From Streptomyces xanthii (lineage in GTDB: Bacteria > Actinomycetota > Actinomycetes > Streptomycetales > Streptomycetaceae): a DNA stretch of 64,000 bases. Numbering within the stretch: the first letter of the stretch is position 1; each line of letters opens with the position of its first letter. Shown here piece by piece: positions 1 to 64,000 of this stretch. The position numbers and the translations under genes are program-made. The stretch spans positions 7,378,001 to 7,442,000 of the forward strand of contig NZ_CP061281.1 of the NCBI RefSeq assembly GCF_014621695.1, given 5' to 3'. The notes beneath the pieces were generated by a model that saw nothing but the letters and a program-made list of their open reading frames with translations, had not been told where the DNA came from and did not search any database.

Positions 1-163
1 CCGCTGGACCGGCCGGGTGCTCGGCCTCGCCGCGGTTCACCGGGACGTACCTCCGCCACCAGGGTGATTCGTGTTCCGGCGCCTGCCGGACCGGTCACAC
101 ATCGAAGGTCATGACGGCGGCCGGAGTTCACGCCGCCGAGGGGTCGAAACGCTGGAAGGTCAT

Positions 164-370
164 ATGAGTGAATCTCAGGTGCGTCGGCATGCGGACACGG
201 CGGGGCGGCGCATGCCGTCCCCGCGTCCGCAGTGGCAGAACCTCTTCGTCGCTCCGGTGTACAGCCCGGACCTGACGGAGCCGGACTGCCCGGACACGGC
301 GTACGAGGAGCCGGACACCGTCGTACCGGTGCGCCGCCGCGCCGCACGGCGGACCGAACGGCTCCACTGA
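164..370 (+). CDS. small hypothetical protein
   Basis: Predicted 68-residue protein that I do not recognise. The ATG at 164 follows a GGAAGG ribosome binding site at 154-159. The reading frame is open further upstream, but that part has no start with a comparable site. The sequence is polar and proline/arginine rich, has no membrane segment or signal peptide, and ends in an arginine-rich tail (RRRAARRTER). It contains an aromatic/acidic central stretch (QNLFVAPVYSPDLTEPDCPD). It stands alone before the acyl-CoA ligase-like remnant, 187 bp downstream. Codon bias is normal for the region, which supports real coding. Confidence 0.6.
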   Translation: MSESQVRRHADTAGRRMPSPRPQWQNLFVAPVYSPDLTEPDCPDTAYEEPDTVVPVRRRAARRTERLH

Positions 371-557
371 CGGACGCGTGCCGCCCGGTCCCGGCGGGCG
401 GCACCACCGGGCGGGGTCTGTCAACGGGAGAAGCACCGTCGAGGTCGTTGTGGGCGGCGACAGAAGACCCTGTACGCGTCGACATGGCCCCCGGCGAGCC
501 AGGTTGGTGAGGATCGTCACGTCGAACCGAACCCCGCCCGTAGGAAAGCGAACTGAC

Positions 558-1244
558 GTGAGCAATCTCGCCACAGCCCTGGTGGAAGCGGCCCGCAGGC
601 ACCCGCAGCGACCGGCGATGCGAGTCGGGGACAGTGTGCTGCCCCTCGTCGAACTGGATGAACTGAGCGCCCGGGTGGCGGGCGGACTGCTCGCGCACGG
701 GCTGCGCCCCGGCGACCGGGTGGGGCTCCCGGAGCCCGACGAACCCGTGTTCCCCGTCCTGTACTTCGGCGCCCTGCGGGCCGGCGCCGTGGCCGTCGTC
801 GCGCCCCGCCGCGGCGTGCCGCGCATGGTGCGCCCGCGTGGCGCGGCGCGGGGCGCGCGGCTCGTGTTCCGGACGACCGTCCCCGAGACGCCGCTGCACG
901 CCGTGACGGGAGCGGAGCACACGGAGGCCGACGACACGACCGTGGTGGGGGTCGGACCGGGCTTCCTCGACCAGCTGGTGTTCTGGCCGCAGCGCCCGAG
1001 CATCGTGCACCGCGCCGGGCACGACCTGGCCGTGGTGCTCCGCTCCCGCGCGGGCGGCCCGGACACCGCACTGACCCACGACGCGCTGCGCGCCCGCACC
1101 CGCTCGGCGGCGCGCCCCCTGCACGAGGTGCCGGTGGTGTCGGCGGCCGCCGACGTCCTCCACGCGACCGTCCGCACCGGCGCTTGCCTGTTCGGGGAAC
1201 CCGTCGGCGCCGCCGACGTCCCGGAGGCGGGGAGCGCGGGGTGA
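558..1244 (+). CDS. N-terminal remnant of an AMP-binding (acyl-CoA ligase-like) protein
   Basis: A 228-residue protein whose first ~80 residues (LATALVEAARRHPQRPAMRVGD ... LLAHGLRPGDRVGL) match the N-terminal part of acyl-CoA synthetases and fatty acyl-AMP ligases. The GTG at 558 is preceded by an AGGAAAG ribosome binding site at 542-548. Family members are usually over 500 residues. Here the adenylate-binding P-loop motif (YTSGTTG type) and the whole C-terminal domain are absent, and the second half is low-complexity Arg/Ala-rich with only weak family resemblance. It therefore cannot be a functional ligase as it stands. It may be a decaying gene or a non-catalytic derivative. The next gene is convergent. 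Confidence 0.6.
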   Translation: MSNLATALVEAARRHPQRPAMRVGDSVLPLVELDELSARVAGGLLAHGLRPGDRVGLPEPDEPVFPVLYFGALRAGAVAVVAPRRGVPRMVRPRGAARGARLVFRTTVPETPLHAVTGAEHTEADDTTVVGVGPGFLDQLVFWPQRPSIVHRAGHDLAVVLRSRAGGPDTALTHDALRARTRSAARPLHEVPVVSAAADVLHATVRTGACLFGEPVGAADVPEAGSAG

Positions 1245-1346
1245 CCTCCTGGCTGCCGCACGTCGATGAGGACCGCGAACTCCTCCAGAGCCACCCTGGC
1301 GAGGGCGGCACTGGCGGCCCCGTGAGCCGGGACGCCCCGGGCGGCC

Positions 1347-3002
1347 TCAGTCGCCGTAGCCGTCCGACGGGCCGGACGGCTCCTTGATGCCGGCCACGAG
1401 CTGTTCGATGAACGCCTCCCGGTCCGCCTCCGAGGAGGGGCGGCCCGGGACGCCCGGCCGGGTCTGCCACGGGCGCGGTCCCGTCGCCGCGCGGTACTCG
1501 ACCCCGACCGCGTCGAGCCGGGCGAGATGGTGCTCCAGGCGCGGCCGGAACTCCTCGTACCGGCGCTCGCCCGTGGACCACAGCGCCTCGGCGACCGCGC
1601 ACAGGCGCGGGAACGCGAAGTAGTCGACGGTGCGCGGCGAATCCATGTGCTCCGTCCAGATGTTGGCCTGACCGCCCAGCACGTGCGCGGCCTCGTCGGG
1701 CGTCAGCACGGCCGGCACCGGGTCGAACGCGTACGCCTTCTCCACCGTGATCGGCACCGCCACCGGGATCGGCTCGTCCGGGTCCTCGGACTGGCGGTAG
1801 TCCAGGTACACCTGGTCGTCCGGGCAGGAGACGACGTGCAGGCCCCGGCGGGCGGCCGTCACCGCGCCCGTCATGCCGCGCCACGACGCCACGACCGTGC
1901 CGGGCGGCACCTCGTCCTCCAGGAGCTCGTCCCAGCCGAACAGCCGCCGTCCGCGCGCGCTCACGTGCTCGCCGAGCCGCCGTACGAACCACGAGCGCAG
2001 TTCGTGCGCGTGGCGCAGCCCCCGCTCGCGCATCAGCTCCTGCGTGCGCGGGTCCTTCTCCCACTCGGTGGTCGGGCACTCGTCGCCGCCCACACCGATC
2101 ACCGCGCCGGGGAACAGGTCCATGACCTCGTCGAGGACGTCACGGTAGAAGTCGACGGTGGACTCCTCCATGTTGAGGACGCGCGGGTTGACGCCCCAGC
2201 GGGTCCACACCTCCGCGGGGCCGCCCCCGACGCCGAGTTCGGGGTACGCGGCGATCGCGGCCTGCGAATGCCCCGGCACGTCGATCTCGGGGACGACCGT
2301 GATGTGCCGCCGGGCCGCGTACGCCACGATCTCCCGGATGTCGTCCTGCGTGTAGAAGCCGCCGTGCGGCCGGCCGTCGCCCCGCGCCTCGGGACCGGCG
2401 CCGCGCTGCGACTCGCGCCGCCCCGCGCCGACCTCGGTGAGGCGCGGCCGCCGCCGGATCTCCACCCGCCAGCCCTGGTCGTCGGTGAGGTGCAGATGCA
2501 GGGTGTTGAGCCGGTGCATCGCCATCAGGTCGACGAACCGCAGCACATCGTGCTTGGGCATGAAGTGCCGCGCCACGTCGAGCATCGCGCCGCGCCACGC
2601 GAACCGCGGCGCGTCGGCGACGGCCACCGCCGGCACCGCCCAGCGCACCCCGGACGCCTCGCCGCGCCGGTACACCTCGGCGGGCAGCAGCTGGAGCAGG
2701 GTCTGGCAGCCGTGGAAGACACCGGCGCGGTCCCCGCCCGTGACGACGACCCCGGCCGGGGTGACGTCGAGCCGGTACGCCTCGGTGCCGAGCGTGCCGT
2801 CGAGCCGCAGCTCCACGGCGCGCTCCGCGCGGTCGGCGAGCGGGAGGTCGAGGCCGGTCGCGGGACGCAGCGCCGACTGGAGCCAGCGCGCCTCGGGGCG
2901 CGCCTCGGCCGCCGCGACCAGTGCGGTCGTGTCGTCGAGCAGGAAGAAGCCGTCGTCGTGCCGGACCGAGGTGGGACGGGGCAGGAGCATGGGGTGGATC
3001 AT
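1347..3002 (-). CDS. GH20 beta-N-acetylhexosaminidase
   Basis: A 551-residue glycoside hydrolase family 20 enzyme, which cleaves terminal GlcNAc/GalNAc from chitobiose and related oligosaccharides by substrate-assisted catalysis. An N-terminal GH20b-like domain (about 1-120) is followed by the TIM barrel with HLTDDQGWR at 171-179, the EIDVPGH segment near 240 and the catalytic Asp-Glu pair in GGDE (D307, E308). There is no signal peptide, so it probably acts in the cytoplasm on imported sugars. The ATG overlaps the TGA of the upstream permease gene (ATGA), making it the last gene of the ROK-transporter operon. That position parallels other streptomycete chito-oligosaccharide uptake loci. Confidence 0.95.
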   Translation of the reverse strand: MIHPMLLPRPTSVRHDDGFFLLDDTTALVAAAEARPEARWLQSALRPATGLDLPLADRAERAVELRLDGTLGTEAYRLDVTPAGVVVTGGDRAGVFHGCQTLLQLLPAEVYRRGEASGVRWAVPAVAVADAPRFAWRGAMLDVARHFMPKHDVLRFVDLMAMHRLNTLHLHLTDDQGWRVEIRRRPRLTEVGAGRRESQRGAGPEARGDGRPHGGFYTQDDIREIVAYAARRHITVVPEIDVPGHSQAAIAAYPELGVGGGPAEVWTRWGVNPRVLNMEESTVDFYRDVLDEVMDLFPGAVIGVGGDECPTTEWEKDPRTQELMRERGLRHAHELRSWFVRRLGEHVSARGRRLFGWDELLEDEVPPGTVVASWRGMTGAVTAARRGLHVVSCPDDQVYLDYRQSEDPDEPIPVAVPITVEKAYAFDPVPAVLTPDEAAHVLGGQANIWTEHMDSPRTVDYFAFPRLCAVAEALWSTGERRYEEFRPRLEHHLARLDAVGVEYRAATGPRPWQTRPGVPGRPSSEADREAFIEQLVAGIKEPSGPSDGYGD

Positions 3003-3838
3003 CCTTTCACCGCTCCGGCCGACATGCCGGAGACGAGTTTGCGCTGGATGAGCAGGAAGAACACGACCACGGGCAGCGAGAAGACGACCGAACCGGCCAT
3101 CTGCGCGCTGTAGTCGGTGCCCTGGGCCGGGTTCGTGAAGGACGCGAGCCACACCGGCAGCGTGTACTGGCTCTGCTCCTTCATGAACGTGTACGCGATG
3201 AGGTAGTCGTTCCAGGCGGCGATGAACGCGAACACGCTCGACGCGATCACCCCGGGCAGCACCAGCGGGAACAGGATCCGCCACAGCACCTGCCAGGTCG
3301 ACGCGCCGTCGATCCGCGCGGCCTCCTCCACCTCGACCGGCACGGTCAGGAAGAACCCGCGCATCACCCAGATCGAGAACGGCAGGGTGAGCGCGAGATA
3401 CGCGAGCACGAGACCCGTGTACGTGCCGAGCAGCCCCGCCTCGTTGAAGACGAGGAACGTCGGGACGAGGAGCGCCGTGCCCGGCAGCATCTGGGCGACG
3501 AGGATCGCCACCATGACGGTGCGCCGCCCGCCGAACCGGAACCGGGACAGGGCCGCCGCGGCGAACATGCCGAGCACGATGGAGATCACGACGGTGACAC
3601 CGACGACGAGCAGACTGTTCGTCAGGTTCGTCCAGAACTCCGTGCCGTTGAGCGCCACGTCGAAGTTGTGCAGCGTCGGCGCGCCCGGCCAGAAGCGCGG
3701 CGTCGCCGTCATCGCCTCGGAGCGTGGCTTGAACGCCGTGTTGACCATCCAGTACACCGGGAAGAGCCACACGAGGCAGAACACCACCGCCACGGTGTTG
3801 CCGACGACGCGGCCCCGGCGGAACCTTCGCGCCGTCAC
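2999..3838 (-). CDS. carbohydrate ABC transporter permease, MalG type
   Basis: A 279-residue inner-membrane permease of the CUT1 sugar-importer family with six predicted membrane segments (first at VVFCLVWLFPVYWMVNTAF). The cytoplasmic EAA loop, which contacts the ATPase, is EEAARIDGASTWQVLWRI. The GTG at 3838 overlaps the TGA of the upstream permease, indicating translational coupling. It pairs with the MalF-type permease and the lipoprotein binding protein. No ATPase gene lies in the operon. Many Streptomyces CUT1 systems are powered by the shared MsiK ATPase encoded elsewhere, and the same is inferred here. Confidence 0.95.
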   Translation of the reverse strand: MTARRFRRGRVVGNTVAVVFCLVWLFPVYWMVNTAFKPRSEAMTATPRFWPGAPTLHNFDVALNGTEFWTNLTNSLLVVGVTVVISIVLGMFAAAALSRFRFGGRRTVMVAILVAQMLPGTALLVPTFLVFNEAGLLGTYTGLVLAYLALTLPFSIWVMRGFFLTVPVEVEEAARIDGASTWQVLWRILFPLVLPGVIASSVFAFIAAWNDYLIAYTFMKEQSQYTLPVWLASFTNPAQGTDYSAQMAGSVVFSLPVVVFFLLIQRKLVSGMSAGAVKG

Positions 3839-4833
3839 AGATCCTCCCCGGAACGCAGCAGCCGTCGGATGTACAGCGCGGTGACCGCGAGGAGCAGCAC
3901 CGTCGTGACCACGGACAGGGCCGCGCCCTGGCCGACCTTGAACGCCACGAAGGCCGTCCGGTACGCGAAGACGCCCAGTGTGGTCGTCGCCGAGTCGGGG
4001 CCGCCCGCCGACACCAGCCAGATCTGGTTGAAGACGTTGAAGTCCCAGATCACCGACATCAGCGTGATCAGGGTCAGCGTCGGCCGCAGGAACGGCAGCG
4101 TCACCGACCACCACACCCGCCACTCGCCCGCCCCGTCGAGCCGCGCCGCCTCCTGCAGCTCGGCCGGCATCTGGATCAGCGCCGCGTACAGGGTGAGCGC
4201 GATGAACGGCACCGCCTGCCACACGATCAGCAGCCAGATCGACACGTACGCGAGCGGCGCGCTGTTCGACCAGTCCGTGTCCGTCATGTCGCCGAACAGC
4301 CCGGTCCGCGTGAGCATCCAGTTGACGACGCCGTAGCCGGGCTGGAACAGCCACTTCCACACCAGGGACGACGCGACCGTCGGCATCGCCCACGCGAGGA
4401 TCAGCACGACCGTGACCGTCATCCGCATCGCCGGCCCGAGCCGTGTCAGGAGCTGCGCCACGCCCGCGCCGATCGCGACACTGCCCGCCACCATCGCCGC
4501 CGTGAACACGACCGTGCGCGCCAGCGAGCGCCAGAACTCGGCGTCGGCCAGCAGATCCGTGTACTGGCGCGCCCCGACGACGTCGAACGCGCCCGTGAAC
4601 AGGGACCGTTGGTCGTAGTCGGTGAACGACGCGTAGACCAGGAAGGCGATCGGCGCGACGGTGACGGCGAGCATCACCAGGCCCGCCGGTGTCAGCAGCG
4701 CCCACGCGACGAGGGAACCGCGGCCGCGGACGGACCCTGTGCGCGGCGGGGCGCTCGCCCTCGCGCGTGACGGCGGCGGGGGAGCGGCGGGCGCCTCGCG
4801 ACGCCCGCCGACCGCCTGGTCAGTCCCCGGCAT
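3835..4833 (-). CDS. carbohydrate ABC transporter permease, MalF type
   Basis: A 332-residue sugar-importer permease. A cytoplasmic Pro/Ala/Arg-rich N-terminus (about 1-40) precedes a first membrane segment (LVAWALLTPAGLVMLAVTVAPI), and the C-terminal half carries the EAA loop EAARLDGAGEWRVWWSVTLP. It forms the membrane channel with the next gene. The ATG at 4833 lies 14 bp inside the end of the binding-protein gene, so the two are translated in a coupled manner. Its family (MalF/UgpA type) is clear, but the exact substrate can only be inferred from the neighbouring hexosaminidase, which points to aminosugar oligosaccharides. Confidence 0.95.
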   Translation of the reverse strand: MPGTDQAVGGRREAPAAPPPPSRARASAPPRTGSVRGRGSLVAWALLTPAGLVMLAVTVAPIAFLVYASFTDYDQRSLFTGAFDVVGARQYTDLLADAEFWRSLARTVVFTAAMVAGSVAIGAGVAQLLTRLGPAMRMTVTVVLILAWAMPTVASSLVWKWLFQPGYGVVNWMLTRTGLFGDMTDTDWSNSAPLAYVSIWLLIVWQAVPFIALTLYAALIQMPAELQEAARLDGAGEWRVWWSVTLPFLRPTLTLITLMSVIWDFNVFNQIWLVSAGGPDSATTTLGVFAYRTAFVAFKVGQGAALSVVTTVLLLAVTALYIRRLLRSGEDL

Positions 4834-6205
4834 TGAGCACCTTGCCGGCCGTCGTGTCGAAGGTCCCCGCGGCCTGCCGCGGCGACCGCGACCCGGAGGC
4901 GACGGACGAGAAGACCTTGTCGATGTCCTTGTTGCCTTCCAGTTGCGCCCAGTCCGCCGACGCCGGAGTCGCCTTCGAGCGCAGCGCCGCGTCGAAGAAC
5001 GGGCGCAGCAGCGGATCGGCCTTCCCCCCGGCCGCCTTGACCGCGCCCTCGCTGTTCGGGATCCAGCCGTCGCGGCCCGCGACCCACTCCGTCTGCACCG
5101 CGGGATCCGTGGCGATCTTCACCCACCGCAGCGCCAGATCCTGGTGCGCGCTCTTGGCCGCGACGCCCCAGTCGGAGCCGCCCAGCATGACCGGCTGGGA
5201 GCGGCCCGAGGCGCCCGGGAGCGGGAAGGTCCCGAGATCCTCGTCCTCGATCTTCGGGTTCGCCTTCTTGATGAGGTCGATCGTCACGTTCGTCGCGCTG
5301 ATCGCCGACGCCTTGCCGTCCGCGAACACCCGCGTCTGGTCCGGGTTCAGTGTGTCGATGGTGCGCGTCGACGGCGCCGAGAACTCGTTCTGGAACGCCT
5401 TGTACTCGGCGAGCCCCTTCTGCGCCGCGCCGGAGCCCAGCGTTCCCTTCCACGCCTCGCCGTCCCGCGCGGCCACATCACCGCCCGCGTCCCACACCCA
5501 CTGCACGCCCGTGTGCCAGTACTTGCCCGGTAGGTAGAAGGGGGAGAAGTCCCGGGCGGGGTGCGCCGCGCGGACCTTGCGCAGCGCCTTCTTCAGTTCG
5601 TCGTACGTGGTCGGGGCGGCCTTCACCCCGGCCGCGTCCCAGATCTTCTTGTTGTAGATCACGGCGCGGGCGCCCGCGAAGGACGGCGCCGCGTACAGCC
5701 GCCCGTCCACCGTCGCGGGCTCCTCCAGACCGTCCAGCCACTGCTGGCCCTGGCGCAGGTCCTTCGCGTACGGGGTGAGGTCCATCAGGCCGCCGCTCGC
5801 GGCGAAGCTCGCCACCTGCGTGTTGCCGATGTCGATGACGTCCGGCGGCGTCGACGTGGCGAGCGCGGTGGTGATCTTGGTGGTGATTCCGTCCCAGTTC
5901 TGCACCTCGATCTTCACGTCGGCGCCGGTCTGCCGCGTGAAGCGGTCCTTCATCGCCTTGCGGGTGGCCTCGGAGTAGTCGCCGTCCATCACCCACACGG
6001 TGAGCGTCTTGCCCTTCGCCTTCACGACGGGCACCGCGCGCTGCTTGCCGTCGCCGCTCCCGGCGTGACCCGCCGAGCCGGAGCAGCCGGCCGCCGCGAG
6101 CGAGGCGGCCACGACCACCGCCACCACGCCGCCGAGCGGGAGGTGCCCCGCGCGTCCGCGGATCGCGCGGGTCGTCCTTCGGGTCGTGCGGGCCGTACGG
6201 GTCAT
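4820..6205 (-). CDS. extracellular sugar-binding lipoprotein of an ABC importer
   Basis: A 461-residue solute-binding protein (SBP family 1). The N-terminus has an arginine-rich start, a hydrophobic stretch (GGVVAVVVAASLAAAGCS) and a lipobox cysteine (LAAAGC, about residue 41), so it is probably lipid-anchored outside the membrane. The mature part has the usual features (LTVWVMDGDYSEATRKAM near the start, DVIDIGNTQVASFAASGGLMDLTPY). The ATG at 6205 has an AGGAG site a few bases upstream. Being the first structural gene after the ROK regulator and feeding two permeases and a GH20 enzyme, it most likely binds chitobiose-like or other aminosugar oligosaccharides. The ligand itself is inference. 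Confidence 0.93.
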   Translation of the reverse strand: MTRTARTTRRTTRAIRGRAGHLPLGGVVAVVVAASLAAAGCSGSAGHAGSGDGKQRAVPVVKAKGKTLTVWVMDGDYSEATRKAMKDRFTRQTGADVKIEVQNWDGITTKITTALATSTPPDVIDIGNTQVASFAASGGLMDLTPYAKDLRQGQQWLDGLEEPATVDGRLYAAPSFAGARAVIYNKKIWDAAGVKAAPTTYDELKKALRKVRAAHPARDFSPFYLPGKYWHTGVQWVWDAGGDVAARDGEAWKGTLGSGAAQKGLAEYKAFQNEFSAPSTRTIDTLNPDQTRVFADGKASAISATNVTIDLIKKANPKIEDEDLGTFPLPGASGRSQPVMLGGSDWGVAAKSAHQDLALRWVKIATDPAVQTEWVAGRDGWIPNSEGAVKAAGGKADPLLRPFFDAALRSKATPASADWAQLEGNKDIDKVFSSVASGSRSPRQAAGTFDTTAGKVLNAGD

Positions 6206-6255
6206 GGGAACTCCTGGAAGGTGTCAGTACGGGAAGTCGCCGTGCCGCGGTGCGT

Positions 6256-7383
6256 TCACCACACGCCGAGCTCGCCCGCGAGGACGAGGCCGGCGGCGCC
6301 GAGCAGGATCAGATCGGAGTCGCCGGCCAGCGACCGCATCGTCAGCGCGGCCCCTATCGGCGCGTACGTACGGGCCCGCACCGTCGCGGCGGCGGACTCC
6401 AGGAAGGGGCCCTCCACGAGGTCGGGCGGGCCGAGCAGGGCGATCTCGTTGAGGTTGAGCACGCTGCTGATCGGGGCGAGCGCGATGCCGAGGGCGCGGC
6501 CGGCGGCGGTGAGGACCTCGGTGCGCCCGGCCGCGTCCCGGCCCGCGAGCCGTGCGCGCAGCTGTGCCGCGTCGATGAGGGGCTCCAGGCAGCCTCGGTG
6601 CCCGCAGACGCACGGCTCGCCGTCCTCGACGACCGTCACGTGCCCGATCTCACCGGCCGCGAACTGCTCGCCCTCGACCAGTTCCCCGCCGACGATCAGG
6701 CCCGCGCCGACGCCGTGCTCGATGGTGATCGCCATCAGGTTCTGGGTCTTGGCCTCGCGGAAGCGCAGCACGGCGAGCGCCGCGACGTTGATGTCGTTGC
6801 CGACGTGTGCCGGGACGCCGAAGAGCTCGGAGAGCCGGGCGGCGAGCGGGAGTTCGCGCCACTCGAAGTGCCCTGCGAAGTGGACCACGCCGTCGGTGCC
6901 GATGATGCCCGGGGAGCCGACGCCGATGCCGAGCACCCGGCCCGGCGCCAGCTCCTTCAGCTCCGCGACCAGCCGCGTCACGCGCTCGGCCGCTGCCTCC
7001 CCGACGGCGTCGGCGTAGGGTGTGCGGGCCCGGGCGACGGCCTTGCCGCGCAGATCGAGGACGGCGCCCTCGAACCGGCCGTCGGCGGACAGGTCGAGGG
7101 CCAGGACGTGCGCCGCCGCGTCGTCGATCGCCATCAGGTTCGCGGGCTTCCCCAGTCGGTTGCCCTTGCGCGGGCCGATGTCGGTGAGCAGCCCGTCGCC
7201 CTCCAGGTCGGCGACCAGGGCCGACACGGTGGGCGCGGTGAGCCCCACCGCGCGGGCGATCTCCGACCTGCTCATGGCGCCCCGGTGGTAGAGCGTCGAC
7301 AGCACGAGCGCGCGGTTGTGGACCCGGCTGTCCGCGGCGCTCGCCTTGGTGCGCTCGGCCGGACGGCGGCGCGGGACGGTCAC
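6256..7383 (-). CDS. ROK-family transcriptional repressor
   Basis: A 375-residue regulator with an N-terminal winged helix-turn-helix (SRSEIARAVGLTAPTVSALV) and a C-terminal ROK/sugar-kinase fold. The zinc-binding ROK signature is present as CVCGHRGCLE, followed by the usual GHV motif upstream (EIGHVTVVED). I chose the GTG at 7383 because a GGAGGCG ribosome binding site sits 8 bases before it. The frame stays open to 7491, but that stretch overlaps a likely operator and promoter. The gene lies 50 bp upstream of the binding-protein gene on the same strand, so it probably represses its own operon in response to an imported sugar or sugar phosphate. Confidence 0.92.
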   Translation of the reverse strand: MTVPRRRPAERTKASAADSRVHNRALVLSTLYHRGAMSRSEIARAVGLTAPTVSALVADLEGDGLLTDIGPRKGNRLGKPANLMAIDDAAAHVLALDLSADGRFEGAVLDLRGKAVARARTPYADAVGEAAAERVTRLVAELKELAPGRVLGIGVGSPGIIGTDGVVHFAGHFEWRELPLAARLSELFGVPAHVGNDINVAALAVLRFREAKTQNLMAITIEHGVGAGLIVGGELVEGEQFAAGEIGHVTVVEDGEPCVCGHRGCLEPLIDAAQLRARLAGRDAAGRTEVLTAAGRALGIALAPISSVLNLNEIALLGPPDLVEGPFLESAAATVRARTYAPIGAALTMRSLAGDSDLILLGAAGLVLAGELGVW

Positions 7384-7398
7384 GTGTGCTCGCCTCCG

Positions 7399-7423
7399 AT
7401 TAAGTAAATGCCCTTTAGTTAAA
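7399..7423. promoter_or_regulatory. candidate ROK operator (AT-rich inverted repeat)
   Basis: Arms ATTAAGTAAA (7399-7408) and TTTAGTTAAA (7414-7423) form an inverted repeat matching at 8 of 10 positions around a TGCCC spacer. It stands out as an AT-rich island in GC-rich DNA, 15 bp upstream of the regulator start. ROK-type regulators in actinobacteria commonly bind AT-rich TTAA-containing palindromes. This one would autoregulate the ROK gene and, by read-through, the transporter operon. Confidence 0.6.
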
Positions 7424-7659
7424 GGAGTTTGGATATCGTCGGGGCGCTCCGGCGGGATCGTCAAGAGCCGTGCACGAACGGATCCCCGCAACTTCCGGAC
7501 GCCGTCGTGCCGCGCATGTCACGAAGAGAACATCCCTACGCAATCCGCCGGTTGAGTGTTTGACCACGCGCGGATGTGTTCAATGACCCCCCGTCAGCCG
7601 TCAGTTGTTTCTTCGGTTCTGTTGGTTCTGTTGGTTCCTTGTGATTTCGGAGGTGTGCT

Positions 7660-8499
7660 GTGTCTCGTGAACCTCGTGCGTCCCGGGTCTGGAGCAGATG
7701 CGCGGTGCTCGCCGCGGTGGCGCTCACGGCGGTCGGGGTCGCCCCGTCGGCCGGTGCCGCGCCCGTACCCGGCCGTGACGTCACGGTCCTGACGTTCAAC
7801 ATCCACCACGGCGCCGACCCCGCCGACGACCTGGACCTCGCCCGCACGGCGAAGGTCATCGCCGACTCCGGCGCCGACGTGATCGGACTGCAGGAGGTGG
7901 ACCGGCACTGGTCCGCACGCAGCGACTTCGCCGACCAGGCGCAGTGGCTCGCCGACCGCCTGGACCTGCACGTCACCTACGGCGCCAACCTGGACGAGGA
8001 CCCGGCCGAGCCCGGCGACCCGCGGCGCCAGTACGGCACGGCGATCCTGTCCCGCTTCCCGATCCTGGACGCCCACAACACGCTGCTGCCGCGCTCCGCG
8101 ACCGGCGAGCAGCGCGGGCTCCTGGAGGCCGACGTCATGGTGCGGGGCACGACCCTGCGCTTCCTCAACACCCACCTGGAGCACACCTCCCAGGCCGAGC
8201 GCCTCTCCCAGGTCAAGGCCATCGACGCCATCGTGAAGACGTCCAGCCGGCCCACCGTCCTGGTCGGTGACCTCAACGCCACCCCCGACACCCCGGAGGT
8301 CGTCGCCCTCACCGAACGCCTCAAGGACACCTGGCCGGTGGCCGGCCAGGGCGACGGCCTCACATACGACGCCCTGAACCCGACGGAGCGCATCGACTAC
8401 GTCCTGGCCTCACCGGGAATCCGGCCCCGCACGGCCGAGGTCCTCCCCGAGGCGGCATCGGACCACCGCCCGGTCCGCGTGGAGCTGCGCCTGCCGTGA
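7660..8499 (+). CDS. secreted endonuclease/exonuclease/phosphatase-family protein
   Basis: A 279-residue protein with a cleavable signal peptide (Arg-rich start, CAVLAAVALTAVGVAPSAGA) and a full EEP-fold domain. Conserved active-site motifs appear in order: LTFNIHHG, LQEVD, NTHLEH, VGDLNATPD, ERIDYVLAS and SDHRPV. Members are secreted phosphodiesterases acting on nucleic acids, sphingomyelin or phospholipids, and sequence alone does not tell which. The GTG at 7660 follows a GGAGG site at 7649-7653. The gene stands alone behind a divergent promoter region shared with the ROK operon. The mature enzyme should act outside the cell and need Mg2+. Confidence 0.92.
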   Translation: MSREPRASRVWSRCAVLAAVALTAVGVAPSAGAAPVPGRDVTVLTFNIHHGADPADDLDLARTAKVIADSGADVIGLQEVDRHWSARSDFADQAQWLADRLDLHVTYGANLDEDPAEPGDPRRQYGTAILSRFPILDAHNTLLPRSATGEQRGLLEADVMVRGTTLRFLNTHLEHTSQAERLSQVKAIDAIVKTSSRPTVLVGDLNATPDTPEVVALTERLKDTWPVAGQGDGLTYDALNPTERIDYVLASPGIRPRTAEVLPEAASDHRPVRVELRLP

Positions 8500-8713
8500 C
8501 GGAACGGCGCGTCGTCGCCCGGCGGCTCGGCGGTGTGGTCCGTCCGCCGGGTCGTCGGGTGGTGCCGGAACGGGCAGGAGGGTGGCGCCGGCGGGTACGT
8601 CGTAGCCCTCGGGATGTCATTCGCGTAAGGGGCATGGACCGGCCGCGATCGAAAGGGGTCGATTGCGGTCAGTACCGGGAAGTCGGGTGTCTCGTGGCCG
8701 GGATTGTTCGTTC

Positions 8714-8989
8714 ATGGATGCCATGAAGGACGTGAGAAGAATCGTTTCCGCCGAATCGGTCGCGCCGCCCCCTCCGGCCGCCGCCGGTGGATCGGAGGGG
8801 GCGCCGGGCGGCGCCTGCTCCGACACACCGATCTACGACGCGCTCCTCGCCGAGTGGAAGCAGGAACGCAAGCACGCGCCGGGCGGCGCAGCGCCCGGAG
8901 GGCTGGGGCGCCCGCAGCGGACCGCTTCCGCCGCGAGCCTGTCCCCGGCCCCTGCGCCGTACGTGCCGCAGCGGCGCGCCGCCTCCTGA
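8714..8989 (+). CDS. small hypothetical protein
   Basis: A 91-residue protein that I do not recognise as a named family. The N-terminus (MKDVRRIVSAESVAPPP) is followed by a Pro/Ala/Gly-rich linker, a probable helix (IYDALLAEWKQERKHAPG) and a disordered tail. The DTPIYDALLAEW core looks like the one conserved part. There is no signal peptide or membrane segment. The start is uncertain: ATG 8714 and ATG 8723 are both in frame, and neither has a strong ribosome binding site. It lies between two genes for secreted proteins on the same strand, with no clear coupling. Confidence 0.5.
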   Translation: MDAMKDVRRIVSAESVAPPPPAAAGGSEGAPGGACSDTPIYDALLAEWKQERKHAPGGAAPGGLGRPQRTASAASLSPAPAPYVPQRRAAS

Positions 8990-9116
8990 ACCCCGGGGCG
9001 ACGGGACCGGTGCCGGACGTGCGTCGTTGCCTGCGTGATCACTCGGACGGGTGGTTACGGAGCCCGCGCGGCCCGTTACGCCCCTCCGCGCGGCCGGCGC
9101 GGACGATCATGCTCCG

Positions 9117-10715
9117 GTGAACCTGAACCCTCGAAGTTCCGTACGCCTCTGGGCCGTTCCGGCGGCCGCCGCCACGCTGGCGGTCCTCTCGCCGCTGGCC
9201 GCGGGCCCCGCCGACGCGCGGCCCGCCGACGCGAAGCCGGCCCGGTCCGCACCGCGGCCCCCGACCGCCGCCGAGGCGCGCACGGACGCCCACCTGACCT
9301 CGCTCCGCGACAGCCCCGACCGGCTCCGCTCCTTCTTCCGGGCCATGCCCAAGGGCGGTGACCTGCACAACCACCTGTCGGGCGCGGTCTCCACCGAGTA
9401 CCTCATCGAGCTCGCCGCGCAGGACGGGCTCTGCATCGACTCCACCATGACCGCCGTGCCCCCGCCCTGCGGCCCCGGCACCCGGCCCGCCGCCGACGCC
9501 CGCACCGACCGCGCCTTCCACGACGACCTCGTGCGCGCCTGGTCCATGCAGGACTTCCCGGCGGACCAGAACGGCCACGACCACTTCTTCGACACCTTCG
9601 GGAAGTTCGGCGAGGTCACCTGGCGCAACCGCGGCAAGCTGCTCTCCCAGGTCGCCGACGAATCCGTACGGCAGAACCAGTTCTACCTGGAGACCATGGT
9701 CAGCCCGGCGTCCGACGGCGCCAAGAAGCTCGCCAACGACGTGGGCTGGGACGCCGACCTCGCCGCGCTGCACCGCAAGCTCCTGGCCGGCGGCCGCCTC
9801 GACGCGCTCGTCGCCGAGTCCCGCAAGGAGGCGGACGACGGCGACGCCGAGTTCCGTACCGCCTCGCACTGCGGCACGCCGCAGGCCCGCCCCGGCTGCG
9901 AGCTCACCGTCCGCTGGATCTCCCAGGTGTCGCGCGGCAGTTCGCCCGAGCGGGTCTTCACTCAGATGGCGCTCGGCATGCGGCTCGCCGAGCGCGACGG
10001 CCGCTTCGTCGCCGTGAACCTGGTCCAGCCCGAGGACTGGGACAGCTCCCTGGAGAACTACAGCCTCCAGATGCGCATGCTGAAGTACCTGCGCGAGGTC
10101 TACCCCAAGGCCCATGTCACCCTGCACGCGGGCGAGTTGTGGCCCGGGCTTGTCAAGCCCGAGGACCTGAAGTTCCACATCCGGGAAGCCGTCGACGTGG
10201 CCCGCACCGAGCGCGTCGGCCACGGAGTCGACCTGGTCCACGAGGACAACTGGCAGCGCACCGCCCGCCGGATGGCCGACCGCGAGACCGCCGTCGAGGT
10301 CCCCTTCACCAGCAACGCCCAGATCCTCGGCGTCAAGGGCGCCGAGCACCCCTTCGAGACGTACCGCGCGTACGGGGTGCCGATCGTCCTGTCCACCGAC
10401 GACCAGGGCATCTCGCGCATCGACATCACGCACGAGTACCAGTACGCCGCGAAGACCTACGGCCTGTCGTACCCGGAGCTGAAGGACCTGGCCCGCGCCT
10501 CTCTGGAGTACGCGTTCCTGCCCGGCGCCAGCGTGTGGCGCGGGAACCCGACGGCCGACGGGTACCGCGCGGTCCCGGCCTGCCAGGGTGAGCGCCCCGG
10601 CCTGCCGGTGCGGACGCGGTCCTGCCGCGCCCTGCTCGCCGACAGCCCGAAGGCGCGCACCGAGTGGCGTCAGGAAGCCGCGTTCGCGACGTTCGAGCGG
10701 AACGCCGGCCGCTGA
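9117..10715 (+). CDS. secreted adenosine deaminase-family protein
   Basis: A 532-residue protein with a signal peptide (VRLWAVPAAAATLAVLSPLAAGPADA) and a metal-dependent adenosine/AMP deaminase barrel. Metal ligands and active-site motifs are all present: HNHLSGA, LHAGELWPG, RVGHGVDL and LSTDDQGI, ordered as in adenosine deaminase and the ADGF/adenosine deaminase-related growth factor group. It probably hydrolyses extracellular adenosine (or a related nucleoside) to inosine. The GTG at 9117 puts the signal peptide at the N-terminus. An earlier in-frame GTG at 9051 would add 22 residues and weaken it. The last 46 bp overlap the convergent luciferase-like gene. Confidence 0.9.
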   Translation: MNLNPRSSVRLWAVPAAAATLAVLSPLAAGPADARPADAKPARSAPRPPTAAEARTDAHLTSLRDSPDRLRSFFRAMPKGGDLHNHLSGAVSTEYLIELAAQDGLCIDSTMTAVPPPCGPGTRPAADARTDRAFHDDLVRAWSMQDFPADQNGHDHFFDTFGKFGEVTWRNRGKLLSQVADESVRQNQFYLETMVSPASDGAKKLANDVGWDADLAALHRKLLAGGRLDALVAESRKEADDGDAEFRTASHCGTPQARPGCELTVRWISQVSRGSSPERVFTQMALGMRLAERDGRFVAVNLVQPEDWDSSLENYSLQMRMLKYLREVYPKAHVTLHAGELWPGLVKPEDLKFHIREAVDVARTERVGHGVDLVHEDNWQRTARRMADRETAVEVPFTSNAQILGVKGAEHPFETYRAYGVPIVLSTDDQGISRIDITHEYQYAAKTYGLSYPELKDLARASLEYAFLPGASVWRGNPTADGYRAVPACQGERPGLPVRTRSCRALLADSPKARTEWRQEAAFATFERNAGR

Positions 10716-11752
10716 TCAGTCGCCGGCGCGGACCCGGACCCGTCCGGGTCCGTGCCGGGGGAGGGGAAGTGCGGCAGGACCGTCTCGGCGAGCTCGTGGA
10801 GGACCTCCTCGACGGGCCGGTCGCCCGGGCGGAGGTTGAACGAGACGTGGGCGACGCCCAGTTCACCCATCGCCGCCAGATGCTCGACGAGAGCATGGGC
10901 GCCGGCCCGCACGCCGAGCCGGATCGGCGTCGCGGCGGCGTCCGGGTCCCGGGCGAGATCCAGCTGCATGGGCGTGAGGTACGGCTTGGACGCGTCGTCC
11001 CCCGTCAGCTCCCGCCACTCCCGTGTCTTGAGACGCAATGCGCCGAGCGGTCGCGGGTAATTGAGCGAGGCGTCCGCGTTCCGCGCGATCCATTCGGCGG
11101 ACTGCTGGGCGTGCCCCGCCACGGCGATCGGTACGGTCGCGCCGGTCGGCTTCGGCAGCACGTCGAGCCGGCGGTCCGCGCCGAGGCCGAGCTCGGGCAG
11201 CTCCATCCCGGCCCCGTCGGCGTGCCGGGCCCACGCGGCGCGCAGCGTCTCGACGCCCTGGCGGAACGCGGCACCGCGGGCGTGGAAGTCCGCGCCGAAC
11301 AAGGGGTACTCGACGGGGCGGTCCCCGCTCGCTAGACCCAGGACGAAACGGCCGCCCGACAGCACGTCCACGGTGGCCGCGGCCTTGGCGACGAGGATCG
11401 GGCGGCGCAGCGGCAGCACGACGGCCGCGGTGCCGAGCACGGCGCGCCGGGTCACGGCCGCCAGGTGCCCGAGGTGGGTGAACGTCTCGAAGACGGAGCC
11501 GGCGTCACCGAAGTGCTCCGGGTCGTACAGCGGAACGTCCCGCACCCACAGCCCCGCGAAGCCCGACTCGTCGGCGAGCGCGGCCAGTTCGGCGTGGCGG
11601 GTGAGGTCGGGGACGCCGAACGGGGCGCCCGTGTTCTGGGCGGCGCGCAGCCGGGTGGGGCCCCAGTCGTTGTCGAGGGGCAGTTCGAGACCCAGGGTCG
11701 GCAGGCCCTCGGGGTTCACGAGCCGGTTCAGGGCGGTGGGGGCGGCAGACAT
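10670..11752 (-). CDS. LLM-class (luciferase-like) flavin-dependent oxidoreductase
   Basis: A 360-residue bacterial-luciferase-like TIM-barrel protein, probably an FMN- or F420-dependent monooxygenase/reductase. Typical family features are GLWVRDVPLYDPEHFGDAG, the ATRRAVLGTAAVVLPLRRP region and LSGGRFVLGLASGDRP. The ATG at 11752 is directly preceded by an in-frame GTG. The gene ends inside the convergent adenosine deaminase gene, a 46-bp overlap in which both proteins keep plausible C-termini. It is the last gene of a minus-strand block with an aldo/keto reductase and a SnoaL-like protein. The substrate is unknown. Confidence 0.9.
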   Translation of the reverse strand: MSAAPTALNRLVNPEGLPTLGLELPLDNDWGPTRLRAAQNTGAPFGVPDLTRHAELAALADESGFAGLWVRDVPLYDPEHFGDAGSVFETFTHLGHLAAVTRRAVLGTAAVVLPLRRPILVAKAAATVDVLSGGRFVLGLASGDRPVEYPLFGADFHARGAAFRQGVETLRAAWARHADGAGMELPELGLGADRRLDVLPKPTGATVPIAVAGHAQQSAEWIARNADASLNYPRPLGALRLKTREWRELTGDDASKPYLTPMQLDLARDPDAAATPIRLGVRAGAHALVEHLAAMGELGVAHVSFNLRPGDRPVEEVLHELAETVLPHFPSPGTDPDGSGSAPATDQRPAFRSNVANAAS

Positions 11753-11835
11753 CACACGTACGGCTTTCGGGAGTGAGGAGTGGCCCGGTCGGGGCGGCAC
11801 GCTCGTCGGGTGCCGCCCCGCCGGGGCCGGACGGG

Positions 11836-12666
11836 TCAGTTCAGCTCGTCGGGGTGCGGGCCCGTGCGCAGGTCGCGGTCGAGGGCGGCGATCGCGGTCA
11901 TCTCGTCGTCGGTGAGGGTGAAGTCGAAGACGTCGAGGTTCTCGCGGATGCGGGCGGGCGTGACCGACTTGGGGATCACGACGTTGCCGAGCTGGAGGTG
12001 CCAGCGCAGGACGACCTGGGCCGGGGACTTGCCGTGGCGGGCCGCGATCGTGGTGATCGCCTCGTCCTTGAGGACGGCGCCCTGGGCGAGCGGGCTCCAG
12101 GCCTCGGTGGCGATGCCGAGCGCGGCGTGCTTGGCGCGCAGCTCGCTCTGCTGGAGGCCGGGGTGCAGCTCGATCTGGTTGACGGCCGGGACCAGCTCGG
12201 AGCCCTCGACCAGGCGGTCGAGGTGCGCGGGCTGGAAGTTGGAGACACCGGCGGCGCGGACGCGGCCGTCGGCGACCAGCTTCTCGATGGCCTTCCACGT
12301 CTCGCGGTACAGGTCGCGGGCCGGGGTCGGCCAGTGGATCAGGTACAGGTCGACGTGGTCGAGACCGAGCTTGGCGAGGCTGGCGTCGAAGGCGTCGAGC
12401 GTGGCCTGGTAGCCCTGGTCCGCGTTCCACAGCTTGGTGGTGATGAACAGGTCCTCGCGGGCGATGCCGGACTCGGCGAGGGCCTTGCCGACGCCCGCCT
12501 CGTTGCCGTAGATCGCGGCGGTGTCGATGGAGCGGTAGCCGGCCTCCAGGGCGGAGGCGACGGCGGCGGTCGTCTCGGCGTCGGGGACCTGGAAGACGCC
12601 GAAGCCGAGCTGCGGGATCTCGACGCCGTTGTTCAGGGTGACGGTGGGGATGCTGACGGGTGCCAT
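11836..12666 (-). CDS. aldo/keto reductase
   Basis: A 276-residue NADPH-dependent aldo/keto reductase, close in length and motifs to 2,5-diketo-D-gluconate reductase-type enzymes. The catalytic tetrad is visible: Asp in SIDTA, Tyr in AAIYGNE, Lys in TTKLW and His in LIHWP. The cofactor segment is IPKSVTPARIRENLDVFDF. It is cytoplasmic and probably reduces small reactive carbonyls. It is encoded 15 bp downstream of the SnoaL-like gene on the same strand, so the block from 13469 down to 10670 likely forms one transcript. Confidence 0.95.
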   Translation of the reverse strand: MAPVSIPTVTLNNGVEIPQLGFGVFQVPDAETTAAVASALEAGYRSIDTAAIYGNEAGVGKALAESGIAREDLFITTKLWNADQGYQATLDAFDASLAKLGLDHVDLYLIHWPTPARDLYRETWKAIEKLVADGRVRAAGVSNFQPAHLDRLVEGSELVPAVNQIELHPGLQQSELRAKHAALGIATEAWSPLAQGAVLKDEAITTIAARHGKSPAQVVLRWHLQLGNVVIPKSVTPARIRENLDVFDFTLTDDEMTAIAALDRDLRTGPHPDELN

Positions 12667-12681
12667 GGTGGTGCGGGCCTT

Positions 12682-13044
12682 TCAGATGGTGCGGGTGGTG
12701 AGGGTGTAGCGGACGGTCTGGGCGCTGATGAGTCCGTCGCGGAAGACGAACGTGTCGACGCCGTCGGTGACCTCGTGGGTGCCGGTGGCGGCGGTCCACT
12801 GGAGGAACAGCACGTCTCCGGCGAAGGCCGGGGTCAACTGCCAGTCGGCGTCCGGGAGATCGGCCAGGAGGCGGCCGATGCCCCGAGCGACGCCGTCGCG
12901 TCCGGTGAGGACTCCGTCGGGGGTGACGAAGACGGCGTCCTCGGTGTAGTTCCGGCTGATGAGGTCGAGGTCGCCGGTGCCCAGGCGGGCGCCGTGGTCG
13001 GCGAAGACCTCCTGCGGGGTGCGGGGGGTGCCGGTCGTCGTCAT
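12682..13044 (-). CDS. SnoaL/NTF2-like small protein
   Basis: A 120-residue cone-fold (NTF2-like, SnoaL-type) protein. The family pattern appears as LISRNYTEDAVFVTPDGVLTGRDGVARGI, the central strands LQWTAATGTHEVTDGVDTFVF and a final strand before the C-terminus. Such proteins are small hydrolase-, isomerase- or binding-type folds, and no reaction can be assigned here. Its ATG overlaps the stop codon of the GlcG-like gene (ATGA at 13041-13044), so the two are translationally coupled, and the aldo/keto reductase follows 15 bp on. Confidence 0.9.
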   Translation of the reverse strand: MTTTGTPRTPQEVFADHGARLGTGDLDLISRNYTEDAVFVTPDGVLTGRDGVARGIGRLLADLPDADWQLTPAFAGDVLFLQWTAATGTHEVTDGVDTFVFRDGLISAQTVRYTLTTRTI

Positions 13045-13469
13045 CGGGAGAGCTCCTGCGCGGCGGTGCCGGCGAAGCCGTGGTCCTGCTCGGGGCTGCC
13101 GCCGCCGACACCGATCGCGCCGATCAGACGGCCGTCGCGGTGCAGGGGGAGTCCGCCGGCGATGAACAGGAGGGGCTTGTCGAGGGCGGTGGGCAGGGAG
13201 TGGAAGGGGCCCTCGGGCTTGACCAGGTCCACCAGGTCGGCCGTGGGGGCGTCGAGCTGGAGGGCGGTGTAGGCCTTGCGGGTGCTGGTCTCGCCGGAGA
13301 TCAGGACGGCCCGGTCGTCGCGGCGGAAGGCGAGGAGGTGGCCGCCGGCGTCGAGGACGGTGACGCTGACGGTGACCCCGGCGTCCTTTGCGGCACGGCG
13401 AGCCGCCGTGATCAGGGTCTCGGCCTCGGTGGTGGTGAGCGGGGTGACGGTGGGGGTGGCGGTGCTCAT
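13041..13469 (-). CDS. GlcG/HbpS-like protein (cytoplasmic)
   Basis: A 142-residue protein of the GlcG/HbpS family (DUF336). Family hallmarks are the N-terminal helix with EAETLITAARRAAKDAGV, the strand VTVLDAGGHLLAFRRDD, RKAYTALQL and the glycine-rich C-terminal segment GGLPLHRDGRLIGAIGVGGGSPEQD. HbpS members bind haem or sense redox stress. Others are of unknown function. There is no signal peptide, unlike the second family member at 26429-26998. It is the first gene of a coupled group with the SnoaL-like and aldo/keto reductase genes. A GGAAAG site precedes the ATG at 13469. Confidence 0.88.
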   Translation of the reverse strand: MSTATPTVTPLTTTEAETLITAARRAAKDAGVTVSVTVLDAGGHLLAFRRDDRAVLISGETSTRKAYTALQLDAPTADLVDLVKPEGPFHSLPTALDKPLLFIAGGLPLHRDGRLIGAIGVGGGSPEQDHGFAGTAAQELSR

Positions 13470-13627
13470 GGGTGCGGGTCTTTCCGGGTTGCTGCGGGAT
13501 GGTGTGGTTCGGAGGGTGGGGCCGGTGGCCCCTGCGGGGGCGCGGGACTTCCGGCTCCGTCGCGTGTTTTGCGCGACCAGCTGTGACGGGCGGATGCCGG
13601 CGACGGTGTCCGGCCCCTGCGGCGGTG

Positions 13628-14833
13628 TCAGTGAGATGCTGGGACCTGGACGGGGGCCGGCTGGGCGGCGCCCGTGACGACCCGGCCGGACGCGCGGCGG
13701 TCCAGGGCGGCGGCGATGAAGGCCAGGACCAGGGCCGTGGCGGAGAGGATCGCGCCGACCCAGTTCGGGGAGGTGTAGCCGAGGCCCGCGGCGATGACGA
13801 TGCCGCCGAGCCAGGCCGCCAGCGCGTTGCCGAGGTTGAAGGCGCCGATGTTGGCGGCGGAGGCCAGGGTCGGGGCGGCCGAGGCCTGGTCGAGCACCCA
13901 CTTCTGCAGCGGCGGCACGGTCGCGAAACCGAGGGCGCCGATCAGGGAGAGGGTGATCGCGGCGAGGACCTTGTCGTGGGCGGTCGCCGTGAAGAGCAGC
14001 AGGGCGGCGCTCAGCCCGGCGAGTGCGGTGAACAGCATCGGCATCAGACGCCGGTCGGCGAACCTGCCGCCCAGGAGGTTGCCCAGGAACATGCCGATCC
14101 CGAACAGGACGAGCAGCCAGGTGACGGCACCTTCGGTGAAGCCGGCGACCTCGGTCATCATCGGGGTGATGTAGGTGATCGCGGCGAACACACCGCCGTA
14201 GCCGAGGACGGTCATCGCCATGGCGAGCCAGACCTGGACGTTCTTGAAGGCGGCGAACTCGCGGCGGACGCTGACCGATTCGGGCCGGCCGGTCTCGGGA
14301 ACCAGCTTGGCGACGCCGAGGAAGCCGATGATGCCGAGCGCTGCGACGATGAGGAACGTGACGCGCCAGCCCGCGGCCTGCCCGATGTACGTGCCGCCGG
14401 GGACGCCGACGATGTTGGCCACGGTCAGGCCCATGAACATCAGGGAGATCGCGGAGGCCTTCTTCTGCGGGGCGACGAGGTCGGCGGCGACGACGGAGCC
14501 GATGCCGAAGAACGCGCCGTGCGCGAGGGAGGCGACGACCCGGCCGGCGAGCATCAGGCCGAAGGTCGGGGCGAGGGCGGAGAGCGTGTTCCCGACGACG
14601 AAGAGCGCCATGAGGGCCATGAGCATCTTCTTGCGGGACACCTTGGTGCCGAGGACGGTCAGCAGCGGGGCGCCGATGACGACGCCGAGCGCGTAGCCGG
14701 AGACGAGCCAGCCGGCGGTGGGGATGGTGACGCCGAAATCTCCCGCGACCTGGGGCAGCACGCCCATGATCACGAACTCGGTGGTGCCGATCCCGAAGGC
14801 CCCGATGGCCAGGGCCAGGAGAGCGAGAGGCAT
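13628..14833 (-). CDS. MFS transporter, DHA1-type drug/sugar efflux
   Basis: A 401-residue major-facilitator protein with 12 predicted membrane segments, similar to the AraJ/chloramphenicol-efflux group. The N-terminus is typical (LALLALAIGAFGIGTTEFVIMGVLPQVA). The cytoplasmic loop between segments 2 and 3 is GTKVSRKKMLMAL, and there is an antiporter-like motif C region (ANIVGVPGGTYIGQAAGWR). The start at 14833 gives the normal family N-terminus. The longer open frame reaches into the MarR gene on the other strand and is not real. It is transcribed divergently from the MarR gene, whose product probably represses it in response to an exported compound. Confidence 0.93.
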   Translation of the reverse strand: MPLALLALAIGAFGIGTTEFVIMGVLPQVAGDFGVTIPTAGWLVSGYALGVVIGAPLLTVLGTKVSRKKMLMALMALFVVGNTLSALAPTFGLMLAGRVVASLAHGAFFGIGSVVAADLVAPQKKASAISLMFMGLTVANIVGVPGGTYIGQAAGWRVTFLIVAALGIIGFLGVAKLVPETGRPESVSVRREFAAFKNVQVWLAMAMTVLGYGGVFAAITYITPMMTEVAGFTEGAVTWLLVLFGIGMFLGNLLGGRFADRRLMPMLFTALAGLSAALLLFTATAHDKVLAAITLSLIGALGFATVPPLQKWVLDQASAAPTLASAANIGAFNLGNALAAWLGGIVIAAGLGYTSPNWVGAILSATALVLAFIAAALDRRASGRVVTGAAQPAPVQVPASH

Positions 14834-14886
14834 GGGGAGATACCTTCCAGGTCGTTGCGTGGAGCGCTTACGTTGGAAGACAATAA

Positions 14887-14909
14887 TTGCATGCGCGGGA
14901 TAAATGCAA
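14887..14909. promoter_or_regulatory. candidate MarR operator
   Basis: A perfect TTGCAT / ATGCAA inverted repeat with an 11-bp spacer lies between the divergent MFS and MarR genes, 54 bp from the MFS start and 64 bp from the MarR start. MarR proteins bind pseudo-palindromes of this length in shared divergent promoters. A second TGCA-rich stretch (TGCATG, then TGCAAC) follows at about 14927-14949 and may be an additional site. Confidence 0.55.
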
Positions 14910-14972
14910 GTGCACGAAGCTCTGGATGCATGTAGTCCGCGTGTGCAACTATTGGAGCGGAAGGAGGTCATC

Positions 14973-15434
14973 ATGACCGCAACCGCCCCCGCACTCACCG
15001 CCCTCGCCCAGGGCTGGTGCGCCCTCTCCCTGCTCCACGGGAGGATCGAGGCCCACATCGAGCGTGCCCTGCAGTCCCGCCACGACCTGAGCGTGCGCGA
15101 GTACTCCCTGCTGGACGTCCTCAGCCGCCAGCACGACGGAGAGGGCGGCCACCTCCAGATGAAGCAGGTCGCCGACGCCGTCGTCCTCAGCCAGAGCGCC
15201 ACCACCCGCCTCGTCACCCGCCTCGAGGACCGCGGCCTGCTCATGCGCTACCTGTGCCCCACCGACCGGCGCGGCATCTACACCAACGTCTCCGACCAGG
15301 GACTCCAGCTCCTCGCCGAAGCCCGCCCCACCAACGAGACCGCCCTGCGCGAAGCCCTCGACGAGGCGGCGCGGGACGAGCGGCTCGCGCCGCTGGTGCG
15401 TGCCGTCGAGGGCGCACCCGTTCTCGCCGCCTGA
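14973..15434 (+). CDS. MarR-family transcriptional regulator
   Basis: A 153-residue MarR-type repressor. The winged helix includes LQMKQVADAVVLSQSATTRLVTRLEDRGLLMRY, followed by the wing CPTDRRGIYTNVSDQG. It probably acts as a dimer that releases DNA when a small phenolic or drug-like ligand binds. The ATG at 14973 has a strong AAGGAGG site at 14961-14967. The frame extends further upstream but without a better site. It is divergent from the DHA1 exporter, the classic arrangement for a self-regulated efflux pair. Confidence 0.93.
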   Translation: MTATAPALTALAQGWCALSLLHGRIEAHIERALQSRHDLSVREYSLLDVLSRQHDGEGGHLQMKQVADAVVLSQSATTRLVTRLEDRGLLMRYLCPTDRRGIYTNVSDQGLQLLAEARPTNETALREALDEAARDERLAPLVRAVEGAPVLAA

Positions 15435-15493
15435 GAGGCGGACGCCGCCGGCGCCGCGCCCCCTGAACCCGAAACGCCGCCCGAACCGGCCGC

Positions 15494-16609
15494 TCAGGCC
15501 GGCGTGAGCCACGTCCGGCACAGCCACCACGCCGTCATCGCGCCGAACGGGTCCCCCGGGTCGATCCCGGTGAGGTCGGCGAAGCGCTGGACGCGGTTGC
15601 GGACCGTGTTGGGGTGGACGAAGAGCCGCTCGGCCGCCGCCGTGACGTCGCGGCCGCACTCCAGCCAGGCCCGCACCGCCGAGGCGACCGGCTCCGCGTG
15701 CGCGCCCAGCGCCGTCCACGCCGCACGGTGCCGGTCCGTGAGCATCGCCGCGAGGTCGGCCCGGTCGGCCACCGCCGCGAGCACGGCGACGTCCGCCACG
15801 TGCACGACGCCCGCCCGCCCCGTCGACTCGGCCGCGGTGAGCGCGGCCAGCGCCAGACGCCGTACCGTGCCCAGCTCCTCCGCCTCCGCCGGACCGGCGA
15901 GCCCGGCCCGGCCGTCGCCGCGCACCGCCCGCGCCCCCGGACGGCGCACGAAGACGCCGACCAGGAGCCCGTCCACGTGCGCGAGCAGCGCCGGACCCTG
16001 ATCCCGCACCGCCTGCTCGACCGCGCTGTCGTCCGGCCGCGCCACCAGCACCCACAGGCCGCAGCCCGCCGGGAGGCCCGCCTCGGCCGCCGCCAGCGTC
16101 GCCGCCGAACCCCCTTCGAGGAGCCGGCGCAGCACCGCCAGATCCCGGCCGCCCGCCGACCGCCGCCCGGTGTCGGCGGCCCGGTGCGCCGCGATCAGCC
16201 GGGCCCGCACCGCCTGCGCCCAGTCGTCGTACAGCTCCCGCGCGTCCAGCAGCACCGTGGCCTCGATCCCGCACGCGGCCGCCGACTCGCGGGCCCGGGA
16301 CCAGATGGCCCGCTCCGCGACATGGATCGCCCCGAGCACTGCCTCGATCGGCACCCCCTGCCGGGCCCGCGTCGAGCCCAGCTCCTCCACGAACGACAGT
16401 TCCGCCTCCGTCGGCCCGCGCCGCGCCGCCAGCGCGCGCGTCGCCGCCACGAGCAGCGCCCGGGTGTGCCCCGCGATGTCCGCCGCCGGCAGCACCGCCA
16501 CCTCCCGCACCGAGCTGCGCACCCCCGTCACCACGGAGGGCAACAGGTCGTCCTCGCCGACGACCCGCTCGATGAGGTCGACCACACCGCTCCAGCTGTC
16601 CTGTGCCAT
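15494..16609 (-). CDS. PucR-like helix-turn-helix regulator
   Basis: A 371-residue regulator of the PucR/CdaR architecture. It has a helical N-terminal region, a degenerate GGDEF-like middle and a C-terminal HTH_30 domain ending with CGRDVTAAAERLFVHPNTVRNRVQRFADLTGIDP. Such proteins often activate catabolic operons next to them. I chose ATG 16609 because GAGG lies 8 bases upstream. ATG 16618 is also in frame. It is divergent from the FMO-SDR-MFS operon and very probably controls it, with an inverted repeat between the two at 16629-16646. Confidence 0.88.
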   Translation of the reverse strand: MAQDSWSGVVDLIERVVGEDDLLPSVVTGVRSSVREVAVLPAADIAGHTRALLVAATRALAARRGPTEAELSFVEELGSTRARQGVPIEAVLGAIHVAERAIWSRARESAAACGIEATVLLDARELYDDWAQAVRARLIAAHRAADTGRRSAGGRDLAVLRRLLEGGSAATLAAAEAGLPAGCGLWVLVARPDDSAVEQAVRDQGPALLAHVDGLLVGVFVRRPGARAVRGDGRAGLAGPAEAEELGTVRRLALAALTAAESTGRAGVVHVADVAVLAAVADRADLAAMLTDRHRAAWTALGAHAEPVASAVRAWLECGRDVTAAAERLFVHPNTVRNRVQRFADLTGIDPGDPFGAMTAWWLCRTWLTPA

Positions 16610-16628
16610 ACCCGGCATCCTCGCCCCT

Positions 16629-16646
16629 GTTGTGGCCGGGCACAAC
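16629..16646. promoter_or_regulatory. candidate operator between PucR-like gene and FMO operon
   Basis: A perfect GTTGTG / CACAAC inverted repeat with a 6-bp GC spacer lies 20 bp upstream of the regulator start and 115 bp upstream of the monooxygenase start. Its place in the only divergent intergenic gap of this block makes it the best candidate for binding the PucR-like protein. Confidence 0.5.
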
Positions 16647-16760
16647 GGGGGGCCCGAATCACGTACCCGACGACATGTCCATCAGCGGAAACGACTCCTA
16701 CGGTTGGCGGCAGCCACAGCGACCCCGCCCGCCCCGTCCTTGCCGCAGAGGAGCCGCACC

Positions 16761-18152
16761 ATGCCCCCACCGAGTCGTGTCGCCGTCGTCGGCGCGGGAG
16801 CGGCCGGCCTCGCCACCGTCAAGGCACTGCTCGACGCGGGCGCCGAACCCGTCGGATACGAGCGGGGGGACGGGCCCGGCGGACTGTGGGTGCGCGACAA
16901 CACCAGCGGCCTGTCCCCGGCGTACGCCTCGCTGCACCTGAACACCAGCAAGGGCCGCACCCAGTTCGCCGACCTCCCGATGCCGGCCGACTGGCCCGAC
17001 TACCCGTCCGCCGACCTCGTCGCCGGGTACCTCGCCGACTACTGCGAGACCTTCGCACTGGCCGGGCACATCCGCTTCGGCACCACCGTCACCGCCGTAG
17101 AACGCGCCGAGGACGGCCCCGGCTGGCTCGTCACCCATGAGACGGGCGACGGCGGCACCGGCACCGAACGCTACGACGCCGTCGTCGTCGCCAACGGCCA
17201 CAACTGGGACCCCCGCCGCCCCGAGCCCGCCCACCCGGGCACCTTCGACGGCACCCAGATGCACGCCCACGACTACCGCACCCCGGACGCCTTCCACGAC
17301 CGCCGCGTCCTCGTCGTCGGCATGGGCAACTCCGCCATGGACATTGCCGTCGACGCCTCCTACGTGTCCCGCGGCCCCGTCCTGCTCTCCGCCCGGCGCG
17401 GCGTCCACGTCGTCCCCAAGTACCTCTTCGGCCGGCCCTCCGACGCGACCGGCGGCGCCCTCGCCGTCCTGCCCTGGCGGCTGCGCCAGCGGGTCGCCGA
17501 GACCATGCTGCGGCTCGCCGTCGGCACCCCGCAGAGCTACGGTCTGCCCGAGCCCGCCGGCGGCCTCTTCCAGAACCACCCCACGATCAGCGACACGATC
17601 CTGCACCGTCTCACCCACGGCGAGGTCACCGCCCGCCCCGGCGTCGCACGCCTCGACGGCGACCACGTCGTCTTCACCGACGGCCGCCGCGAACCCGTCG
17701 ACGTCATCGTGTGGGCCACCGGCTACCGCGTCACCATCCCGTTCCTGTCCGAGCGCTGGCTCGGCCCCGACCCCGAGCGTCTGCGCCTCTACCAGCGGGT
17801 CTTCCACCTCGACGACCCCAGCCTGTGCTTCGTCGGGCTCATGCAGTCCACCGGCGCCGCCCTGCCCGTCGTCGAGGCGCAGGCCCGGCTCGCCGCCGCC
17901 CACCTCGGCGGCACGTACGCCCTGCCCTCGCCCGAGGAGCGGCGCCGCGCCGCCGCCCGCGCCCTGCGCGCCGCCGTCGAACGCTGGGGCGAGCGCCGCC
18001 CCGCGATGCGCATCGACTTCGACCAGTACGTGGCCGAGGTGCCCCGCGAGCTCGCGGCCGGCGCCGCCCGGCTGCGGCGTGGGGCCCGCCCCTTCACCCC
18101 GGACCGGCGGGCCTTCATCCCGGCCCAGAAGGACAGGAGATCCGCCGTATGA
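16761..18152 (+). CDS. flavin-containing monooxygenase
   Basis: A 463-residue FAD/NADPH monooxygenase. The FAD-binding Rossmann motif is at the N-terminus (VAVVGAGAAGLATVKALLDAG), followed by GGLWV. The NADPH site is VLVVGMGNSAMDIAVDAS, and a C-terminal ATGY motif is present. The fingerprint FDGTQMHAHDY fits the FMO pattern FxGxxxHxxx(F/Y) rather than the Baeyer-Villiger HxxxW form. It inserts one oxygen atom into a soft nucleophile or carbonyl compound. ATG 16761 follows a GAGGAG site. The stop overlaps the start of the SDR gene (ATGA), so oxygenation and dehydrogenation are probably consecutive steps. Confidence 0.94.
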   Translation: MPPPSRVAVVGAGAAGLATVKALLDAGAEPVGYERGDGPGGLWVRDNTSGLSPAYASLHLNTSKGRTQFADLPMPADWPDYPSADLVAGYLADYCETFALAGHIRFGTTVTAVERAEDGPGWLVTHETGDGGTGTERYDAVVVANGHNWDPRRPEPAHPGTFDGTQMHAHDYRTPDAFHDRRVLVVGMGNSAMDIAVDASYVSRGPVLLSARRGVHVVPKYLFGRPSDATGGALAVLPWRLRQRVAETMLRLAVGTPQSYGLPEPAGGLFQNHPTISDTILHRLTHGEVTARPGVARLDGDHVVFTDGRREPVDVIVWATGYRVTIPFLSERWLGPDPERLRLYQRVFHLDDPSLCFVGLMQSTGAALPVVEAQARLAAAHLGGTYALPSPEERRRAAARALRAAVERWGERRPAMRIDFDQYVAEVPRELAAGAARLRRGARPFTPDRRAFIPAQKDRRSAV

Positions 18153-18997
18153 CGACCCCCACCCGACCGTGCGGGCTGGGTGACGCCCAGGGGATGCGCG
18201 TCCTGGTCACCGGGGCCTCCGGCACCTTCGGCCGCGCCGTGTGCGCCCGGCTCACCGCACTGGGCGCCCAGGTCGTCGGCCTCGATCTGGCCCCGGGACC
18301 GGACGACCCCGTCGAGGTGCTGGCGTGCGACCTCACCGACGACGCCGCCGTGCCCGTCGCCGTGGCCGCCGCGCTCGACCGGCTCGGCGGCCTGGACCTG
18401 CTGATCAACAACGCGGGCATCGGCGGACCGGCCCCGGCCGAGCTCCCGCCCGGCGACGCGGTCCGCCGCCAGCTCGACCTCAACCTCCTCGGCACCTGGC
18501 GCACCACGGCCGCCTGCGCAGACGCCCTGGTCGCCGCCCGCGGCCGCGTCGTCATGGTGTCCTCCCGCATGGCCGTCATGCAGCTGCCGCTCGCCGCCGC
18601 CTACGGAGCCTCCAAGCGCGCCCTCGTCGCCTACGCCGACGCCCTGCGCCTCGAACTCGGCACCCACGTCGGCGTCACCTGCGTCTATCCGTCCGCCGTA
18701 CGCAGCCCCATCCACGACTCGACCGCCGCCGCCGGACTCTCCCTGGAGGGCATGAGCAGCTACGAGCCCCTCGACGGCGTCGTCGGCACCGTGCTCCGCG
18801 CCGGGCTCGGCCGCCGCGTGCGCCGCGACCTGCCGACGACCCGGCGCGGCGCCGTCGAGTTCTTCCTCGCCCGTCACTTCCCCGCGCTCACCGACCGGAT
18901 CGTCGCCCGCACCCTCGCCGGGCGCGTCCGCGCCGACGCGTTCGAGGGCGCCGAACTCGCCGCGGGTGTCGTGCGCCGCCACCGGTCCGCGCCGTGA
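18149..18997 (+). CDS. short-chain dehydrogenase/reductase
   Basis: A 282-residue classical SDR. The cofactor loop is TGASGTFG, followed by INNAG, the catalytic serine in VMVSSRMAV and the YGASK active-site Tyr/Lys. It uses NAD(P)(H) to oxidise an alcohol or reduce a ketone. The start overlaps the monooxygenase stop and its own stop overlaps the start of the MFS gene, so the three genes are tightly coupled. In this setting it probably processes the substrate or product of the monooxygenase. No specific substrate can be named. Confidence 0.94.
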   Translation: MTTPTRPCGLGDAQGMRVLVTGASGTFGRAVCARLTALGAQVVGLDLAPGPDDPVEVLACDLTDDAAVPVAVAAALDRLGGLDLLINNAGIGGPAPAELPPGDAVRRQLDLNLLGTWRTTAACADALVAARGRVVMVSSRMAVMQLPLAAAYGASKRALVAYADALRLELGTHVGVTCVYPSAVRSPIHDSTAAAGLSLEGMSSYEPLDGVVGTVLRAGLGRRVRRDLPTTRRGAVEFFLARHFPALTDRIVARTLAGRVRADAFEGAELAAGVVRRHRSAP

Positions 18998-20394
18998 CCG
19001 CGCCCGCCCGGGCCCGCCCGGGGGACCTCACTCTCTACGCCGCCGGATCCGTCGGCATGGGCCTGTGGGTGACGGTCCCCGGACTGCTGCTCCTGTACTT
19101 CCTCACCCAGACCCTCGGCGTGCCCGCCTTCCTCGCCGGGGCCACGCTGCTGCTGCCCAAGCTCGTCGACATCGTGGTCCACCCGCTGCTCGGCTCGCGC
19201 TCCGACCGGCAGGCCCGGCGCACCGGACACCGCCGCGGCATGCTCCGCTGGGGCCTGCTCCTGGCCGTGGCGTGGACCGCCATGTTCAGCGTCCCGGGCG
19301 GGCTCACCGGGACGAGCGCCGCGCTGTGGGTCGGCGGCTGCTACATCGCCGGGAACCTGCTGTTCGCCTGCTTCCAGGTCCCGTACCTCACCACCCCCTC
19401 CGACCTGCGCATCGGCTACCACGAACGCACCCGCGTCTTCCTCTTCCGCATGGTGTTCCTGACCCTCGGCCTGCTCGCCGCCGGGGTCAGCGCGCCGAGC
19501 CTGGTCGCCTCGGGGGAGCGCGGCGCCTATGCGCGCATGGCGCTGCTGCTCGCCGGAGGGCTCGTCCTGTCGGGCCTGCTCGCCGTGCGCGGGGTCCGCC
19601 GGCTCACCGACCACTGCGGGTTCAAGGCCCCGGGCGAGCGGGCCCACTCGGTGCGGGAGGACGTCCGGGCGGCCTGGCGCGACCGCGACTTCCGGGCGCT
19701 GCTGCTCTCGTACCTGTTCACCGGCACGACCACGCACCTCTTCCTCGCCGCGCTGCCCTTCTACACCCAGTACGTGCTCCGGGACCGCTCCCTGACGGCC
19801 GTCCTCATGGGCGCTTTCCTGGTGCCCGCCACCGTCGTCGGCCCGCTGTGGCTGCGGGTCTCGCGGCGGACCGGCAAGCAGCGCGGTCTGCTGATCGCGC
19901 AGGGCATGTTCCTCGCAGGCTCGCTCGCGCTGCTGCCCGGCCGGGCGCTCGGCACGGCCGCGACGCTCGGCGTGGTCGTCGTCATGGGCGCGGCCTTCGC
20001 CGGGCTCCAGCTCTTCGCGTTCTCGATGCTGCCGGACGTCGTCGCTGCCGCCGAGGCGCGCGGCGCGGCCGACGCGGGCGCCTACACCGGGGTCTGGACG
20101 GCGACCGAGGCGACCGGCACCGCCGTCGGCCCCTATGTGTACGCGGCGGTCCTCGCGGCGGCGGGCTTCGTCTCCACGACGGAGGGCACGACCGTCGCGC
20201 AGACGGACCCCGCGCTGCGGGCGCTCCTGTGGGGGTTCACGGCGCTGCCCGCCGTCCTGATGGGCATCGCGCTGTTCTTCCAGCGGCGGTACGGCCTCGA
20301 CCGCGCCGCCGGCCGGATCAGCGCGCCGTCCCGAACACCTGCGTCCACCACGGGCCTCCCGAGCCCTGATGGACACCGACCCCTATCTCCTTGA
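18994..20394 (+). CDS. MFS transporter of the GPH (glycoside-pentoside-hexuronide) type
   Basis: A 466-residue, 12-segment transporter of the MFS_2/GPH cation-symporter group. Support comes from the N-terminal GDLTLYAAGSVGMGLWVTVPG, the LPKLVDIVVHPLLGSRSDRQARRTGHRR loop and the long cytoplasmic loop around the middle. It likely imports the compound handled by the monooxygenase and SDR. The GTG start overlaps the SDR stop (GTGA). The C-terminal ~25 residues (SAPSRTPASTTGLPS...) are disordered and lie in the 77-bp overlap with the convergent sigma-CAP gene, so the C-terminus may be less constrained. Confidence 0.92.
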   Translation: MTAPARARPGDLTLYAAGSVGMGLWVTVPGLLLLYFLTQTLGVPAFLAGATLLLPKLVDIVVHPLLGSRSDRQARRTGHRRGMLRWGLLLAVAWTAMFSVPGGLTGTSAALWVGGCYIAGNLLFACFQVPYLTTPSDLRIGYHERTRVFLFRMVFLTLGLLAAGVSAPSLVASGERGAYARMALLLAGGLVLSGLLAVRGVRRLTDHCGFKAPGERAHSVREDVRAAWRDRDFRALLLSYLFTGTTTHLFLAALPFYTQYVLRDRSLTAVLMGAFLVPATVVGPLWLRVSRRTGKQRGLLIAQGMFLAGSLALLPGRALGTAATLGVVVVMGAAFAGLQLFAFSMLPDVVAAAEARGAADAGAYTGVWTATEATGTAVGPYVYAAVLAAAGFVSTTEGTTVAQTDPALRALLWGFTALPAVLMGIALFFQRRYGLDRAAGRISAPSRTPASTTGLPSPDGHRPLSP

Positions 20395-22138
20395 ACGCGC
20401 AGTTGAGGATGTTCGCCCGGTGCCCCGGGCTGTTCATCCACCCCTCCATGACCTGCGCGGGCGTCTGCTGCCCGCGCGCGATGTTCTCGCCGTACGTGGA
20501 CCAGGTGTAGCCCGCGGCCGTGATCCGGTCGCCCGGGTCGTTGCCGTCCGGGTCGGTGTGGTCGAAGTAGTTCCGGGCGGCCATGTCCTCGGAGTGGCCG
20601 AGGGCGGCCTTGTCGAGCGTGCTGTTCTGCCGCACGGGCGCGCAGCCGTTCTTGGCCCGCTCGGTGTTGACCAGCTGGGTGACCTGCTGGCCGAAGGTGC
20701 CGGACGGCGCCTTGGTGGGGGCGGGGGGCGCGGGGCGCTGCGTCGTCGGGGTGGGCTTGGGACGCGGCGGCGCAGACGTCTTCTTCTTGGTCCGCGTCGG
20801 CCGGGCCGAACTGCGCGTCGGGGAGGCCTTGGGCGAGGCGGAGCGGGACGCGGACGGGGAGGGGGAGGCGCTGCTCGGCTCCGGGGTCTCGGACGGCGCG
20901 GGCGCGGCCTGCGTCCGCACGGTGTCGGCCCCTTCGTCGGGGCCCAGCTGGGTGAGGACGCCGACCGCGCCCCCGCCCGCGACGAGCACCGCGACACCGA
21001 GCAGCGCGGTGCGGCGCCGCCGGGCCCGGCGCTCGTGCCGCGTGCGGCTGCGGGGCGTCGTGCGTATCTCCCCGGTGCCGCCGCCGGCCGGTGTCTCGCT
21101 GTACGCGGTGGTGCCGAAGGGATCGGTCTCGGGGCTGTACGCGGCCGGGTCGGGTGACGATCCGTAGGCAGCGAAACCCGCCTCGTCTGGTGCGTTTCCG
21201 TACGGTGCGAAGCCCGCCGCGCCGGACGGATCGCCGTGCACGGGCAGGCCGAGCGTGTCCGGGGACGAGCCGTGGGCCGCGAGACCCGTCGCCGGGTCCG
21301 GGACGGCTCCGTAGGCGAGGACGGAGGCGACCGGGACCAGGCCCAGGCCGGCGAGAAGCCCCTCGGCCGGGACCAGGCCCGCGCCGTAGCGGGAGCAGAC
21401 CGTGCAGGACCGGGCGTGCCGGACCAGCCGCTTGCGCCACAGCGGCGACGGCGTCCCGTCCCACGCGCCGAGCGTCTCGTCCAGCAGGGCGCAGCGCGGA
21501 TCGCGGGACATCGCCCGCACGATCACCCGCGCGTTCTCCAGGTGCTCCTTCATGCGCTGGACGCGTACGGCGGTGTGCGCCTGCGACAGCTCCAGCGCCG
21601 CGGCGACCTCCGCGCGGGTCAGCTCGCCCGCCGCCTCCAGCCACCACAGCGACAGGAGCTCCCGGTCCGAGGGCTCCAGCCAGCGGGTCGCCTCCGCCAC
21701 CTCGCGGCGCTGCCCCGACAGGCCCATGCGGACGATCGTGAGGTTCACGAAGTCCGACGCCGGGTCCGCGAGCTCGTGGGCCTCGCCCAGCTCCCCGTAC
21801 GAGGGGGCCGCCTGCCGGGCCTGCCGGCGGGTGCGCACCTGGTTCATGGCGATCGCCACGAGCCAGGACCGGAACTGCTCGGGCGCGCGCAGCGACGGCA
21901 GCCCGGACAGGGCGCGGATCATCGTGTCCTGCACGACGTCGTCCACGTCGGCGTGCCCGTGCAGCGCCCGGCCCACCACGTTGTAGACGAGCGGCAGGTA
22001 CGCGGCGACCACCTCGTCCTGCGCCCGCTGGTCCCCGCCCTGCGCCGCCCGGATCATCGCGGTGTGCCGTTCGCTGTCCATGCCCTGTCCACTCTCCGCC
22101 CCGCAGGCCCGCTCGGCCTGAGTTTCGTCCGACATCAT
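20318..22138 (-). CDS. ECF-type sigma factor fused to an extracytoplasmic CAP/SCP domain
   Basis: A 606-residue multidomain protein. Residues ~20-215 are a sigma-70 group 4 (ECF) unit with region 2 (AAYLPLVYNVVGRALHGHADVDDVVQDTMIRAL) and region 4 (LSQAHTAVRVQRMKEHL). An HxxxCxxC element (RHARSCTVCSRY) resembling the zinc-binding anti-sigma fold comes next. Residues ~265-345 hold loose repeats built on YG-x-x-P-D. A single membrane segment lies at ~377-396, then a Ser/Pro/Thr/Lys-rich wall linker, then a C-terminal CAP/SCP domain at 482-606 (NTERAKNGC, YFDHTDPDG, NSPGHRANIL). It looks like a membrane-tethered sigma factor sensing the wall. ATG 22138 was chosen, but 22081 is also possible. Confidence 0.9.
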   Translation of the reverse strand: MMSDETQAERACGAESGQGMDSERHTAMIRAAQGGDQRAQDEVVAAYLPLVYNVVGRALHGHADVDDVVQDTMIRALSGLPSLRAPEQFRSWLVAIAMNQVRTRRQARQAAPSYGELGEAHELADPASDFVNLTIVRMGLSGQRREVAEATRWLEPSDRELLSLWWLEAAGELTRAEVAAALELSQAHTAVRVQRMKEHLENARVIVRAMSRDPRCALLDETLGAWDGTPSPLWRKRLVRHARSCTVCSRYGAGLVPAEGLLAGLGLVPVASVLAYGAVPDPATGLAAHGSSPDTLGLPVHGDPSGAAGFAPYGNAPDEAGFAAYGSSPDPAAYSPETDPFGTTAYSETPAGGGTGEIRTTPRSRTRHERRARRRRTALLGVAVLVAGGGAVGVLTQLGPDEGADTVRTQAAPAPSETPEPSSASPSPSASRSASPKASPTRSSARPTRTKKKTSAPPRPKPTPTTQRPAPPAPTKAPSGTFGQQVTQLVNTERAKNGCAPVRQNSTLDKAALGHSEDMAARNYFDHTDPDGNDPGDRITAAGYTWSTYGENIARGQQTPAQVMEGWMNSPGHRANILNCAFKEIGVGVHQGSGGPWWTQVFGTAR

Positions 22139-22215
22139 GGAGACCTTGCGGCGATGACGTAATAACGAAAATCTCAGTCGGCGCTGCGAAGTGGTCACGG
22201 AGGGGCGCTCAGTGG

Positions 22216-23400
22216 TCAGGGAACGACCGGAACCGTCCACTTCTGGTTTGAAGTGCCCTGACAGTCCCAGATGATGACCTGCGTTCCGTTCGTGGTGTTA
22301 CTTCCCGGAATGTCCAGGCAGCGGCCGGAGGCGGGGTTGCGCAGGGAGCCGTTCTCGGCGCGCCACTGCTGGTTGGTGCCGCCCGTGCAGGACCACACGA
22401 TCGCCGGGGTCCCGTTCGCCTGTGCCCCGCCCTGCACGTCGAGGCACAGGCCCTGGCCCATGAGATGCAGGGCGCCGTCCTTGCCGAGCACCCACGCCTG
22501 CTCGGCCGCGCCGGTCGGTCCGGTGACGATCGCGGGCGAGCCCGAGGTGTTCTGCGCCCCGGCGAGAACCTTGCCGCCGAGTCCGGTGACCGGGCCGCGC
22601 ACCGAGTTGCCGATCCCGTTCGTCTGCACCGAGCCGCCGGAGACCGTGTCGACCCGCGAGTACGCGGCGCAGGACGAGCTGACCTGGGTGGAGGAGACGC
22701 TCGCGGTCACCGCGCCGCCGTTCGCGACGGGCACGCCGAAGCGGGCCTGCGAGTACGGCTGGTCGTCGCACGAGGCCTTCGGGTTGTTCCACTCGAAGTA
22801 CTCCGCCCAGTCGACCATCCCGCTCGGCGAGATCTGGGTGGAGCCGGCACGGATGCTGCCGAGCTTGAAGGAGGCGCCGGTCGTCTCGTTCGTCACCGTC
22901 ACGCCGAACCAGCGGTCGCCCTCGTGCGCGACCCGGGTGCGGAAGGTGTCGCCCTCCTTCCAGTCGGTCTTCAGGCGGCAGCTCTTGCCGACGCCCTCAC
23001 CGCCGAAGTCCAGGCAGTAGCTCCCGGTGGAGCCGGTCTTCGCCTCGGTGGCGTCCCATACGGAGAAGAGGAACGTGCGGGTCTGGCCGGGGCCATTGGA
23101 CTGCATGCCGGTGTACGCGCCGTTGCCCGCGGTGAAGCCGAACTGGTGGCTCCAGAAGATGTTCGAGGCGGGCCCCGCGTCCTTGGTGACGGTCGTCCGG
23201 AACGTCACGTCGCTCAGTCCGGCCGTCCCGGACGGGAAGCCGTAGTGGGTGTACGAGCCCGGTGTGTCCGAGGCCGCGGCCGGGGTGGCCGTGGCCAGGC
23301 CGGCCGCGGCGGCGAGCGCCAGTACCCCGGCGGCCGCGAGCACACCGCGGCCCTGTCTTCCGGACCGGCGGGGGGACGTGCGGGGTGTGGGGGAGCGCAT
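22216..23400 (-). CDS. secreted DUF3472 protein with C-terminal ricin-type lectin domain
   Basis: A 394-residue secreted protein. The signal peptide (MRSPTPRTSPRRSGRQ then VLAAAGVLALAAAAGLATATPAAA) is followed by a DUF3472-like beta-sandwich (SNIFWSHQFGFTAGNGAYTGMQSNG ... FLFSVWDA). From about residue 265 there is a ricin-B beta-trefoil with QxW-type repeats (EQAWVLG, NQQWRA, NQKWTV). It probably binds extracellular glycans. DUF3472 has no known activity. The ATG at 23400 has an AGAGGA site. It is divergent from the beta-helix protein, across a 295-bp region that contains a clear promoter on the plus strand. Confidence 0.9.
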   Translation of the reverse strand: MRSPTPRTSPRRSGRQGRGVLAAAGVLALAAAAGLATATPAAASDTPGSYTHYGFPSGTAGLSDVTFRTTVTKDAGPASNIFWSHQFGFTAGNGAYTGMQSNGPGQTRTFLFSVWDATEAKTGSTGSYCLDFGGEGVGKSCRLKTDWKEGDTFRTRVAHEGDRWFGVTVTNETTGASFKLGSIRAGSTQISPSGMVDWAEYFEWNNPKASCDDQPYSQARFGVPVANGGAVTASVSSTQVSSSCAAYSRVDTVSGGSVQTNGIGNSVRGPVTGLGGKVLAGAQNTSGSPAIVTGPTGAAEQAWVLGKDGALHLMGQGLCLDVQGGAQANGTPAIVWSCTGGTNQQWRAENGSLRNPASGRCLDIPGSNTTNGTQVIIWDCQGTSNQKWTVPVVP

Positions 23401-23574
23401 GTCGGGTCCTCTCGTGTCCGTGCACGCTGAGTGTCCGGCGAACGGAAGTGCCGCGCGCCGGCAGTGCCTTGCGGAGGAGGAGCGGCCGCAATCGTGCACC
23501 CGACCGGCTTCGGTGACAAGACCTGCGCGGAGTACGCGTGATTCCGTCAACTCCGCGCACGCCGCGGCTCGTTG

Positions 23575-23625
23575 TGATCGAACGGGCGACGCTGGCAGGT
23601 CAAGTGATCGAAATTTGATCGAACG
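23575..23625. promoter_or_regulatory. three TGATCGAA direct repeats upstream of the beta-helix gene
   Basis: TGATCGAA occurs at 23575-23582, 23605-23612 and 23616-23623. Spacings are 30 and 11 bp, about three turns and one turn of the helix, so the repeats face one side of the DNA. They lie just upstream of a -35 box at 23637. The same TGATCG core is found in the arms of the inverted repeat before the repressor gene at 25309, suggesting that this repressor binds both. The remainder of the 23401-23695 gap shows no other structure. Confidence 0.55.
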
Positions 23626-23636
23626 CTAGAAGTGTA

Positions 23637-23665
23637 TTGACTCGATCAGGGGCCAGCCCTAGTTT
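23637..23665 (+). promoter_or_regulatory. vegetative-type promoter of the beta-helix gene
   Basis: TTGACT at 23637-23642 and TAGTTT at 23660-23665, separated by 17 bp, match the consensus for the principal streptomycete sigma factor. Transcription should start around 23671-23673, leaving a leader of about 25 bases with an AGAGAGG ribosome binding site before ATG 23696. Confidence 0.6.
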
Positions 23666-23695
23666 CTGGCGCACTTCCAGCAGAGAGGTGCACCC

Positions 23696-25189
23696 ATGAG
23701 GGTCATGCGTTCCCCGGGCCGGGCACTCCTGGCGGTCGCGCTCGCCGGTGCCGGCCTGGTCGCGCTCCAGGACACCCCGGCCGCCGCGGCCGGGGTCACG
23801 ACGTACGTCGACTGCTCGGCCGCCACCCCCGGCACCGGCACGTCGAGCAGCCCGTACAACAGCCTCGCCCAGGCCAACGCGAAGACGTACGCGCCGGGCG
23901 ACACCCTCGCCCTCGCCGCCGGGACCACCTGCACCGGCACCCTGGCGCCACGCGGCAGCGGCACCGCCGCCGCACCGATCACCGTCACCGCCTACGGCAC
24001 CGGCACCCCGCCCGTCGTCGACGGCGCCGGCGCGGCGGACGCCATGCGGCTCACCGACCAGGACCACTGGACGGTCCGTGACATCAAGCTCACCAACCCC
24101 GCCGGGACTCTCGCCCGCCGCACCGGACTGCGCGTGTCCGCCACCGACGGAAAGGCCCACACCGGATTCGACCTCGGCAACCTCGTGATCGACCGCGTCG
24201 CGGGACAGACCAATAAGAATTCCCCGACGACCGACGACTACGTCCAGTCCGCCGGCATCGTCACCGGCGCGAGCGGCACCGGCTCCACGCTCAACGACGT
24301 CCACGTCCACGACAACAAGATCAGCAACACCGGGGGCGGCGGCCTCAAGATCCGCGTCGGGGCCATGGCCACGAAGGGCAACGGCGTCCTCGTCGAACGC
24401 AACACCGTGACCGACGTCGGCGGCGACGCCATCATCGCCAGCTACGCCGAGTCCCCGATGATCCAGTACAACGTGGCCTCCGGCACCGGCAACGGCGTCT
24501 ACCCCTTCTCCGGCGGCAACTTCGCCGGCATCTGGGTCCTCGGCGACCACAACCCGACCATCCAGAAGAACGTCGTCCACAGCACCACCCGGATGTCCGT
24601 GGCCGACAGCCAGGCCTTCGACTGCGACTGGGGCAACACCGGCTACTGCACCGTCCAGTACAACTACAGCCGCGACAACATCGGCGGCTTCTTCCTCGAC
24701 TGCGACGGCTGCGGCACCAGCGGCGCCGCCAAGGAGATCGTCCGCTACAACATCTCCGAGAACGACTGCCGCATGAGCAGCGGCGGCAGCGGCCGCTCCG
24801 CCCTGCACCTCTACAACAACGTCATCTACTGCACGGACAAGAAGCTCTCGATCACCCTGCCGAGCACCAGCGTCGTCGAGAACAACATCTGGGTCGGCAC
24901 CACCGACTCCCGGCTGCCCACCGGCTCCGGCATCTCCTATCTGTGGAACGTCTACCAGGGCGTCCCCCGGCCCACCGCCAACGGCATCACCGGCGACCCC
25001 GGCTTCGTGAACCCCGGCACCGGCGGCACCACCCTCGACTCCGTCGACGGGTACAAGCTGAAGGCCACCTCGCCGGCCCTGAACAACGGCTCGATCGTCA
25101 CCGACAACGGCGGCCGCGACTACTGGGGCAACCCCGTCTCCACGACCGTCAAACCGCACCGCGGCGCCTACAACGGCCCGGGCCTGTAA
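23696..25189 (+). CDS. secreted right-handed beta-helix protein (polysaccharide lyase-like)
   Basis: A 497-residue secreted protein. A signal peptide (RALLAVALAGAGLVALQDTPAAAA) leads into repeated parallel beta-helix turns rich in Asn, Gly, Thr and Val (DNKISNTGGGGLKIR, ERNTVTDVGGDAIIA, QYNVASGTGNG). The opening TTYVDCSAATPGTGTSSSPY is typical of the pectate-lyase-like/NosD-type fold. Several cysteine pairs sit in the C-terminal half (DCDWGNTGYC, DCDGCG). It probably degrades or binds an acidic polysaccharide outside the cell. No catalytic residues can be assigned with confidence. The next gene on the same strand is its likely repressor. Confidence 0.88.
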   Translation: MRVMRSPGRALLAVALAGAGLVALQDTPAAAAGVTTYVDCSAATPGTGTSSSPYNSLAQANAKTYAPGDTLALAAGTTCTGTLAPRGSGTAAAPITVTAYGTGTPPVVDGAGAADAMRLTDQDHWTVRDIKLTNPAGTLARRTGLRVSATDGKAHTGFDLGNLVIDRVAGQTNKNSPTTDDYVQSAGIVTGASGTGSTLNDVHVHDNKISNTGGGGLKIRVGAMATKGNGVLVERNTVTDVGGDAIIASYAESPMIQYNVASGTGNGVYPFSGGNFAGIWVLGDHNPTIQKNVVHSTTRMSVADSQAFDCDWGNTGYCTVQYNYSRDNIGGFFLDCDGCGTSGAAKEIVRYNISENDCRMSSGGSGRSALHLYNNVIYCTDKKLSITLPSTSVVENNIWVGTTDSRLPTGSGISYLWNVYQGVPRPTANGITGDPGFVNPGTGGTTLDSVDGYKLKATSPALNNGSIVTDNGGRDYWGNPVSTTVKPHRGAYNGPGL

Positions 25190-25219
25190 GCACCGTCGCC
25201 CACCACTCCGTACCTCCCG

Positions 25220-25257
25220 CCGTACCCGATCACATGACCGGAAGTGATCGGGTACGG
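25220..25257. promoter_or_regulatory. perfect 14-bp inverted repeat before the repressor gene
   Basis: Arms CCGTACCCGATCAC (25220-25233) and its exact complement (25244-25257) flank a 10-bp spacer. The repeat lies 31 bp after the beta-helix stop and 51 bp before the repressor start. It could fold as an intrinsic terminator for the upstream gene, although no T-run follows. It could also be an autoregulatory operator, since both arms carry the TGATCG core seen upstream of 23696. Both roles are possible at once. Confidence 0.65.
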
Positions 25258-25308
25258 TGCGTCGGAAGGCCGCCGGAGGACCGGCGGCCAGGAGCCGGGG
25301 AGGGGCCC

Positions 25309-26361
25309 ATGACCGTGTCCGCGCAAGCGCGCCGCACCCGCATCCTGGAGGCACTGCGCGGGACGGGCGCCGTCCGCGTCGTCGACCTCGCCGCCCGCCT
25401 CGGCGTCCCCGCGGTCACCCTGCGCCGCGACGTCGCCGCCCTCGCCGACGAGGGACGGCTCAGCCGCACCCACGGCTCCGTCGAACTCCTCACCGACGAC
25501 CGCGCCGAGCCGGGCCGCGACCGGGTCATCGGCATGCTCGTGCCGACCGTCGGCCAGTACTTCGACGAGGTCGTCGCCGGCGCCCGCGCCGCCGCGGCCG
25601 CCGCCGGGGCCCGCCTCGTCCTCGGCATCGCCCCCTACGGCGCCGACAGCGACCGCGTCCAGGTGCAACGCCTGCTCGAGTCCGAGGTCGACGGACTGCT
25701 CCTCGCCCCCGACTGGCACCCCGGCCGCGGCGGCCGCGACACCGACTGGCTCGGCGAACTCCCCGTGCCCGCCGTCCTGGTGGAGCGCCGTGCCGAGTTC
25801 GGCAGCCCCGCCGCCGAACTCGACGCCGTCTGCTCCCACCACCGCCACGGTGTGCTCCTCGCCCTGCGCCACCTCGCCGGGCTCGGCCACCGCGCCGTGC
25901 TGCTCGCCGCCCGCGACGACACCTACACCGCCCGCGACGTGCGCCGCGGCTACCAGGAGGCCGTCGCCCTGCTCGGCCTCGACGCCCTGCCGGTCACCGA
26001 CGTGCCCGGGCCCGCCGATCCGGCCGCCCTGGCCGCGCGCCTCGCCGAGGCCGCCGCCTCCGGCATCCGCGCCGCCCTCGTCCACAACGACCAGGACGCC
26101 CTCCAGCTCCCCGCGCTCCTGCGCACGCACGGCCTCACCGTCCCCGCCGACCTCGCCCTCGTCGCGTACGACGACGTGTACGCCGCGCTCGCCGACCCGC
26201 CGCTCACCGCCGTCGCCCCGCCCAAGCGCGCGGTGGGCGCCGAGGCCCTGAACCTGCTGCTGCGCCGGCTGACGGAGGGCGACACCCTGCCGACCCAACA
26301 GAGCGAACTGCTCCCGACGTTGAAGATCCGTCAGTCCTGCGGACAGCGGACGACCGGCTGA
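25309..26361 (+). CDS. DeoR-type HTH fused to LacI-like sensor (sugar-responsive repressor)
   Basis: A 350-residue regulator. The N-terminal DeoR-type winged helix (RRTRILEALRGTGAVRVVDLAARLGVPAVTLRRDVAALADEGRLSRTHG) is joined at about residue 70 to a periplasmic-binding-protein-like sensor of the LacI/GalR kind (VIGMLVPTVGQYFDEVVAGARAAA ... LVAYDDVYAALADPPLTAV). It probably represses genes for polysaccharide use until a sugar binds. The ATG at 25309 has a GGGGAGG site. It lies 119 bp after the secreted beta-helix gene, with a perfect inverted repeat in the gap. It ends before a strong bidirectional terminator. Confidence 0.92.
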   Translation: MTVSAQARRTRILEALRGTGAVRVVDLAARLGVPAVTLRRDVAALADEGRLSRTHGSVELLTDDRAEPGRDRVIGMLVPTVGQYFDEVVAGARAAAAAAGARLVLGIAPYGADSDRVQVQRLLESEVDGLLLAPDWHPGRGGRDTDWLGELPVPAVLVERRAEFGSPAAELDAVCSHHRHGVLLALRHLAGLGHRAVLLAARDDTYTARDVRRGYQEAVALLGLDALPVTDVPGPADPAALAARLAEAAASGIRAALVHNDQDALQLPALLRTHGLTVPADLALVAYDDVYAALADPPLTAVAPPKRAVGAEALNLLLRRLTEGDTLPTQQSELLPTLKIRQSCGQRTTG

Positions 26362-26378
26362 GCGCCGGACCGGCACGC

Positions 26379-26413
26379 CGAAGGGGCCGGCTCCGGGGAA
26401 GCCGGCCCCTTCG
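26379..26413. terminator. bidirectional terminator hairpin
   Basis: A perfect 13-bp stem (CGAAGGGGCCGGC with its complement) and a 9-base loop lie between the convergent repressor gene and the secreted GlcG-like gene, 17 bp from each end. It can terminate transcription from both sides. Confidence 0.85.
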
Positions 26414-26428
26414 CACCCGCCGGTCCGC

Positions 26429-26998
26429 TCAGCGGCGCAGGGCCGCCGCCCCGGCGCGGGCGAACTTCTCGTCCAGGTCGCCCGACGGGGCGCCGGCCAC
26501 GCCGATGCCTGCGATCGGGGAGCCCTTGGCCGTCACCGGGACACCGCCCGCGAGGAACAGCGTGCCCGGAATGTCCTTGAGCGTCGGCTGCTGCTGCAGA
26601 CGCCCGACCAGCACGGACGTCGGGGCGTTGAACGACACCGCCGTGTACGCCTTGCGGATGGCGGACTCGTAGGACTGCGGACCCGCGCCGTCGCCGCGCA
26701 GGGTCACCAGCGTGTTGCCGTTGCGGTCCACGACGGCGACCGAGACGCGCTGGCCCTCCGCGACGGCCGCGTCCATGGCGGCCTCGGCGGCCTTGGCGGC
26801 GGCACGGATCGTCAGATGCGTCGACTCGGTGAGGTACTTGTGCGCCACGTCGCCCGGCGTGGCCGTGGCGTGCGCCGCCGGCGCCGCGACGGCGGCCGAG
26901 GCCGCGCCCGCGCCGCCGAGCGTGACGACCGCGGCGGCGAGGAGACCGCCCGTGACGGCCCGGGCGGTACGGGCGAAGGGGCTGGCGGTGAGCTTCAT
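26429..26998 (-). CDS. secreted GlcG/HbpS-like protein
   Basis: A 189-residue member of the GlcG/HbpS (DUF336) family. A signal peptide (ARAVTGGLLAAAVVTLGGAGAASAAVAAPAA) precedes a domain with THLTIRAAAKAAEAAMDAAVAEG, VAVVDRNGNTLVTLRGDGAG, RKAYTAVSFN and LAGGVPVTAKGSPIAGIGVAGAPSGDLD. Secreted streptomycete HbpS binds haem and modulates a redox-sensing two-component system. No such kinase gene is adjacent, so the role here is open. ATG 26998 has an AGGAG site. The cytoplasmic paralogue is encoded at 13041-13469. Confidence 0.9.
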   Translation of the reverse strand: MKLTASPFARTARAVTGGLLAAAVVTLGGAGAASAAVAAPAAHATATPGDVAHKYLTESTHLTIRAAAKAAEAAMDAAVAEGQRVSVAVVDRNGNTLVTLRGDGAGPQSYESAIRKAYTAVSFNAPTSVLVGRLQQQPTLKDIPGTLFLAGGVPVTAKGSPIAGIGVAGAPSGDLDEKFARAGAAALRR

Positions 26999-27160
26999 GG
27001 TCCGGTGACTCCTGGGAGTGAGGGAACGTGCCACTGACGTGTCACCGATATGTGTCCCGAACCGGACGCCGCACAGCCTGTGCCCACGCGACGTCACCCG
27101 GCCGCCGTACGCAACCGGCACGCACCGCGGCGCGTCCCTCGTCGTACAAGATCGACACCA

Positions 27161-27184
27161 CCGCGGCGGGGAACACCGCCGCGG
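27161..27184 (+). repeat. GC-rich hairpin in the leader of the histidine phosphatase gene
   Basis: CCGCGGCGG (27161-27169) and CCGCCGCGG (27176-27184) form a 9-bp perfect stem with a 6-base loop, ending 9 bases before the ribosome binding site of the gene at 27206. It may attenuate transcription or limit translation. No known leader class is recognised. Confidence 0.4.
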
Positions 27185-27205
27185 ACAGGGAACAGGGAGG
27201 CACAC

Positions 27206-27841
27206 GTGACGCGAGGTACGGCCACGCGATACCTGTACGTGGTCCGGCACGGCCAGGCCGAGGGCGAGGGCGACGCGCCGCTGACCGAGGCGGGGCGGCG
27301 CCAGGCCACCCTGCTCGGCGAACGGCTGCGCGACGTCCCCTTCACCGCCGTCCACCACGGACCGCTCCCGCGCGCCGCGCAGACCGCCCGCCTGATCGGT
27401 GAACAGCTCGCCGCACCCGTGCCGCTCGACGCCTGCGCCGCCGCCGACGACTACGTGCCCCATCTGCCCGAGCGCGACGAACTCCCCGAGGACTGCGCCG
27501 ACTTCTTCCTCGGTCACCTCTCCGGCGTCGGCAAGGAGGAGGCCGAGGAGGGCGCCCGGCTCGCCCAGGAGGCGCTCGACCGTTTCACCGGACCCGTGAC
27601 CGAAGGCACCGAGGACCGGCACGAGCTGCTCGTGACGCACAGCTTCCTCGTCGCCTGGCTCGTACGGGACGCGCTCGACGCCCCCGCCTGGCGCTGGCTC
27701 GGACTGAATCCCGGCAACGCGGCACTGACCGTCATCCGCTACGCCCCCGGGCGCCCCGCCGGGGTCCTCGTCCTGAACGACGTCGGCCATCTCCCCGAAG
27801 AGCTGCGCTGGACGGACTTCCCCGACGTCCTGCGCGTCTGA
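27206..27841 (+). CDS. histidine phosphatase-family protein
   Basis: A 211-residue histidine phosphatase/phosphoglycerate mutase-like protein. The RHG motif with the phospho-accepting His is YVVRHGQAEGEGDAPLTEAGRRQA. Supporting Arg and the second His are in HHGPLPRAAQTARLIG and VTHSFLVAW. It hydrolyses phosphate from small molecules or proteins. The length is normal. GTG 27206 is preceded by CAGGGAGG at 27193-27200. It stands alone between divergent and convergent neighbours, so context gives no substrate. Confidence 0.92.
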   Translation: MTRGTATRYLYVVRHGQAEGEGDAPLTEAGRRQATLLGERLRDVPFTAVHHGPLPRAAQTARLIGEQLAAPVPLDACAAADDYVPHLPERDELPEDCADFFLGHLSGVGKEEAEEGARLAQEALDRFTGPVTEGTEDRHELLVTHSFLVAWLVRDALDAPAWRWLGLNPGNAALTVIRYAPGRPAGVLVLNDVGHLPEELRWTDFPDVLRV

Positions 27842-27849
27842 CGGTCAGC

Positions 27850-28668
27850 TCAGTGGGCGACGGGTTCCTCCCGCTCGCCCACGGAGTCGAGGAAGAGCAG
27901 GGCCGTGAGCAGGGCGCCGCTGGAGGCGGGGCAGATCCCGTAGCGGGTCATCTCCTCGTCCAGCGTGTCCAGGAGCCGGGCCCCCTCCGCCGAACCGGCC
28001 CCGCCCGCGGCCAGGGCCGCCGTGGCGTCCTGCTGGATCATGCGCAGCGCCAGCGGCCCCTTCTCGCGCACCACGCGCCCGTCGTCGACGGCGGCGATCA
28101 GCGCCAGCAGCGCGTCCAGCTGCGCGGTCTCCTCCGGGACGCCCCGGGCGCGGGCCGCGCGGATCGAGGTCAGAGCGTCCTCGACGACGCCGACGGCCAC
28201 CTGTTTGTCCGTGCCGGACATCGCGCGGTAGCTGTCGTGGAAGTGGCCGGACGGCTCGATCAGCTCGTCGAGCCCGAGGGCGATGCGGCAGGCCTGGCCG
28301 GGGCTCGTGGCGCCCTGCGCGTACGCCGCCGAGAGCAGGCACAGCAGCCGGGCGGCGACGTCCAGGCCGTTGAGGGACGCCACGTACGGCACCCGCTCCT
28401 GCGCGAGGCGGCACGCGGCGGCCAGCCGGTCCAGGTCGGGACCGGCGCCCGCGGCCGCGTGGAAGGCGCCGTGCAGTCCGACGCCCGCGTCGATGAGCGA
28501 AGAGAACACCGAGTTCGCGGGCAGCCGGGCCGTGCGGCAGTCCGGGAGGCCCGGCTTCGGCGTCAGGAACACCTCGCGGGTGAACGCCGCCACGGCGAGA
28601 TCCGCGACGTCGTCCGCGCGAGCGCCGAAGGGCAGACCGGTCGTACGGGGGGAAGGGGTGTCGAGCAT
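27850..28668 (-). CDS. divergent CitG/MdcB-family (triphosphoribosyl-dephospho-CoA synthase-like) protein
   Basis: A 272-residue protein resembling the CitG family, which makes the 2'-(5''-triphosphoribosyl)-3'-dephospho-CoA prosthetic group precursor from ATP and dephospho-CoA. Recognisable parts are LTPKPGLPDCRTA near residue 42 (family KPGLVD motif) and the C-terminal helix set ending LDTLDEEMTRYGICPASSGALLTALLFLD, aligned with the usual ELxxxxLSPGGSADLLA. The family HxDM segment and the PGGSAD loop are substituted, and no citrate or malonate lyase/decarboxylase genes are nearby. The true reaction is therefore unknown. ATG 28668 has an AGGAAG site. It follows the FCD-GntR and amidohydrolase genes on the same strand, beyond a hairpin. 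Confidence 0.65.
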   Translation of the reverse strand: MLDTPSPRTTGLPFGARADDVADLAVAAFTREVFLTPKPGLPDCRTARLPANSVFSSLIDAGVGLHGAFHAAAGAGPDLDRLAAACRLAQERVPYVASLNGLDVAARLLCLLSAAYAQGATSPGQACRIALGLDELIEPSGHFHDSYRAMSGTDKQVAVGVVEDALTSIRAARARGVPEETAQLDALLALIAAVDDGRVVREKGPLALRMIQQDATAALAAGGAGSAEGARLLDTLDEEMTRYGICPASSGALLTALLFLDSVGEREEPVAH

Positions 28669-28799
28669 GAGCGAGCACTTCCTGACGAGCGGCACCTTGA
28701 AGAAGCGGTCGTGCTCCCGGCGCGCTCAGGCACCGTCACGCGGCACCGGGACCCCCAGGTTCTGCCCGCCCCACCGGCGCGCGGAATCGGGACCAAGGT

Positions 28800-28840
28800 C
28801 CCGGGGTGCGGGTCCGAGTGGCCCGGACCCGCACCCCGGG
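28800..28840. terminator. 17-bp perfect hairpin between the GntR and CitG-like genes
   Basis: The left arm from 28800 and the right arm ending at 28840 pair over 17 bases without mismatch (CCGGGGTGCGGGTCCG core) around a 7-base loop. It follows the stop of the FCD-GntR gene by 28 bp, so it should terminate the amidohydrolase-GntR transcript before the CitG-like gene. No T-run is present, as is common in streptomycetes. Confidence 0.75.
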
Positions 28841-28867
28841 GACCGGCTGCCCCTCCCGCGCACCGGC

Positions 28868-29590
28868 TCACCTGGCAGGCAATACCCCCTCCAGGGCTTC
28901 CAGCGTGGGCTCCCGGCGGATGTCGATGTGCGCGTACGAGAGCGCCTCGGCCAGTTGCGCCTTGCCCGCGTACACCGCCGTGCAGATCCGCTTGTGCTCC
29001 TCGCAGTGCAGGCGGGGGCCCACATCCGTCGAGGTGAGGCGGAACAGCCAGTGCATCAGGCCGAGCGAGGGCTGCAGCGAGGCCTGCAGGAGGCGGTTGC
29101 CGGTCATGGTGATGATCTCGGCGTGGAACGCGGTGTTCGCGGCGGCGATGTCCGCCGGTGAGTTGCGCCGCGTCGCGTCCTCGGCCTCGTCCATGATCCG
29201 TTGCAGCGCGGGGTGCTCGTAGCCCTGCGCGCTGCGCTCCGCCGCCCGGCCCGCCGCGAACACCTCGAGGCTGAGCCGCAGGTCGAACAGCTCGTTCACG
29301 TCGCGCAGCGTCAGCCGGCGCACCGTGGCCCCGCGCCGCGGCGACGTCACCACGAGCCCCTCCTGCGCGAGCCGCAGCAACGCCTCGCGGACCGGGATCC
29401 GGGAGATGCCCAGCGTCTCGGAAAGTTCCCGCTCGCGCAGCCGGCCGCCCTGCGGATAGGCGCCCGAGTGGATCCCGGCCCGGATGAAGGCCTCGGCCCG
29501 GTCCACGTGGGACGCCGCGCCCGGCCCGCCCCGGCGGGGGGCGGGAGCGGCGTCCGGGGCCTCGGCGAGGGCCCCGGCGACGGCGGTCAC
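28868..29590 (-). CDS. GntR-family regulator, FCD subgroup
   Basis: A 240-residue FadR-type regulator. The N-terminal winged helix is DRAEAFIRAGIHSGAYPQGGRLRERELSETLGISRIPVREALLRLAQEGLVVTSPRRGATV. The all-helical FCD ligand domain carries metal-binding positions (N-T-A-F-HAEI, H-in-GLMHW, EEHKRI). Proteins of this group repress catabolic and uptake operons and respond to organic acids. The GTG overlaps the stop of the amidohydrolase gene (GTGA). Likely targets are the GGTATACC-type sites in the 31060-31421 divergent region. Confidence 0.93.
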   Translation of the reverse strand: MTAVAGALAEAPDAAPAPRRGGPGAASHVDRAEAFIRAGIHSGAYPQGGRLRERELSETLGISRIPVREALLRLAQEGLVVTSPRRGATVRRLTLRDVNELFDLRLSLEVFAAGRAAERSAQGYEHPALQRIMDEAEDATRRNSPADIAAANTAFHAEIITMTGNRLLQASLQPSLGLMHWLFRLTSTDVGPRLHCEEHKRICTAVYAGKAQLAEALSYAHIDIRREPTLEALEGVLPAR

Positions 29591-31059
29591 GACCGGTCCC
29601 GGAACGGCGGGAACGTCGGCGGGAACAGCGTGTCGGGGTCACGGCCGAGCAGGTCGCGCTCGGCGTACGCCGCCCGCATCGTGTCGAACAGGCGCTGAGC
29701 CTCCTTCTGGAGGCCGGCGAGGTCGACACCGGGCAGCTCGCGGTCGACCAGCACCGGCCGCCCCGCGACGACGGACTGGGTCGCCTGCCGCGCCGTGCCG
29801 TTGAGGAGGAACGTGCGGACCGGGTCGTCCAGGACGCCGTCGCGGATGTCGCCGAGGTCGAACGCGACGAGGTCGGCCTGGGCGCCGGGCTCGAGGCGGC
29901 CCAGGTCGGAGCGGCCGAGAGCGCGGGCGCCGCCGAGCGTGGCCGCCTCCACGTACTGCTCCACCGGCGCCGCGTCCAGCCGCCCGTCGACGATCTTGGC
30001 GAGGTGCACGCCGGCGTCCATGCCGCGGATCAGGTCCGGGGGGAAGGAGTCGGTGCCGAGGCAGAGGTTGACGCCGGCCTCGCGATAGGCGCGGAAGGAG
30101 TGCAGGGCCTCCCCGTAGCGCATGGACGTCTGCGGGCAGTGGATGACGGAGGCGCCGGAGCGGACGAGCGTGTCCAGGTCGCCGCGGTCCTCGCCGAACA
30201 GGGTGGGGTGGCGGTCGATGACCACGGAGTGCGGGATGAGCAGCCGGGTCTCGAACAGGCCGCTCTCCTCGATGAGTTGAAGCGGCGTCATACCGTGCCG
30301 GCGCTGGGTGATCTCGCGCTCCGTGGTGCCCTGCAGGGCGTGCAGGCGGACCAGGACGTCACGGCTGCGGGCGGTCTCCGCGGTCGCGCGCAGCAGTTCC
30401 GTGGAGAGCGTCTCGATGCGGCAGGGGAGCAGCACGCCGGTCAGCAGCGGGTCGTCCAGCTTCGCGAGGTGGTCGAGGAAGCGGACGGCGTGGGCGAGGC
30501 CGGCCCGGCCCAGTTCCTCGCGGAAGGCCACGTCGCGGCCGCCGTCGGCCGTCGCGACGTTGACCCCCGAGCGGTAGGCGGGGCCGAGGTAGCCGCGCAG
30601 CCCGATCCGGCGCGAGGTCTCGGCCATGGCGACGAGTTCGTCGTAGGGCTCGGCCCAGGAGCTGTGCACCTCGGAGGCGATCGGCATGTAGGTGGTGATG
30701 CCGTGCAGGGCGAGCTGCGCGAGGGCGTACTCGCGGACCGTGGCCCGCTCCTCGGGCGTGAAGACGTCACGGCGCCGGTGGTCGAAGTAGTCCTGGGACC
30801 ACTGGAGTCCGCGTCCGTGGTCGGGGCTGTGCCATGAGTCGATGACGAGGTGGTCGATGTCGGTGAGGGCGTCCAGGTCGATGAGACCCGGCATGACGAG
30901 GGTGTCGCCGAGGTCGCGGTCGACGTCGACCGGGCCGTCGAAGCGCGGGCCGACGTAGACGATGACGTCGTCCTCCCACACCACCTCGCCGTCCCGCAGA
31001 AGAGCGTGCCCACCGTCCTGGTGGGCGAGTACGTGACGGGCGCGCCAGCGCGTGCGCAT
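29587..31059 (-). CDS. TrzA/AtzA-type amidohydrolase with altered first metal motif
   Basis: A 490-residue amidohydrolase of the chlorohydrolase/deaminase group (TrzA, AtzA, guanine deaminase relatives), which hydrolyse C-N or C-Cl bonds on nitrogen rings. Metal or catalytic residues H240 (RLHALQG), H277 (IPHSVV), H307 (IHCPQTSMRYGEA) and D337 (LGTDS) are visible. The usual N-terminal HxH after PGLI is replaced by DLDALTDIDH (61-70), so at least one metal ligand differs. The enzyme may use another metal set or be a variant subfamily. ATG 31059 has an AGGAGG site. It is divergent from the ABC importer operon. Confidence 0.9.
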   Translation of the reverse strand: MRTRWRARHVLAHQDGGHALLRDGEVVWEDDVIVYVGPRFDGPVDVDRDLGDTLVMPGLIDLDALTDIDHLVIDSWHSPDHGRGLQWSQDYFDHRRRDVFTPEERATVREYALAQLALHGITTYMPIASEVHSSWAEPYDELVAMAETSRRIGLRGYLGPAYRSGVNVATADGGRDVAFREELGRAGLAHAVRFLDHLAKLDDPLLTGVLLPCRIETLSTELLRATAETARSRDVLVRLHALQGTTEREITQRRHGMTPLQLIEESGLFETRLLIPHSVVIDRHPTLFGEDRGDLDTLVRSGASVIHCPQTSMRYGEALHSFRAYREAGVNLCLGTDSFPPDLIRGMDAGVHLAKIVDGRLDAAPVEQYVEAATLGGARALGRSDLGRLEPGAQADLVAFDLGDIRDGVLDDPVRTFLLNGTARQATQSVVAGRPVLVDRELPGVDLAGLQKEAQRLFDTMRAAYAERDLLGRDPDTLFPPTFPPFRDRS

Positions 31060-31100
31060 GGGACCTCCTGAGGAACGTCGGAGGTCGACAGCCTAGAAAC

Positions 31101-31110
31101 TGGCATACCA
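31101..31110. promoter_or_regulatory. candidate FCD-GntR half of a dispersed operator (TGGCATACCA)
   Basis: TGGCATACCA, read on the minus strand within TTTTGGTATGCCAG, lies 42 bp upstream of the amidohydrolase start. It matches the TTGGTATACC site at 31374-31383 except for one base. FCD-GntR proteins bind short TGGT-x-ACCA palindromes, so the neighbouring regulator is the natural candidate. Confidence 0.5.
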
Positions 31111-31223
31111 AAAGGGAAGTTGTTCGGGGACTTCTCTTCCGGAGGGGTCTTCGAGGGGGTCCCCGGTCTCAAATGGTGAGGCGCCGAAAAAGAATTTCCG
31201 GCGATCGATCAAGTGTCTCGATG

Positions 31224-31247
31224 GCATTTACAGGTACCTGTAAATGC
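31224..31247. promoter_or_regulatory. 24-bp perfect palindrome in the divergent promoter region
   Basis: The half-site GCATTTACAGGT (31224-31235) is followed directly by its exact complement (31236-31247), with no spacer. It lies 165 bp upstream of the amidohydrolase start and 175 bp upstream of the permease GTG, in a gap of about 360 bp (31060-31421) that is unusually AT-rich. A 24-bp uninterrupted palindrome is unlikely by chance. It is probably a dimer-binding operator rather than a terminator, since it is far from either gene end. Confidence 0.7.
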
Positions 31248-31373
31248 GCGTCCACCTGGACTTATGCGAGTCCTACAGTCGCAGGTCGGAACGGCTGTGT
31301 GGTCCGGGTAAGGGCTCCGGCGGCACTTCGGATGTTTCGGCGTCCGACGGGGCTCTGGTGGGCGGACCGGTTC

Positions 31374-31383
31374 TTGGTATACC
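31374..31383. promoter_or_regulatory. candidate FCD-GntR operator (TTGGTATACC)
   Basis: TTGGTATACC contains the 8-bp palindrome GGTATACC (31376-31383), 39 bp upstream of the importer start, and resembles the site at 31101. With the two sites and the central palindrome, the 362-bp gap between the divergent arms appears fully regulatory. No open frame in it has coding character. Confidence 0.55.
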
Positions 31384-31421
31384 GTCCGGCCATTCCTGCC
31401 CCCGAGCACGGAGGAACCGAC

Positions 31422-32498
31422 GTGTCGGATCCGCAAGTGTCGCCTCGTCGGACGCCCCGCGCCAGCACGCCGGAGCCCGCCGACGGACAGGTGGCCACCC
31501 TGCCCCCACCCCTTGAGAAGGCCGCCGCGGCCCCGTCCGCGGAGCCGGCCGCCGCCCGGTCCCTCCTGGCCACCGCCTGGCTGCGCATCCGGCGCAGCCG
31601 CATCGCCGTCGGCGCGCTGATCGTCGTGGCCCTGATCCTGCTCTTCGCGATCCTGGCCCCGCTGCTCACGCACCTCGAGGGCCAGGACCCGTACACCTCG
31701 CTGACCGGGCCCGACTACCTCGACGAGTTCGACACCCCGGGCCTGCCGCTCGAGTACTACCGGTACCCGTCCACCGAGCACTGGCTCGGCCTCGAACCGG
31801 GCCTGGGCCGCGACATCTTCGCGCGCATGGCCTACGGAGCCCGGATCTCGCTGATCATCGCCCTGCTGTCGACCGCCGTCTCGGTCGTCCTCGGCACCGT
31901 GATCGGCGCGGCGGCCGGCTACTTCGGCGGCAAGGTCGACATGGTCATCAGCCGGATCATGGACCTCTTCCTCGCCTTCCCGCACCTGCTGCTCGTCCTG
32001 TCGCTCACCCCGATCATGCAGTCCCGCCTCGGCGGCACCGCACTGGACCAGGGCAGTCTGCTGCCGGTCGCCTCACTGGTGATCATCCTCGGCTTCTTCG
32101 GCTGGGCCTACCTCGCCCGCGTCGTGCGCGGCCAGGTGCTGTCCATCCGCGAGCAGGAGTTCGTCGAGGCCGCCCGCGCCTACGGCGCTTCGCGCCGCAG
32201 CATCATCTTCCGGCAGATCATCCCCAACGTGATGGGCGTCGTCCTCGTCTACGCGACCATGCTCATCCCCACCAACATCACCGCGGAAGCCGCCCTTTCC
32301 TTCCTCGGTGTCGGCGTCAAGGACCCCACGCCCTCGTGGGGCCAGATGCTCAACGCCGCCCAGTCCGGCAACTGGTACCTGTCCGACCCGTGGTTCCTCG
32401 CGGTCCCCGCCGGCGCCCTCGTCATCACGGTCCTGGCCTTCAACCTCCTCGGCGACGCGGTCCGCGACGCCCTGGACCCCAAGTCCTCCCGCAACTGA
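31422..32498 (+). CDS. dipeptide/oligopeptide-type ABC permease (OppC-like)
   Basis: A 358-residue permease of the peptide/nickel/opine importer family. A disordered ~60-residue cytoplasmic N-terminus is followed by the first membrane segment (IAVGALIVVALILLFAILAPLL), then five more. The permease loop EFVEAARAYGASRRSIIFRQIIPN is intact. The GTG at 31422 has a GAGGAA site. It is the first gene of a five-gene importer and amidohydrolase operon (31422-38513). Having OppC ahead of the binding protein and OppB is a less common order. The imported compound is probably not a peptide, given the amidohydrolases on both sides. Confidence 0.94.
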   Translation: MSDPQVSPRRTPRASTPEPADGQVATLPPPLEKAAAAPSAEPAAARSLLATAWLRIRRSRIAVGALIVVALILLFAILAPLLTHLEGQDPYTSLTGPDYLDEFDTPGLPLEYYRYPSTEHWLGLEPGLGRDIFARMAYGARISLIIALLSTAVSVVLGTVIGAAAGYFGGKVDMVISRIMDLFLAFPHLLLVLSLTPIMQSRLGGTALDQGSLLPVASLVIILGFFGWAYLARVVRGQVLSIREQEFVEAARAYGASRRSIIFRQIIPNVMGVVLVYATMLIPTNITAEAALSFLGVGVKDPTPSWGQMLNAAQSGNWYLSDPWFLAVPAGALVITVLAFNLLGDAVRDALDPKSSRN

Positions 32499-32544
32499 AC
32501 CCCCGCTGGAACACACCGCTCCTCACCCTCTTCAAGGAGACGCA

Positions 32545-34263
32545 GTGACTCGACGTACAGCAGCCGCGATCGCGATCGTCCTCAGCAGCGCGATGGCCCT
32601 CACCGCGTGCAGCGGCAGCAAGCCGGCCCCCGGCTCGGGCTCCCGCGCGAACGCCGACGCCTTCGACCCCGTCCAGGTCGGCAAGGGCTTCGACACCAAG
32701 GGCGGCAACGTCAACGTCCTGATGTCCGCGGACTTCCAGACCCTGGACCCGGGCAACAGCAACTACGTGCAGACCGCCAACGTCGGCCAGCTCTACTACC
32801 GCACCCTCGTCATGGCCAAGGAGACCGCCGGGCAGCCGCCCACCATGGTCCCCGACCTCGCCACCGACCTGGGCAAGGCCTCCAAGGACGGCCTCACCTG
32901 GACGTACACCCTGAAGAAGGGCCTGAAGTTCGAGGACGGCAAGCCGATCACGTCCAAGGACATCAAGTACGGCGTCGAGCGCACCTACGCCCGTGACGTC
33001 TACACCCAGGCGCCGCAGGAGCTGAACGCCGCGCTGACCGACGACACGTACAAGGGCCCCTACAAGGGCGGCGACTTCAAGGGCATCGACACCCCGGACG
33101 ACCGCACCATCGTCTTCCACCTGAAGCAGCCCTTCGCCGAGTTCCCCGCCCTGGTCTCCCGCTCCAACACGGCGCCGGTGCCCAAGTCGAAGGACACCAA
33201 GCTCGACTACACCAACCACCCGGTCTCCTCGGGCCCGTACAAGATCAAGTCGTACGAGCGCGGGCGCACCATGAAGCTGGTCCGCAACGACCAGTGGGAC
33301 GCGGCGACCGACCCCAACCGGCCCGCCCTGCCCGACACGTTCACCTTCAGCCTCTCCACGGCGCAGGCGACCATCAGCCAGCAGCTGCTCGCCGACTCCG
33401 ACCCGACGGCGATCACCCTCGACAGCCAGGGCGGCCTCCAGGCCTCCGACGCCTCGAAGCTGAACCAGCCCGACGTGAAGAAGCGCACCGCCGCCGGCCT
33501 CCTCGGCTGCACCGACGTGCTGAACCTCAACACCGAGACCATCAAGGACCCGCAGGTCCGCAAGGCCATCGCGATAGCCATCGACCGCAAGGCGATCCAG
33601 GTCCAGTACGGCGGCAACCGCTTCGGCCAGCTGACCCAGTCGTACATCAACGACGCGCAGCGCGGCTACGTCGAGCAGCACACCGCCCTCGACCCGGCCG
33701 GCAAGCCGAACCCCGAGGAGGCCAAGAAGCTCCTCAAGGGCAAGGACTTCCCGAAGAAGCTCGTGTACGGCTACGCCGACGCCACCCCGCGCTACAAGAG
33801 CATGGGCAACACGCTCCAGCAGAACCTGAAGGCCATCGGCATCGACCTCCAGCTGCGGCCCATCCCGGCGGCGAACTACTACACGATCCTCGCCGGTGAG
33901 CAGATGCCCGACATCGCGCGCAGCGGCTGGTGCGGTGGCGCCGACAGCGGTTCGGTCCGCACCACGATCGACCCCAACATCGGCCCGAGCATCGACGGCA
34001 AGACCTACGGGTTCTCCAACATCCCGCGCTACTACGACAAGAAGCTCTCCAAGGAGCTGTACGAGCTGCGCGGCGCCAACGGCACCAGCGAGGAGCTCGG
34101 CAAGAAGTGGGCCGGCCTCTTCGACAAGATCATGCAGGACTACCCGCTGGTCCCGCTGACCCGCTCCTTCACCAACAGCGTCGTCGGTTCCAAGATCCGC
34201 GGTGCGCAGGTCGGCTACTTCTTCGGCTCGATCGACCTGTCGACCGTCGGCGTCGAGAAGTGA
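32545..34263 (+). CDS. SBP family 5 substrate-binding lipoprotein
   Basis: A 572-residue extracellular solute-binding protein (DppA/OppA family). The lipoprotein signal is AAAIAIVLSSAMALTACSG, with the lipobox cysteine at about residue 22. Family marks include TLDPGNSNYVQ, LKKGLKFEDGKPITSKDIKYGVER and KAIAIAIDRKAI. GTG 32545 follows an AAGGAGA site. It binds the imported compound outside the membrane and passes it to the two permeases. The family also handles opines, nickel, heme and nitrogen heterocycles, so the ligand is open. Confidence 0.94.
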   Translation: MTRRTAAAIAIVLSSAMALTACSGSKPAPGSGSRANADAFDPVQVGKGFDTKGGNVNVLMSADFQTLDPGNSNYVQTANVGQLYYRTLVMAKETAGQPPTMVPDLATDLGKASKDGLTWTYTLKKGLKFEDGKPITSKDIKYGVERTYARDVYTQAPQELNAALTDDTYKGPYKGGDFKGIDTPDDRTIVFHLKQPFAEFPALVSRSNTAPVPKSKDTKLDYTNHPVSSGPYKIKSYERGRTMKLVRNDQWDAATDPNRPALPDTFTFSLSTAQATISQQLLADSDPTAITLDSQGGLQASDASKLNQPDVKKRTAAGLLGCTDVLNLNTETIKDPQVRKAIAIAIDRKAIQVQYGGNRFGQLTQSYINDAQRGYVEQHTALDPAGKPNPEEAKKLLKGKDFPKKLVYGYADATPRYKSMGNTLQQNLKAIGIDLQLRPIPAANYYTILAGEQMPDIARSGWCGGADSGSVRTTIDPNIGPSIDGKTYGFSNIPRYYDKKLSKELYELRGANGTSEELGKKWAGLFDKIMQDYPLVPLTRSFTNSVVGSKIRGAQVGYFFGSIDLSTVGVEK

Positions 34264-34298
34264 CGAACTGACGAACCGACGAGCGAACTGACGAGACC

Positions 34299-35300
34299 AT
34301 GACCAGATTCCTGCTGCGGCGCTTCGCCGCGATGATCGCCCTGCTGATCGTCATCAGTTTCGTGACCTTCAGCCTGTTCCAGCTCGGTCCGGCGGACCCG
34401 GCCGCGGCGGCCTGCGGCCAGGAGTGCACCCCTGAGCGTGTCGCCCAGGCCCGTGTCGCCCTCGGGATGGACCAGCCGTTCCTGTCCCAGTACGTCGACT
34501 ACATGACGGGCCTGCTGCACGGCCGGTGGGTCGGTGCCCCCGGCAGCCAGACCCTGTGCGAATGGCCCTGCCTCGGCAAGTCGTTCCAGACCAACGAGAA
34601 CGTCACCGCGATCATCGCGCGAGCCCTGCCGTACACCCTGTCCGTGGCCGTCGGCGCGATCGTCCTGTGGACCGTCGTCGGCGTCGGCCTCGGCATGCTC
34701 GCCGCGCTGCGCAAGGGGAAGTTCACCGACAAGGTCGTCGTCGGTGCCGCCTCCGTCGGCGTGTCCCTGCCCATCCCGGTGACCGGCCTGCTGCTCCTGC
34801 TGTTCTTCGTCAGCACGCTGCACGTCCTGCCGTTCACCACCAACGAGATCACCTCGCCGTTCGGGCCCGCCGGGCCCGGCGGCTGGGTCCTCAACTACCT
34901 GCTGCCGTGGGTGGCGCTCGCCGTCCTGTTCAGCGCCCAGTACATCCGCGTCACCCGCAGCAACATGCTGGAGACCTTCGGCGAGGACTTCATGCGCACC
35001 GCCCGCGCCAAGGGCCTGTCCCGGCCCAAGATCGTCTTCCGGCACGGCGCCCGGGCCGGCATCACGCCCGTCGTCACCATGCTCGGCCTCGACATCGGGC
35101 TGCTGCTCGGCGGCGCCGTCCTGACCGAGCAGATCTTCTCCGTCCCCGGCATCGGCTTCACCGCGGTGCACGCCGCCCAGTCCGGCGACCTGCCCGTGAC
35201 CATGGCCATCACCATGATGGCCGCCTTCTTCATCATCGTCGCCAACGTCGTGGTCGACGCCGCCTACGCGGTCATCGACCCGCGAGTGAGGGTCAACTGA
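34299..35300 (+). CDS. dipeptide/oligopeptide-type ABC permease (OppB-like)
   Basis: A 333-residue permease. The N-terminus (TRFLLRRFAAMIALLIVISFVTFSLFQLGPADPAAA) is the typical OppB start, and the coupling loop is FGEDFMRTARAKGLSRPKIVFRHGAR. An unusual cysteine-containing external loop (ACGQECTPERV, later TLCEWPCLG) is seen in some actinobacterial members. The leader just upstream repeats CGAACTGACGA at 34264-34274 and 34284-34294 and offers only a weak ribosome binding site. It forms the channel with the OppC-like subunit. Confidence 0.94.
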   Translation: MTRFLLRRFAAMIALLIVISFVTFSLFQLGPADPAAAACGQECTPERVAQARVALGMDQPFLSQYVDYMTGLLHGRWVGAPGSQTLCEWPCLGKSFQTNENVTAIIARALPYTLSVAVGAIVLWTVVGVGLGMLAALRKGKFTDKVVVGAASVGVSLPIPVTGLLLLLFFVSTLHVLPFTTNEITSPFGPAGPGGWVLNYLLPWVALAVLFSAQYIRVTRSNMLETFGEDFMRTARAKGLSRPKIVFRHGARAGITPVVTMLGLDIGLLLGGAVLTEQIFSVPGIGFTAVHAAQSGDLPVTMAITMMAAFFIIVANVVVDAAYAVIDPRVRVN

Positions 35301-36310
35301 TGACCACGACACCCACCCCCATGCTGGAGATCCGCGACCTGCGGGTCACCTTCCCGACCGACGACGGCCTCGTGCACGCCGTCAACGGGATGGACCTCAC
35401 CCTGGCCCGCGGCGAGACCGTCGGCATCGTCGGCGAGTCCGGCTCCGGCAAGACCGTCACGAGCCAGGCCCTGATGGGCCTGCTGAAGGACACCTCCGCC
35501 CGGGTGAGCGGGCAGATCCTGCTCGACGGCACGGACCTCAACCCGCTGACCGAGGCGCAGATGCGCGCCTACCGCGGCAAGAAGATCGCCATGATCTTCC
35601 AGGACCCGCTCTCCGCGATGCACCCCTTCTACCCGGTCGGGACGCAGATCGCCGAGGCCTACCGGGTGCACAACCAGGTGTCCAAGAAGGCCGCGGCCGC
35701 CGTCGCCGTCGACATGCTCGGCCGCGTCGGCATCCCCGACCCCAGGAAGCGCTACTCGGCCTACCCGCACGAGTTCTCCGGCGGCATGCGCCAGCGCGCC
35801 ATGATCGCCATGGCCCTGGTCTGCGAGCCGGAACTCCTCATCGCCGACGAGCCCACCACCGCCCTCGACGTCACCGTGCAGGCGCAGATCCTGGACCTGC
35901 TCGCCGAACTCCAGAGGGAGACCGGCACCTCGGTGATCATGGTGACCCACGACCTCGGCGTCGTCGCCGAGGTCTGCCACCAGGTCGTGGTCATGTACGG
36001 CGGCGAGTGCGTGGAGCGCGCCACCGTCTCCGACCTCTTCAAGGACCCGCAACACCCCTACACCCAGGGCCTGCTGGCGTCGATGCCGTCCCTCACCGGG
36101 CAGTCCGAGCGGCTGCGGCCCATCCCGGGCTTCCCGCCCTCGCTGCTCGCCCTGCCCGAGGGCTGCCTCTTCGCCGACCGCTGCCCCGAGGCGCACCGCG
36201 TGCCCGACGCGGCCTGCGCCACCAGCCGCCCGGCGCTCACCGGGCCCGACATCCACCCGTCGCGCTGCCACCTGACCGTCGCGGCACCGGCCCGAGAGGT
36301 GGCCCGATGA
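35300..36310 (+). CDS. ABC transporter ATP-binding protein (OppD/DppD-like)
   Basis: A 336-residue ATPase of the peptide/nickel importer family. Walker A is GESGSGKT, the Q-loop is [12 protein letters not shown], the signature is FSGGMRQR, Walker B is LLIADEP and the switch His is in [12 protein letters not shown]. The C-terminal oligopeptide-transporter domain has [18 protein letters not shown], whose cysteines bind an Fe-S cluster in related proteins. The ATG overlaps the preceding stop by one base (TGATG). It pairs with the following ATPase. Confidence 0.96.
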
Positions 36311-37296
36311 CCACGACCCCGCTGCTCCAGGTCACCGACCTGACCAAGCACTTCCCGACCCGTACGAGCGCCTTCCGCTCGGGCGGCGTCGTCAAGGCCG
36401 TCGACAACGTCAGCTTCTCCGTCGGCGCCGGCCAGACCCTCGGCCTGGTGGGGGAGTCCGGCTGCGGCAAGTCCACCACCGGACGCCTCCTGATGCGGCT
36501 GCTCGAACCCACCTCCGGCAGCATCAAGCTCGACGGCCGCGAGATATCCGAGCTGCGCCGCGGCGACCTCCAGGACTACCGCCGGCGCGTCCAGATGGTG
36601 TTCCAGAACCCGTCGTCCTCGCTCAACCCGCGCCAGTCCGTCGGCAGCGCCATCGCCGCGCCGCTGCTCGCCCAGCGCATCAACCCGCCGACCGGCATCA
36701 AGGCCACCGTCCGCGACCTGATGGACCGCGTCGGACTGCGCCCCGACCACTACAACCGCTTCCCGCACGAGTTCTCCGGCGGCCAGAAGCAGCGCGTGGG
36801 CATCGCCCGAGCCCTCGCCCTGGACCCGAAGCTGATCATCTGCGACGAGCCGGTCTCCGCGCTCGACGTGTCCGTGCAGGCCCAGGTCATCAACCTGCTC
36901 GAGGACATCCAGCGCGACACCGGCGTCGCGTACCTGTTCATCGCCCACGACCTGTCCGTCGTCAAGCACTTCGCGCACCGCGTCGCCGTCATGTACCTCG
37001 GCAGGATCATGGAGCACGGCGACACCCGCGAGGTCTTCGACAACCCCCGCCACCCGTACACGCAGGCCCTGCTGTCCGCCGTGCCGCAGGCCGACCCGGA
37101 CGCCGACCGCAGCGGACGCGTCCGCCTCGCCGGCGACCTGCCGAGCCCCGCGAACCCGCCGTCCGGCTGCGTCTTCCGCTCGCGCTGCCCGCTGCGCCTC
37201 ACCCTCGACGAGAAGAGCGCGAGCCGCTGCGCCGACGAGGTGCCGGCCGGCAGCCCCGCCTGCCACCACATCGACATCGACATCGAAGAAAGGTGA
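36307..37296 (+). CDS. ABC transporter ATP-binding protein (OppF/DppF-like)
   Basis: A 329-residue ATPase. Walker A GESGCGKST, Q-loop VFQNPSSSLNPRQS, signature FSGGQKQRVGIARAL, Walker B LIICDEP and switch HDLSVVKHF are all intact. The C-terminal oligopeptide domain has CVFRSRCPLRLTLDEKSASRC. The start overlaps the preceding stop (ATGA), and the stop overlaps the GTG of the amidohydrolase (GTGA). Together with the OppD-like subunit it powers import. This importer therefore has its own ATPases, unlike the sugar system at 2999-6205. Confidence 0.96.
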   Translation: MTTTPLLQVTDLTKHFPTRTSAFRSGGVVKAVDNVSFSVGAGQTLGLVGESGCGKSTTGRLLMRLLEPTSGSIKLDGREISELRRGDLQDYRRRVQMVFQNPSSSLNPRQSVGSAIAAPLLAQRINPPTGIKATVRDLMDRVGLRPDHYNRFPHEFSGGQKQRVGIARALALDPKLIICDEPVSALDVSVQAQVINLLEDIQRDTGVAYLFIAHDLSVVKHFAHRVAVMYLGRIMEHGDTREVFDNPRHPYTQALLSAVPQADPDADRSGRVRLAGDLPSPANPPSGCVFRSRCPLRLTLDEKSASRCADEVPAGSPACHHIDIDIEER

Positions 37297-38513
37297 CATC
37301 CGTGCTGATCCGTGACGTCCGCCCCTGGGGCGGCGAGCGCAGCGACGTCGAACTGTCCGGCACCCGCATCGCCGCGATCCGCCCCCACGACCCGGCGGCC
37401 GCCTCGGCCGGCGAGGTCGTCGAGGGCCGCGGCCGGCTCCTGCTGCCCTCCTTCAGCGATGTTCACGTCCACCTGGACTCCACCCGCATCGGCCTGCCGT
37501 TCCGCCCGCACACCGGCGGCCCCGGCGTGTGGACGATGACGATGAACGACCGCGAGAACTGGCGCACGGCGGAGGTCCCGCTGGACGAGCGCGTCGCCGG
37601 CACCCTGGAGCGCATGATCGCCCGCGGCACCACCCGGGTGCGCTCGTACGCGCAGGTCGACGTGGACTGCAAGCTGGAGAAGTTCGACGCCGTCGTGGCC
37701 GCGAAGGAGAAGTTCGCGGGCCGCGCCGACGTCCAGATCATGACCTTCCCGCAGGCCGGCATCCTGCGGGAGAAGGGCACCGTCGACTACCTGGAGGCCT
37801 CGCTGAAGGCGGGCGCCGACGTCATGGGCGGCATCGACCCCTGCTCCCTGGACAAGGACCCCAAGCAGCACCTCGACATCGTCTTCGGCCTCGCCGAGAA
37901 GTACCAGGTCGAGGTCGACATCCACCTCCACGAGCCCGGCCACCTAGGCGTGTTCTCCACCGACCTCATCCTGGAGCGCACCCGCGCCCTCGGCATGCAG
38001 GGCCAGGTGACCCTCTCCCATGCCTACGAACTCGGCTCGATCAGCGAGTCCGTGAGCCGCCGCCTCATCGACGAGTTCGCCGAACTCGACGTCGCCATGG
38101 CCACCGTGGCGCCCTCGGTCAGCAACCAGCTGTCCCTCGCCGACCTCACCGAGGCGGGCGTCCGCGTCGGCCTCGGCGAGGACGGCCAGCGCGACTACTG
38201 GAGCCCGTACGGCAACTGCGACATGCTCGACCGCACCTGGCAGCTCGCCTTCACCAACAACTACCGGCGCGACGACCTCATCGAGATGTCGCTGGCCGTC
38301 GCCACCCTCGGCGGCGCCTCGATCATGGACCACGACGTGCCCCGCCTGAAGGGGATCGCCGACCGGCCCGGACTCGCGGCGGGCGACCGCGCCGACCTCC
38401 TCCTGGTCGACGGCGAGACCCCGAGCAGCGCCGTCATGGACCGCGGCACCGACCGCACCGTCCTGCACGACGGCGTCGTCGTCGCCGACCAGTTGGTGGT
38501 CACCGGGGTCTGA
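37293..38513 (+). CDS. cytosine deaminase-type amidohydrolase
   Basis: A 406-residue amidohydrolase of the CodA/N-isopropylammelide group. Metal ligands H58 and H60 (SDVHVHLD), H211/H213 (DIHLHEPGHLG), H243 (SHAYELG) and D297 (GEDGQRDYWSPYGNCDML) follow the cytosine-deaminase pattern. It hydrolyses an amino or amide group on a pyrimidine-, triazine- or hydantoin-like ring. GTG 37293 overlaps the ATPase stop. A second in-frame GTG at 37302 has a better-spaced AAAGG site, so the true start could be 9 bases later. Being co-transcribed with the importer, it probably acts first on the imported compound. The TrzA-type enzyme would act on another step. Confidence 0.9.
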   Translation: MTSVLIRDVRPWGGERSDVELSGTRIAAIRPHDPAAASAGEVVEGRGRLLLPSFSDVHVHLDSTRIGLPFRPHTGGPGVWTMTMNDRENWRTAEVPLDERVAGTLERMIARGTTRVRSYAQVDVDCKLEKFDAVVAAKEKFAGRADVQIMTFPQAGILREKGTVDYLEASLKAGADVMGGIDPCSLDKDPKQHLDIVFGLAEKYQVEVDIHLHEPGHLGVFSTDLILERTRALGMQGQVTLSHAYELGSISESVSRRLIDEFAELDVAMATVAPSVSNQLSLADLTEAGVRVGLGEDGQRDYWSPYGNCDMLDRTWQLAFTNNYRRDDLIEMSLAVATLGGASIMDHDVPRLKGIADRPGLAAGDRADLLLVDGETPSSAVMDRGTDRTVLHDGVVVADQLVVTGV

Positions 38514-38529
38514 GAAGGGTCCGACATCT

Positions 38530-38617
38530 GGTTCCGCTTCCGTGCGGGGCGGCTCCGTGACGACGGCGCCGTCCCGCCGGACGCGTGTGCCGGGCCGCCC
38601 CGCACGGGAGCCGAACC
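38530..38617 (+). terminator. long inverted repeat after the importer operon
   Basis: Arms of 24 bases at 38530-38553 and 38594-38617 can pair at 23 positions (one as G-U) around a 40-base loop that itself contains ACGGCGCCGT. It begins 16 bp after the amidohydrolase stop and probably ends the operon transcript. The rest of the gap to 38919 is GC-rich, and I see no gene or other clear signal in it. Confidence 0.6.
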
Positions 38618-38919
38618 GGGCGTCGGAAGGCTCGATTCCGGCGCTGGGGCTTGTTCCCGCACGGCTCTTGACGCCCCGGAACCCGAGGCCCCACAGTCGG
38701 GAGTTGCCCCGCCCGGTCGCAGCGACGCCAGGATCTCCGGCGTCCCGGTCGGGGCCAGTGACGCCCTCGCCGAAGCGTCCGGCCGGCCCACCCTCGCCCG
38801 CCGGGACCCTTCGGCCTGCCGGCCCACCATCCTCTCGCGCGGCCGCCGGCCCGCCCCCGCGTCCCCGGACGCCCGGCGCCGGCCCGCGCGCACTTCTTCC
38901 TTCCGCTTCCCCGGAGCGA

Positions 38920-38939
38920 TCCGCGGAGTACTCCGCGGA
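38920..38939. promoter_or_regulatory. 20-bp perfect palindrome before the truncated MFS gene
   Basis: TCCGCGGAGTACTCCGCGGA is a spacer-free palindrome, 19 bp upstream of ATG 38959 and directly before the AAAAGG ribosome binding site. A repressor bound here would block transcription or the start region. It also reads as a direct repeat of TCCGCGGA. The second FCD-GntR protein (41758-42426) is the nearest candidate regulator, by inference only. Confidence 0.6.
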
Positions 38940-38958
38940 GAAAAGGTGGTAGCAGGGC

Positions 38959-39195
38959 ATGGCCGAGCACACACCGAACTCCCGCACCGCACCCCTGGAC
39001 CCGCGGCACCGCGACCGCGTCTTCCGGCGGGTCGTCCTGCGGACCGTCCCCTTCATCACGATCGTCTACGTCATCGCCTGGATGGACCGCGTCAACGTCG
39101 GCTTCGCGAAGCTGACCATGCTGGACGACCTGTCCTGGAGCGAGGCCGTCTACGGCGCCGGCGCCGGCATCTTCTTTCTCAGCTGCCGGGATTGA
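38959..39195 (+). pseudogene. N-terminal fragment of an MFS (anion:cation symporter family) transporter
   Basis: 78 residues remain of a transporter that should be over 400 long. The start is normal (RDRVFRRVVLRTVPFITIVYVIAWMDRVNVGFAKLTM, then YGAGAGIFFL), as in the ACS family of organic-acid symporters. The match stops after FFL at about 39178, then SCRD and a TGA. The TnpB element begins just after this stop. Restoring the site by removing the element does not restore the frame, so a deletion joining this fragment to another gene preceded or accompanied the insertion. Confidence 0.85.
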
Positions 39196-39360
39196 TTCGC
39201 AGTGCTCCGGACTTCAGGCCGGGGGTGAAGCGAGTTTGGTGGTGACGACGCGGAGCGTCGCGGTGGCTTTCCGGCGGAGCCGGACTTGCTGCGTGAGGGT
39301 GACATGTCGCTCGCGTGTTCCCGGCGACGGCACGGTTTCGCGTTGCTTAGTGTGATCGTC

Positions 39361-40584
39361 ATGCAACTCCGGTACACCTTCAGGCTGTACCCGAACACCG
39401 CCCAGCAGGCCGCGTTAGCCAGGGCGTTCGGGTGCGCCCGTGTCGTGTTCAACGACGCGGTGCGCGCCCGCGAGGAAGCCCGAGAGGCCGGGCGGGCGTT
39501 TCCGACGGCCGGTGACCTGTCGAAGAAGCTGATCACGCAGGCGAAGCGGACGGCGGAGCGGGCGTGGTTGAGTGAGGTGTCCGCGGTGGTGCTCCAGCAG
39601 TCCCTGCGCGACGCCGAGACCGCCTACCGCAACTTCTTCGCCTCCCTCAAAGGCACCCGCAGGGGTCCGAGACAGGGTGCGCCGCGTTTCAAGTCCCGCA
39701 AGGATCACCGGCAGTCGATCCGGTTCACCGCCAACGCACGCTGGAGCATCGATCACGCGGGCCGGCTGAACCTGCCGAAGATCGGCGCGGTGACGGTGAA
39801 GTGGTCCCGCACCCTGCCCGCCACCCCGTCCTCGGTCACCGTGGTCAAGGATGCGGCGGGAAGGTTCTTGGCCTCGTTCGTCATCGACACCGACCCCGCT
39901 GCCGACCAGGCCCGGATGCCCGAGACCGAGGCCACCATCGGTATCGACCTCGGCCTCACCCACTTCGCGGTCCTGTCCACCGGCGAGAAGATCGACTCCC
40001 CGCGGTTCCTTCGCCGCGCGGAGAAGAAACTGAAGAAGACCCAGCGGGAACTGTCCCGCAAACAGAAGGGATCGAAGAACCGGGCCAAGGCCCGCCGGAA
40101 GGTCGCCCGCGCCCACGCAGTCGTCACCGACGCACGCCGTGAGTTCCACCACCAGCTCTCCACCCGCCTGATCCGCGAGAACCAAGCGATCGCCGTGGAG
40201 GACCTGTCGGTAGTGGGGTTGGCACGCACCAGGCTGGCCAAATCCGTCCACGACGCCGGATGGGCATCGTTCCTCGGCATGCTGAAATACAAGGCCGAGC
40301 GGTACGGCCGCACCCTGATCAAGGTCGGCCGCTTCGAACCCACCAGCCAGACCTGCTCCACCTGCGGCACCAAAGATGGACCCAAACCCCTCAAGGTGCG
40401 GGAATGGACCTGCAGTGCCTGCGGCACCCGCCACGACCGGGACATCAACGCCGCACTCAACATCAGACAGGCCGCCGGACTGGCGGCATCGGCCTGCGGA
40501 GCGCAGGTAAGACCAGAACCCGTTCTGGCGCAGCGCGAAGAAACAGGAAGCCACGGATTCCCGACCGGAAACCGTGCCGCATAG
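39361..40584 (+). CDS. tnpB: TnpB RNA-guided nuclease, catalytic residues intact
   Basis: A 407-residue TnpB, the ancestor-type protein of Cas12 nucleases. It binds an omega RNA from the element's right end and cuts DNA next to a short motif. The N-terminal OrfB_IS605 region (LRYTFRLYPNTAQQAALARAFGCARVVFND) is followed by the RuvC-like domain with D196 (IGIDLGLTHFAV), E280 (IAVEDLSVVGL) and D361 (RDINAALNI), and the zinc ribbon C332/C335/C351/C354. All catalytic residues are present. ATG 39361 gives the canonical MQLRYTF start, and the open frame upstream belongs to the left end. Confidence 0.93.
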   Translation: MQLRYTFRLYPNTAQQAALARAFGCARVVFNDAVRAREEAREAGRAFPTAGDLSKKLITQAKRTAERAWLSEVSAVVLQQSLRDAETAYRNFFASLKGTRRGPRQGAPRFKSRKDHRQSIRFTANARWSIDHAGRLNLPKIGAVTVKWSRTLPATPSSVTVVKDAAGRFLASFVIDTDPAADQARMPETEATIGIDLGLTHFAVLSTGEKIDSPRFLRRAEKKLKKTQRELSRKQKGSKNRAKARRKVARAHAVVTDARREFHHQLSTRLIRENQAIAVEDLSVVGLARTRLAKSVHDAGWASFLGMLKYKAERYGRTLIKVGRFEPTSQTCSTCGTKDGPKPLKVREWTCSACGTRHDRDINAALNIRQAAGLAASACGAQVRPEPVLAQREETGSHGFPTGNRAA

Positions 40585-40647
40585 CGTGCACGGCAACCAG
40601 TCACGGAAGGCCAGAATCCCCGCCCTTCAGGGCGAGGAGCATGTCAA
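40500..40647 (+). ncRNA. probable omega RNA scaffold of the TnpB element
   Basis: In this group the guide RNA overlaps the 3' end of tnpB and ends at the element's right boundary. Here the region after and across the tnpB stop ends with the hairpin CCGCCCTTCAGGGCGAGG and GTCAA. The guide segment would be the first ~16-20 bases beyond 40647, starting CTCATCTCCAAGG. The 5' limit given is approximate and inferred from family behaviour, not visible directly. Confidence 0.55.
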
Positions 40648-40830
40648 CTCATCTCCAAGGCCCGTATTGCCGACGCCAACCGCGCGCTGAGCGTCCTCGC
40701 CTCCGGAAGGATGAACCCGCGCGCCGTCTAGACCGCCCTGCACTACGGCGCCGGCGCCAAGTTCGTCCACTTCGGCGCGCACTGCACCCACTTCATGGCC
40801 CCGGACCGCCTGCTCGACCTCGGCGAGTAA
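40648..40830 (+). pseudogene. C-terminal remnant of an unrecognised gene, interrupted by a stop
   Basis: The frame reads LISKARIADANRALSVLASGR, then MNPRAV, a TAG at 40729-40731, then TALHYGAGAKFVHFGAHCTHF and ends DRLLDLGE at TAA 40828. Codon use is of coding type on both sides of the TAG. Across the excised element the frame continues back into SAAGID, so the deletion junction with the MFS fragment lies near 39180. I cannot assign the family. It is not part of the MFS protein. Confidence 0.65.
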
Positions 40831-40844
40831 CCCGGGCGCCGCAC

Positions 40845-40872
40845 GGGGAGGCCGGGCCCGCCCGGCCTCCCC
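40845..40872 (+). terminator. terminator hairpin after the gene remnant
   Basis: GGGGAGGCCGGG pairs perfectly with CCCGGCCTCCCC over 12 bp with a 4-base loop, 15 bp after the TAA of the remnant. It was probably the terminator of the original intact gene and operon. Together with the element's right end it accounts for most of the gene-free stretch 40585-40953. Confidence 0.8.
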
Positions 40873-40953
40873 GCCGACCCCGCCGTCATCATGGGACGCT
40901 CACGTCACCCCACGCCCGAGCCCGCTCGGGCGCCCAACGAAAGGGCCCCTCCG

Positions 40954-41661
40954 TTGCCCCCGCACGCGCCGCACACCGGAACCCGGACCGTCCTGCTCGT
41001 CAACCCCAACACCAACCGGGGCACGACCTCGATGATGGCCGAGCTGGCCCGGAACCACCTGGCCCCCGCGGGAATCACGGTGGAGAGCCGCACCGCCGGG
41101 CAGGGCCCCTCGATGATCACCGACCCGATCACCCTCAAGGAGTCCGCCCAGCACGTCGTCGACACCGTCCGCGACCGGCTGGCCGACACCGGCGCCCCGC
41201 CCGTCGCCGCCGTGATCGTCGCCGCCATCGGCGACCCCGCCCGCGACCGCCTCGCCGACGAGATCGACGTCCCCGTCATCGGCATCGGCCAGGCCTCCGT
41301 CCACGCGGCCGCCGCCGGGGGCCGCGCCTTCGGCATGGCGACCAGCACCCCGCTGCTCGTCGACTCGCTCACCGAACTCGTCGCCCGGCACGGCCACGCC
41401 GCCGCCTTCACCGGCGTCCGCCTCACCCCCTCCGACCCGCTCCTGCTCGCCGCCTCCGCCGACCAGCAGTACGAGGAGCTCGCCGGCGCCGTCCGCGCCT
41501 GCGTCGACCGGGACGGCGCCGAGGCCGTGATCATCGCGGGCGGCCCGCTCAGCGACGCCGCCCGCCGGCTCGCCGCGCTCGGCCTCGTGGACATCGTCGA
41601 GCCCGTCCCCAGCGCCGCCGCCCTCGTCCTCGACACCCTGAATGCGCCCGCAGGCGGCTGA
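40954..41661 (+). CDS. Asp/Glu/hydantoin racemase-family protein lacking the catalytic cysteines
   Basis: A 235-residue protein with the family pattern LLVNPNTNRGTTSMM at the N-terminus, VIVAAIGDPARDRLADEIDVPVIGIGQASVHAAAA in the middle and VIIAGGPLSDAARRLAALG near the end. In active hydantoin, aspartate and allantoin racemases a Cys precedes the GDP/DDTG turn and another sits in the CxGM/CAG turn. Here those positions are Ala/Ile (91-92) and Gly (196-197), so two-base racemisation is unlikely. It may bind or act on a related cyclic amide. I chose TTG 40954, which has AAAGGG 8 bases upstream. An ATG at 40891 lacks a ribosome binding site. Confidence 0.8.
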   Translation: MPPHAPHTGTRTVLLVNPNTNRGTTSMMAELARNHLAPAGITVESRTAGQGPSMITDPITLKESAQHVVDTVRDRLADTGAPPVAAVIVAAIGDPARDRLADEIDVPVIGIGQASVHAAAAGGRAFGMATSTPLLVDSLTELVARHGHAAAFTGVRLTPSDPLLLAASADQQYEELAGAVRACVDRDGAEAVIIAGGPLSDAARRLAALGLVDIVEPVPSAAALVLDTLNAPAGG

Positions 41662-41757
41662 ACCGAGCCCGCACCGCGCCCCCCGGCCTGGCGAAGACAG
41701 GCCCGTCAGGCCCAGACTGGCACCCCCGGTCCGTCGAACGAGTGTGAGCAGAGACCC

Positions 41758-42426
41758 GTGACGACTTCGTCCTCATCGTCCTCGAAGCTGTACCGCAACA
41801 AGAAGCCGCTGCGCGACATCGTCCGCGAACACCTGCGCAACAGCATCTACGACGGCACGCTGCCGCCCGGCACCCGCCTCGTCGAGCAGGAACTCGCCCA
41901 GCAGTTCAAGGTGTCCCGGCTGCCGGTCCGCGAGGCGCTGCGCATCCTGCACCACGAGGGCCTCGTCGAGCACCTGCCCACCCGCGGCGTGGTCGTGCGC
42001 ACCCTCGACCGCCGCCAGGTCTCCGAGCTGTACGACCTGCGCGAGGCCCTCGAGGTCCTCGCCGCGCGGCAGGCCGCCGAGCGCGTCGCCGAGGGCGCGC
42101 CGACCCGGCTCTCGGCCGCCACCGAACGGGCCGGGGACGCGGCGGGCGCCGGGGACGCCTCCGCCGTGCACGACGCGAACTCCAGCCTCCACGAGGAGAT
42201 CACCGCCCTCGCGGGCAACAAGCTGCTGGCCGAGACCCTGGAGCCGATCGTCGGCCGCGTCGACTGGCTGCGCCGCAAGGTCGAGGACTTCGGCATGATC
42301 CAGGCCGAGCACGAGGCCCTGGCCGCCGCCATCGTCGCCGGCGACCCCGAGGCCGCCGCCACCGCGGCCCGCGACCATGTACGCGCCTCGCGCGAGCGCA
42401 CCCTCAAGGGCCTCTTCGACAGCTGA
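41758..42426 (+). CDS. GntR-family regulator, FCD subgroup (second)
   Basis: A 222-residue FadR-type regulator. The winged helix (LRDIVREHLRNSIYDGTLPPGTRLVEQELAQQFKVSRLPVREALRILHHEGLVEHLPTRGVVV) is followed by an FCD domain with the usual His/Asn positions (HDANSSLHEEI, EHEALAAAI, AARDHV). It lies 96 bp after the racemase-like gene and 134 bp before the flavin oxidoreductase, and could control both and the decayed transporter upstream. GTG 41758 is the only start that leaves the whole DNA-binding domain. Its ribosome binding site is weak. Confidence 0.92.
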   Translation: MTTSSSSSSKLYRNKKPLRDIVREHLRNSIYDGTLPPGTRLVEQELAQQFKVSRLPVREALRILHHEGLVEHLPTRGVVVRTLDRRQVSELYDLREALEVLAARQAAERVAEGAPTRLSAATERAGDAAGAGDASAVHDANSSLHEEITALAGNKLLAETLEPIVGRVDWLRRKVEDFGMIQAEHEALAAAIVAGDPEAAATAARDHVRASRERTLKGLFDS

Positions 42427-42479
42427 CGGGAGCGGCCGGCGGCGTCGGCGGTCCCGGCCGCCGGGACACGACGATGGAA

Positions 42480-42517
42480 AAGTGCGGCGCGGCGTGCTGT
42501 CATGCCGTGCCGCACTT
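42480..42517 (+). terminator. terminator hairpin after the second GntR gene
   Basis: Seventeen bases starting AAGTGCGGC pair with the strand ending GCCGCACTT, with two G-U pairs and a CTGT loop. It begins 53 bp after the stop. The arms end with an AA/TT pair, as in simple intrinsic terminators. Confidence 0.7.
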
Positions 42518-42560
42518 CGGCTCCGTCCAACTCGCCTGACGCGTCAGGAGGTTGACCCGC

Positions 42561-43805
42561 ATGCCCGACCCGAGCCCCCGCCCGGTGCCCGACCCGCTCG
42601 CGCCCGCCCGCCTGGGCCCCCTCACCCTGCGCAACCGCGTCGTCAAGGCCGCCACCTTCGAAGGCATGACCCCCGACGCGCTCGTCACCGACGACCTCGT
42701 CGAGTTCCACCGCCGCCACGCCGCGGGCGGCATCGCGATGACGACCGTCGCCTACTGCGCCGTCGCCCCGGAGGGCCGCACCGAACGCCGCCAGATCTGG
42801 ATGCGCCCGGAAGCCGTCCCCGGACTGCGGCGCCTCACCGACGCCGTGCACGCCGAGGGCGCCGCAGCCTGCGCCCAGCTCGGCCACGCAGGACCCGTCG
42901 CCGACGCCTCCTCCACCGGGCTGCCCGCCCTCGCGCCGCAGAGCCGGTTCAGCCCCGTCAGCCTGCGCCGCACCCGGGCGGCGACCGCCGAGGACATCGT
43001 CCGGGTCACCCGGGCCCACGCGGACGCCGCCCGGCTCGCCGTCGAGTCCGGATTCGACGCCGTCGAACTCCACTTCGGCCACAACTACCTGGCCAGCGCC
43101 TTCCTCAGCCCCAAGCTGAACCGCCGCACCGACCGCTACGGCGGCAGCCTCGCCCACCGCGCCGAGGTCACCCGCGGCATCGCCCGCGCCGTCCGCGACG
43201 CCGTCGGCGACCGCATCGCCATCACCGCCAAACTCAACATGAAGGACGGAGTGCCCGGCGGCCTCGGCGTCGACGAGTCCCTCCAGGTCGCCCGCTGGCT
43301 CCAGGACGACGGCGGCCTCGACGCCCTCCAGCTCACCGCCGGCAGCTCCCTGCTCAACCCGATGTACCTCTTCCGCGGCGACGCCCCGCTGAAGGAGTTC
43401 GCCGCCCAGTTCCCGGCGCCGCAGCGGCTCGGCATCCGCCTCTTCGGGGACCGCTTTCTGCGCACGTACCCGTACGAGGACGCGTACCTCCTGGAACACG
43501 CGCGCCGCTTCCGGGCGGCGCTCGACCTCCCGCTCACCCTGCTCGGCGGCATCACGAGCCTCGACACCATGGAACGGGCCATGAAGGAGGGCTTCCAGTT
43601 CGTGGCCATGGCCCGCGCCCTGCTGCGCGAACCCGACCTCGTCGAACGCATCGCCCGCGACCGCACGACCCCCTCCCTGTGCATCCACTGCAACCGCTGC
43701 ATGCCCACGATCTACAGCGGAACCCACTGCCCGGAGAAGCCGGAGAAGCCGGAGAAGCCGGAGAAGCCGGAGAAGTCGGAGAAGACGGAGAAGCAGGGGC
43801 GGTGA
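42561..43805 (+). CDS. NADH:flavin oxidoreductase (old yellow enzyme family)
   Basis: A 414-residue FMN enzyme of the OYE family, which reduces activated C=C bonds. Typical parts are the N-terminal LGPLTLRNRVVKAATFEGM, the LHFGHNYLASAFLSPKLNRRTDRYGGS signature, the AITAKLN strand and the phosphate site LGGITSLDTME...VAMARALLREPDL. A C-terminal cysteine group CIHCNRCMPTIYSGTHC recalls the Fe-S binding site of dienoyl-CoA reductase-type members, although the second reductase domain is missing. The last 22 residues are a Pro-Glu-Lys repeat. ATG 42561 has a CAGGAGG site. In context it may reduce a ring double bond. Confidence 0.93.
   Translation: MPDPSPRPVPDPLAPARLGPLTLRNRVVKAATFEGMTPDALVTDDLVEFHRRHAAGGIAMTTVAYCAVAPEGRTERRQIWMRPEAVPGLRRLTDAVHAEGAAACAQLGHAGPVADASSTGLPALAPQSRFSPVSLRRTRAATAEDIVRVTRAHADAARLAVESGFDAVELHFGHNYLASAFLSPKLNRRTDRYGGSLAHRAEVTRGIARAVRDAVGDRIAITAKLNMKDGVPGGLGVDESLQVARWLQDDGGLDALQLTAGSSLLNPMYLFRGDAPLKEFAAQFPAPQRLGIRLFGDRFLRTYPYEDAYLLEHARRFRAALDLPLTLLGGITSLDTMERAMKEGFQFVAMARALLREPDLVERIARDRTTPSLCIHCNRCMPTIYSGTHCPEKPEKPEKPEKPEKSEKTEKQGR
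43731..43793 (+). repeat. seven tandem 9-bp repeats encoding a (PEK)n tail
   Basis: Five exact copies of CCGGAGAAG and two variants (first base T or A, giving SEK and TEK) run in frame to three codons before the stop of the flavin oxidoreductase. The pattern is that of replication slippage, so copy number probably varies between strains. The tail would be an unstructured charged extension. Confidence 0.95.
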
Positions 43806-43853
43806 CACTGGGGGAGTCCCGGCGCCACCGCCCCCGCGGCTCGGCCCGGCGGA

Positions 43854-46610
43854 TCAGCCGTCGTGCTCCGCCGAGGGGAGGAACGCGCCCGGCACGTCCT
43901 TCGGCGCGTACAGCTTGCTCTCACCCGGGTACGGCTTCTTCCACCCGTGCGTCTCGTACCACGTGAAGTGGTTCATCTGCGCGGGGTTCGCGAAGTCCGG
44001 AGTGGCGTTCGGGCCGGTCAGCCGCTGCTTCGCCTTCCAGCGGTCCCAGGTCGCCGCCAGCTCACGACGCTCCGCGGGCACCTTCAGCGTGGGCACGGCG
44101 GCCGCCGACGGGTTCTGCGCGGCCGGGGTGTCCGGACCGCAGGACGGCGGCGTCTTCAGGCCGTCGGTCAGCGGCGTCCGGTTCGGCAGCGCGGTGAACG
44201 GCGTGAGGTCGGGGTGCTGGGTGAACGCCCCGCGCATCGGCGTGGCCGCGCTGTCCTTCTGGTTCATCGGGTGGATCCCGAGGATCTGCTCGATCGTGCG
44301 GATCATCGTGATCTGCGTGTAGTAGCGGCTGTCGACGACGCCGCGGCGCGCGTACGGGCTGATGATCTGCACCGGCGCCCGGTGCCCGTCCACGTGGTCC
44401 AGGCCCGCCTGGGAGTCGTCCTCGACCACGAAGATCGCGGAGTCCTTCCAGTACTTGCTGTGCGAGATCGCGTCGACGATCCGGCCGGTCGCCAGGTCGT
44501 TGTCCGCGACCTGCGCCGCCGCGCCCGCGGGCCCGCCGGTGTGGTCGCTGGACAGCCAGAACATGTTGAGGTTCTTCGGCCCGTTCTTCTCGAAGTCACG
44601 CTTCCAGATCTCGGCCCGGTAGATGTCCGGCACGGCGGTGTCGAACTTCGCGAAGCCGTGCTCCGACACCTCGTCGAGTGACGGGATCGGCGAGGACGAC
44701 ACCAGGTCGTAGGCGGTGTCGGCGCCCGTGGCCCGCATGTTCTTCGCGTCGCAGTACAGGTTCTGCCAGCTCGCGCCGGCCGGCTTCGTCAGGAACTGCT
44801 GGAACTCGCCGTAGTTGCGCACCGACTTCCCGGCCGCCTGCGCCCCGGTCCAGATGAACCCGGTGCGCTGGTGCCCGAGCGCGTCGTCCTCGGTGTCGTA
44901 ACTGCGCTTGTACGCACCCGCCGAGGACTCCGTGTACTCCGGATTGTCGGCCTGCATGAGCCAGTTGTGGCCCTCGGCCGAGTTCGTGCCGATGTCGTAC
45001 GTGTTGTCGTACAGGCCGAACTGCTCGGCCATGGCGTGCTGGTTCGGCGTCACGTTCTCGCCGAACTGGGCGAGCGCGGGATCGCCCTCGCCCTTCTCGA
45101 CGTCGCCGAAGACCTGGTCGTAGGTGCGGTTCTCCTTCACGATCAGGAACACGTGCTTGATCGTCGACGGATCGCCGAGCCGCGCCGGGACCGGCACCGG
45201 CTTCGGGGTGCGGCCCGCGGTCGCCTTGCTGACGGCGCCGCGCGTCCAGCCGTTCTGCCGGAACACCTTGCCCGTCAGCGACTTGACCGTCTTGTCGCTC
45301 GGCAGCGCGAACCGGGTGAGGCTCGACGTCGTGTCGTGCGTGCCGTGACCGGCCGCCGTGGTCGGACGCCGGGCGTCGACACCGCGGGTGTTGGAGACGA
45401 CCACCTGGTCGCCGACGGTCGTGATCTCGGACGGGAAGTAGTCCGTCGGGATCAGCCCCACGTAATCGACCGGCTCCTGCGCGCTCGTGTACCGGTAGAC
45501 GGCGACCGCGTTGGCCCGGCCCAGCGTCACGAGGAGGTGCCCGTCGTCGGTGAGCGTCACCGCGTCCGGCTCGTAGCCGACCTGGGCCTCCGGCCACGGC
45601 TGGGTGGCGATCGTCTGCACGACCTTGTCCTTCGCCGTGTCGATGACCGACACGTCGTTGGTGGCCGTGTTCGTGACGAACAGCGCGCCCTTCTTCGCGT
45701 ACAGCGCCGTCGGGTGCAGCCCCACGTCGATGCTCGCGGTGTCCGCGGACGGGTGGGCCAGGTCGATCACGCTGACCGTGCCGGTCGTCGTCGCGGCGGT
45801 CCGCTGGTCGGCGGGAACCTGGGTGCCGTACGAGTTGATGGTGCTGTCGCCGGGCCGGGCCGGACGCCCGCCCTCGTTGCTCACGTACAGCTTGTCGCCG
45901 ACGCGCACCATGTCGCGCGGTGCGTTGCCCACGGCCCAGGACTGCTTCACCGCGCCGGTGGCCGCGTCGAGCGCGACCACCTTGTTCTGCCCGTTGACCG
46001 CCGCGTACACGGTGGACGCGTCGGCCGAGAAGACGGGCTCGGCGACGAGCGCGTGCTTGGTCCCGTCGACCGGGAGCCTGATCGTGGTCGGATCGGTGAC
46101 CGAACCGTCGTCGGCCACGGTGAACCGCGTGTAGCCGTCGGTCTGGCCGAGCCACAGCTGCTTCCCGTCCGGCGAGTACGTGGGCCCTTCCTGGCCCACC
46201 TCGTTCGACGCGATCCGGGGCTTGGACGCGGCGCCGCTGCCGACGAGCTGGCGCACCTTCCAGTCGTCGAGGTCGACGATGCCGAGCGCGGAGCCGCCGT
46301 CGGCGAGGGACGCGGCGAGGTGCTTCCCGTCCGGGCTCACGGTCGACGACATGATCTTGCCGTTGTCGATGACGAGCCGCTCGCCGTACGGGTCGATGTA
46401 CTGGTCGGCGGAGACGACCTGGCCGCGGTCGGTGACCTGGCCGACCCGGTCCTCGCCGAACGGCGTGGTCGAGGCCAGCGCGGTGCCGGTCGCGGCGAGG
46501 GCGAGGGCGCAGATGCCCGCGAGGACCAAGGGGGTGCGACGGCCGGCGGGTCTGCGTGGGAGACCGGACCGGCCTCTCTCCACAGCCCGACGACGACGTG
46601 TCACCTGCAT
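43854..46610 (-). CDS. secreted YncE-like beta-propeller fused to a phosphoesterase (alkaline phosphatase superfamily)
   Basis: A 918-residue exported protein. The N-terminal signal segment (PLVLAGICALALAATGTALA) is followed by a seven-bladed YncE-type propeller (about 60-460; blades such as TVSPDGKHLAAS, VAEPVFSADASTVYAAVNGQNKVVALDAATGAV). From about residue 470 there is a phosphoesterase domain of the phospholipase C/AcpA type (HVFLIVKENRTYDQVFGD, FWLSSDHTGG, VVEDDSQAGLDHVDGHRAPVQIISPYAR). The ENRTYDQVFG motif holds the nucleophile region. It probably hydrolyses an extracellular phosphate ester. ATG 46610 has an AAGGGA site. The flavin oxidoreductase gene is convergent. Confidence 0.92.
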   Translation of the reverse strand: MQVTRRRRAVERGRSGLPRRPAGRRTPLVLAGICALALAATGTALASTTPFGEDRVGQVTDRGQVVSADQYIDPYGERLVIDNGKIMSSTVSPDGKHLAASLADGGSALGIVDLDDWKVRQLVGSGAASKPRIASNEVGQEGPTYSPDGKQLWLGQTDGYTRFTVADDGSVTDPTTIRLPVDGTKHALVAEPVFSADASTVYAAVNGQNKVVALDAATGAVKQSWAVGNAPRDMVRVGDKLYVSNEGGRPARPGDSTINSYGTQVPADQRTAATTTGTVSVIDLAHPSADTASIDVGLHPTALYAKKGALFVTNTATNDVSVIDTAKDKVVQTIATQPWPEAQVGYEPDAVTLTDDGHLLVTLGRANAVAVYRYTSAQEPVDYVGLIPTDYFPSEITTVGDQVVVSNTRGVDARRPTTAAGHGTHDTTSSLTRFALPSDKTVKSLTGKVFRQNGWTRGAVSKATAGRTPKPVPVPARLGDPSTIKHVFLIVKENRTYDQVFGDVEKGEGDPALAQFGENVTPNQHAMAEQFGLYDNTYDIGTNSAEGHNWLMQADNPEYTESSAGAYKRSYDTEDDALGHQRTGFIWTGAQAAGKSVRNYGEFQQFLTKPAGASWQNLYCDAKNMRATGADTAYDLVSSSPIPSLDEVSEHGFAKFDTAVPDIYRAEIWKRDFEKNGPKNLNMFWLSSDHTGGPAGAAAQVADNDLATGRIVDAISHSKYWKDSAIFVVEDDSQAGLDHVDGHRAPVQIISPYARRGVVDSRYYTQITMIRTIEQILGIHPMNQKDSAATPMRGAFTQHPDLTPFTALPNRTPLTDGLKTPPSCGPDTPAAQNPSAAAVPTLKVPAERRELAATWDRWKAKQRLTGPNATPDFANPAQMNHFTWYETHGWKKPYPGESKLYAPKDVPGAFLPSAEHDG

Positions 46611-46694
46611 GGTTGTCCCTTCAGGGGTCGAGGGATTCAAGGGTTTCGAGGGGTGTGGGAGGTGGCTGGTTCGGGGTCGGCGCGGGAGTCCGGG

Positions 46695-48050
46695 TCAGGG
46701 GCCGGCGGAGAGCAGTTCGACGTTGCCGTCGAACTGCCACAGGGGGTTGGCGGCGTCGCCCTCGGGGGTGCGCACCAGGAAGTAGCCGTTCACTTCCTTC
46801 GGCCCGTCGCCGTCCGCCACGTACCGTCCGTCGGGTGTGACGTCGAGCTGGTAGATCGCCGAGCCGGTGGCCCGCAGCCCGGGCAGATGCCAGGAGACGA
46901 CGCAGCGCCAGTCGTTGCCCGCGCCCTCGGCGCCGTCCCGTACGCCGCCCTTCGAGCAGGCGGCGGAGGCCTTCAGCTGCGCCTCGGTGACCGCGGGACG
47001 GTGCAGCTGCTCGGTCTGCGTCCGGTACAGATGGCCGAACGCCACGGCCACGGACCGCTCGACCTTCGCCTGTGTGATCCCCGAGCCCGAGGCGGGACTC
47101 GCCGCGGCGACGGCGGCCACCGAGACGGCGAGCAGCCCGGCCAGCGGCAGCGCGCCCAGGGTGATCGCGCGGCGGCCCGCACCGTCGTAGCTCAGGTCCG
47201 TGAAGTCCCGCCGCACGAACAGGACGTACGCGAGCACGGTCGCCGCCAGCGCCCAGATCAGCGCGACGAGGACGCCGGTGAGGAGCGGGGCGAGCTGCAC
47301 GGGGGCCGCGAACAGGCCGCTCCAGGAGATGAAGGCGTAGCCGGGCAGCGCCGCGCGCACGGCGACCGGCACCGGAAGCATCTGCGCGAGCTGCGTCACG
47401 AGCGCGACGAGCGCGGGCAGCAGCAGGCCCATGGGAGAGCGGCCGAGGGCCACGGAGCCGAGGAGGCCGACGCCGGCGAGGGCGAGCGTCGGGGCGAGCG
47501 CGCAGAGCCAGGCGAGCAGTACCCGCAGCGCGGCGTCGCCGGGGGCGAGCTGGTGCCCGTCGAGGCCGACCAGCGGCTGGTTCCCGACCGCGAGGAGGCC
47601 GCCGAGCACGCTGGAACAGGCCAGTCCCGCCACGAGCAGCAGGAGCACGCCGAGGCTGGCGAGCGTCTTCGCCGCGAAGATCCGCCGGGGCGAGCGCACC
47701 GCGACGAGCAGGTGCCGCCAGGTGCCGAGCCGGTCCTCGGCGGCGAACACGTCACCGGCCACGAGAGAGGTCAGCAGCGGCAGCGCCCACGAGCCGGCGA
47801 ATCCGAGGATCACCAGTGGGCCCGCCCAGCCCGAGGCGTGCATCCAGCGGCCGAACAGGGTGTCGGTGGGCAGTGTGCCCTGCGCGGAGACCGCCGCGAC
47901 GAACAGCGCCGGTGCGATCCAGCAGGCCAGGAGCAGCAGCCGGATGCGCCACTGCGAGAGCAGCTTGACCCATTCGAAGCGCAGGCCCCGCAGGAACAGG
48001 GCGGGCTGGGGTGCGGCAACGTTGTCGGGGGCGAGCGCGACGGCACTCAT
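46695..48050 (-). CDS. ABC-2-type exporter permease
   Basis: A 451-residue membrane protein with about six segments (RIRLLLLACWIAPALFVAAVSA, GPLVILGFAGSWALPLLTSLVAGDVFAAEDRLGTW, TLASLGVLLLLVAGLACS and others). Its last ~120 residues form an extracellular domain (VERSVAVAFGHLYRTQTEQLHRP to the end), which is unusual for the family and may bind substrate. The ATG overlaps the stop of the ATPase gene (ATGA). The pair forms a small efflux or immunity-type exporter. The substrate is unknown, and neighbouring genes give no hint. Confidence 0.88.
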   Translation of the reverse strand: MSAVALAPDNVAAPQPALFLRGLRFEWVKLLSQWRIRLLLLACWIAPALFVAAVSAQGTLPTDTLFGRWMHASGWAGPLVILGFAGSWALPLLTSLVAGDVFAAEDRLGTWRHLLVAVRSPRRIFAAKTLASLGVLLLLVAGLACSSVLGGLLAVGNQPLVGLDGHQLAPGDAALRVLLAWLCALAPTLALAGVGLLGSVALGRSPMGLLLPALVALVTQLAQMLPVPVAVRAALPGYAFISWSGLFAAPVQLAPLLTGVLVALIWALAATVLAYVLFVRRDFTDLSYDGAGRRAITLGALPLAGLLAVSVAAVAAASPASGSGITQAKVERSVAVAFGHLYRTQTEQLHRPAVTEAQLKASAACSKGGVRDGAEGAGNDWRCVVSWHLPGLRATGSAIYQLDVTPDGRYVADGDGPKEVNGYFLVRTPEGDAANPLWQFDGNVELLSAGP

Positions 48051-49030
48051 CGGCCGGCCTCCTCGGTCGGGGCGTCCACCGGTCCGCTGTCCGGGTCGGT
48101 CGTGGTGAGGGCGAGGAAGGCCGCCTCCAGCGGGGAGACGACGGGCGCGAGCTCCCGTACGGCGACGCCGTCGCGGACGCAGCGGGCGACGAGCGCGTCG
48201 AGGGCCTCCGTCCGGGCGCCGACGAACAGCACCTCGGGGTCCTGGCCGATGTGTCGATCGGTGCGCAGCCGGACGCCGGGCACCTCGGCGGCGTGCGCGC
48301 GGGCCCGGTCCGGGTCCGGGGTGCGCAGCCGGTAGTCGAGTTCGCGGTTCTCGGCGGCCAGTTTGGCGAGGGGGCCGGAGAACACGACGCGTCCGGCGGC
48401 GAGGATCGTCACCTCGGAGCAGAGCGCCTCCAGGTCGTCCATGCGGTGGCTCGACAGCACGATGGCGACCCCCTCGCGGGCCAGCCGTTTCAGCACACCG
48501 TGCACCTGGCGCTTGCCGGCCGGGTCGAGGCCGTTCGCGGGCTCGTCGAGGACGAGCAGCCGGGGACGGGTCAGCAACGCGGCGGCCAGACCGAGCCGTT
48601 GCCGCATCCCGAGCGAGAAGCCGCGCGTGCGGTCGTCGGCGACGTCCGTCAGACCGACCTCCGCGAGCACGTCGTCCACGTCGGCGGGCCGGGCGGGGCC
48701 GCCGCGCAGGGCGGCCAGGGCGCGGAGGTTCTGGCGCGCGGTCAGCGACGGGTACAGACCGGGTCCGTCCACGAACCCTGCGACGCCGTCGCCCACGGCG
48801 AGCGTCCGGCCGACCGGCGTGCCGAGGATGTCGAGGTGTCCCTCGTCGGCGAGCGCGAGCCCGAGCAACAGGCCGAGCAGCGTGGTCTTGCCCGCGCCGT
48901 TGGGTCCCACGAGCCCGTGGATCTGCCCTCGGGCCACGTCCAGGTCGACGCCGTCGAGGGCGACCACGTCGCCGAACGTCTTGGTGATGCCCCGGGCCCG
49001 TATCGCCGCGGACGCCTCTGGTGTCTCCAT
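48047..49030 (-). CDS. ABC transporter ATP-binding protein (export, DrrA/CcmA-like)
   Basis: A 327-residue ATPase. Walker A is GPNGAGKTT, the Q-loop region is GFVDGPGLYPSLTARQNL, the signature is FSLGMRQRLGLAAALL, Walker B is LLVLDEPANGLDPAG and the switch is LSSHRMDDLEALC. A C-terminal extension of about 90 residues resembles the DrrA type. ATG 49030 has an AGGAAGG site. An in-frame ATG 15 bases upstream is less well placed. It is the first gene of the two-gene exporter operon. Confidence 0.94.
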   Translation of the reverse strand: METPEASAAIRARGITKTFGDVVALDGVDLDVARGQIHGLVGPNGAGKTTLLGLLLGLALADEGHLDILGTPVGRTLAVGDGVAGFVDGPGLYPSLTARQNLRALAALRGGPARPADVDDVLAEVGLTDVADDRTRGFSLGMRQRLGLAAALLTRPRLLVLDEPANGLDPAGKRQVHGVLKRLAREGVAIVLSSHRMDDLEALCSEVTILAAGRVVFSGPLAKLAAENRELDYRLRTPDPDRARAHAAEVPGVRLRTDRHIGQDPEVLFVGARTEALDALVARCVRDGVAVRELAPVVSPLEAAFLALTTTDPDSGPVDAPTEEAGR

Positions 49031-49251
49031 GAGTCCCTTCCTCACAAACCCTCAAGGGACCCTAGGGACGGCGCCCGACGGCGTCAGGGACGGCGCGGAG
49101 AACACTCATGGAACAGGAAATGGATGGCCCTTCAAGCCATCGTCAAGTCACCCGGGCGCGCCGCCACTTGGGTGGCGTCGTTACGCTGCGCCCCAGCACG
49201 CGCGACGGCGCGCGGCACACGGCACGACAGTCAAGGGGCGGCAACCGGCAC

Positions 49252-49839
49252 ATGAACACGGACACACTTGTACTCGGCTCCGGGGACCTGACCCTGCGCC
49301 CCTGGGAGTCGGCCGACGCCGCCGTGCTGCCCGCCCTGATGGACGACGACGCGCTGCGCCGCTGGACGACGCACCGCGTCACCGACACGGCGGGCGCGCG
49401 GCGGTGGATCGCCGAGCAGAACGCGTCACGGGGGACGGGGGAGCGGTTCTGCTTCGCCGTCGTCGCGGACGGGGAGGTGGCCGGTCACGCGGTCGTCAAA
49501 CGCCCCGGCGGGACCGGCCCGGTGGCCGAGGTCGGCTACTGGATCGGCGCACCGGCACGAGGGCGCGGCCTGGCCGGCCGCGCCGTCGCCCTGCTCACCG
49601 ACTGGGCGTTCACCACTCCCGCCCTGACCCGCGTCCAGCTGATCCACAACGAGGGCAACCCCGCCTCCTGCCGCGTCGCGGAGAAGGCGGGCTTCGCCCT
49701 GACGGAGATCCTCCCCCCGCTCCCGGGGAAGCCGGGGGAGGGCCATCTCCACGTACGCGAGCGTGTGGAGCCTCAGGGCACCAGCGCCCACGCCTCCACC
49801 TCGAGCAGCAGCTCGGGCCGGAACAGCGCCGCCACCTGA
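49252..49839 (+). CDS. GNAT-family N-acetyltransferase (RimJ/RimL type)
   Basis: A 195-residue GCN5-related acetyltransferase that transfers acetyl from acetyl-CoA to an amine. The acetyl-CoA binding loop is VGYWIGAPARGRGLAGRAVALLTDWAF, followed by RVQLIHNEGNPASCRVAEKAGF, the classic RimJ/L pattern. ATG 49252 was chosen because residues before it do not align with the fold. Its ribosome binding site is weak (AAGGGG 13 bases upstream). The last 67 bp overlap the convergent Rid gene. This Ser-rich tail (SAHASTSSSSSGRNS) is probably not structured. Confidence 0.88.
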   Translation: MNTDTLVLGSGDLTLRPWESADAAVLPALMDDDALRRWTTHRVTDTAGARRWIAEQNASRGTGERFCFAVVADGEVAGHAVVKRPGGTGPVAEVGYWIGAPARGRGLAGRAVALLTDWAFTTPALTRVQLIHNEGNPASCRVAEKAGFALTEILPPLPGKPGEGHLHVRERVEPQGTSAHASTSSSSSGRNSAAT

Positions 49840-50204
49840 ACCGCCGTGCTGGCGGGCGGGCGTTCCACGTCCACGTACGCGTCGCGCGCCACCCGCACCG
49901 CGGGGAGGTGGGCCACGTCCGTCACGTAGAAGGTGAGCTTGACGACGTCGTCGAAGGTCGCGCCGGCCGCCGCGAGGCAGCGGTTCAGGTTCTCGAAGAC
50001 CTGGCGGGCCTGCGCGCCGGCGTCCCCCTCGCCGACCAGCTCCCCCTTCTCGTCCACGGCGATCTGCCCCGAGACCGCGATCAACTTCCCCGTGCCGCTG
50101 ACGACTTGGGTGTACCCGGTCCCCGGCGCGACGCCCTCAGGCGCGGCGATGTGCGTGAGCCGGGACTGCTTCTGCTTCTCGTTCTGCGTGCTCTTCTCGT
50201 CCAC
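49773..50204 (-). CDS. Rid-family protein without the catalytic arginine
   Basis: A 143-residue YjgF/YER057c/UK114-family protein. The fold is clear (GTGKLIAVSGQIAVDEKGELVG, QARQVFENLNRCLAAAGATFDDVVKLTFYVTDVA, VAALFRPELLLEVEAWALV). Imine-hydrolysing RidA has Arg in the PARSxVEV motif. Here the equivalent reads PASTAVQV, so the Arg is replaced by Ser and the usual deaminase activity is not expected. This is typical of the Rid4-7 subgroups, whose roles are poorly known. GTG 50204 has a GAGGA site. It is convergent with the acetyltransferase. Confidence 0.9.
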   Translation of the reverse strand: MDEKSTQNEKQKQSRLTHIAAPEGVAPGTGYTQVVSGTGKLIAVSGQIAVDEKGELVGEGDAGAQARQVFENLNRCLAAAGATFDDVVKLTFYVTDVAHLPAVRVARDAYVDVERPPASTAVQVAALFRPELLLEVEAWALVP

Positions 50205-50391
50205 GCCCCGATCCTCACCCGACGACACCGCATCGCACCAGCGCGTATTCCGCAGGCCTGCCATGCGCTTTCGGCATCGCCTCCGGCTGGCCTGACGCCC
50301 GCGTGAGGCGACGAGCGGGTGAGTGGGCGCGAGGAGGGGCCGGTAGCTCGCCGCCCGCGTGCCGACCGGCTCGGGCGCTGCTCCCGGCCTG

Positions 50392-50877
50392 TCACGGTGC
50401 CGGGTTCGGCCGTACCGGATGCTTGCTCAGGATCGAGACGCGGTTGAAGGCGTTGATGGTGATGGCGACCCAGACCACGGCGGAGAGTTCGTCGTCCGTG
50501 AAGACCGCGCGGGCCTGTGCGTAGGCGGCGTCCTGCGCGGCGCCGTCGGCCGGGGCCGTCGTGGCCTCGGCGAGGGCCAGTGCCGCCCGCTCGCGCTCCG
50601 TGAACACCTCGGTGTCGCGCCACGCGGCCAGCACCCCGAGGCGCTGCGTGGTCTCGCCGGCCCGCAGCGCGGCGCGTGTGTGGACGTGGAGGCAGTACGC
50701 GCAGCCGTTGATCTGCGACACGCGGAGGTTCACCAGCTCGACCAGAATGCGGTCGAGGCCCGCGTCCGCCGCCGTCGTGCGCACGGCGTCCGACGTCTGG
50801 ACCAGCGCGTGATAGGCCTTGGGGCTCTGCTTGTCGACGAAGACGCGCGGCTCGGGTCCGGTTGCCGTGTCGCTCAA
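50392..50877 (-). CDS. carboxymuconolactone decarboxylase/AhpD-family protein
   Basis: A 161-residue AhpD-like protein. The redox-active CxxC with its proton-relay His is INGCAYCLHVHTRAALRAGE, and the helix VELVNLRVSQ precedes it. Members act as alkylhydroperoxide reductase partners or peroxidases. Translation most likely starts at TTG 50877, which has AGGAG 7 bases upstream. The open frame continues upstream without a better site. It is divergent from the pirin gene over a 119-bp, rather AT-rich gap (GCATAATTGTTGAATGTG), a plausible shared stress-regulated promoter. Confidence 0.9.
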   Translation of the reverse strand: MSDTATGPEPRVFVDKQSPKAYHALVQTSDAVRTTAADAGLDRILVELVNLRVSQINGCAYCLHVHTRAALRAGETTQRLGVLAAWRDTEVFTERERAALALAEATTAPADGAAQDAAYAQARAVFTDDELSAVVWVAITINAFNRVSILSKHPVRPNPAP

Positions 50878-50996
50878 TTCGCTCTCCTGTGGTGTGAGTC
50901 GGGCACCTGTCCGGCGCTGCTGGCGTGGGCGGGTCCCGCGTCGTATGATCAAGCATAATTGTTGAATGTGAAACTAGCTAGGGTGGGAGGGTGAGG

Positions 50997-51962
50997 ATGA
51001 GCGTCGCAGACGGCACGGACACGGATCCTGCCGCGCCGCGGGCCGAGGTCATCACCGCACGGGAGGTGCCCCTGGGCGGTCCGCGCGCCATGAACGTGCG
51101 CCGGACACTGCCGCAGCGGGCCCGGACACTGATCGGGGCCTGGTGCTTCATCGACCACTACGGACCCGACGACGTCGGCGACACCGGCGGCATGGTCGTC
51201 GCCCCGCATCCGCACACCGGACTGCAGACGGTGAGCTGGCTGTTCAGCGGCGAGATCGAGCACCGCGACAGCCTCGGCTCGCACGCCATGGTCCGGCCCG
51301 GCGAACTGAACCTGATGACCAGCGGCCACGGAATCAGCCACTCCGAGGTCTCCACCGCCGCCACCACCGTGCTGCACGGCGTCCAGCTGTGGGTCGCCCT
51401 GCCGGACCGGCATCGGCACACCGCCCGCGACTTCCAGCACCACGTCCCCGAGCGCGTGCGGATCGACGGCGCCGACGTCAGCGTCTTCCTCGGCACCCTC
51501 GCGGGCTCCACCTCGCCCGTGCGGACGTACAGCCCGCTGCTCGGCGCGGAGCTGCTGCTCGCCTCGGGCGCGAGTGTCACGCTCGACGTGGACCCGTCCT
51601 TCGAGCACGGACTGCTCGTCGACGAGGGCGCGGTCACCTTCGCCGGTACGCCCCTGAAGCGCGCCGAGCTGGGCTACCTGGAGCCCGGCGCCGCCACCGT
51701 GACCCTCACCAACGACACGGAGGGCACCGCCCGGCTGATCCTGCTCGGCGGCCCGCCGTTCGGCGAGGAGATCGTCATGTGGTGGAACTTCATCGGCCGC
51801 AGCCACGAGGACATCGCCGAGGCGCGCGAGGAATGGGAGAAGGCCTCCGACCGCTTCGGCGAGGTCGTCGGCTACCCCGGCGACCGCCTCCCGGCGCCCG
51901 TCCTTCCCAACGCCACCCTCACGCCCCGCAGGAACCCGACACCGAGAGGACCCCGGTCATGA
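50997..51962 (+). CDS. pirin-family protein
   Basis: A 321-residue bicupin pirin. The N-terminal cupin holds the iron-binding pattern HPHTGLQTVSWLFSGEIEHRDS ... GHGISHSE (three His and one Glu). The C-terminal pirin domain ends with EEIVMWWNFIGRSHEDIAEAREEWE. Bacterial pirins act as quercetinases or redox-linked regulators. ATG 50997 was preferred to GTG 50991 because of spacing to GGGAGG. Its stop overlaps the next start (ATGA). It is divergent from the AhpD-like gene, which fits a shared oxidative-stress role. Confidence 0.94.
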   Translation: MSVADGTDTDPAAPRAEVITAREVPLGGPRAMNVRRTLPQRARTLIGAWCFIDHYGPDDVGDTGGMVVAPHPHTGLQTVSWLFSGEIEHRDSLGSHAMVRPGELNLMTSGHGISHSEVSTAATTVLHGVQLWVALPDRHRHTARDFQHHVPERVRIDGADVSVFLGTLAGSTSPVRTYSPLLGAELLLASGASVTLDVDPSFEHGLLVDEGAVTFAGTPLKRAELGYLEPGAATVTLTNDTEGTARLILLGGPPFGEEIVMWWNFIGRSHEDIAEAREEWEKASDRFGEVVGYPGDRLPAPVLPNATLTPRRNPTPRGPRS

Positions 51963-52300
51963 CCGAGCCCGCCGCCACCCCCGTAGTCCAGCGCGTCGAC
52001 GCCCGCCACCGCTACACCATCGAGGTCGACGGCAAGCCCGCCGGCTTCACCGCCTACCGGGACCGCGACGACCGCCGCGTCTTCTTCCACACCGAGATCG
52101 ACGACGCGTTCGCCGGCCAGGGCCTCGCCGCGATCCTCGTCCGCGAAGCCCTCGACGACGTCCGCGCGGCCGGCAAGCGCATCGTGCCCGTCTGCCCGTA
52201 CGTGGCGAAGTTCCTGAAGAAGCACGAGGAGTACGCCGACATCACGGACGCGGTGACCCCGGACACCCTGACGTGGCTGGACGCCCAGCTCAAGCACTGA
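51959..52300 (+). CDS. small Gcn5-like acetyltransferase domain protein
   Basis: A 113-residue protein of the YjdJ-type N-acetyltransferase fold (PF14542 group). Visible motifs are YTIEVDGKPAGFTAYRD, FFHTEIDDAFAGQGLAAILVREALDDVRAAGKRIVPVCPYVAKFLKKHEEY. The acetyl-CoA loop is FAGQGLAAIL. The substrate is unknown. It is translationally coupled to the pirin gene (ATGA), and this pirin-acetyltransferase pairing suggests a joint role. The next gene is convergent, only 33 bp away. Confidence 0.92.
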   Translation: MTEPAATPVVQRVDARHRYTIEVDGKPAGFTAYRDRDDRRVFFHTEIDDAFAGQGLAAILVREALDDVRAAGKRIVPVCPYVAKFLKKHEEYADITDAVTPDTLTWLDAQLKH

Positions 52301-52333
52301 GCGTCCTGGATCCCCGGCCCGCGCGCCGACCGA

Positions 52334-53623
52334 CTACGGCCGCGGGGCCGGGGCCTTGGCGTCGTCCTCGTCCTCACCCGCCACCGCGCTCGCGGCCGGC
52401 TCCGGGGCCGAGGGCGAAGGCGATCCCGCCGTGCTCGGCCCGGGCTTGGGCCGGGCGCCCGGCGTCGTGTCCTGCGGGAAGGTGAGCTGCTTGCCCATCC
52501 ACTCCATCGCGGGCTCGATCTCCCGCAGCCACGTCGTGAAGTGGTGGCTGCCGCGCGGCAGGATGATCCGCGCCGAGGTCATCGGCGGCCGCACGGCGTC
52601 GAGGAACCGCATCGTGTCCGGGTAGTCCTTCTCGCCCTCACGGCTGCTCGCCACGAGCACCGAGACGCGGGGGACCGGCAGGTGCCCGAGCCGCCAGATC
52701 AGATCGTGGCTCTGCCGCCGCTGCCGGGCGCGCGGCCCGCTGCCGAACAGCGAACCCGTCGTGAGGTCGTCCTTGATCGCGTAGTCGGCGGACAGCGCGG
52801 CCGCCGACGTGTACGTCCGGGGATTGCGCAGCGTCAGCTGCAGCGCGCAGGACCCGCCCGACGAGTAGCCGAGGGCGCCCCACGCGCTGGGGTCGTGCCC
52901 GACCCGGTACGCCGACTTCAGCGCGTCCGGCAGGTCCTTGGTGAAGAACGTCTCCGCCTTCGGGCCGCCCGGCACGTCCACGCACTCGGTGTCGCGGGGC
53001 GGTGCGATCGTCGGCCGCACCATCACCACGATCGTCGGCTGCATCCGGCCCGCGCCCTGCAACCGGGCGGCCGTCTGCGGCACCTGGAGGAACTGGGCCA
53101 GGTTCATGATGCCGCCCGGGTAGCCGCTGATGGCGACGATCACCGGGAACCGCTGGCGGTGGAACTGCCGCTGGAAGTACTGCGGCGGCAGATACACGAA
53201 CGCCGGGTTGAGGGCGTGCGAGCGCCGCCCCACGATCCGTACCGACTCGACCTTGCCCGCCCGCTCCGGCGGACCGGCCGGCAGCCCCTTCACCCGGTCA
53301 AGACCCTGCGGCCCGGCCGGCTGCACCAGCGCGCCCTGCGCCACCGCGACCCCGGAACCGGCCGCGCCCGCGATCTGCGCGGGTGCCGTCGGCACGTCCC
53401 CGAGCAGCTCGTCCCAGCTGCCGTAGAACTCGAAGTCCGCGTTCACCATGACCGCGCACGCGGTCAGGATCGCCGTCTGCGTCACGCCGATGGCGGCCAG
53501 TCTGCCGAGCACGGACCGGGTGCCCCGCCGCGCGAGCCGTGGCCACCCCCACACCGTCAGCCCCACGCACACGACCGCGATCAGCACCGTCATGCACTCC
53601 AGCGCCCGACTCGTCAGGCCCAT
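52334..53623 (-). CDS. membrane-anchored alpha/beta-hydrolase (esterase D/antigen 85-like)
   Basis: A 429-residue protein with two N-terminal membrane segments (MTVLIAVVCVGLTVWGW; RLAAIGVTQTAILTACAVMV). They are followed by an extracellular hydrolase domain from about residue 110. The nucleophile elbow is GYSSGG, a likely acid lies in SSREGEKDYPD and the final His in GSHHFTTW. This resembles the esterase D/mycolyltransferase-type fold found in actinobacteria. The C-terminus is a Pro/Ser/Asp-rich disordered tail. It probably acts on acyl esters at the cell surface. ATG 53623 is weakly supported (GGTGGAG upstream). Confidence 0.88.
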   Translation of the reverse strand: MGLTSRALECMTVLIAVVCVGLTVWGWPRLARRGTRSVLGRLAAIGVTQTAILTACAVMVNADFEFYGSWDELLGDVPTAPAQIAGAAGSGVAVAQGALVQPAGPQGLDRVKGLPAGPPERAGKVESVRIVGRRSHALNPAFVYLPPQYFQRQFHRQRFPVIVAISGYPGGIMNLAQFLQVPQTAARLQGAGRMQPTIVVMVRPTIAPPRDTECVDVPGGPKAETFFTKDLPDALKSAYRVGHDPSAWGALGYSSGGSCALQLTLRNPRTYTSAAALSADYAIKDDLTTGSLFGSGPRARQRRQSHDLIWRLGHLPVPRVSVLVASSREGEKDYPDTMRFLDAVRPPMTSARIILPRGSHHFTTWLREIEPAMEWMGKQLTFPQDTTPGARPKPGPSTAGSPSPSAPEPAASAVAGEDEDDAKAPAPRP

Positions 53624-53771
53624 CTCCGCTCCACCTCTCGCCGGGGACGGGGCGACTCCCGCCCGGGGCAGCTTCCGTCGGAAAAGAGGCCAGGAGCGGG
53701 AGGCGGGTTGGGGCAAACGGGTGTTTTTGCTCTTCCCTTTCCCTGTTCTTACGTGCCCGCGGGGTCGCGCC

Positions 53772-54557
53772 CTACGGGGAGGGGGTGCCCGGCGCGGGCG
53801 CCGCACCGCCCACCCGGCGGGTCAGCTCGCGGGCCGTGTGCGCCACGTGCCCGGCGATCCGCCGCCGCTCCGTCTCGTCGACCGCCTCGTCCGGGAAGGT
53901 CACCGAGACCCCGGCGATCGGATGCGCGTGATGGTCCAGGACGGGCGCCGCGACCGAGGACAGGCCCGGCGTCACCTCGCCCTCCTCCGTCGCGTAGCCG
54001 CGCCGCCGCGCCTGCGCCAGCAGCGTGCGCAGGGCGGTCAGCGTCGCCGGACCCGCGCCGTGCCGCTGCACGAACGCCGAACGGTCGGGGAACAGGGCCC
54101 GCACCTGCGCGGGCGGCAGCAGGGCGAGCACGGCCCGGCCGCTCGCGGTCAGCGTGGCCGGCAGCCGCACACCGACCTCGGACACCAGCGGCGGGCGGCC
54201 CGGGGCGCGCTCCTCGATGACGTAGATGACCTCGCGGCCGTGCAGCACCGCCAGGTTCGCGTTGTGCCCCGTGCGGTCCACGAGCGAGGCGAGCGGCGCC
54301 CGCGCGAGGCGCTGGAACGGGGCCTGGCGCTCGTACCCGGAGGCGAGCTCGAAGGCGCTCACCCCGAGCCCGTAGCGCCGTTCCTCCGGCAGGTGCACCA
54401 CGAAGCCGTCCGCCGCGAGGGTGTCCAGGAGGTGGTAGGTCGTCGAACGCGGCAGTCCCACGTCGCGGCTGATGGCGGCCGCGGGGACGGGCGCGGCCTG
54501 GCGGGCCAGATAGCGCAGCACGGCCAGGACCTGCGCCGCGGCAGGGACGATGCTCAT
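53772..54557 (-). CDS. IclR-family regulator, probable hut regulator
   Basis: A 261-residue IclR-type regulator. The winged helix (AAAQVLAVLRYLARQAAPVPAAAISRDVGLPRSTTYHLLDTLAADGFVV) is followed by the effector domain (GHNANLAVLHGREVIYVIE, ATLTASGRAVLALLPPAQV, ITPGLSSVAAPVLDHHAHPIAGVSVTFP). It is divergent from hutH, and two 16-bp palindromes occupy the gap. By position it should control hutH. A near-identical site before hutU suggests it controls that operon as well. Whether it represses or activates cannot be read from the sequence. Confidence 0.92.
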   Translation of the reverse strand: MSIVPAAAQVLAVLRYLARQAAPVPAAAISRDVGLPRSTTYHLLDTLAADGFVVHLPEERRYGLGVSAFELASGYERQAPFQRLARAPLASLVDRTGHNANLAVLHGREVIYVIEERAPGRPPLVSEVGVRLPATLTASGRAVLALLPPAQVRALFPDRSAFVQRHGAGPATLTALRTLLAQARRRGYATEEGEVTPGLSSVAAPVLDHHAHPIAGVSVTFPDEAVDETERRRIAGHVAHTARELTRRVGGAAPAPGTPSP

Positions 54558-54593
54558 GCGCCGAGACTAGACCAGACACCGCTCAAACCATCT

Positions 54594-54630
54594 GTCTGGG
54601 ATCCCAGACCGAGAGTCTTGGATCCCAGAC
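54594..54630. promoter_or_regulatory. two 16-bp palindromic operators between iclR-type gene and hutH
   Basis: Site 1, GTCTGGGATCCCAGAC (54594-54609), is a perfect palindrome. Site 2, GTCTTGGATCCCAGAC (54615-54630), differs at one base. Their centres are 21 bp apart, two helical turns. A weaker related stretch (CCAGAC at 54571-54578) lies nearer the regulator. They sit 55-91 bp upstream of the hutH start. Confidence 0.85.
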
Positions 54631-54684
54631 ACAACACGTCCGTCAGGACTCGCGGGCGGCGTCTGCCTGCGGCTTCATAGGTAC

Positions 54685-56220
54685 ATGACCGTTGTTGTTG
54701 GTGTCGGTGCCCTCTCCGCCGACGAAGTTGTGTCCGTTGCCCGTCACGGTGCCCAGGTGTCGCTCTCGCCCGAGGCCCTCAAGGAGATCGCTCGCAGTCG
54801 CGAGGTCATCAAGGCCCTCGCCACCGACGTCAAGCCCCACTACGGCGTCTCGACCGGCTTCGGCGCCCTGGCCACCCGCCACATCCCCAACGAGCTGCGC
54901 ACGCAGCTCCAGCGCAGCCTCGTGCGCTCGCACGCCGCCGGCTCCGGCCCCGAGGTCGAGCGTGAGGTCGTCCGCGCCCTCATGCTGCTGCGTCTGTCCA
55001 CGCTGGCCACCGGCCGCACCGGCGTCCGCACCGAGACGGCCGAGGCCTACGCCGCGCTTCTGAACGCCGGCATCACCCCGGTCGTCCACGAGTACGGCTC
55101 GCTCGGCTGCTCCGGCGACCTGGCCCCCCTCGCGCACTGCGCGCTCGCTGTCATGGGCGAGGGCGTCGTCCGCACCGCCGACGGTGAGAAGAAGCCCGCC
55201 GCCGAAGCCCTCGCCGCCGCCGGCATCACGCCGGTCGTCCTCGAGGAGAAGGAGGGCCTCGCCCTCATCAACGGCACCGACGGCATGCTCGGCATGCTCG
55301 TCCTCGCCGCCCACGACCTGCGCAAGCTGCTGCGCACCGCCGACATCGCCGCCGCCATGAGCGTCGAGGGCCAGCTCGGCACCGACGCCGTCTTCGCCGC
55401 CGACCTGCAGGCCATGCGCCCGCACCCCGGCCAGGGCGACAGCGCGGGCAACCTGCGCTCGCTGCTCGCCGACTCGGCGATCATCGCCAGCCACGCCGGC
55501 CCGGACTGCACCTACGTCCAGGACGCCTACTCGCTGCGCTGCACCCCGCAGGTCCACGGCACCGCCCGTGACACCCTCACGCACGCCGAACTCGTCGCCT
55601 CCCGCGAGCTGGCCAGCGCCGTCGACAACCCGGTCGTCACCCTCGACGGCCGCGTCGAGTCCAACGGCAACTTCCACGGCGCCCCCGTCGCCGCGGTGCT
55701 CGACTTCCTCGCCATCACCGTCGCGGACGTCGCCTCGATCTCCGAGCGCCGCACCGACCGCTTCCTCGACCCGGCCCGCAACCGCGGTCTGAACGCCTTC
55801 CTGGCCGACGACCCGGGCGTGGACTCCGGCCACATGATCGCCCAGTACACGCAGGCCGCGATCGTCTCCGAGCTCAAGCGCCTGGCCGCCCCGGCCTCCG
55901 TGGACTCGATCCCCTCCAGCGCCATGCAGGAGGACCACGTCTCCATGGGCTGGTCGGCCGCCCGCAAGCTGCGCCGCGCCATCGACGGCCTCGGCCGCGT
56001 CCTGGCCGTCGAGCTGTACACCGCCGCCCGCGCCCTGGACCTGCGCGCCCCGCTGACCCCCGCCCCGGCCACCGCGGCCGTGCGCGACGGCCTGCGCGCC
56101 ACCGTCGAGGGCCCCGGCACCGACCGCTGGCTCGCCCCGGAGATCGAGGAGGCCGTCCAGTACGTCGCCTCCGGCCGCGCCCTGGCCGCCGCCGAGTCCG
56201 TCACCGGCTCGCTCGTCTGA
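54685..56220 (+). CDS. hutH: histidine ammonia-lyase
   Basis: A 511-residue enzyme of normal length that converts L-histidine to urocanate and ammonia, the first step of histidine use. The self-formed MIO prosthetic group arises from C142-S143-G144 in GSLGCSGDLAPLAH. Most HutH proteins have Ala-Ser-Gly here, while Cys-Ser-Gly is found in streptomycete forms. Other marks are YGVSTGFGALA, QLQRSLVRSHAAG, QDAYSLRCTPQVHG and the QEDHVSMGW loop. The ATG at 54685 has only a weak ribosome binding site. Two palindromes upstream indicate control by the divergent IclR protein. Confidence 0.97.
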   Translation: MTVVVGVGALSADEVVSVARHGAQVSLSPEALKEIARSREVIKALATDVKPHYGVSTGFGALATRHIPNELRTQLQRSLVRSHAAGSGPEVEREVVRALMLLRLSTLATGRTGVRTETAEAYAALLNAGITPVVHEYGSLGCSGDLAPLAHCALAVMGEGVVRTADGEKKPAAEALAAAGITPVVLEEKEGLALINGTDGMLGMLVLAAHDLRKLLRTADIAAAMSVEGQLGTDAVFAADLQAMRPHPGQGDSAGNLRSLLADSAIIASHAGPDCTYVQDAYSLRCTPQVHGTARDTLTHAELVASRELASAVDNPVVTLDGRVESNGNFHGAPVAAVLDFLAITVADVASISERRTDRFLDPARNRGLNAFLADDPGVDSGHMIAQYTQAAIVSELKRLAAPASVDSIPSSAMQEDHVSMGWSAARKLRRAIDGLGRVLAVELYTAARALDLRAPLTPAPATAAVRDGLRATVEGPGTDRWLAPEIEEAVQYVASGRALAAAESVTGSLV

Positions 56221-56240
56221 TCCAGGCGCACACCGTGCCC

Positions 56241-56276
56241 CACACCTTCCGGGTCCGGCCGGACCCGGAAGGTGTG
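56241..56276 (+). terminator. 36-bp perfect palindrome after hutH
   Basis: The 18-base arm CACACCTTCCGGGTCCGG is followed directly by its exact complement, beginning 20 bp after the hutH stop. It will fold as a very stable hairpin, probably the hutH terminator, separating it from the decarboxylase gene. Confidence 0.85.
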
Positions 56277-56282
56277 CCAGGC

Positions 56283-56340
56283 CCTGACCGTCCCTTCCCT
56301 CCGAGCGGCCCTCAACGCGACGGGGGAAGGGCCGGTCAGG
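56283..56340 (+). repeat. imperfect inverted repeat in the decarboxylase leader
   Basis: CCTGACCGTCCCTTCCC (56283-56299) and GGGAAGGGCCGGTCAGG (56324-56340) pair at 16 of 17 positions around a 24-base loop. It follows directly on the hutH terminator palindrome and ends 73 bp before the ribosome binding site of the decarboxylase. It may be a second terminator or a regulatory leader structure. Confidence 0.55.
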
Positions 56341-56430
56341 CCCTGGTCCGCTGCCACCCACGCCTCACCCCTCTTCGTGCCCTCCCCGTCCGCGGCGGGC
56401 CGGGCAGCCCTCAGAAGGAGCCCTTTCCCG

Positions 56431-59151
56431 GTGAATGACCTGCCGACCGCCACGGTGCACAACAGCGTCGGGCAACTGCGCGCCGACGCCTGGAGCTCCC
56501 TGACGGACCTCACCCACCGCCTCGCCACGCAGGGCGCGGACGGCCACCCGCACACCGTCGCGGGCATCGAGGAACTCATCGACCTCCTCACCCCCATCGA
56601 GCACTGCTGGGCCTTCCCGGGCCTGCCCGCCCTCAGGGAACTCTCCGCCCTGCTCGCCGAGGGGGACCACCGCCATCTCGCCCAGCGCGCCGACGAACTG
56701 GACCGCGCCCTGGCTGGCCACCGGCACCGCGGCACCGCCCCGCACACCGCCGCCACACCCAGCGGCTGCGCCGACGAGAGCGCCGAGGCCCCCCACTCCA
56801 CGCCCGCGCCCTCCACCCCGTACTTCGAGGTCCTCGTCGTCGGCGACCTGGACGCCGCCGAGGAACAGGCGCTCCGTGCCGAACTGCGCCGACTGCGCCG
56901 CCCCGACGACGAGTTCGCCTACGAGATCGTCGTCGCCCCGAGCTTCGAGGACGCGGTCATCACGTCCCTCGTCAACTCCAGCCTCCAGGCCGTCGTCATC
57001 CGCGACCGGTTCACCGACCGCTCCCGCCACGACCTCAGCGTCGTGCGCCGCTTCTTCGACGAGTCGGCCCAGGCGCCCGCCGCCCTGCCCGGCGACAGCG
57101 ACGAGCAGGTCCGCGCCCTCGGCGACCGCCTCCTCGCGCTGCGCCCCGAACTCGACCTGTACCTCGTCTCCGAGCGGGCCGTCGAGTCCACCGCGGGCCG
57201 CCTCAGCCGCCGCTTCCGGCGCGTCTTCCACGCCCGCGAAGGCCTCCTCGAACTGCACCTGTCGATCCTGCACGGCATCACCGAGCGCCACCGCGCCCCG
57301 TTCTTCACCGCGCTGCGCGCCCACAGCCGCAAGCCCACCGGCGTCTTCCACGCCCTGCCGGTCTCCCGCGGCGCCTCGGTGCTCAACTCGCCCTGGATAC
57401 CGGAGATCGCCGACTTCTACGGCACCAACATCTTCCTCGCCGAGACCTCCGCCACCTCCGGCGGCCTGGACTCCCTGCTGGCCCCCACCGGCCCGCTCCG
57501 CGAGGCCCAGGACCTGGCCGCCGAGGCCTTCGGCGCCCGCCGGACCTACTTCGTCACCAACGGCACCTCGACCGCCAACAAGATCGTCGTGCAGGCGATG
57601 GTGCGCCCCGGCGACATCGTGCTCGTGGACCGCAACTGCCACAAGTCCCACCACTACGGACTCGTGCTCGCCGGCGCCCACGTCGTCTACCTCGACGCCT
57701 ATCCCCTCGACGAGTACGGCATGTACGGCGCCGTCCCCGTCGAGGAGATCAAGCGCAAGCTGCTGATGCTCAAGCGCGAGGGCGTGCTGCACCGCGTCAA
57801 GCTGCTGATGCTCACCAACTGCACCTTCGACGGCATCGTCTACAACCCGACGCGCGTGATGGAGGAGTGCCTGGCCCTCAAGCCGGACCTGGCGTTCCTG
57901 TGGGACGAGGCCTGGTTCGCCTTCGCCCGCTTCCACCCCGTCTACCGCCGGCGCACCGCGATGGCCTCCGCCCGCACCCTCACCGACCGCTACCGCGACC
58001 CCGCGTACGCCGACACGTACGCCGCCCACCGCGAGAGCCTCGGCGAGGACCCGGACGACGAGACCCTCGCCACCACCCGGCTCCTGCCCGACCCCGAGCA
58101 GGTCCGCGTCCGCGTCTACGCCACGCAGTCCACGCACAAGACGCTCACCTCGATGCGTCAGGGCTCCATGGTCCACGTCTTCGACCAGGACTTCCGGCAC
58201 AAGGTCGCCGAGGTGTTCCACGAGGCGTACATGACGCACACCTCGACCTCGCCCAACTACCAGATCCTCGCCTCCATGGACCTGGGCCGCCGCCAGGCCG
58301 TCCTGGAGGGGTACGCCCTCGTCCAGAAGCAGCTCGAACAGGCCGGGGTGCTCCGCGACGCCGTCGACCAGCACCCGCTGCTCAGCCGTTACCTGCACGT
58401 GCTCACCACACCCGAGCTGATCCCGCCGCGCTTCCGCTCCTCCGGCATCGAGCAGCCGCTGCGCACGGGCCTGGCCCGGATGGAACGGGCCTGGGAGGAG
58501 GACGAGTTCGTCCTCGACCCCACCCGCGCCACCATGCACATCGGCCGCACCGGCATCGACGGCGACACCTTCAAGCACGACCTCCTGATGGACCGTCACG
58601 GTGTGCAGGTCAACAAGACGACCCGCAACACGCTGCTGTTCATGACGAACATCGGCACGACCCGCAGCTCCGTCGCCTACCTCATCGAGGTTCTCGTGCG
58701 CATCGCCGAGGACCTGGAGGAGAGCGTCGGCGAGATGAGCCCGCACGACCTCGCCGTGCACCGCGGCCTCGTCACCGGCCTCGGCACGGGCTCCGCGGCC
58801 CTGCCGGACTTCAGCGCCTTCCACCCGGCGTTCCGGCCGAGCCCGCGCACCCCCGAGGGCGACATGCGCGCCGCGTTCTTCCTCGCCTACGACGACACCG
58901 AGTGCGAGCACCTGTCCACGCGGGAGATCGGCGACGCCATGGCCCAGGGCCGTACCGTCGTCTCCGCCACCTTCGTCACCCCCTACCCGCCCGGCTTCCC
59001 CGTCCTCGTCCCCGGACAGGTCGTCAGCAAGGACGTCCTGACCTACATGGCCGCCCTCGACACCCGCGAGATCCACGGCTACGACCCGGAGGCCGGCTAC
59101 CGGGTCTTCACCGAGGCCGCCCTGGAGGCACGGCACACCGCCGAGCGCTAG
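56431..59151 (+). CDS. Orn/Lys/Arg-type PLP decarboxylase, long form
   Basis: A 906-residue fold-type I PLP enzyme of the biodegradative ornithine/lysine/arginine decarboxylase group (usual length 700-750). The PLP-binding Lys is K570 in STHKTLTSMRQGS. Other family segments are FLAETSATSGGLDSLLAPTGPLREAQ, NGTSTANKIVVQAM, DRNCHKSHHYGL and WDEAWFAFARFHP. An N-terminal response-regulator-like wing starts near residue 130 (YFEVLVVGDLD), preceded by about 125 extra residues that look helical. GTG 56431 has AGAAGGAG 10 bases upstream. It lies between hutH and hutD, so its substrate could be histidine-related or arginine, which is not decidable here. Confidence 0.9.
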   Translation: MNDLPTATVHNSVGQLRADAWSSLTDLTHRLATQGADGHPHTVAGIEELIDLLTPIEHCWAFPGLPALRELSALLAEGDHRHLAQRADELDRALAGHRHRGTAPHTAATPSGCADESAEAPHSTPAPSTPYFEVLVVGDLDAAEEQALRAELRRLRRPDDEFAYEIVVAPSFEDAVITSLVNSSLQAVVIRDRFTDRSRHDLSVVRRFFDESAQAPAALPGDSDEQVRALGDRLLALRPELDLYLVSERAVESTAGRLSRRFRRVFHAREGLLELHLSILHGITERHRAPFFTALRAHSRKPTGVFHALPVSRGASVLNSPWIPEIADFYGTNIFLAETSATSGGLDSLLAPTGPLREAQDLAAEAFGARRTYFVTNGTSTANKIVVQAMVRPGDIVLVDRNCHKSHHYGLVLAGAHVVYLDAYPLDEYGMYGAVPVEEIKRKLLMLKREGVLHRVKLLMLTNCTFDGIVYNPTRVMEECLALKPDLAFLWDEAWFAFARFHPVYRRRTAMASARTLTDRYRDPAYADTYAAHRESLGEDPDDETLATTRLLPDPEQVRVRVYATQSTHKTLTSMRQGSMVHVFDQDFRHKVAEVFHEAYMTHTSTSPNYQILASMDLGRRQAVLEGYALVQKQLEQAGVLRDAVDQHPLLSRYLHVLTTPELIPPRFRSSGIEQPLRTGLARMERAWEEDEFVLDPTRATMHIGRTGIDGDTFKHDLLMDRHGVQVNKTTRNTLLFMTNIGTTRSSVAYLIEVLVRIAEDLEESVGEMSPHDLAVHRGLVTGLGTGSAALPDFSAFHPAFRPSPRTPEGDMRAAFFLAYDDTECEHLSTREIGDAMAQGRTVVSATFVTPYPPGFPVLVPGQVVSKDVLTYMAALDTREIHGYDPEAGYRVFTEAALEARHTAER

Positions 59152-59179
59152 AACCGGCTCCCGAACACCATCGCGCACC

Positions 59180-59213
59180 CTCCTCTCCCGCAGCCCAGGC
59201 CGCGGGGGAGGAG
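59180..59213 (+). terminator. terminator hairpin after the decarboxylase gene
   Basis: CTCCTCTCCCGC pairs with GCGGGGGAGGAG (one mismatch) around a 10-base loop, 29 bp after the stop. It separates the decarboxylase transcript from hutD. Confidence 0.7.
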
Positions 59214-59271
59214 CACGCGTTTTCCCCACCGCACCTGATCACGACCGGACCGGAAGGAACCCCTCCCTCTC

Positions 59272-59841
59272 ATGGCACCTCAGATCCTGCGCGCGCACGA
59301 GCGGACCCCCGCACCGTGGAAGAACGGCGGCGGCATCACCACCGAGGTCCTGGCCCACCCCCAGGGCGCCGGCACCGACGACTTCGTGTGGCGCATCAGC
59401 GTCGCCGACGTCGCCGGCAGCGGCCCCTTCTCCGCGTTCGAGGGCATCGACCGCATCATCACCGTCGTCGAGGGACCCGGCATGGCCCTCACCGTCGACG
59501 GCACGGAACACGTCGTCGACACCCGCTACACCCCTCTCGCCTTCTCCGGCGACGCCACCACCGACTGCCGGCTGCTCGACGGCCCCATCGTCGACTTCAA
59601 CGTGATGGTCCGCCGCACCGACGCCAAGGCCGAGGTCTCCATCGAGCGCCGCTACACCGTGCTGCACCCCGCGCCCGGGACCCGCGTGTTCGCGATCGTC
59701 CTGGAGGGCTCCGCGACCCTGTACCGGGACTCGGTCACGCTCGGCCGGCTCGACGCGGTCCTGCTCCAGGACGACGAGGACCCCGCCGACATCGCGGTCG
59801 ACGGGGTCCTCGCGGTGGTCGCCCTCACGGACGTCCGCTGA
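59272..59841 (+). CDS. hutD: HutD-family protein
   Basis: A 189-residue bicupin of the HutD/Ves family. The N-terminus (RTPAPWKNGGGITTEVLAHPQG) and the following FVWRISVADVAGSGPFSAFEGIDRIITVVEGPGMALTVDG match the family well. HutD is regularly encoded with histidine-degradation genes and is thought to limit or fine-tune the pathway, possibly by binding formylglutamate or urocanate-type compounds. It has no established reaction. The ATG at 59272 has a GGAAGGAA site. It ends at a strong bidirectional hairpin before the convergent hutG. Confidence 0.93.
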   Translation: MAPQILRAHERTPAPWKNGGGITTEVLAHPQGAGTDDFVWRISVADVAGSGPFSAFEGIDRIITVVEGPGMALTVDGTEHVVDTRYTPLAFSGDATTDCRLLDGPIVDFNVMVRRTDAKAEVSIERRYTVLHPAPGTRVFAIVLEGSATLYRDSVTLGRLDAVLLQDDEDPADIAVDGVLAVVALTDVR

Positions 59842-59865
59842 GCCGCACAGGAAGCAGAGCGGGAA

Positions 59866-59889
59866 AGCCGCGGCCGCCAGGCCGCGGCT
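59866..59889. terminator. bidirectional terminator between hutD and hutG
   Basis: AGCCGCGGCC and GGCCGCGGCT form a perfect 10-bp stem with a GCCA loop. It lies 24 bp after the hutD stop and 42 bp after the hutG stop on the other strand, so it can serve both. Confidence 0.8.
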
Positions 59890-59931
59890 CTCGCATGCCG
59901 GGCGACCTGGCGGCCTGTTCAGGGGTGGGCA

Positions 59932-60912
59932 TTACGCCCAGGTGGTGGCCGTGCGGTGCACGAGCCGGGCAGCCGCCCGCGCCGTGCGCCCGTCCACGTC
60001 GAACTCGGGGTTGAGCTCGGCGACGTCGACGACCACGAGCTTGCCGCTGCGCGCGACCCGCGCGCACACCCGCTCGACGACCTCCATCGGCACGCCGTAC
60101 GCGGCGGGCGCGCTGACCCCGGGGGCCACGGCCGCCGGGAGAACGTCGAGGTCGATCGTCAGATGCACGAGCTCGCAGCTCGCGAGGAACGCGTCGACGA
60201 ACGCGTCCACCCGTGTCGCGTCCAGCACACCGCACTCGGTGTCCGGCAGATACCGCACGCCGAGCGACTGGGCGGTGCGGAACAGCGCCTGCGTGTTGCC
60301 GGCCTGACTGATGCCGAGCACCCAGTAGTTCAGGTCCCGGCCGTGCCGCGCCTCGCTCTGCGCCATCTGCAGGAACGGGGTGCCCGAACTGGGCCGCACG
60401 TCGTCGCGCAGATCGAAGTGCGCGTCGAGGTTCAGCACTCCGAGCCGCCCGCCGGCCCGCACGGCCCGTGTCTGCTCCAGACCGCTGTACGTGCCGAACG
60501 CGACCTCGTGACCGCCGCCGAGGACGACGACCCGGTGGCCGCGGTCGACCAGGTGCGCGACCGCGCTGCCGAGGCGCTGCTGCCCCGTCTCCAGGGCGTC
60601 GTCCGCCGTGCCGTCGACGCTCACGTCACCGGCGTCGAACGCCCGCAGCGGCTTGGGCAGCGCCATCGAGGCGAGGGCCTGCCGCAGGGCCGCCGGGCCC
60701 TGCGCGGCACCCTGGCGCCCCTTGTTGCGGCGCACGCCCTCGTCACAGGCGAACCCGACGAACGCGAGGTCCCCGGGCTCGGTCAGCTCGGCGTCGAGCT
60801 CGACCGCGTGGTGCCACCGGAGGTGCTCGGCGCCGGGCCCGTCGTCCCGGCCCGACCAGGGCCGGGCCGGGACGACGGCGACCGCCGGAGCGGCCTCCGG
60901 GTACGTGCTCAC
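59932..60912 (-). CDS. hutG: formimidoylglutamase (arginase/ureohydrolase family)
   Basis: A 326-residue Mn2+-dependent ureohydrolase, very likely formiminoglutamate hydrolase giving glutamate and formamide. Metal-binding motifs are [18 protein letters not shown] and TIDLDVLP. The region [24 protein letters not shown] is typical of HutG rather than agmatinase. Its GTG start overlaps the stop of hutU (GTGA), so it is co-translated with that gene. The frame is open further upstream only because it overlaps hutU in another frame. With hutU it forms the lower part of the histidine pathway. Confidence 0.93.
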
Positions 60913-62594
60913 GCCGAGTGGTCCCCGGACTCCGTCATCGGGACGCGGACACCGCGCTCCTTGGCGACCGAGGAGGCGTACTCGTAGCCGGCGTCGACGT
61001 GGCGGATGACACCCATGCCGGGGTCGTTCGTCAGGACGCGCTCGAGCTTCTTCGCCGCCAGCTCGGTGCCGTCGGCGATGCACACCTGGCCGGCGTGGAT
61101 GGAGCGGCCCATGCCGACGCCGCCGCCGTGGTGGATCGAGACCCAGGAGGCACCCGAGGAGGTGTTCACGAGGGCGTTGAGCAGCGGCCAGTCGGCGATC
61201 GCGTCGGAGCCGTCGAGCATCGACTCGGTCTCGCGGTACGGGGAGGCCACCGAACCGGAGTCCAGGTGGTCGCGGCCGATGGCGACGGGGGCGGACAGCT
61301 CGCCGGAGGCGACCATCTCGTTGAACTTGAGGCCGGCCAGGTGGCGCTCGCCGTAGCCGAGCCAGCAGATGCGCGCGGGCAGACCCTCGAACGCGACGCG
61401 CTCGCCCGCCATGTCCAGCCAGCGGTGCAGGTGCTTGTTCTCCGGGAACAGCTCCTTGATCGCCTTGTCCGTCTTGGCGATGTCCTCCGGGTCACCCGAG
61501 AGGGCGGCCCAGCGGAACGGGCCGAGGCCCTCCTCGAACAGCGGCCGGATGTGGGCCGGGACGAAGCCGGGGAAGTCGAAGGCGCGGTCGTAGCCGGCCT
61601 TGCGGGCCTCGTCGCGGATCGAGTTGCCGTAGTCGAAGACCTCGGCGCCCTTGTCCAGGAAGCCGACCATGGCCTCGACGTGCAGGGCCATCGACTTGCG
61701 CGAACGCTCGGTGAAGCCCGCCGGGTCCGCCTCGCGCTCCTGGTGCCAGTCGGCGACCGAGACACCCACGGGCAGGTACGCCAACGGGTCGTGCGCCGAC
61801 GTCTGGTCGGTCACGATGTCGATCGGGGCGTCGCGGCGCAGCAGCTCCGGGAAGATCTCGGCGGCGTTGCCGACGACACCGATGGACAGGCCGCGGCGCT
61901 CGTCACGGGCCTGGACGGCCAGCTCCAGCGCGTGGTCCAGGTTGTCGGCCTTCACGTCCAGGTAACGCGTGCCGATGCGGCGGTCGATGCGCGTCTCGTC
62001 GACGTCCACACAGATCGCGACACCGTCGTTCATCGTCACGGCCAGCGGCTGCGCGCCACCCATGCCGCCCATGCCGGCGGTCAGCGTGATCGTGCCGGCG
62101 AGCGTCCCGTCGAACTTCTTGCGGGCGACGGCGCCGAAGGTCTCGTAGGTGCCCTGAAGGATGCCCTGCGAACCGATGTAGATCCACGAACCGGCCGTCA
62201 TCTGGCCGTACATCGTGAGGCCCTCGGCCTCCAGCTTGCGGAACTCCTCCCAGTTGGCCCAGTCGCCCACCAGGTTGGAGTTGGCGAGGAGCACCCGCGG
62301 CGCCCACTCGTTCGTGCGCATGACACCGACGGGCTTGCCGGACTGGACGAGGAGCGTCTCGTCGTCCTTCAGCGTCTTCAGGGTGCGGACGATCGCGTCG
62401 TACGCCTCGTGGTTACGGGCGGCTTTGCCCGTGCCGCCGTAGACGACGAGGTCCTCGGGGTGCTCGGCGACCTCGGGATCGAGGTTGTTCATGAGCATCC
62501 GCAGGGCGCCCTCCTGCTGCCACCCCAGGGTGTTCAGTTCGGTGCCGCGGGGGGCCCGGACGACGCCCGGCGCTGCGTGGGAAGGGGTGGTCAT
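60909..62594 (-). CDS. hutU: urocanate hydratase
   Basis: A 561-residue NAD+-dependent urocanase that converts urocanate to imidazolonepropionate. The sequence is collinear with the family. It starts with [39 protein letters not shown]. The NAD-binding glycine-rich part is [19 protein letters not shown]. The active-site region near [20 protein letters not shown] is intact, as is the [18 protein letters not shown] segment. It precedes hutG (4-bp overlap) and is divergent from a HutC-like gene. A 16-bp operator like those before hutH lies 83 bp upstream of ATG 62594. hutI, needed for the next step, is not in the window. Confidence 0.97.
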
Positions 62595-62677
62595 GTGTGC
62601 TCCTCAAGGGGATCGAGCGGTTGTGCACCCTCATGACACGCGAGCGCCGGACGCGGAACCAGCGGCGGCGCCCGCAT

Positions 62678-62693
62678 TTCTCGGATCCGAGAC
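62678..62693. promoter_or_regulatory. operator upstream of hutU matching the hutH operators
   Basis: On the minus strand it reads GTCTCGGATCCGAGAA, identical to the hutH site GTCTGGGATCCCAGAC at 13 of 16 bases, with the inner 14 bases (62679-62692) forming a perfect palindrome. It lies 83 bp before hutU and 108 bp before the GntR gene. The shared GTCTnGGATCCnAGA pattern implies one regulator for both hut promoters. Confidence 0.75.
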
Positions 62694-62801
62694 GCTTCCC
62701 CGGCGAAGGACCTGACGAGGGACCAACGGCCCGTCCGCGCGGAGAACCGCTCCCATAGGATTCGAGGCAGGCAGGAGCAGGCTGGCGCGCAGGGGGAGCG
62801 G

Positions 62802-63578
62802 ATGGCGAGGACGGTGGGCGGCGTGGTCGTGGACCCGGCGGAACTGGCCCGGTGGTACGAGGAGGGCGCGGGCGGATCCGTGCCCGCGTACCAGCGCGTC
62901 AAGGAGCTCGTCGAGCGCCAGATCCGGGACGGGCACTGGCGCGAGGACGACGCGCTGCCCTCCGAGAGCCAGTTCGTCGACGCCCTCGGCCTGTCCCGCA
63001 TGACGGTCAACCGGGCGCTGCGCGAGCTCGCCGCCGACGGCGTCATCCGGCGCGTCATGGGCGTGGGCAGCTTCGTCGCCGAGCGCAAGGCCAGCTCGGC
63101 GCTCCTGGAGGTCCACAACATCTCGGACGAGGTCCGGGGCCGCGGCCACCGCTACGGGGCGCGGGTGCTGTCCCTGGGCGCGGAGCGGGCCGACGAGCGC
63201 ACCGCCGCGCACCTCGGGCTCGGCAAGGGCGACCCCGTCTTCCGCTCCCGGGTCGTGCACCTGGAGGACGGCGTGCCGCTCCAGCTGGAGGACCGCTACG
63301 TGAACCCGGCCTTCGCCCCCGGCTACCTGGACCAGGACTTCACGCGGCAGACCCCGTACACGTTCCTGTCGAAGGTCGCGCCGCTGGGCCGGGGCGAGCA
63401 CATCGTGGAGGCGGTCCTGGCCTCGCCGGAGGAGTGCGCGATCCTCGACGTCGCCCCCGCCGAGCCCTGCCTGCTGATCCAGCGCCGCACCTGGTCGCGC
63501 GACGCGCTCGTGAGCATCGCCCGGCTGCTGCACCCGGGCTCCCGGTACCGCCTCGAAGGCGCGTTCGCGACGCACTGA
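62802..63578 (+). CDS. GntR-family regulator, HutC subgroup
   Basis: A 258-residue HutC-type regulator. The winged helix (AYQRVKELVERQIRDGHWREDDALPSESQFVDALGLSRMTVNRALRELAADGVIRRVMGVGSFVAE) is followed by a UTRA effector domain (NISDEVRGRGHRYGARVLSLG, FRSRVVHLEDGVPLQLEDRYVNPAFAPGYLDQDF, AEPCLLIQRRTWS). HutC proteins repress histidine-use genes and release DNA upon binding urocanate. It is divergent from hutU, so regulation of hutUG by this protein is likely in addition to the IclR-type site. ATG 62802 has a GGGGGAG site. Confidence 0.92.
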   Translation: MARTVGGVVVDPAELARWYEEGAGGSVPAYQRVKELVERQIRDGHWREDDALPSESQFVDALGLSRMTVNRALRELAADGVIRRVMGVGSFVAERKASSALLEVHNISDEVRGRGHRYGARVLSLGAERADERTAAHLGLGKGDPVFRSRVVHLEDGVPLQLEDRYVNPAFAPGYLDQDFTRQTPYTFLSKVAPLGRGEHIVEAVLASPEECAILDVAPAEPCLLIQRRTWSRDALVSIARLLHPGSRYRLEGAFATH

Positions 63579-63603
63579 GCACCCACCAGGTGCCGGCCGG
63601 CGC

Positions 63604-64000
63604 TCACTGCGTCGGTTCGGTCCTCGTCACCGGGCCCGCGGCCGTCGTCGGCGTGTGCCCCGAGACCGCGGCCGTCAGCCGCGCCGCGCCCTGCGCGAGT
63701 GCCTCCCGCACTTCCTCCGTGTCGTGCCGGCCGTGATGGCGGCGCCAGGTCGTGCTGATCGCGGCGACCGGCCGCTCGTTGTGGTCGAAGGCCGCCACCC
63801 CCATCGAGCAGAAGCCCTGCGACACCAGCTCGACCTCCTGGGACCAGCCGCGCTCCCGCTCCCGGGCCAGCTCACCGGTCAGCTCCGGCAGGGAACGCGG
63901 GCCCCGGCCGGTCCGGGTGGTCAGGTCGCCGGGGCGGGAGAAGAGCGCCCGCAGCTGTGCCTCCGAGGTGTGGGCGAGGATGGCCCGCCCGTTGGCCGTC
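63604..64000 (-). CDS. IclR-family regulator, C-terminal part (runs off the window)
   Basis: The last 131 codons of an IclR-type effector domain, entering from the right edge: TANGRAILAHTSEAQLRALF, GWSQEVELVSQGFCSMGVAAFDHNERPVAAISTTW, then a short tail ending TRTEPTQ. The N-terminal DNA-binding domain lies beyond 64000. The ASGRAxLA-type and SVAAPV-type motifs are present in variant form. It is convergent with the HutC-like gene, 25 bp away. Such genes often regulate aromatic or histidine-linked catabolism, but no target is visible here. Confidence 0.88.
   Translation of the reverse strand, partial: TANGRAILAHTSEAQLRALFSRPGDLTTRTGRGPRSLPELTGELARERERGWSQEVELVSQGFCSMGVAAFDHNERPVAAISTTWRRHHGRHDTEEVREALAQGAARLTAAVSGHTPTTAAGPVTRTEPTQ

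Follow-up and report, generated by a model that had tools for sequence, protein, structure and literature searches.

The described systems closest to the locus analysed here are amidohydrolases of the AtzC and TrzN/AtzA types. For AtzC, the metal ligands and the residues Gln160, His219, His249 and Trp309 are set out in the excerpted text of PMC4577212; the TrzN/AtzA type, which shares a sequence family with 8-oxoguanine deaminase and the PRK06151 'chlorohydrolase family', has a catalytic glutamate (Glu241 in TrzN and Glu246 in AtzA, as numbered in excerpted sources). A further TRZ/ATZ-type enzyme, the 6-chloronicotinate chlorohydrolase Cch2, is also encoded near ABC genes and can be likened to the present case by its description in an excerpt of PMC3511419. 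A preliminary description of 64,000 nucleotides of the Streptomyces xanthii genome (contig NZ_CP061281.1, the window) proposed that relatives of such enzymes act together, in one locus at 27850-43805, in the breakdown of a nitrogen-rich cyclic compound. Profile scans and open reading frames place all the named genes at about the claimed positions. However, the locus is composite, with a conserved module (28868-38513), a probable CitG-like bystander and a damaged remnant of another module, and the proposed unity is not confirmed for the whole.

The conserved module has two arms diverging from a control region (31060-31421). On the minus strand lie the TRZ/ATZ (COG0402-like) amidohydrolase AH1 (29587-31059) and the FCD-GntR regulator GntR1 (28868-29590; PF00392 and PF07729), which overlaps the AH1 stop by four bases. 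On the plus strand a complete dipeptide/oligopeptide-type ABC importer, comprising a binding protein, two permeases and two ATPases, is followed by the AtzC/cytosine-deaminase-type amidohydrolase AH2 (37293-38513). The OppC-type permease (31422-32498; PF00528, PF12911) and the SBP family 5 binding protein (32545-34263; PF00496, 213.6 bits) were assigned by Pfam, the OppC start being placed at a GTG with a GGAGGA box and not at 31173, where the listed reading frame begins. The OppB-type permease (34299-35300) and the OppD-type (35300-36310) and OppF-type (36307-37296) ATPases were assigned from their reading frames and from relatives so annotated in one related locus; their relatives in the nine other Streptomyces module loci stand at 82-89%, 78-88% and 75-85%, respectively. 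The solved structure closest to the binding protein is 2wok (E 3.7e-56), the OppA2 protein from clavulanate biosynthesis, and a peptide-type importer with such an oligopeptide-binding relative could carry a compound other than a heterocycle.

A search of 392 Streptomyces genomes gave 20 (ours included) with an AH1 relative at 44% identity or more, and in 10 of these AH1, importer and AH2 are contiguous. Besides our genome, the three occur together in nine other Streptomyces, in an Arthrobacter, where the whole unit is present at 49-79% identity, and, less strictly ordered, on plasmids of alphaproteobacteria. In a second actinobacterial family AH1 and AH2 are less than 2 kb apart in all four AH1 loci (E ≤ 1e-120), the ABC importer being absent there, and AH2 shares the locus in six of eight plasmid loci opened by an AH1 match, these eight having been chosen out of 368 records and not sampled at random. 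AH1 is encoded with AH2 in most loci examined, and without a nearby AH2 in eight of the 20 Streptomyces genomes and in two further loci. This recurrence across Streptomyces, Arthrobacter and plasmids bears out the suggestion that the importer and the two amidohydrolases form a conserved unit. The accompanying suggestion was that known pathways for pyrimidines, hydantoins, triazines or allantoin share single parts and not this set; searches of open-licence PMC literature retrieved no characterised pathway that has it, and nothing on this system was retrieved for HxH-less amidohydrolases, Cys-less allantoin racemase, DUF3100 or TrzN.

AH2 has a complete set of metal ligands (His58, His60, His211 and Asp297) and catalytic residues (Gln154, His213, His243 and Trp303), and the metal (HxH, His, Asp) and catalytic Gln/His columns are invariant in all 11 aligned rows. 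Its closest structure is 6nbo, annotated as N-isopropylammelide isopropylaminohydrolase (E 1.4e-80), and it scores 404.4 bits against NF004636 (PRK05985), marginally below the cut-off of 408. Matched by eye against the excerpted AtzC account, all the metal ligands and the four residues named above have counterparts in AH2, but AtzC Lys65 is replaced by Ser in the four actinobacterial rows (Lys in the seven others) and Asn304 by Gly in 10 of the 11. We noticed no triazine gene around AH2.

The AH1 active site is distinct. The protein passes the TRZ/ATZ family model NF004801 (620.6 bits, cut-off 416) and retains His240, His277 and Asp337, which correspond to ligand or catalytic positions of the TrzN/AtzA-type relatives, but Asp63-Ala64-Leu65 stands where these relatives have the strand-1 HxH motif, and Gln243 replaces the catalytic glutamate. 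Both losses are shared by all 14 aligned members, which span two phyla, and by all 50 rows of the column tallies, and the strand-1 motif among the 120 homologues listed reads DLDAL in 119 and DLNAL in one; the AH1 structure model has a pLDDT of 88.5. Given these two losses, the names 'chlorohydrolase' and '8-oxoguanine deaminase' carried by the group are probably mis-annotations. We tentatively suggest that AH1 might found an amidohydrolase group lacking the strand-1 HxH and purposefully kept across two phyla, either as a new type of enzyme (Asp-ligated or metal-free) or as a dead, obligate heteromer partner of the intact AH2, in an undescribed N-heterocycle or ureide pathway; the Cys-less protein of racemase fold encoded downstream would also contribute to this pathway, as an enzyme of non-racemase chemistry.

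Relatives of GntR1 (68-74%) adjoin AH1 in five genomes, a 49% relative is found in the Arthrobacter locus, and GntR1 is probably the local regulator of the module. Operator-like sites are present in the control region at 31100-31111 (CTGGCATACCAA) and 31374-31385 (TTGGTATACCGT). The pattern TTGGTATACCAA, derived from the same regions in which it was counted, has 25 matching sites in 11 such regions between the arms, compared with 14 in the remaining 268 kb of the same loci; the window by itself holds two loose matches of this type, which does not exceed the chance expectation (mean 1.36). A phosphonate link may be considered from GntR matches to the phnR models, but these fall far below cut-off.

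On balance, 28868-38513 probably serves catabolism or scavenging, as a module induced by its substrate. The SBP family 5 protein and OppBCDF would take up a small nitrogen-rich compound, AH2 would hydrolytically remove an exocyclic (substituted) amine from an N-heterocycle or ureide, and AH1, with its non-canonical active site, would carry out a second, paired step or serve as partner to AH2, both arms being controlled by GntR1 at the TTGGTATACCAA-like sites. NCS1-type permeases encoded beside relatives fit an N-heterocycle or ureide, and together with the hydantoin-type racemase and annotated allantoinase also found beside relatives they are consistent with the nitrogen-rich cyclic substrate first proposed.

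The same neighbours raise the alternative of a known ureide/purine route in disguise, in which AH1 and AH2 would act on an 8-oxopurine, allantoin or hydantoin intermediate, and the racemase-family protein and the flavoenzyme encoded downstream would supply further steps. An NCS1 allantoin-permease-like gene (below the equivalog cut-off) adjoins AH1 in one Streptomyces genome, an annotated allantoinase AllB adjoins AH1-AH2 in S. meliloti, an annotated allantoicase is about 6 kb off in Defluviimonas, an annotated nucleoside deaminase adjoins the importer in Paroceanicella, and a two-Cys racemase adjoins AH2-AH1 in Defluviimonas and Sulfitobacter and is also present in a Leisingera locus. Nevertheless we think such a route rather unlikely, as AH1 scores only 151.5 bits against the 8-oxoguanine-deaminase equivalog (cut-off 532) and the window proteins scanned include no ureide enzyme of known kind.

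The racemase-family protein, Race (40891-41661, plus strand; PF01177, 111.2 bits, cut-off 31), bears on this alternative. It belongs by sequence to the Asp/Glu-racemase family of the allantoin and hydantoin racemases (3qvk, 5lfd), but lacks both catalytic cysteines (Ala112 and Gly217), positions that are non-Cys in all 21 actinobacterial rows and Cys in the three alphaproteobacterial rows. Racemisation by Race is unlikely by analogy, because both cysteines are absent and Cys-to-Ala mutants of the relative NozR were inactive (excerpt of PMC10156859). Cys-less cousins of Race lie in a Streptomyces urate locus, an OHCU-decarboxylase cluster accompanying 14 of the 20 Race loci fetched; one of these, with its domains confirmed, combines uricase, OHCU decarboxylase and 8-oxoguanine deaminase with a pair of xanthine permeases, which favours the ureide/purine route. 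So does the presence of AH1 in eight of 25 Race genomes, compared with 19 of 391 overall, a statistic that ignores kinship. Race has no match in plasmids at E 1e-25, and across the phylum at E 1e-35 it was found in one of 296, our own genome.

Three features absent from the preliminary gene list lie between AH2 and Race, all on the plus strand. A broken MFS transporter gene is represented by its N-terminal 75 codons (38959-39183; 85% identity to its counterpart in the genome G307), a TnpB gene follows (39286-40584; IS200/IS605-type RNA-guided endonuclease, NF040570, 350.6 bits, cut-off 100), and 40648-40800 holds small pieces of another MFS gene and of a DUF6282 gene, the latter interrupted by a stop. 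With Race and the FCD-GntR gene GntR2 (41758-42426, plus strand; an 84% relative adjoins Race in G307) they are colinear with a G307 module of order MFS-MFS-DUF6282-racemase-GntR, broken here around the TnpB gene. This colinearity indicates that Race-GntR2 is the surviving end of another, damaged module; as a putative leftover of a ureide/purine-type module it may or may not still be helping. The adjacent OYE-family flavoprotein gene (42552-43805, plus strand; PF00724, 155.2 bits) is an unplaced neighbour whose position next to the module is not conserved: it was never beside AH1, AH2 or Race in the 17 OYE loci fetched, and in the one other genome where it is near AH1 an opposite-strand reading frame intervenes. 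We therefore reject Race, GntR2 and OYE as the intact downstream group originally described.

A role other than nutrition, namely taking up an antibiotic or a peptide-linked nucleoside analogue and inactivating it, would suit a dipeptide-type importer whose binding protein is closest to the clavulanate OppA2, and the placing of AH2 in the cytosine-deaminase group. This is nonetheless improbable, as FCD-GntR proteins typically regulate catabolic genes, and one relative locus has a nearby nucleobase-type permease instead of the ABC importer.

The CitG-like gene (27850-28695, minus strand; probable ATG near 28668) is probably outside the module. It shares with the CitG/MdcB triphosphoribosyl-dephospho-CoA synthases a PF01874 match (70.9 bits, cut-off 27) that covers only profile positions 183-284, the C-terminal part, and for each of the four NCBIfam equivalogs listed it stays under the cut-off (MdcB, 75.7 bits where 282 are required). 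The family motifs VDRRGSGAH.DM, TGGVNTHRG, DDTCLLHRGG and SPGGSADLL, as taken from our alignment, are replaced in the 24 rows of its motif-depleted, Streptomyces-restricted clade, and the structure model resembles 3h9p_B (TM 0.50/0.62, probability 1.00) but with E 0.31, no match reaching E ≤ 0.001. The carrier profile PF06857 (CitD/MdcC) was found in none of four clade genomes, with a positive E. coli control, and a search of the whole genome with PF06857 and MdcA PF16957 found neither; as far as these two profiles go, the gene does stand without its lyase, as first noted. Within its >60% clade it precedes a SpoIIE-type phosphatase gene in six of six testable loci, and no terminator- or promoter-like sites were found around it. 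Across the 19 other Streptomyces AH1 loci (about 9 kb per side where the contig allows) the CitG-like gene is beside none, Race beside two and OYE beside one, and the CitG-like gene is absent from all 10 plasmid loci. The expected co-occurrence with the amidohydrolases and SBP family 5 is thus not seen in these neighbourhoods, and we reject a CitG-like nucleotide-chemistry step; the gene looks like a bystander.

Co-occurrence was counted with our own genome excluded, AH1 relatives taken at 44% identity or above and two fragment-only genomes dropped. AH1 is present in seven of 18 OYE genomes compared with 19 of 391 (p 4.5e-6, kinship again ignored), but OYE is found with the complete module in one of 18 (p 0.35) and the CitG-like gene with it in one of three (p 0.07). 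AH1 genomes are depleted for an unrelated marker, the ordinary Streptomyces CitG (one against 4.9 expected), and therefore clade effects exist, although outside the ordinary-CitG group the AH1 associations persist (p 1.4e-5 and 5.2e-6). A single 16-kb pathway embracing the CitG-like step, Race and OYE is therefore very improbable, despite the proximity of the genes in this genome, the AH1-OYE association, and Race lying beside a 53% AH1 in two genomes (G345 and G370) and OYE near one in a third (G385).

Large numbers of amidohydrolases receive their names by homology, and the AH1-AH2 linkage offers a direct test of such naming. In the Streptomyces urate locus, the Cys-less racemase family hints at an unassigned step, and the binding protein of the module provides a handle on a soil nutrient.

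The core of the locus is a real, conserved module (28868-38513), comprising the regulator GntR1 (28868-29590, minus strand), the TRZ/ATZ-type amidohydrolase AH1 (29587-31059, minus strand), a dipeptide-type ABC importer (OppC/SBP5/OppB/OppD/OppF, 31422-37296, plus strand) and the AtzC/cytosine-deaminase-type amidohydrolase AH2 (37293-38513, plus strand); no description of it was found in the open-licence papers searched. Searching 392 Streptomyces genomes with AH1, we kept 20 in which a relative reaches 44% identity or more, the window's own genome included and the fragment-only G086 and G275 excluded, and compared the neighbourhoods of the 19 others against every window gene. Ten of the 20, own genome included, have AH1, importer and AH2 side by side. 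Among these, G002, G021, G052, G059 and G311 have AH1 at 77-78% identity with an adjoining GntR1 relative (68-74%), and G098, G307, G379 and G160 have AH1 at 57-60% and AH2 at 89-91%, with a regulator resembling GntR2 (36-39%) near AH2. AH2 adjoins AH1 without the window-type importer in G204 and G165, the latter with a different ABC system, and was not found in the fetched stretch around AH1 in eight of the 20. AH1 is split or fragmentary at L099, L107, L109, L114 and L115 (G223, G165, G076, G275 and G086), and such fragments in several Streptomyces suggest recurrent loss or sequence errors.

The whole module is also present on an Arthrobacter plasmid, at 49-79% identity. In a second actinobacterial family AH1 occurs at E <= 1e-120 in four of 51 genomes, each with AH2 at most 2 kb away; the four loci yielded no ABC importer gene, and a DUF3100 protein is seen instead (L199 by Pfam, L197 and L201 by eye), L199 having an NCS1-type permease 4 kb away. 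An ornithine-cyclodeaminase/mu-crystallin-family gene, recognised by Pfam in L199 and L202 and by sequence likeness in L201, adjoins the amidohydrolase pair. Eight plasmid loci out of 368 records were opened via an AH1 match, and six of them also encode AH2, adjacent to AH1 (L126, L127, L128, L132, L133) or at the distal end of the importer operon (L131); AH2 was not found in L129 and L135. AH1 is present in L130, opened via AH2, and in L134 the sole match is an 8-oxoguanine deaminase (25%). The six alphaproteobacterial loci with both amidohydrolases (L126, L127, L128, L130, L132, L133; AH1 identity 38-41%) all have a dipeptide-type ABC system nearby, together with a flavin-reductase-family gene in four (L126, L128, L130, L133) and an Asp/Glu racemase in three (L126, L130, L133).

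A palindrome with the pattern TTGGTATACCAA occurs two or three times in every one of the 11 AH1/OppC divergent regions (window, nine Streptomyces, Arthrobacter). Its 9-base form has 25 occurrences in these regions, which with margins total 4.1 kb, and 14 in the remaining 268 kb of those loci, an enrichment that is descriptive, as the pattern was derived from the very regions counted. In the window alone, the two matches at up to three mismatches and the nine loose core matches (6.2 expected) are no more than chance, so the argument for co-regulation rests on recurrence across species. We infer that GntR1 binds this putative operator. The window's 9-base matches are at 31100, 31374 and, as the sole other, 56271, thus none is near the genes for the CitG-like protein (27850-28695, minus strand), the racemase-family protein Race (40891-41661), the regulator GntR2 (41758-42426) or the reductase OYE (42552-43805), all three of the latter on the plus strand. 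A perfect 22-base palindrome, CATTTACAGGTACCTGTAAATG, lies at 31225-31246 in the AH1/OppC control region; the palindrome listings of the other loci do not include it, and it is possibly a second, different operator.

All genes named in the preliminary description, which proposed one catabolic locus at 27850..43805, are present in the window (7378001-7442000 of its contig). Its suggested CitG-like step in the pathway is not borne out: the gene is missing from all 19 further AH1 loci, as it is from 10 plasmid loci and six second-family stretches, and the loci of its relatives contain no match to AH1, AH2, importer, Race or OYE. As it lies on GntR1's strand, at least 172 bases after that gene, read-through from the AH1 arm is conceivable; G311 carries both gene and module, on separate contigs. 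The close clade numbers 25 proteins among the matches listed, 21 named Streptomyces, and has a member in four of the 392 genomes, a 30-40% homologue being encoded by 101 further genomes (about a quarter). The protein lacks motifs common to more distant family members, its model shows a CitG-like fold with a weak match to 3h9p (E 0.3), and no PF06857 carrier was found in any of the four clade genomes. A SpoIIE-type phosphatase gene lies downstream in all six loci of the >60% group with downstream sequence (L031, L032, L033, L035, L110, L112; domain confirmed in L032), a neighbour through which the clade may be linked to signalling; in the 53% member a sigma-factor gene takes its place. The 30-40% homologues (L038-L060) commonly neighbour a ~318-residue protein with, by eye, a secretion-type start (19 of 22 clustered loci), and MdcA was not found in three tested genomes with such a homologue.

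OYE relatives at E <= 1e-120 occur in 19 of 392 genomes, and of 17 other loci fetched (16 in Streptomyces, one on a Tsukamurella plasmid) none showed AH1, AH2, Race or the CitG-like gene near OYE; unrelated ABC systems (24-49%) and a 31% regulator occur in one such locus, L152. Ignoring kinship, an AH1 relative is present in 7 of 18 OYE genomes and the complete module in one.

The preliminary gene list lacked a TnpB gene (39286-40584) and gene remnants (38959-39183 and 40648-40800, recognised by colinearity with G307), all between AH2 and Race. G307 has the order MFS, MFS, DUF6282 (a Pfam entry without function), Race (75%), GntR2 (84%) (L173, 4083-11100), far from its own module. The window is colinear with this group, but of the first MFS gene only the initial 75 codons are left, and of the second MFS gene and DUF6282 only short pieces; Race and GntR2 follow, and TnpB lies in the gap. 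TnpB sits within this decayed MFS/DUF6282 stretch, in which a short TnpA partner may exist, the ORFs listed being of at least 150 residues. Both cysteines are absent from Race in 21 of 21 actinobacterial rows, whereas the three alphaproteobacterial operon racemases keep both. As mutating the Cys pair abolished activity in a relative (excerpt of PMC10156859), Race is unlikely, by analogy, to be a racemase. Its cousins (42-46%; L177-L192) lack the first Cys, have GGP at the second and are a regular part of a Streptomyces urate locus. Of the 20 Race loci fetched, 14 have an OHCU-decarboxylase cluster; in L181 (cousin at 9657-10289) models confirmed uricase, OHCU decarboxylase, two xanthine permeases and 8-oxoguanine deaminase (629.8 bits, cut-off 532). 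Race at 60% or more occurs in three of 392 genomes, all three with the module (own excluded, p 4.7e-4, kinship ignored), and was not found at E <= 1e-15 in the module genomes G002, G021, G052, G059, G160 and G311.

AH2 resembles AtzC, for which the excerpted text of PMC4577212 gives the metal ligands His60, His62, His217 and Asp303 and the further residues Gln160, His219, His249 and Trp309. Matched by motif and by eye, all eight have counterparts in AH2 that do not vary across the 11 sequences aligned, and AH2 should, from its sequence, be an active metal-dependent aminohydrolase.

AH1 is the unusual component. It passes the 'chlorohydrolase family' model, and its structure model is confident (pLDDT 88.5) except around residues 71-83. 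In the portion of PMC4356373 consulted, AtzA binds metal through His66, His68, His243, His276 and Asp327, and Glu246 (TrzN Glu241) has a proposed role in catalysis. AH1 retains His240, His277 and Asp337, yet its strand 1 reads PG-L-I-D-L-D-A-L where relatives have PG-x-x-N-T-H-x-H; this stretch contains no His, although a one-residue alignment gap leaves it uncertain which residue pairs with the second His. In all 14 family members aligned, drawn from two phyla, residue 65 is Leu and Gln stands in place of the catalytic Glu; residue 63 is Asp in 13 of them and Asn in the other. HMMER aligns Gln243 to the Glu of 7ww2. Leu65 and Gln243 recur in 50 of 50 sequences of a second alignment, and among 120 homologues listed, of 1119 found, 119 have DLDAL and one DLNAL. 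Conservation this strong points to a function under selection, which may be a partner role, a site based on Asp or new chemistry; the module as a whole most likely takes up a small N-heterocycle or ureide and deaminates it.
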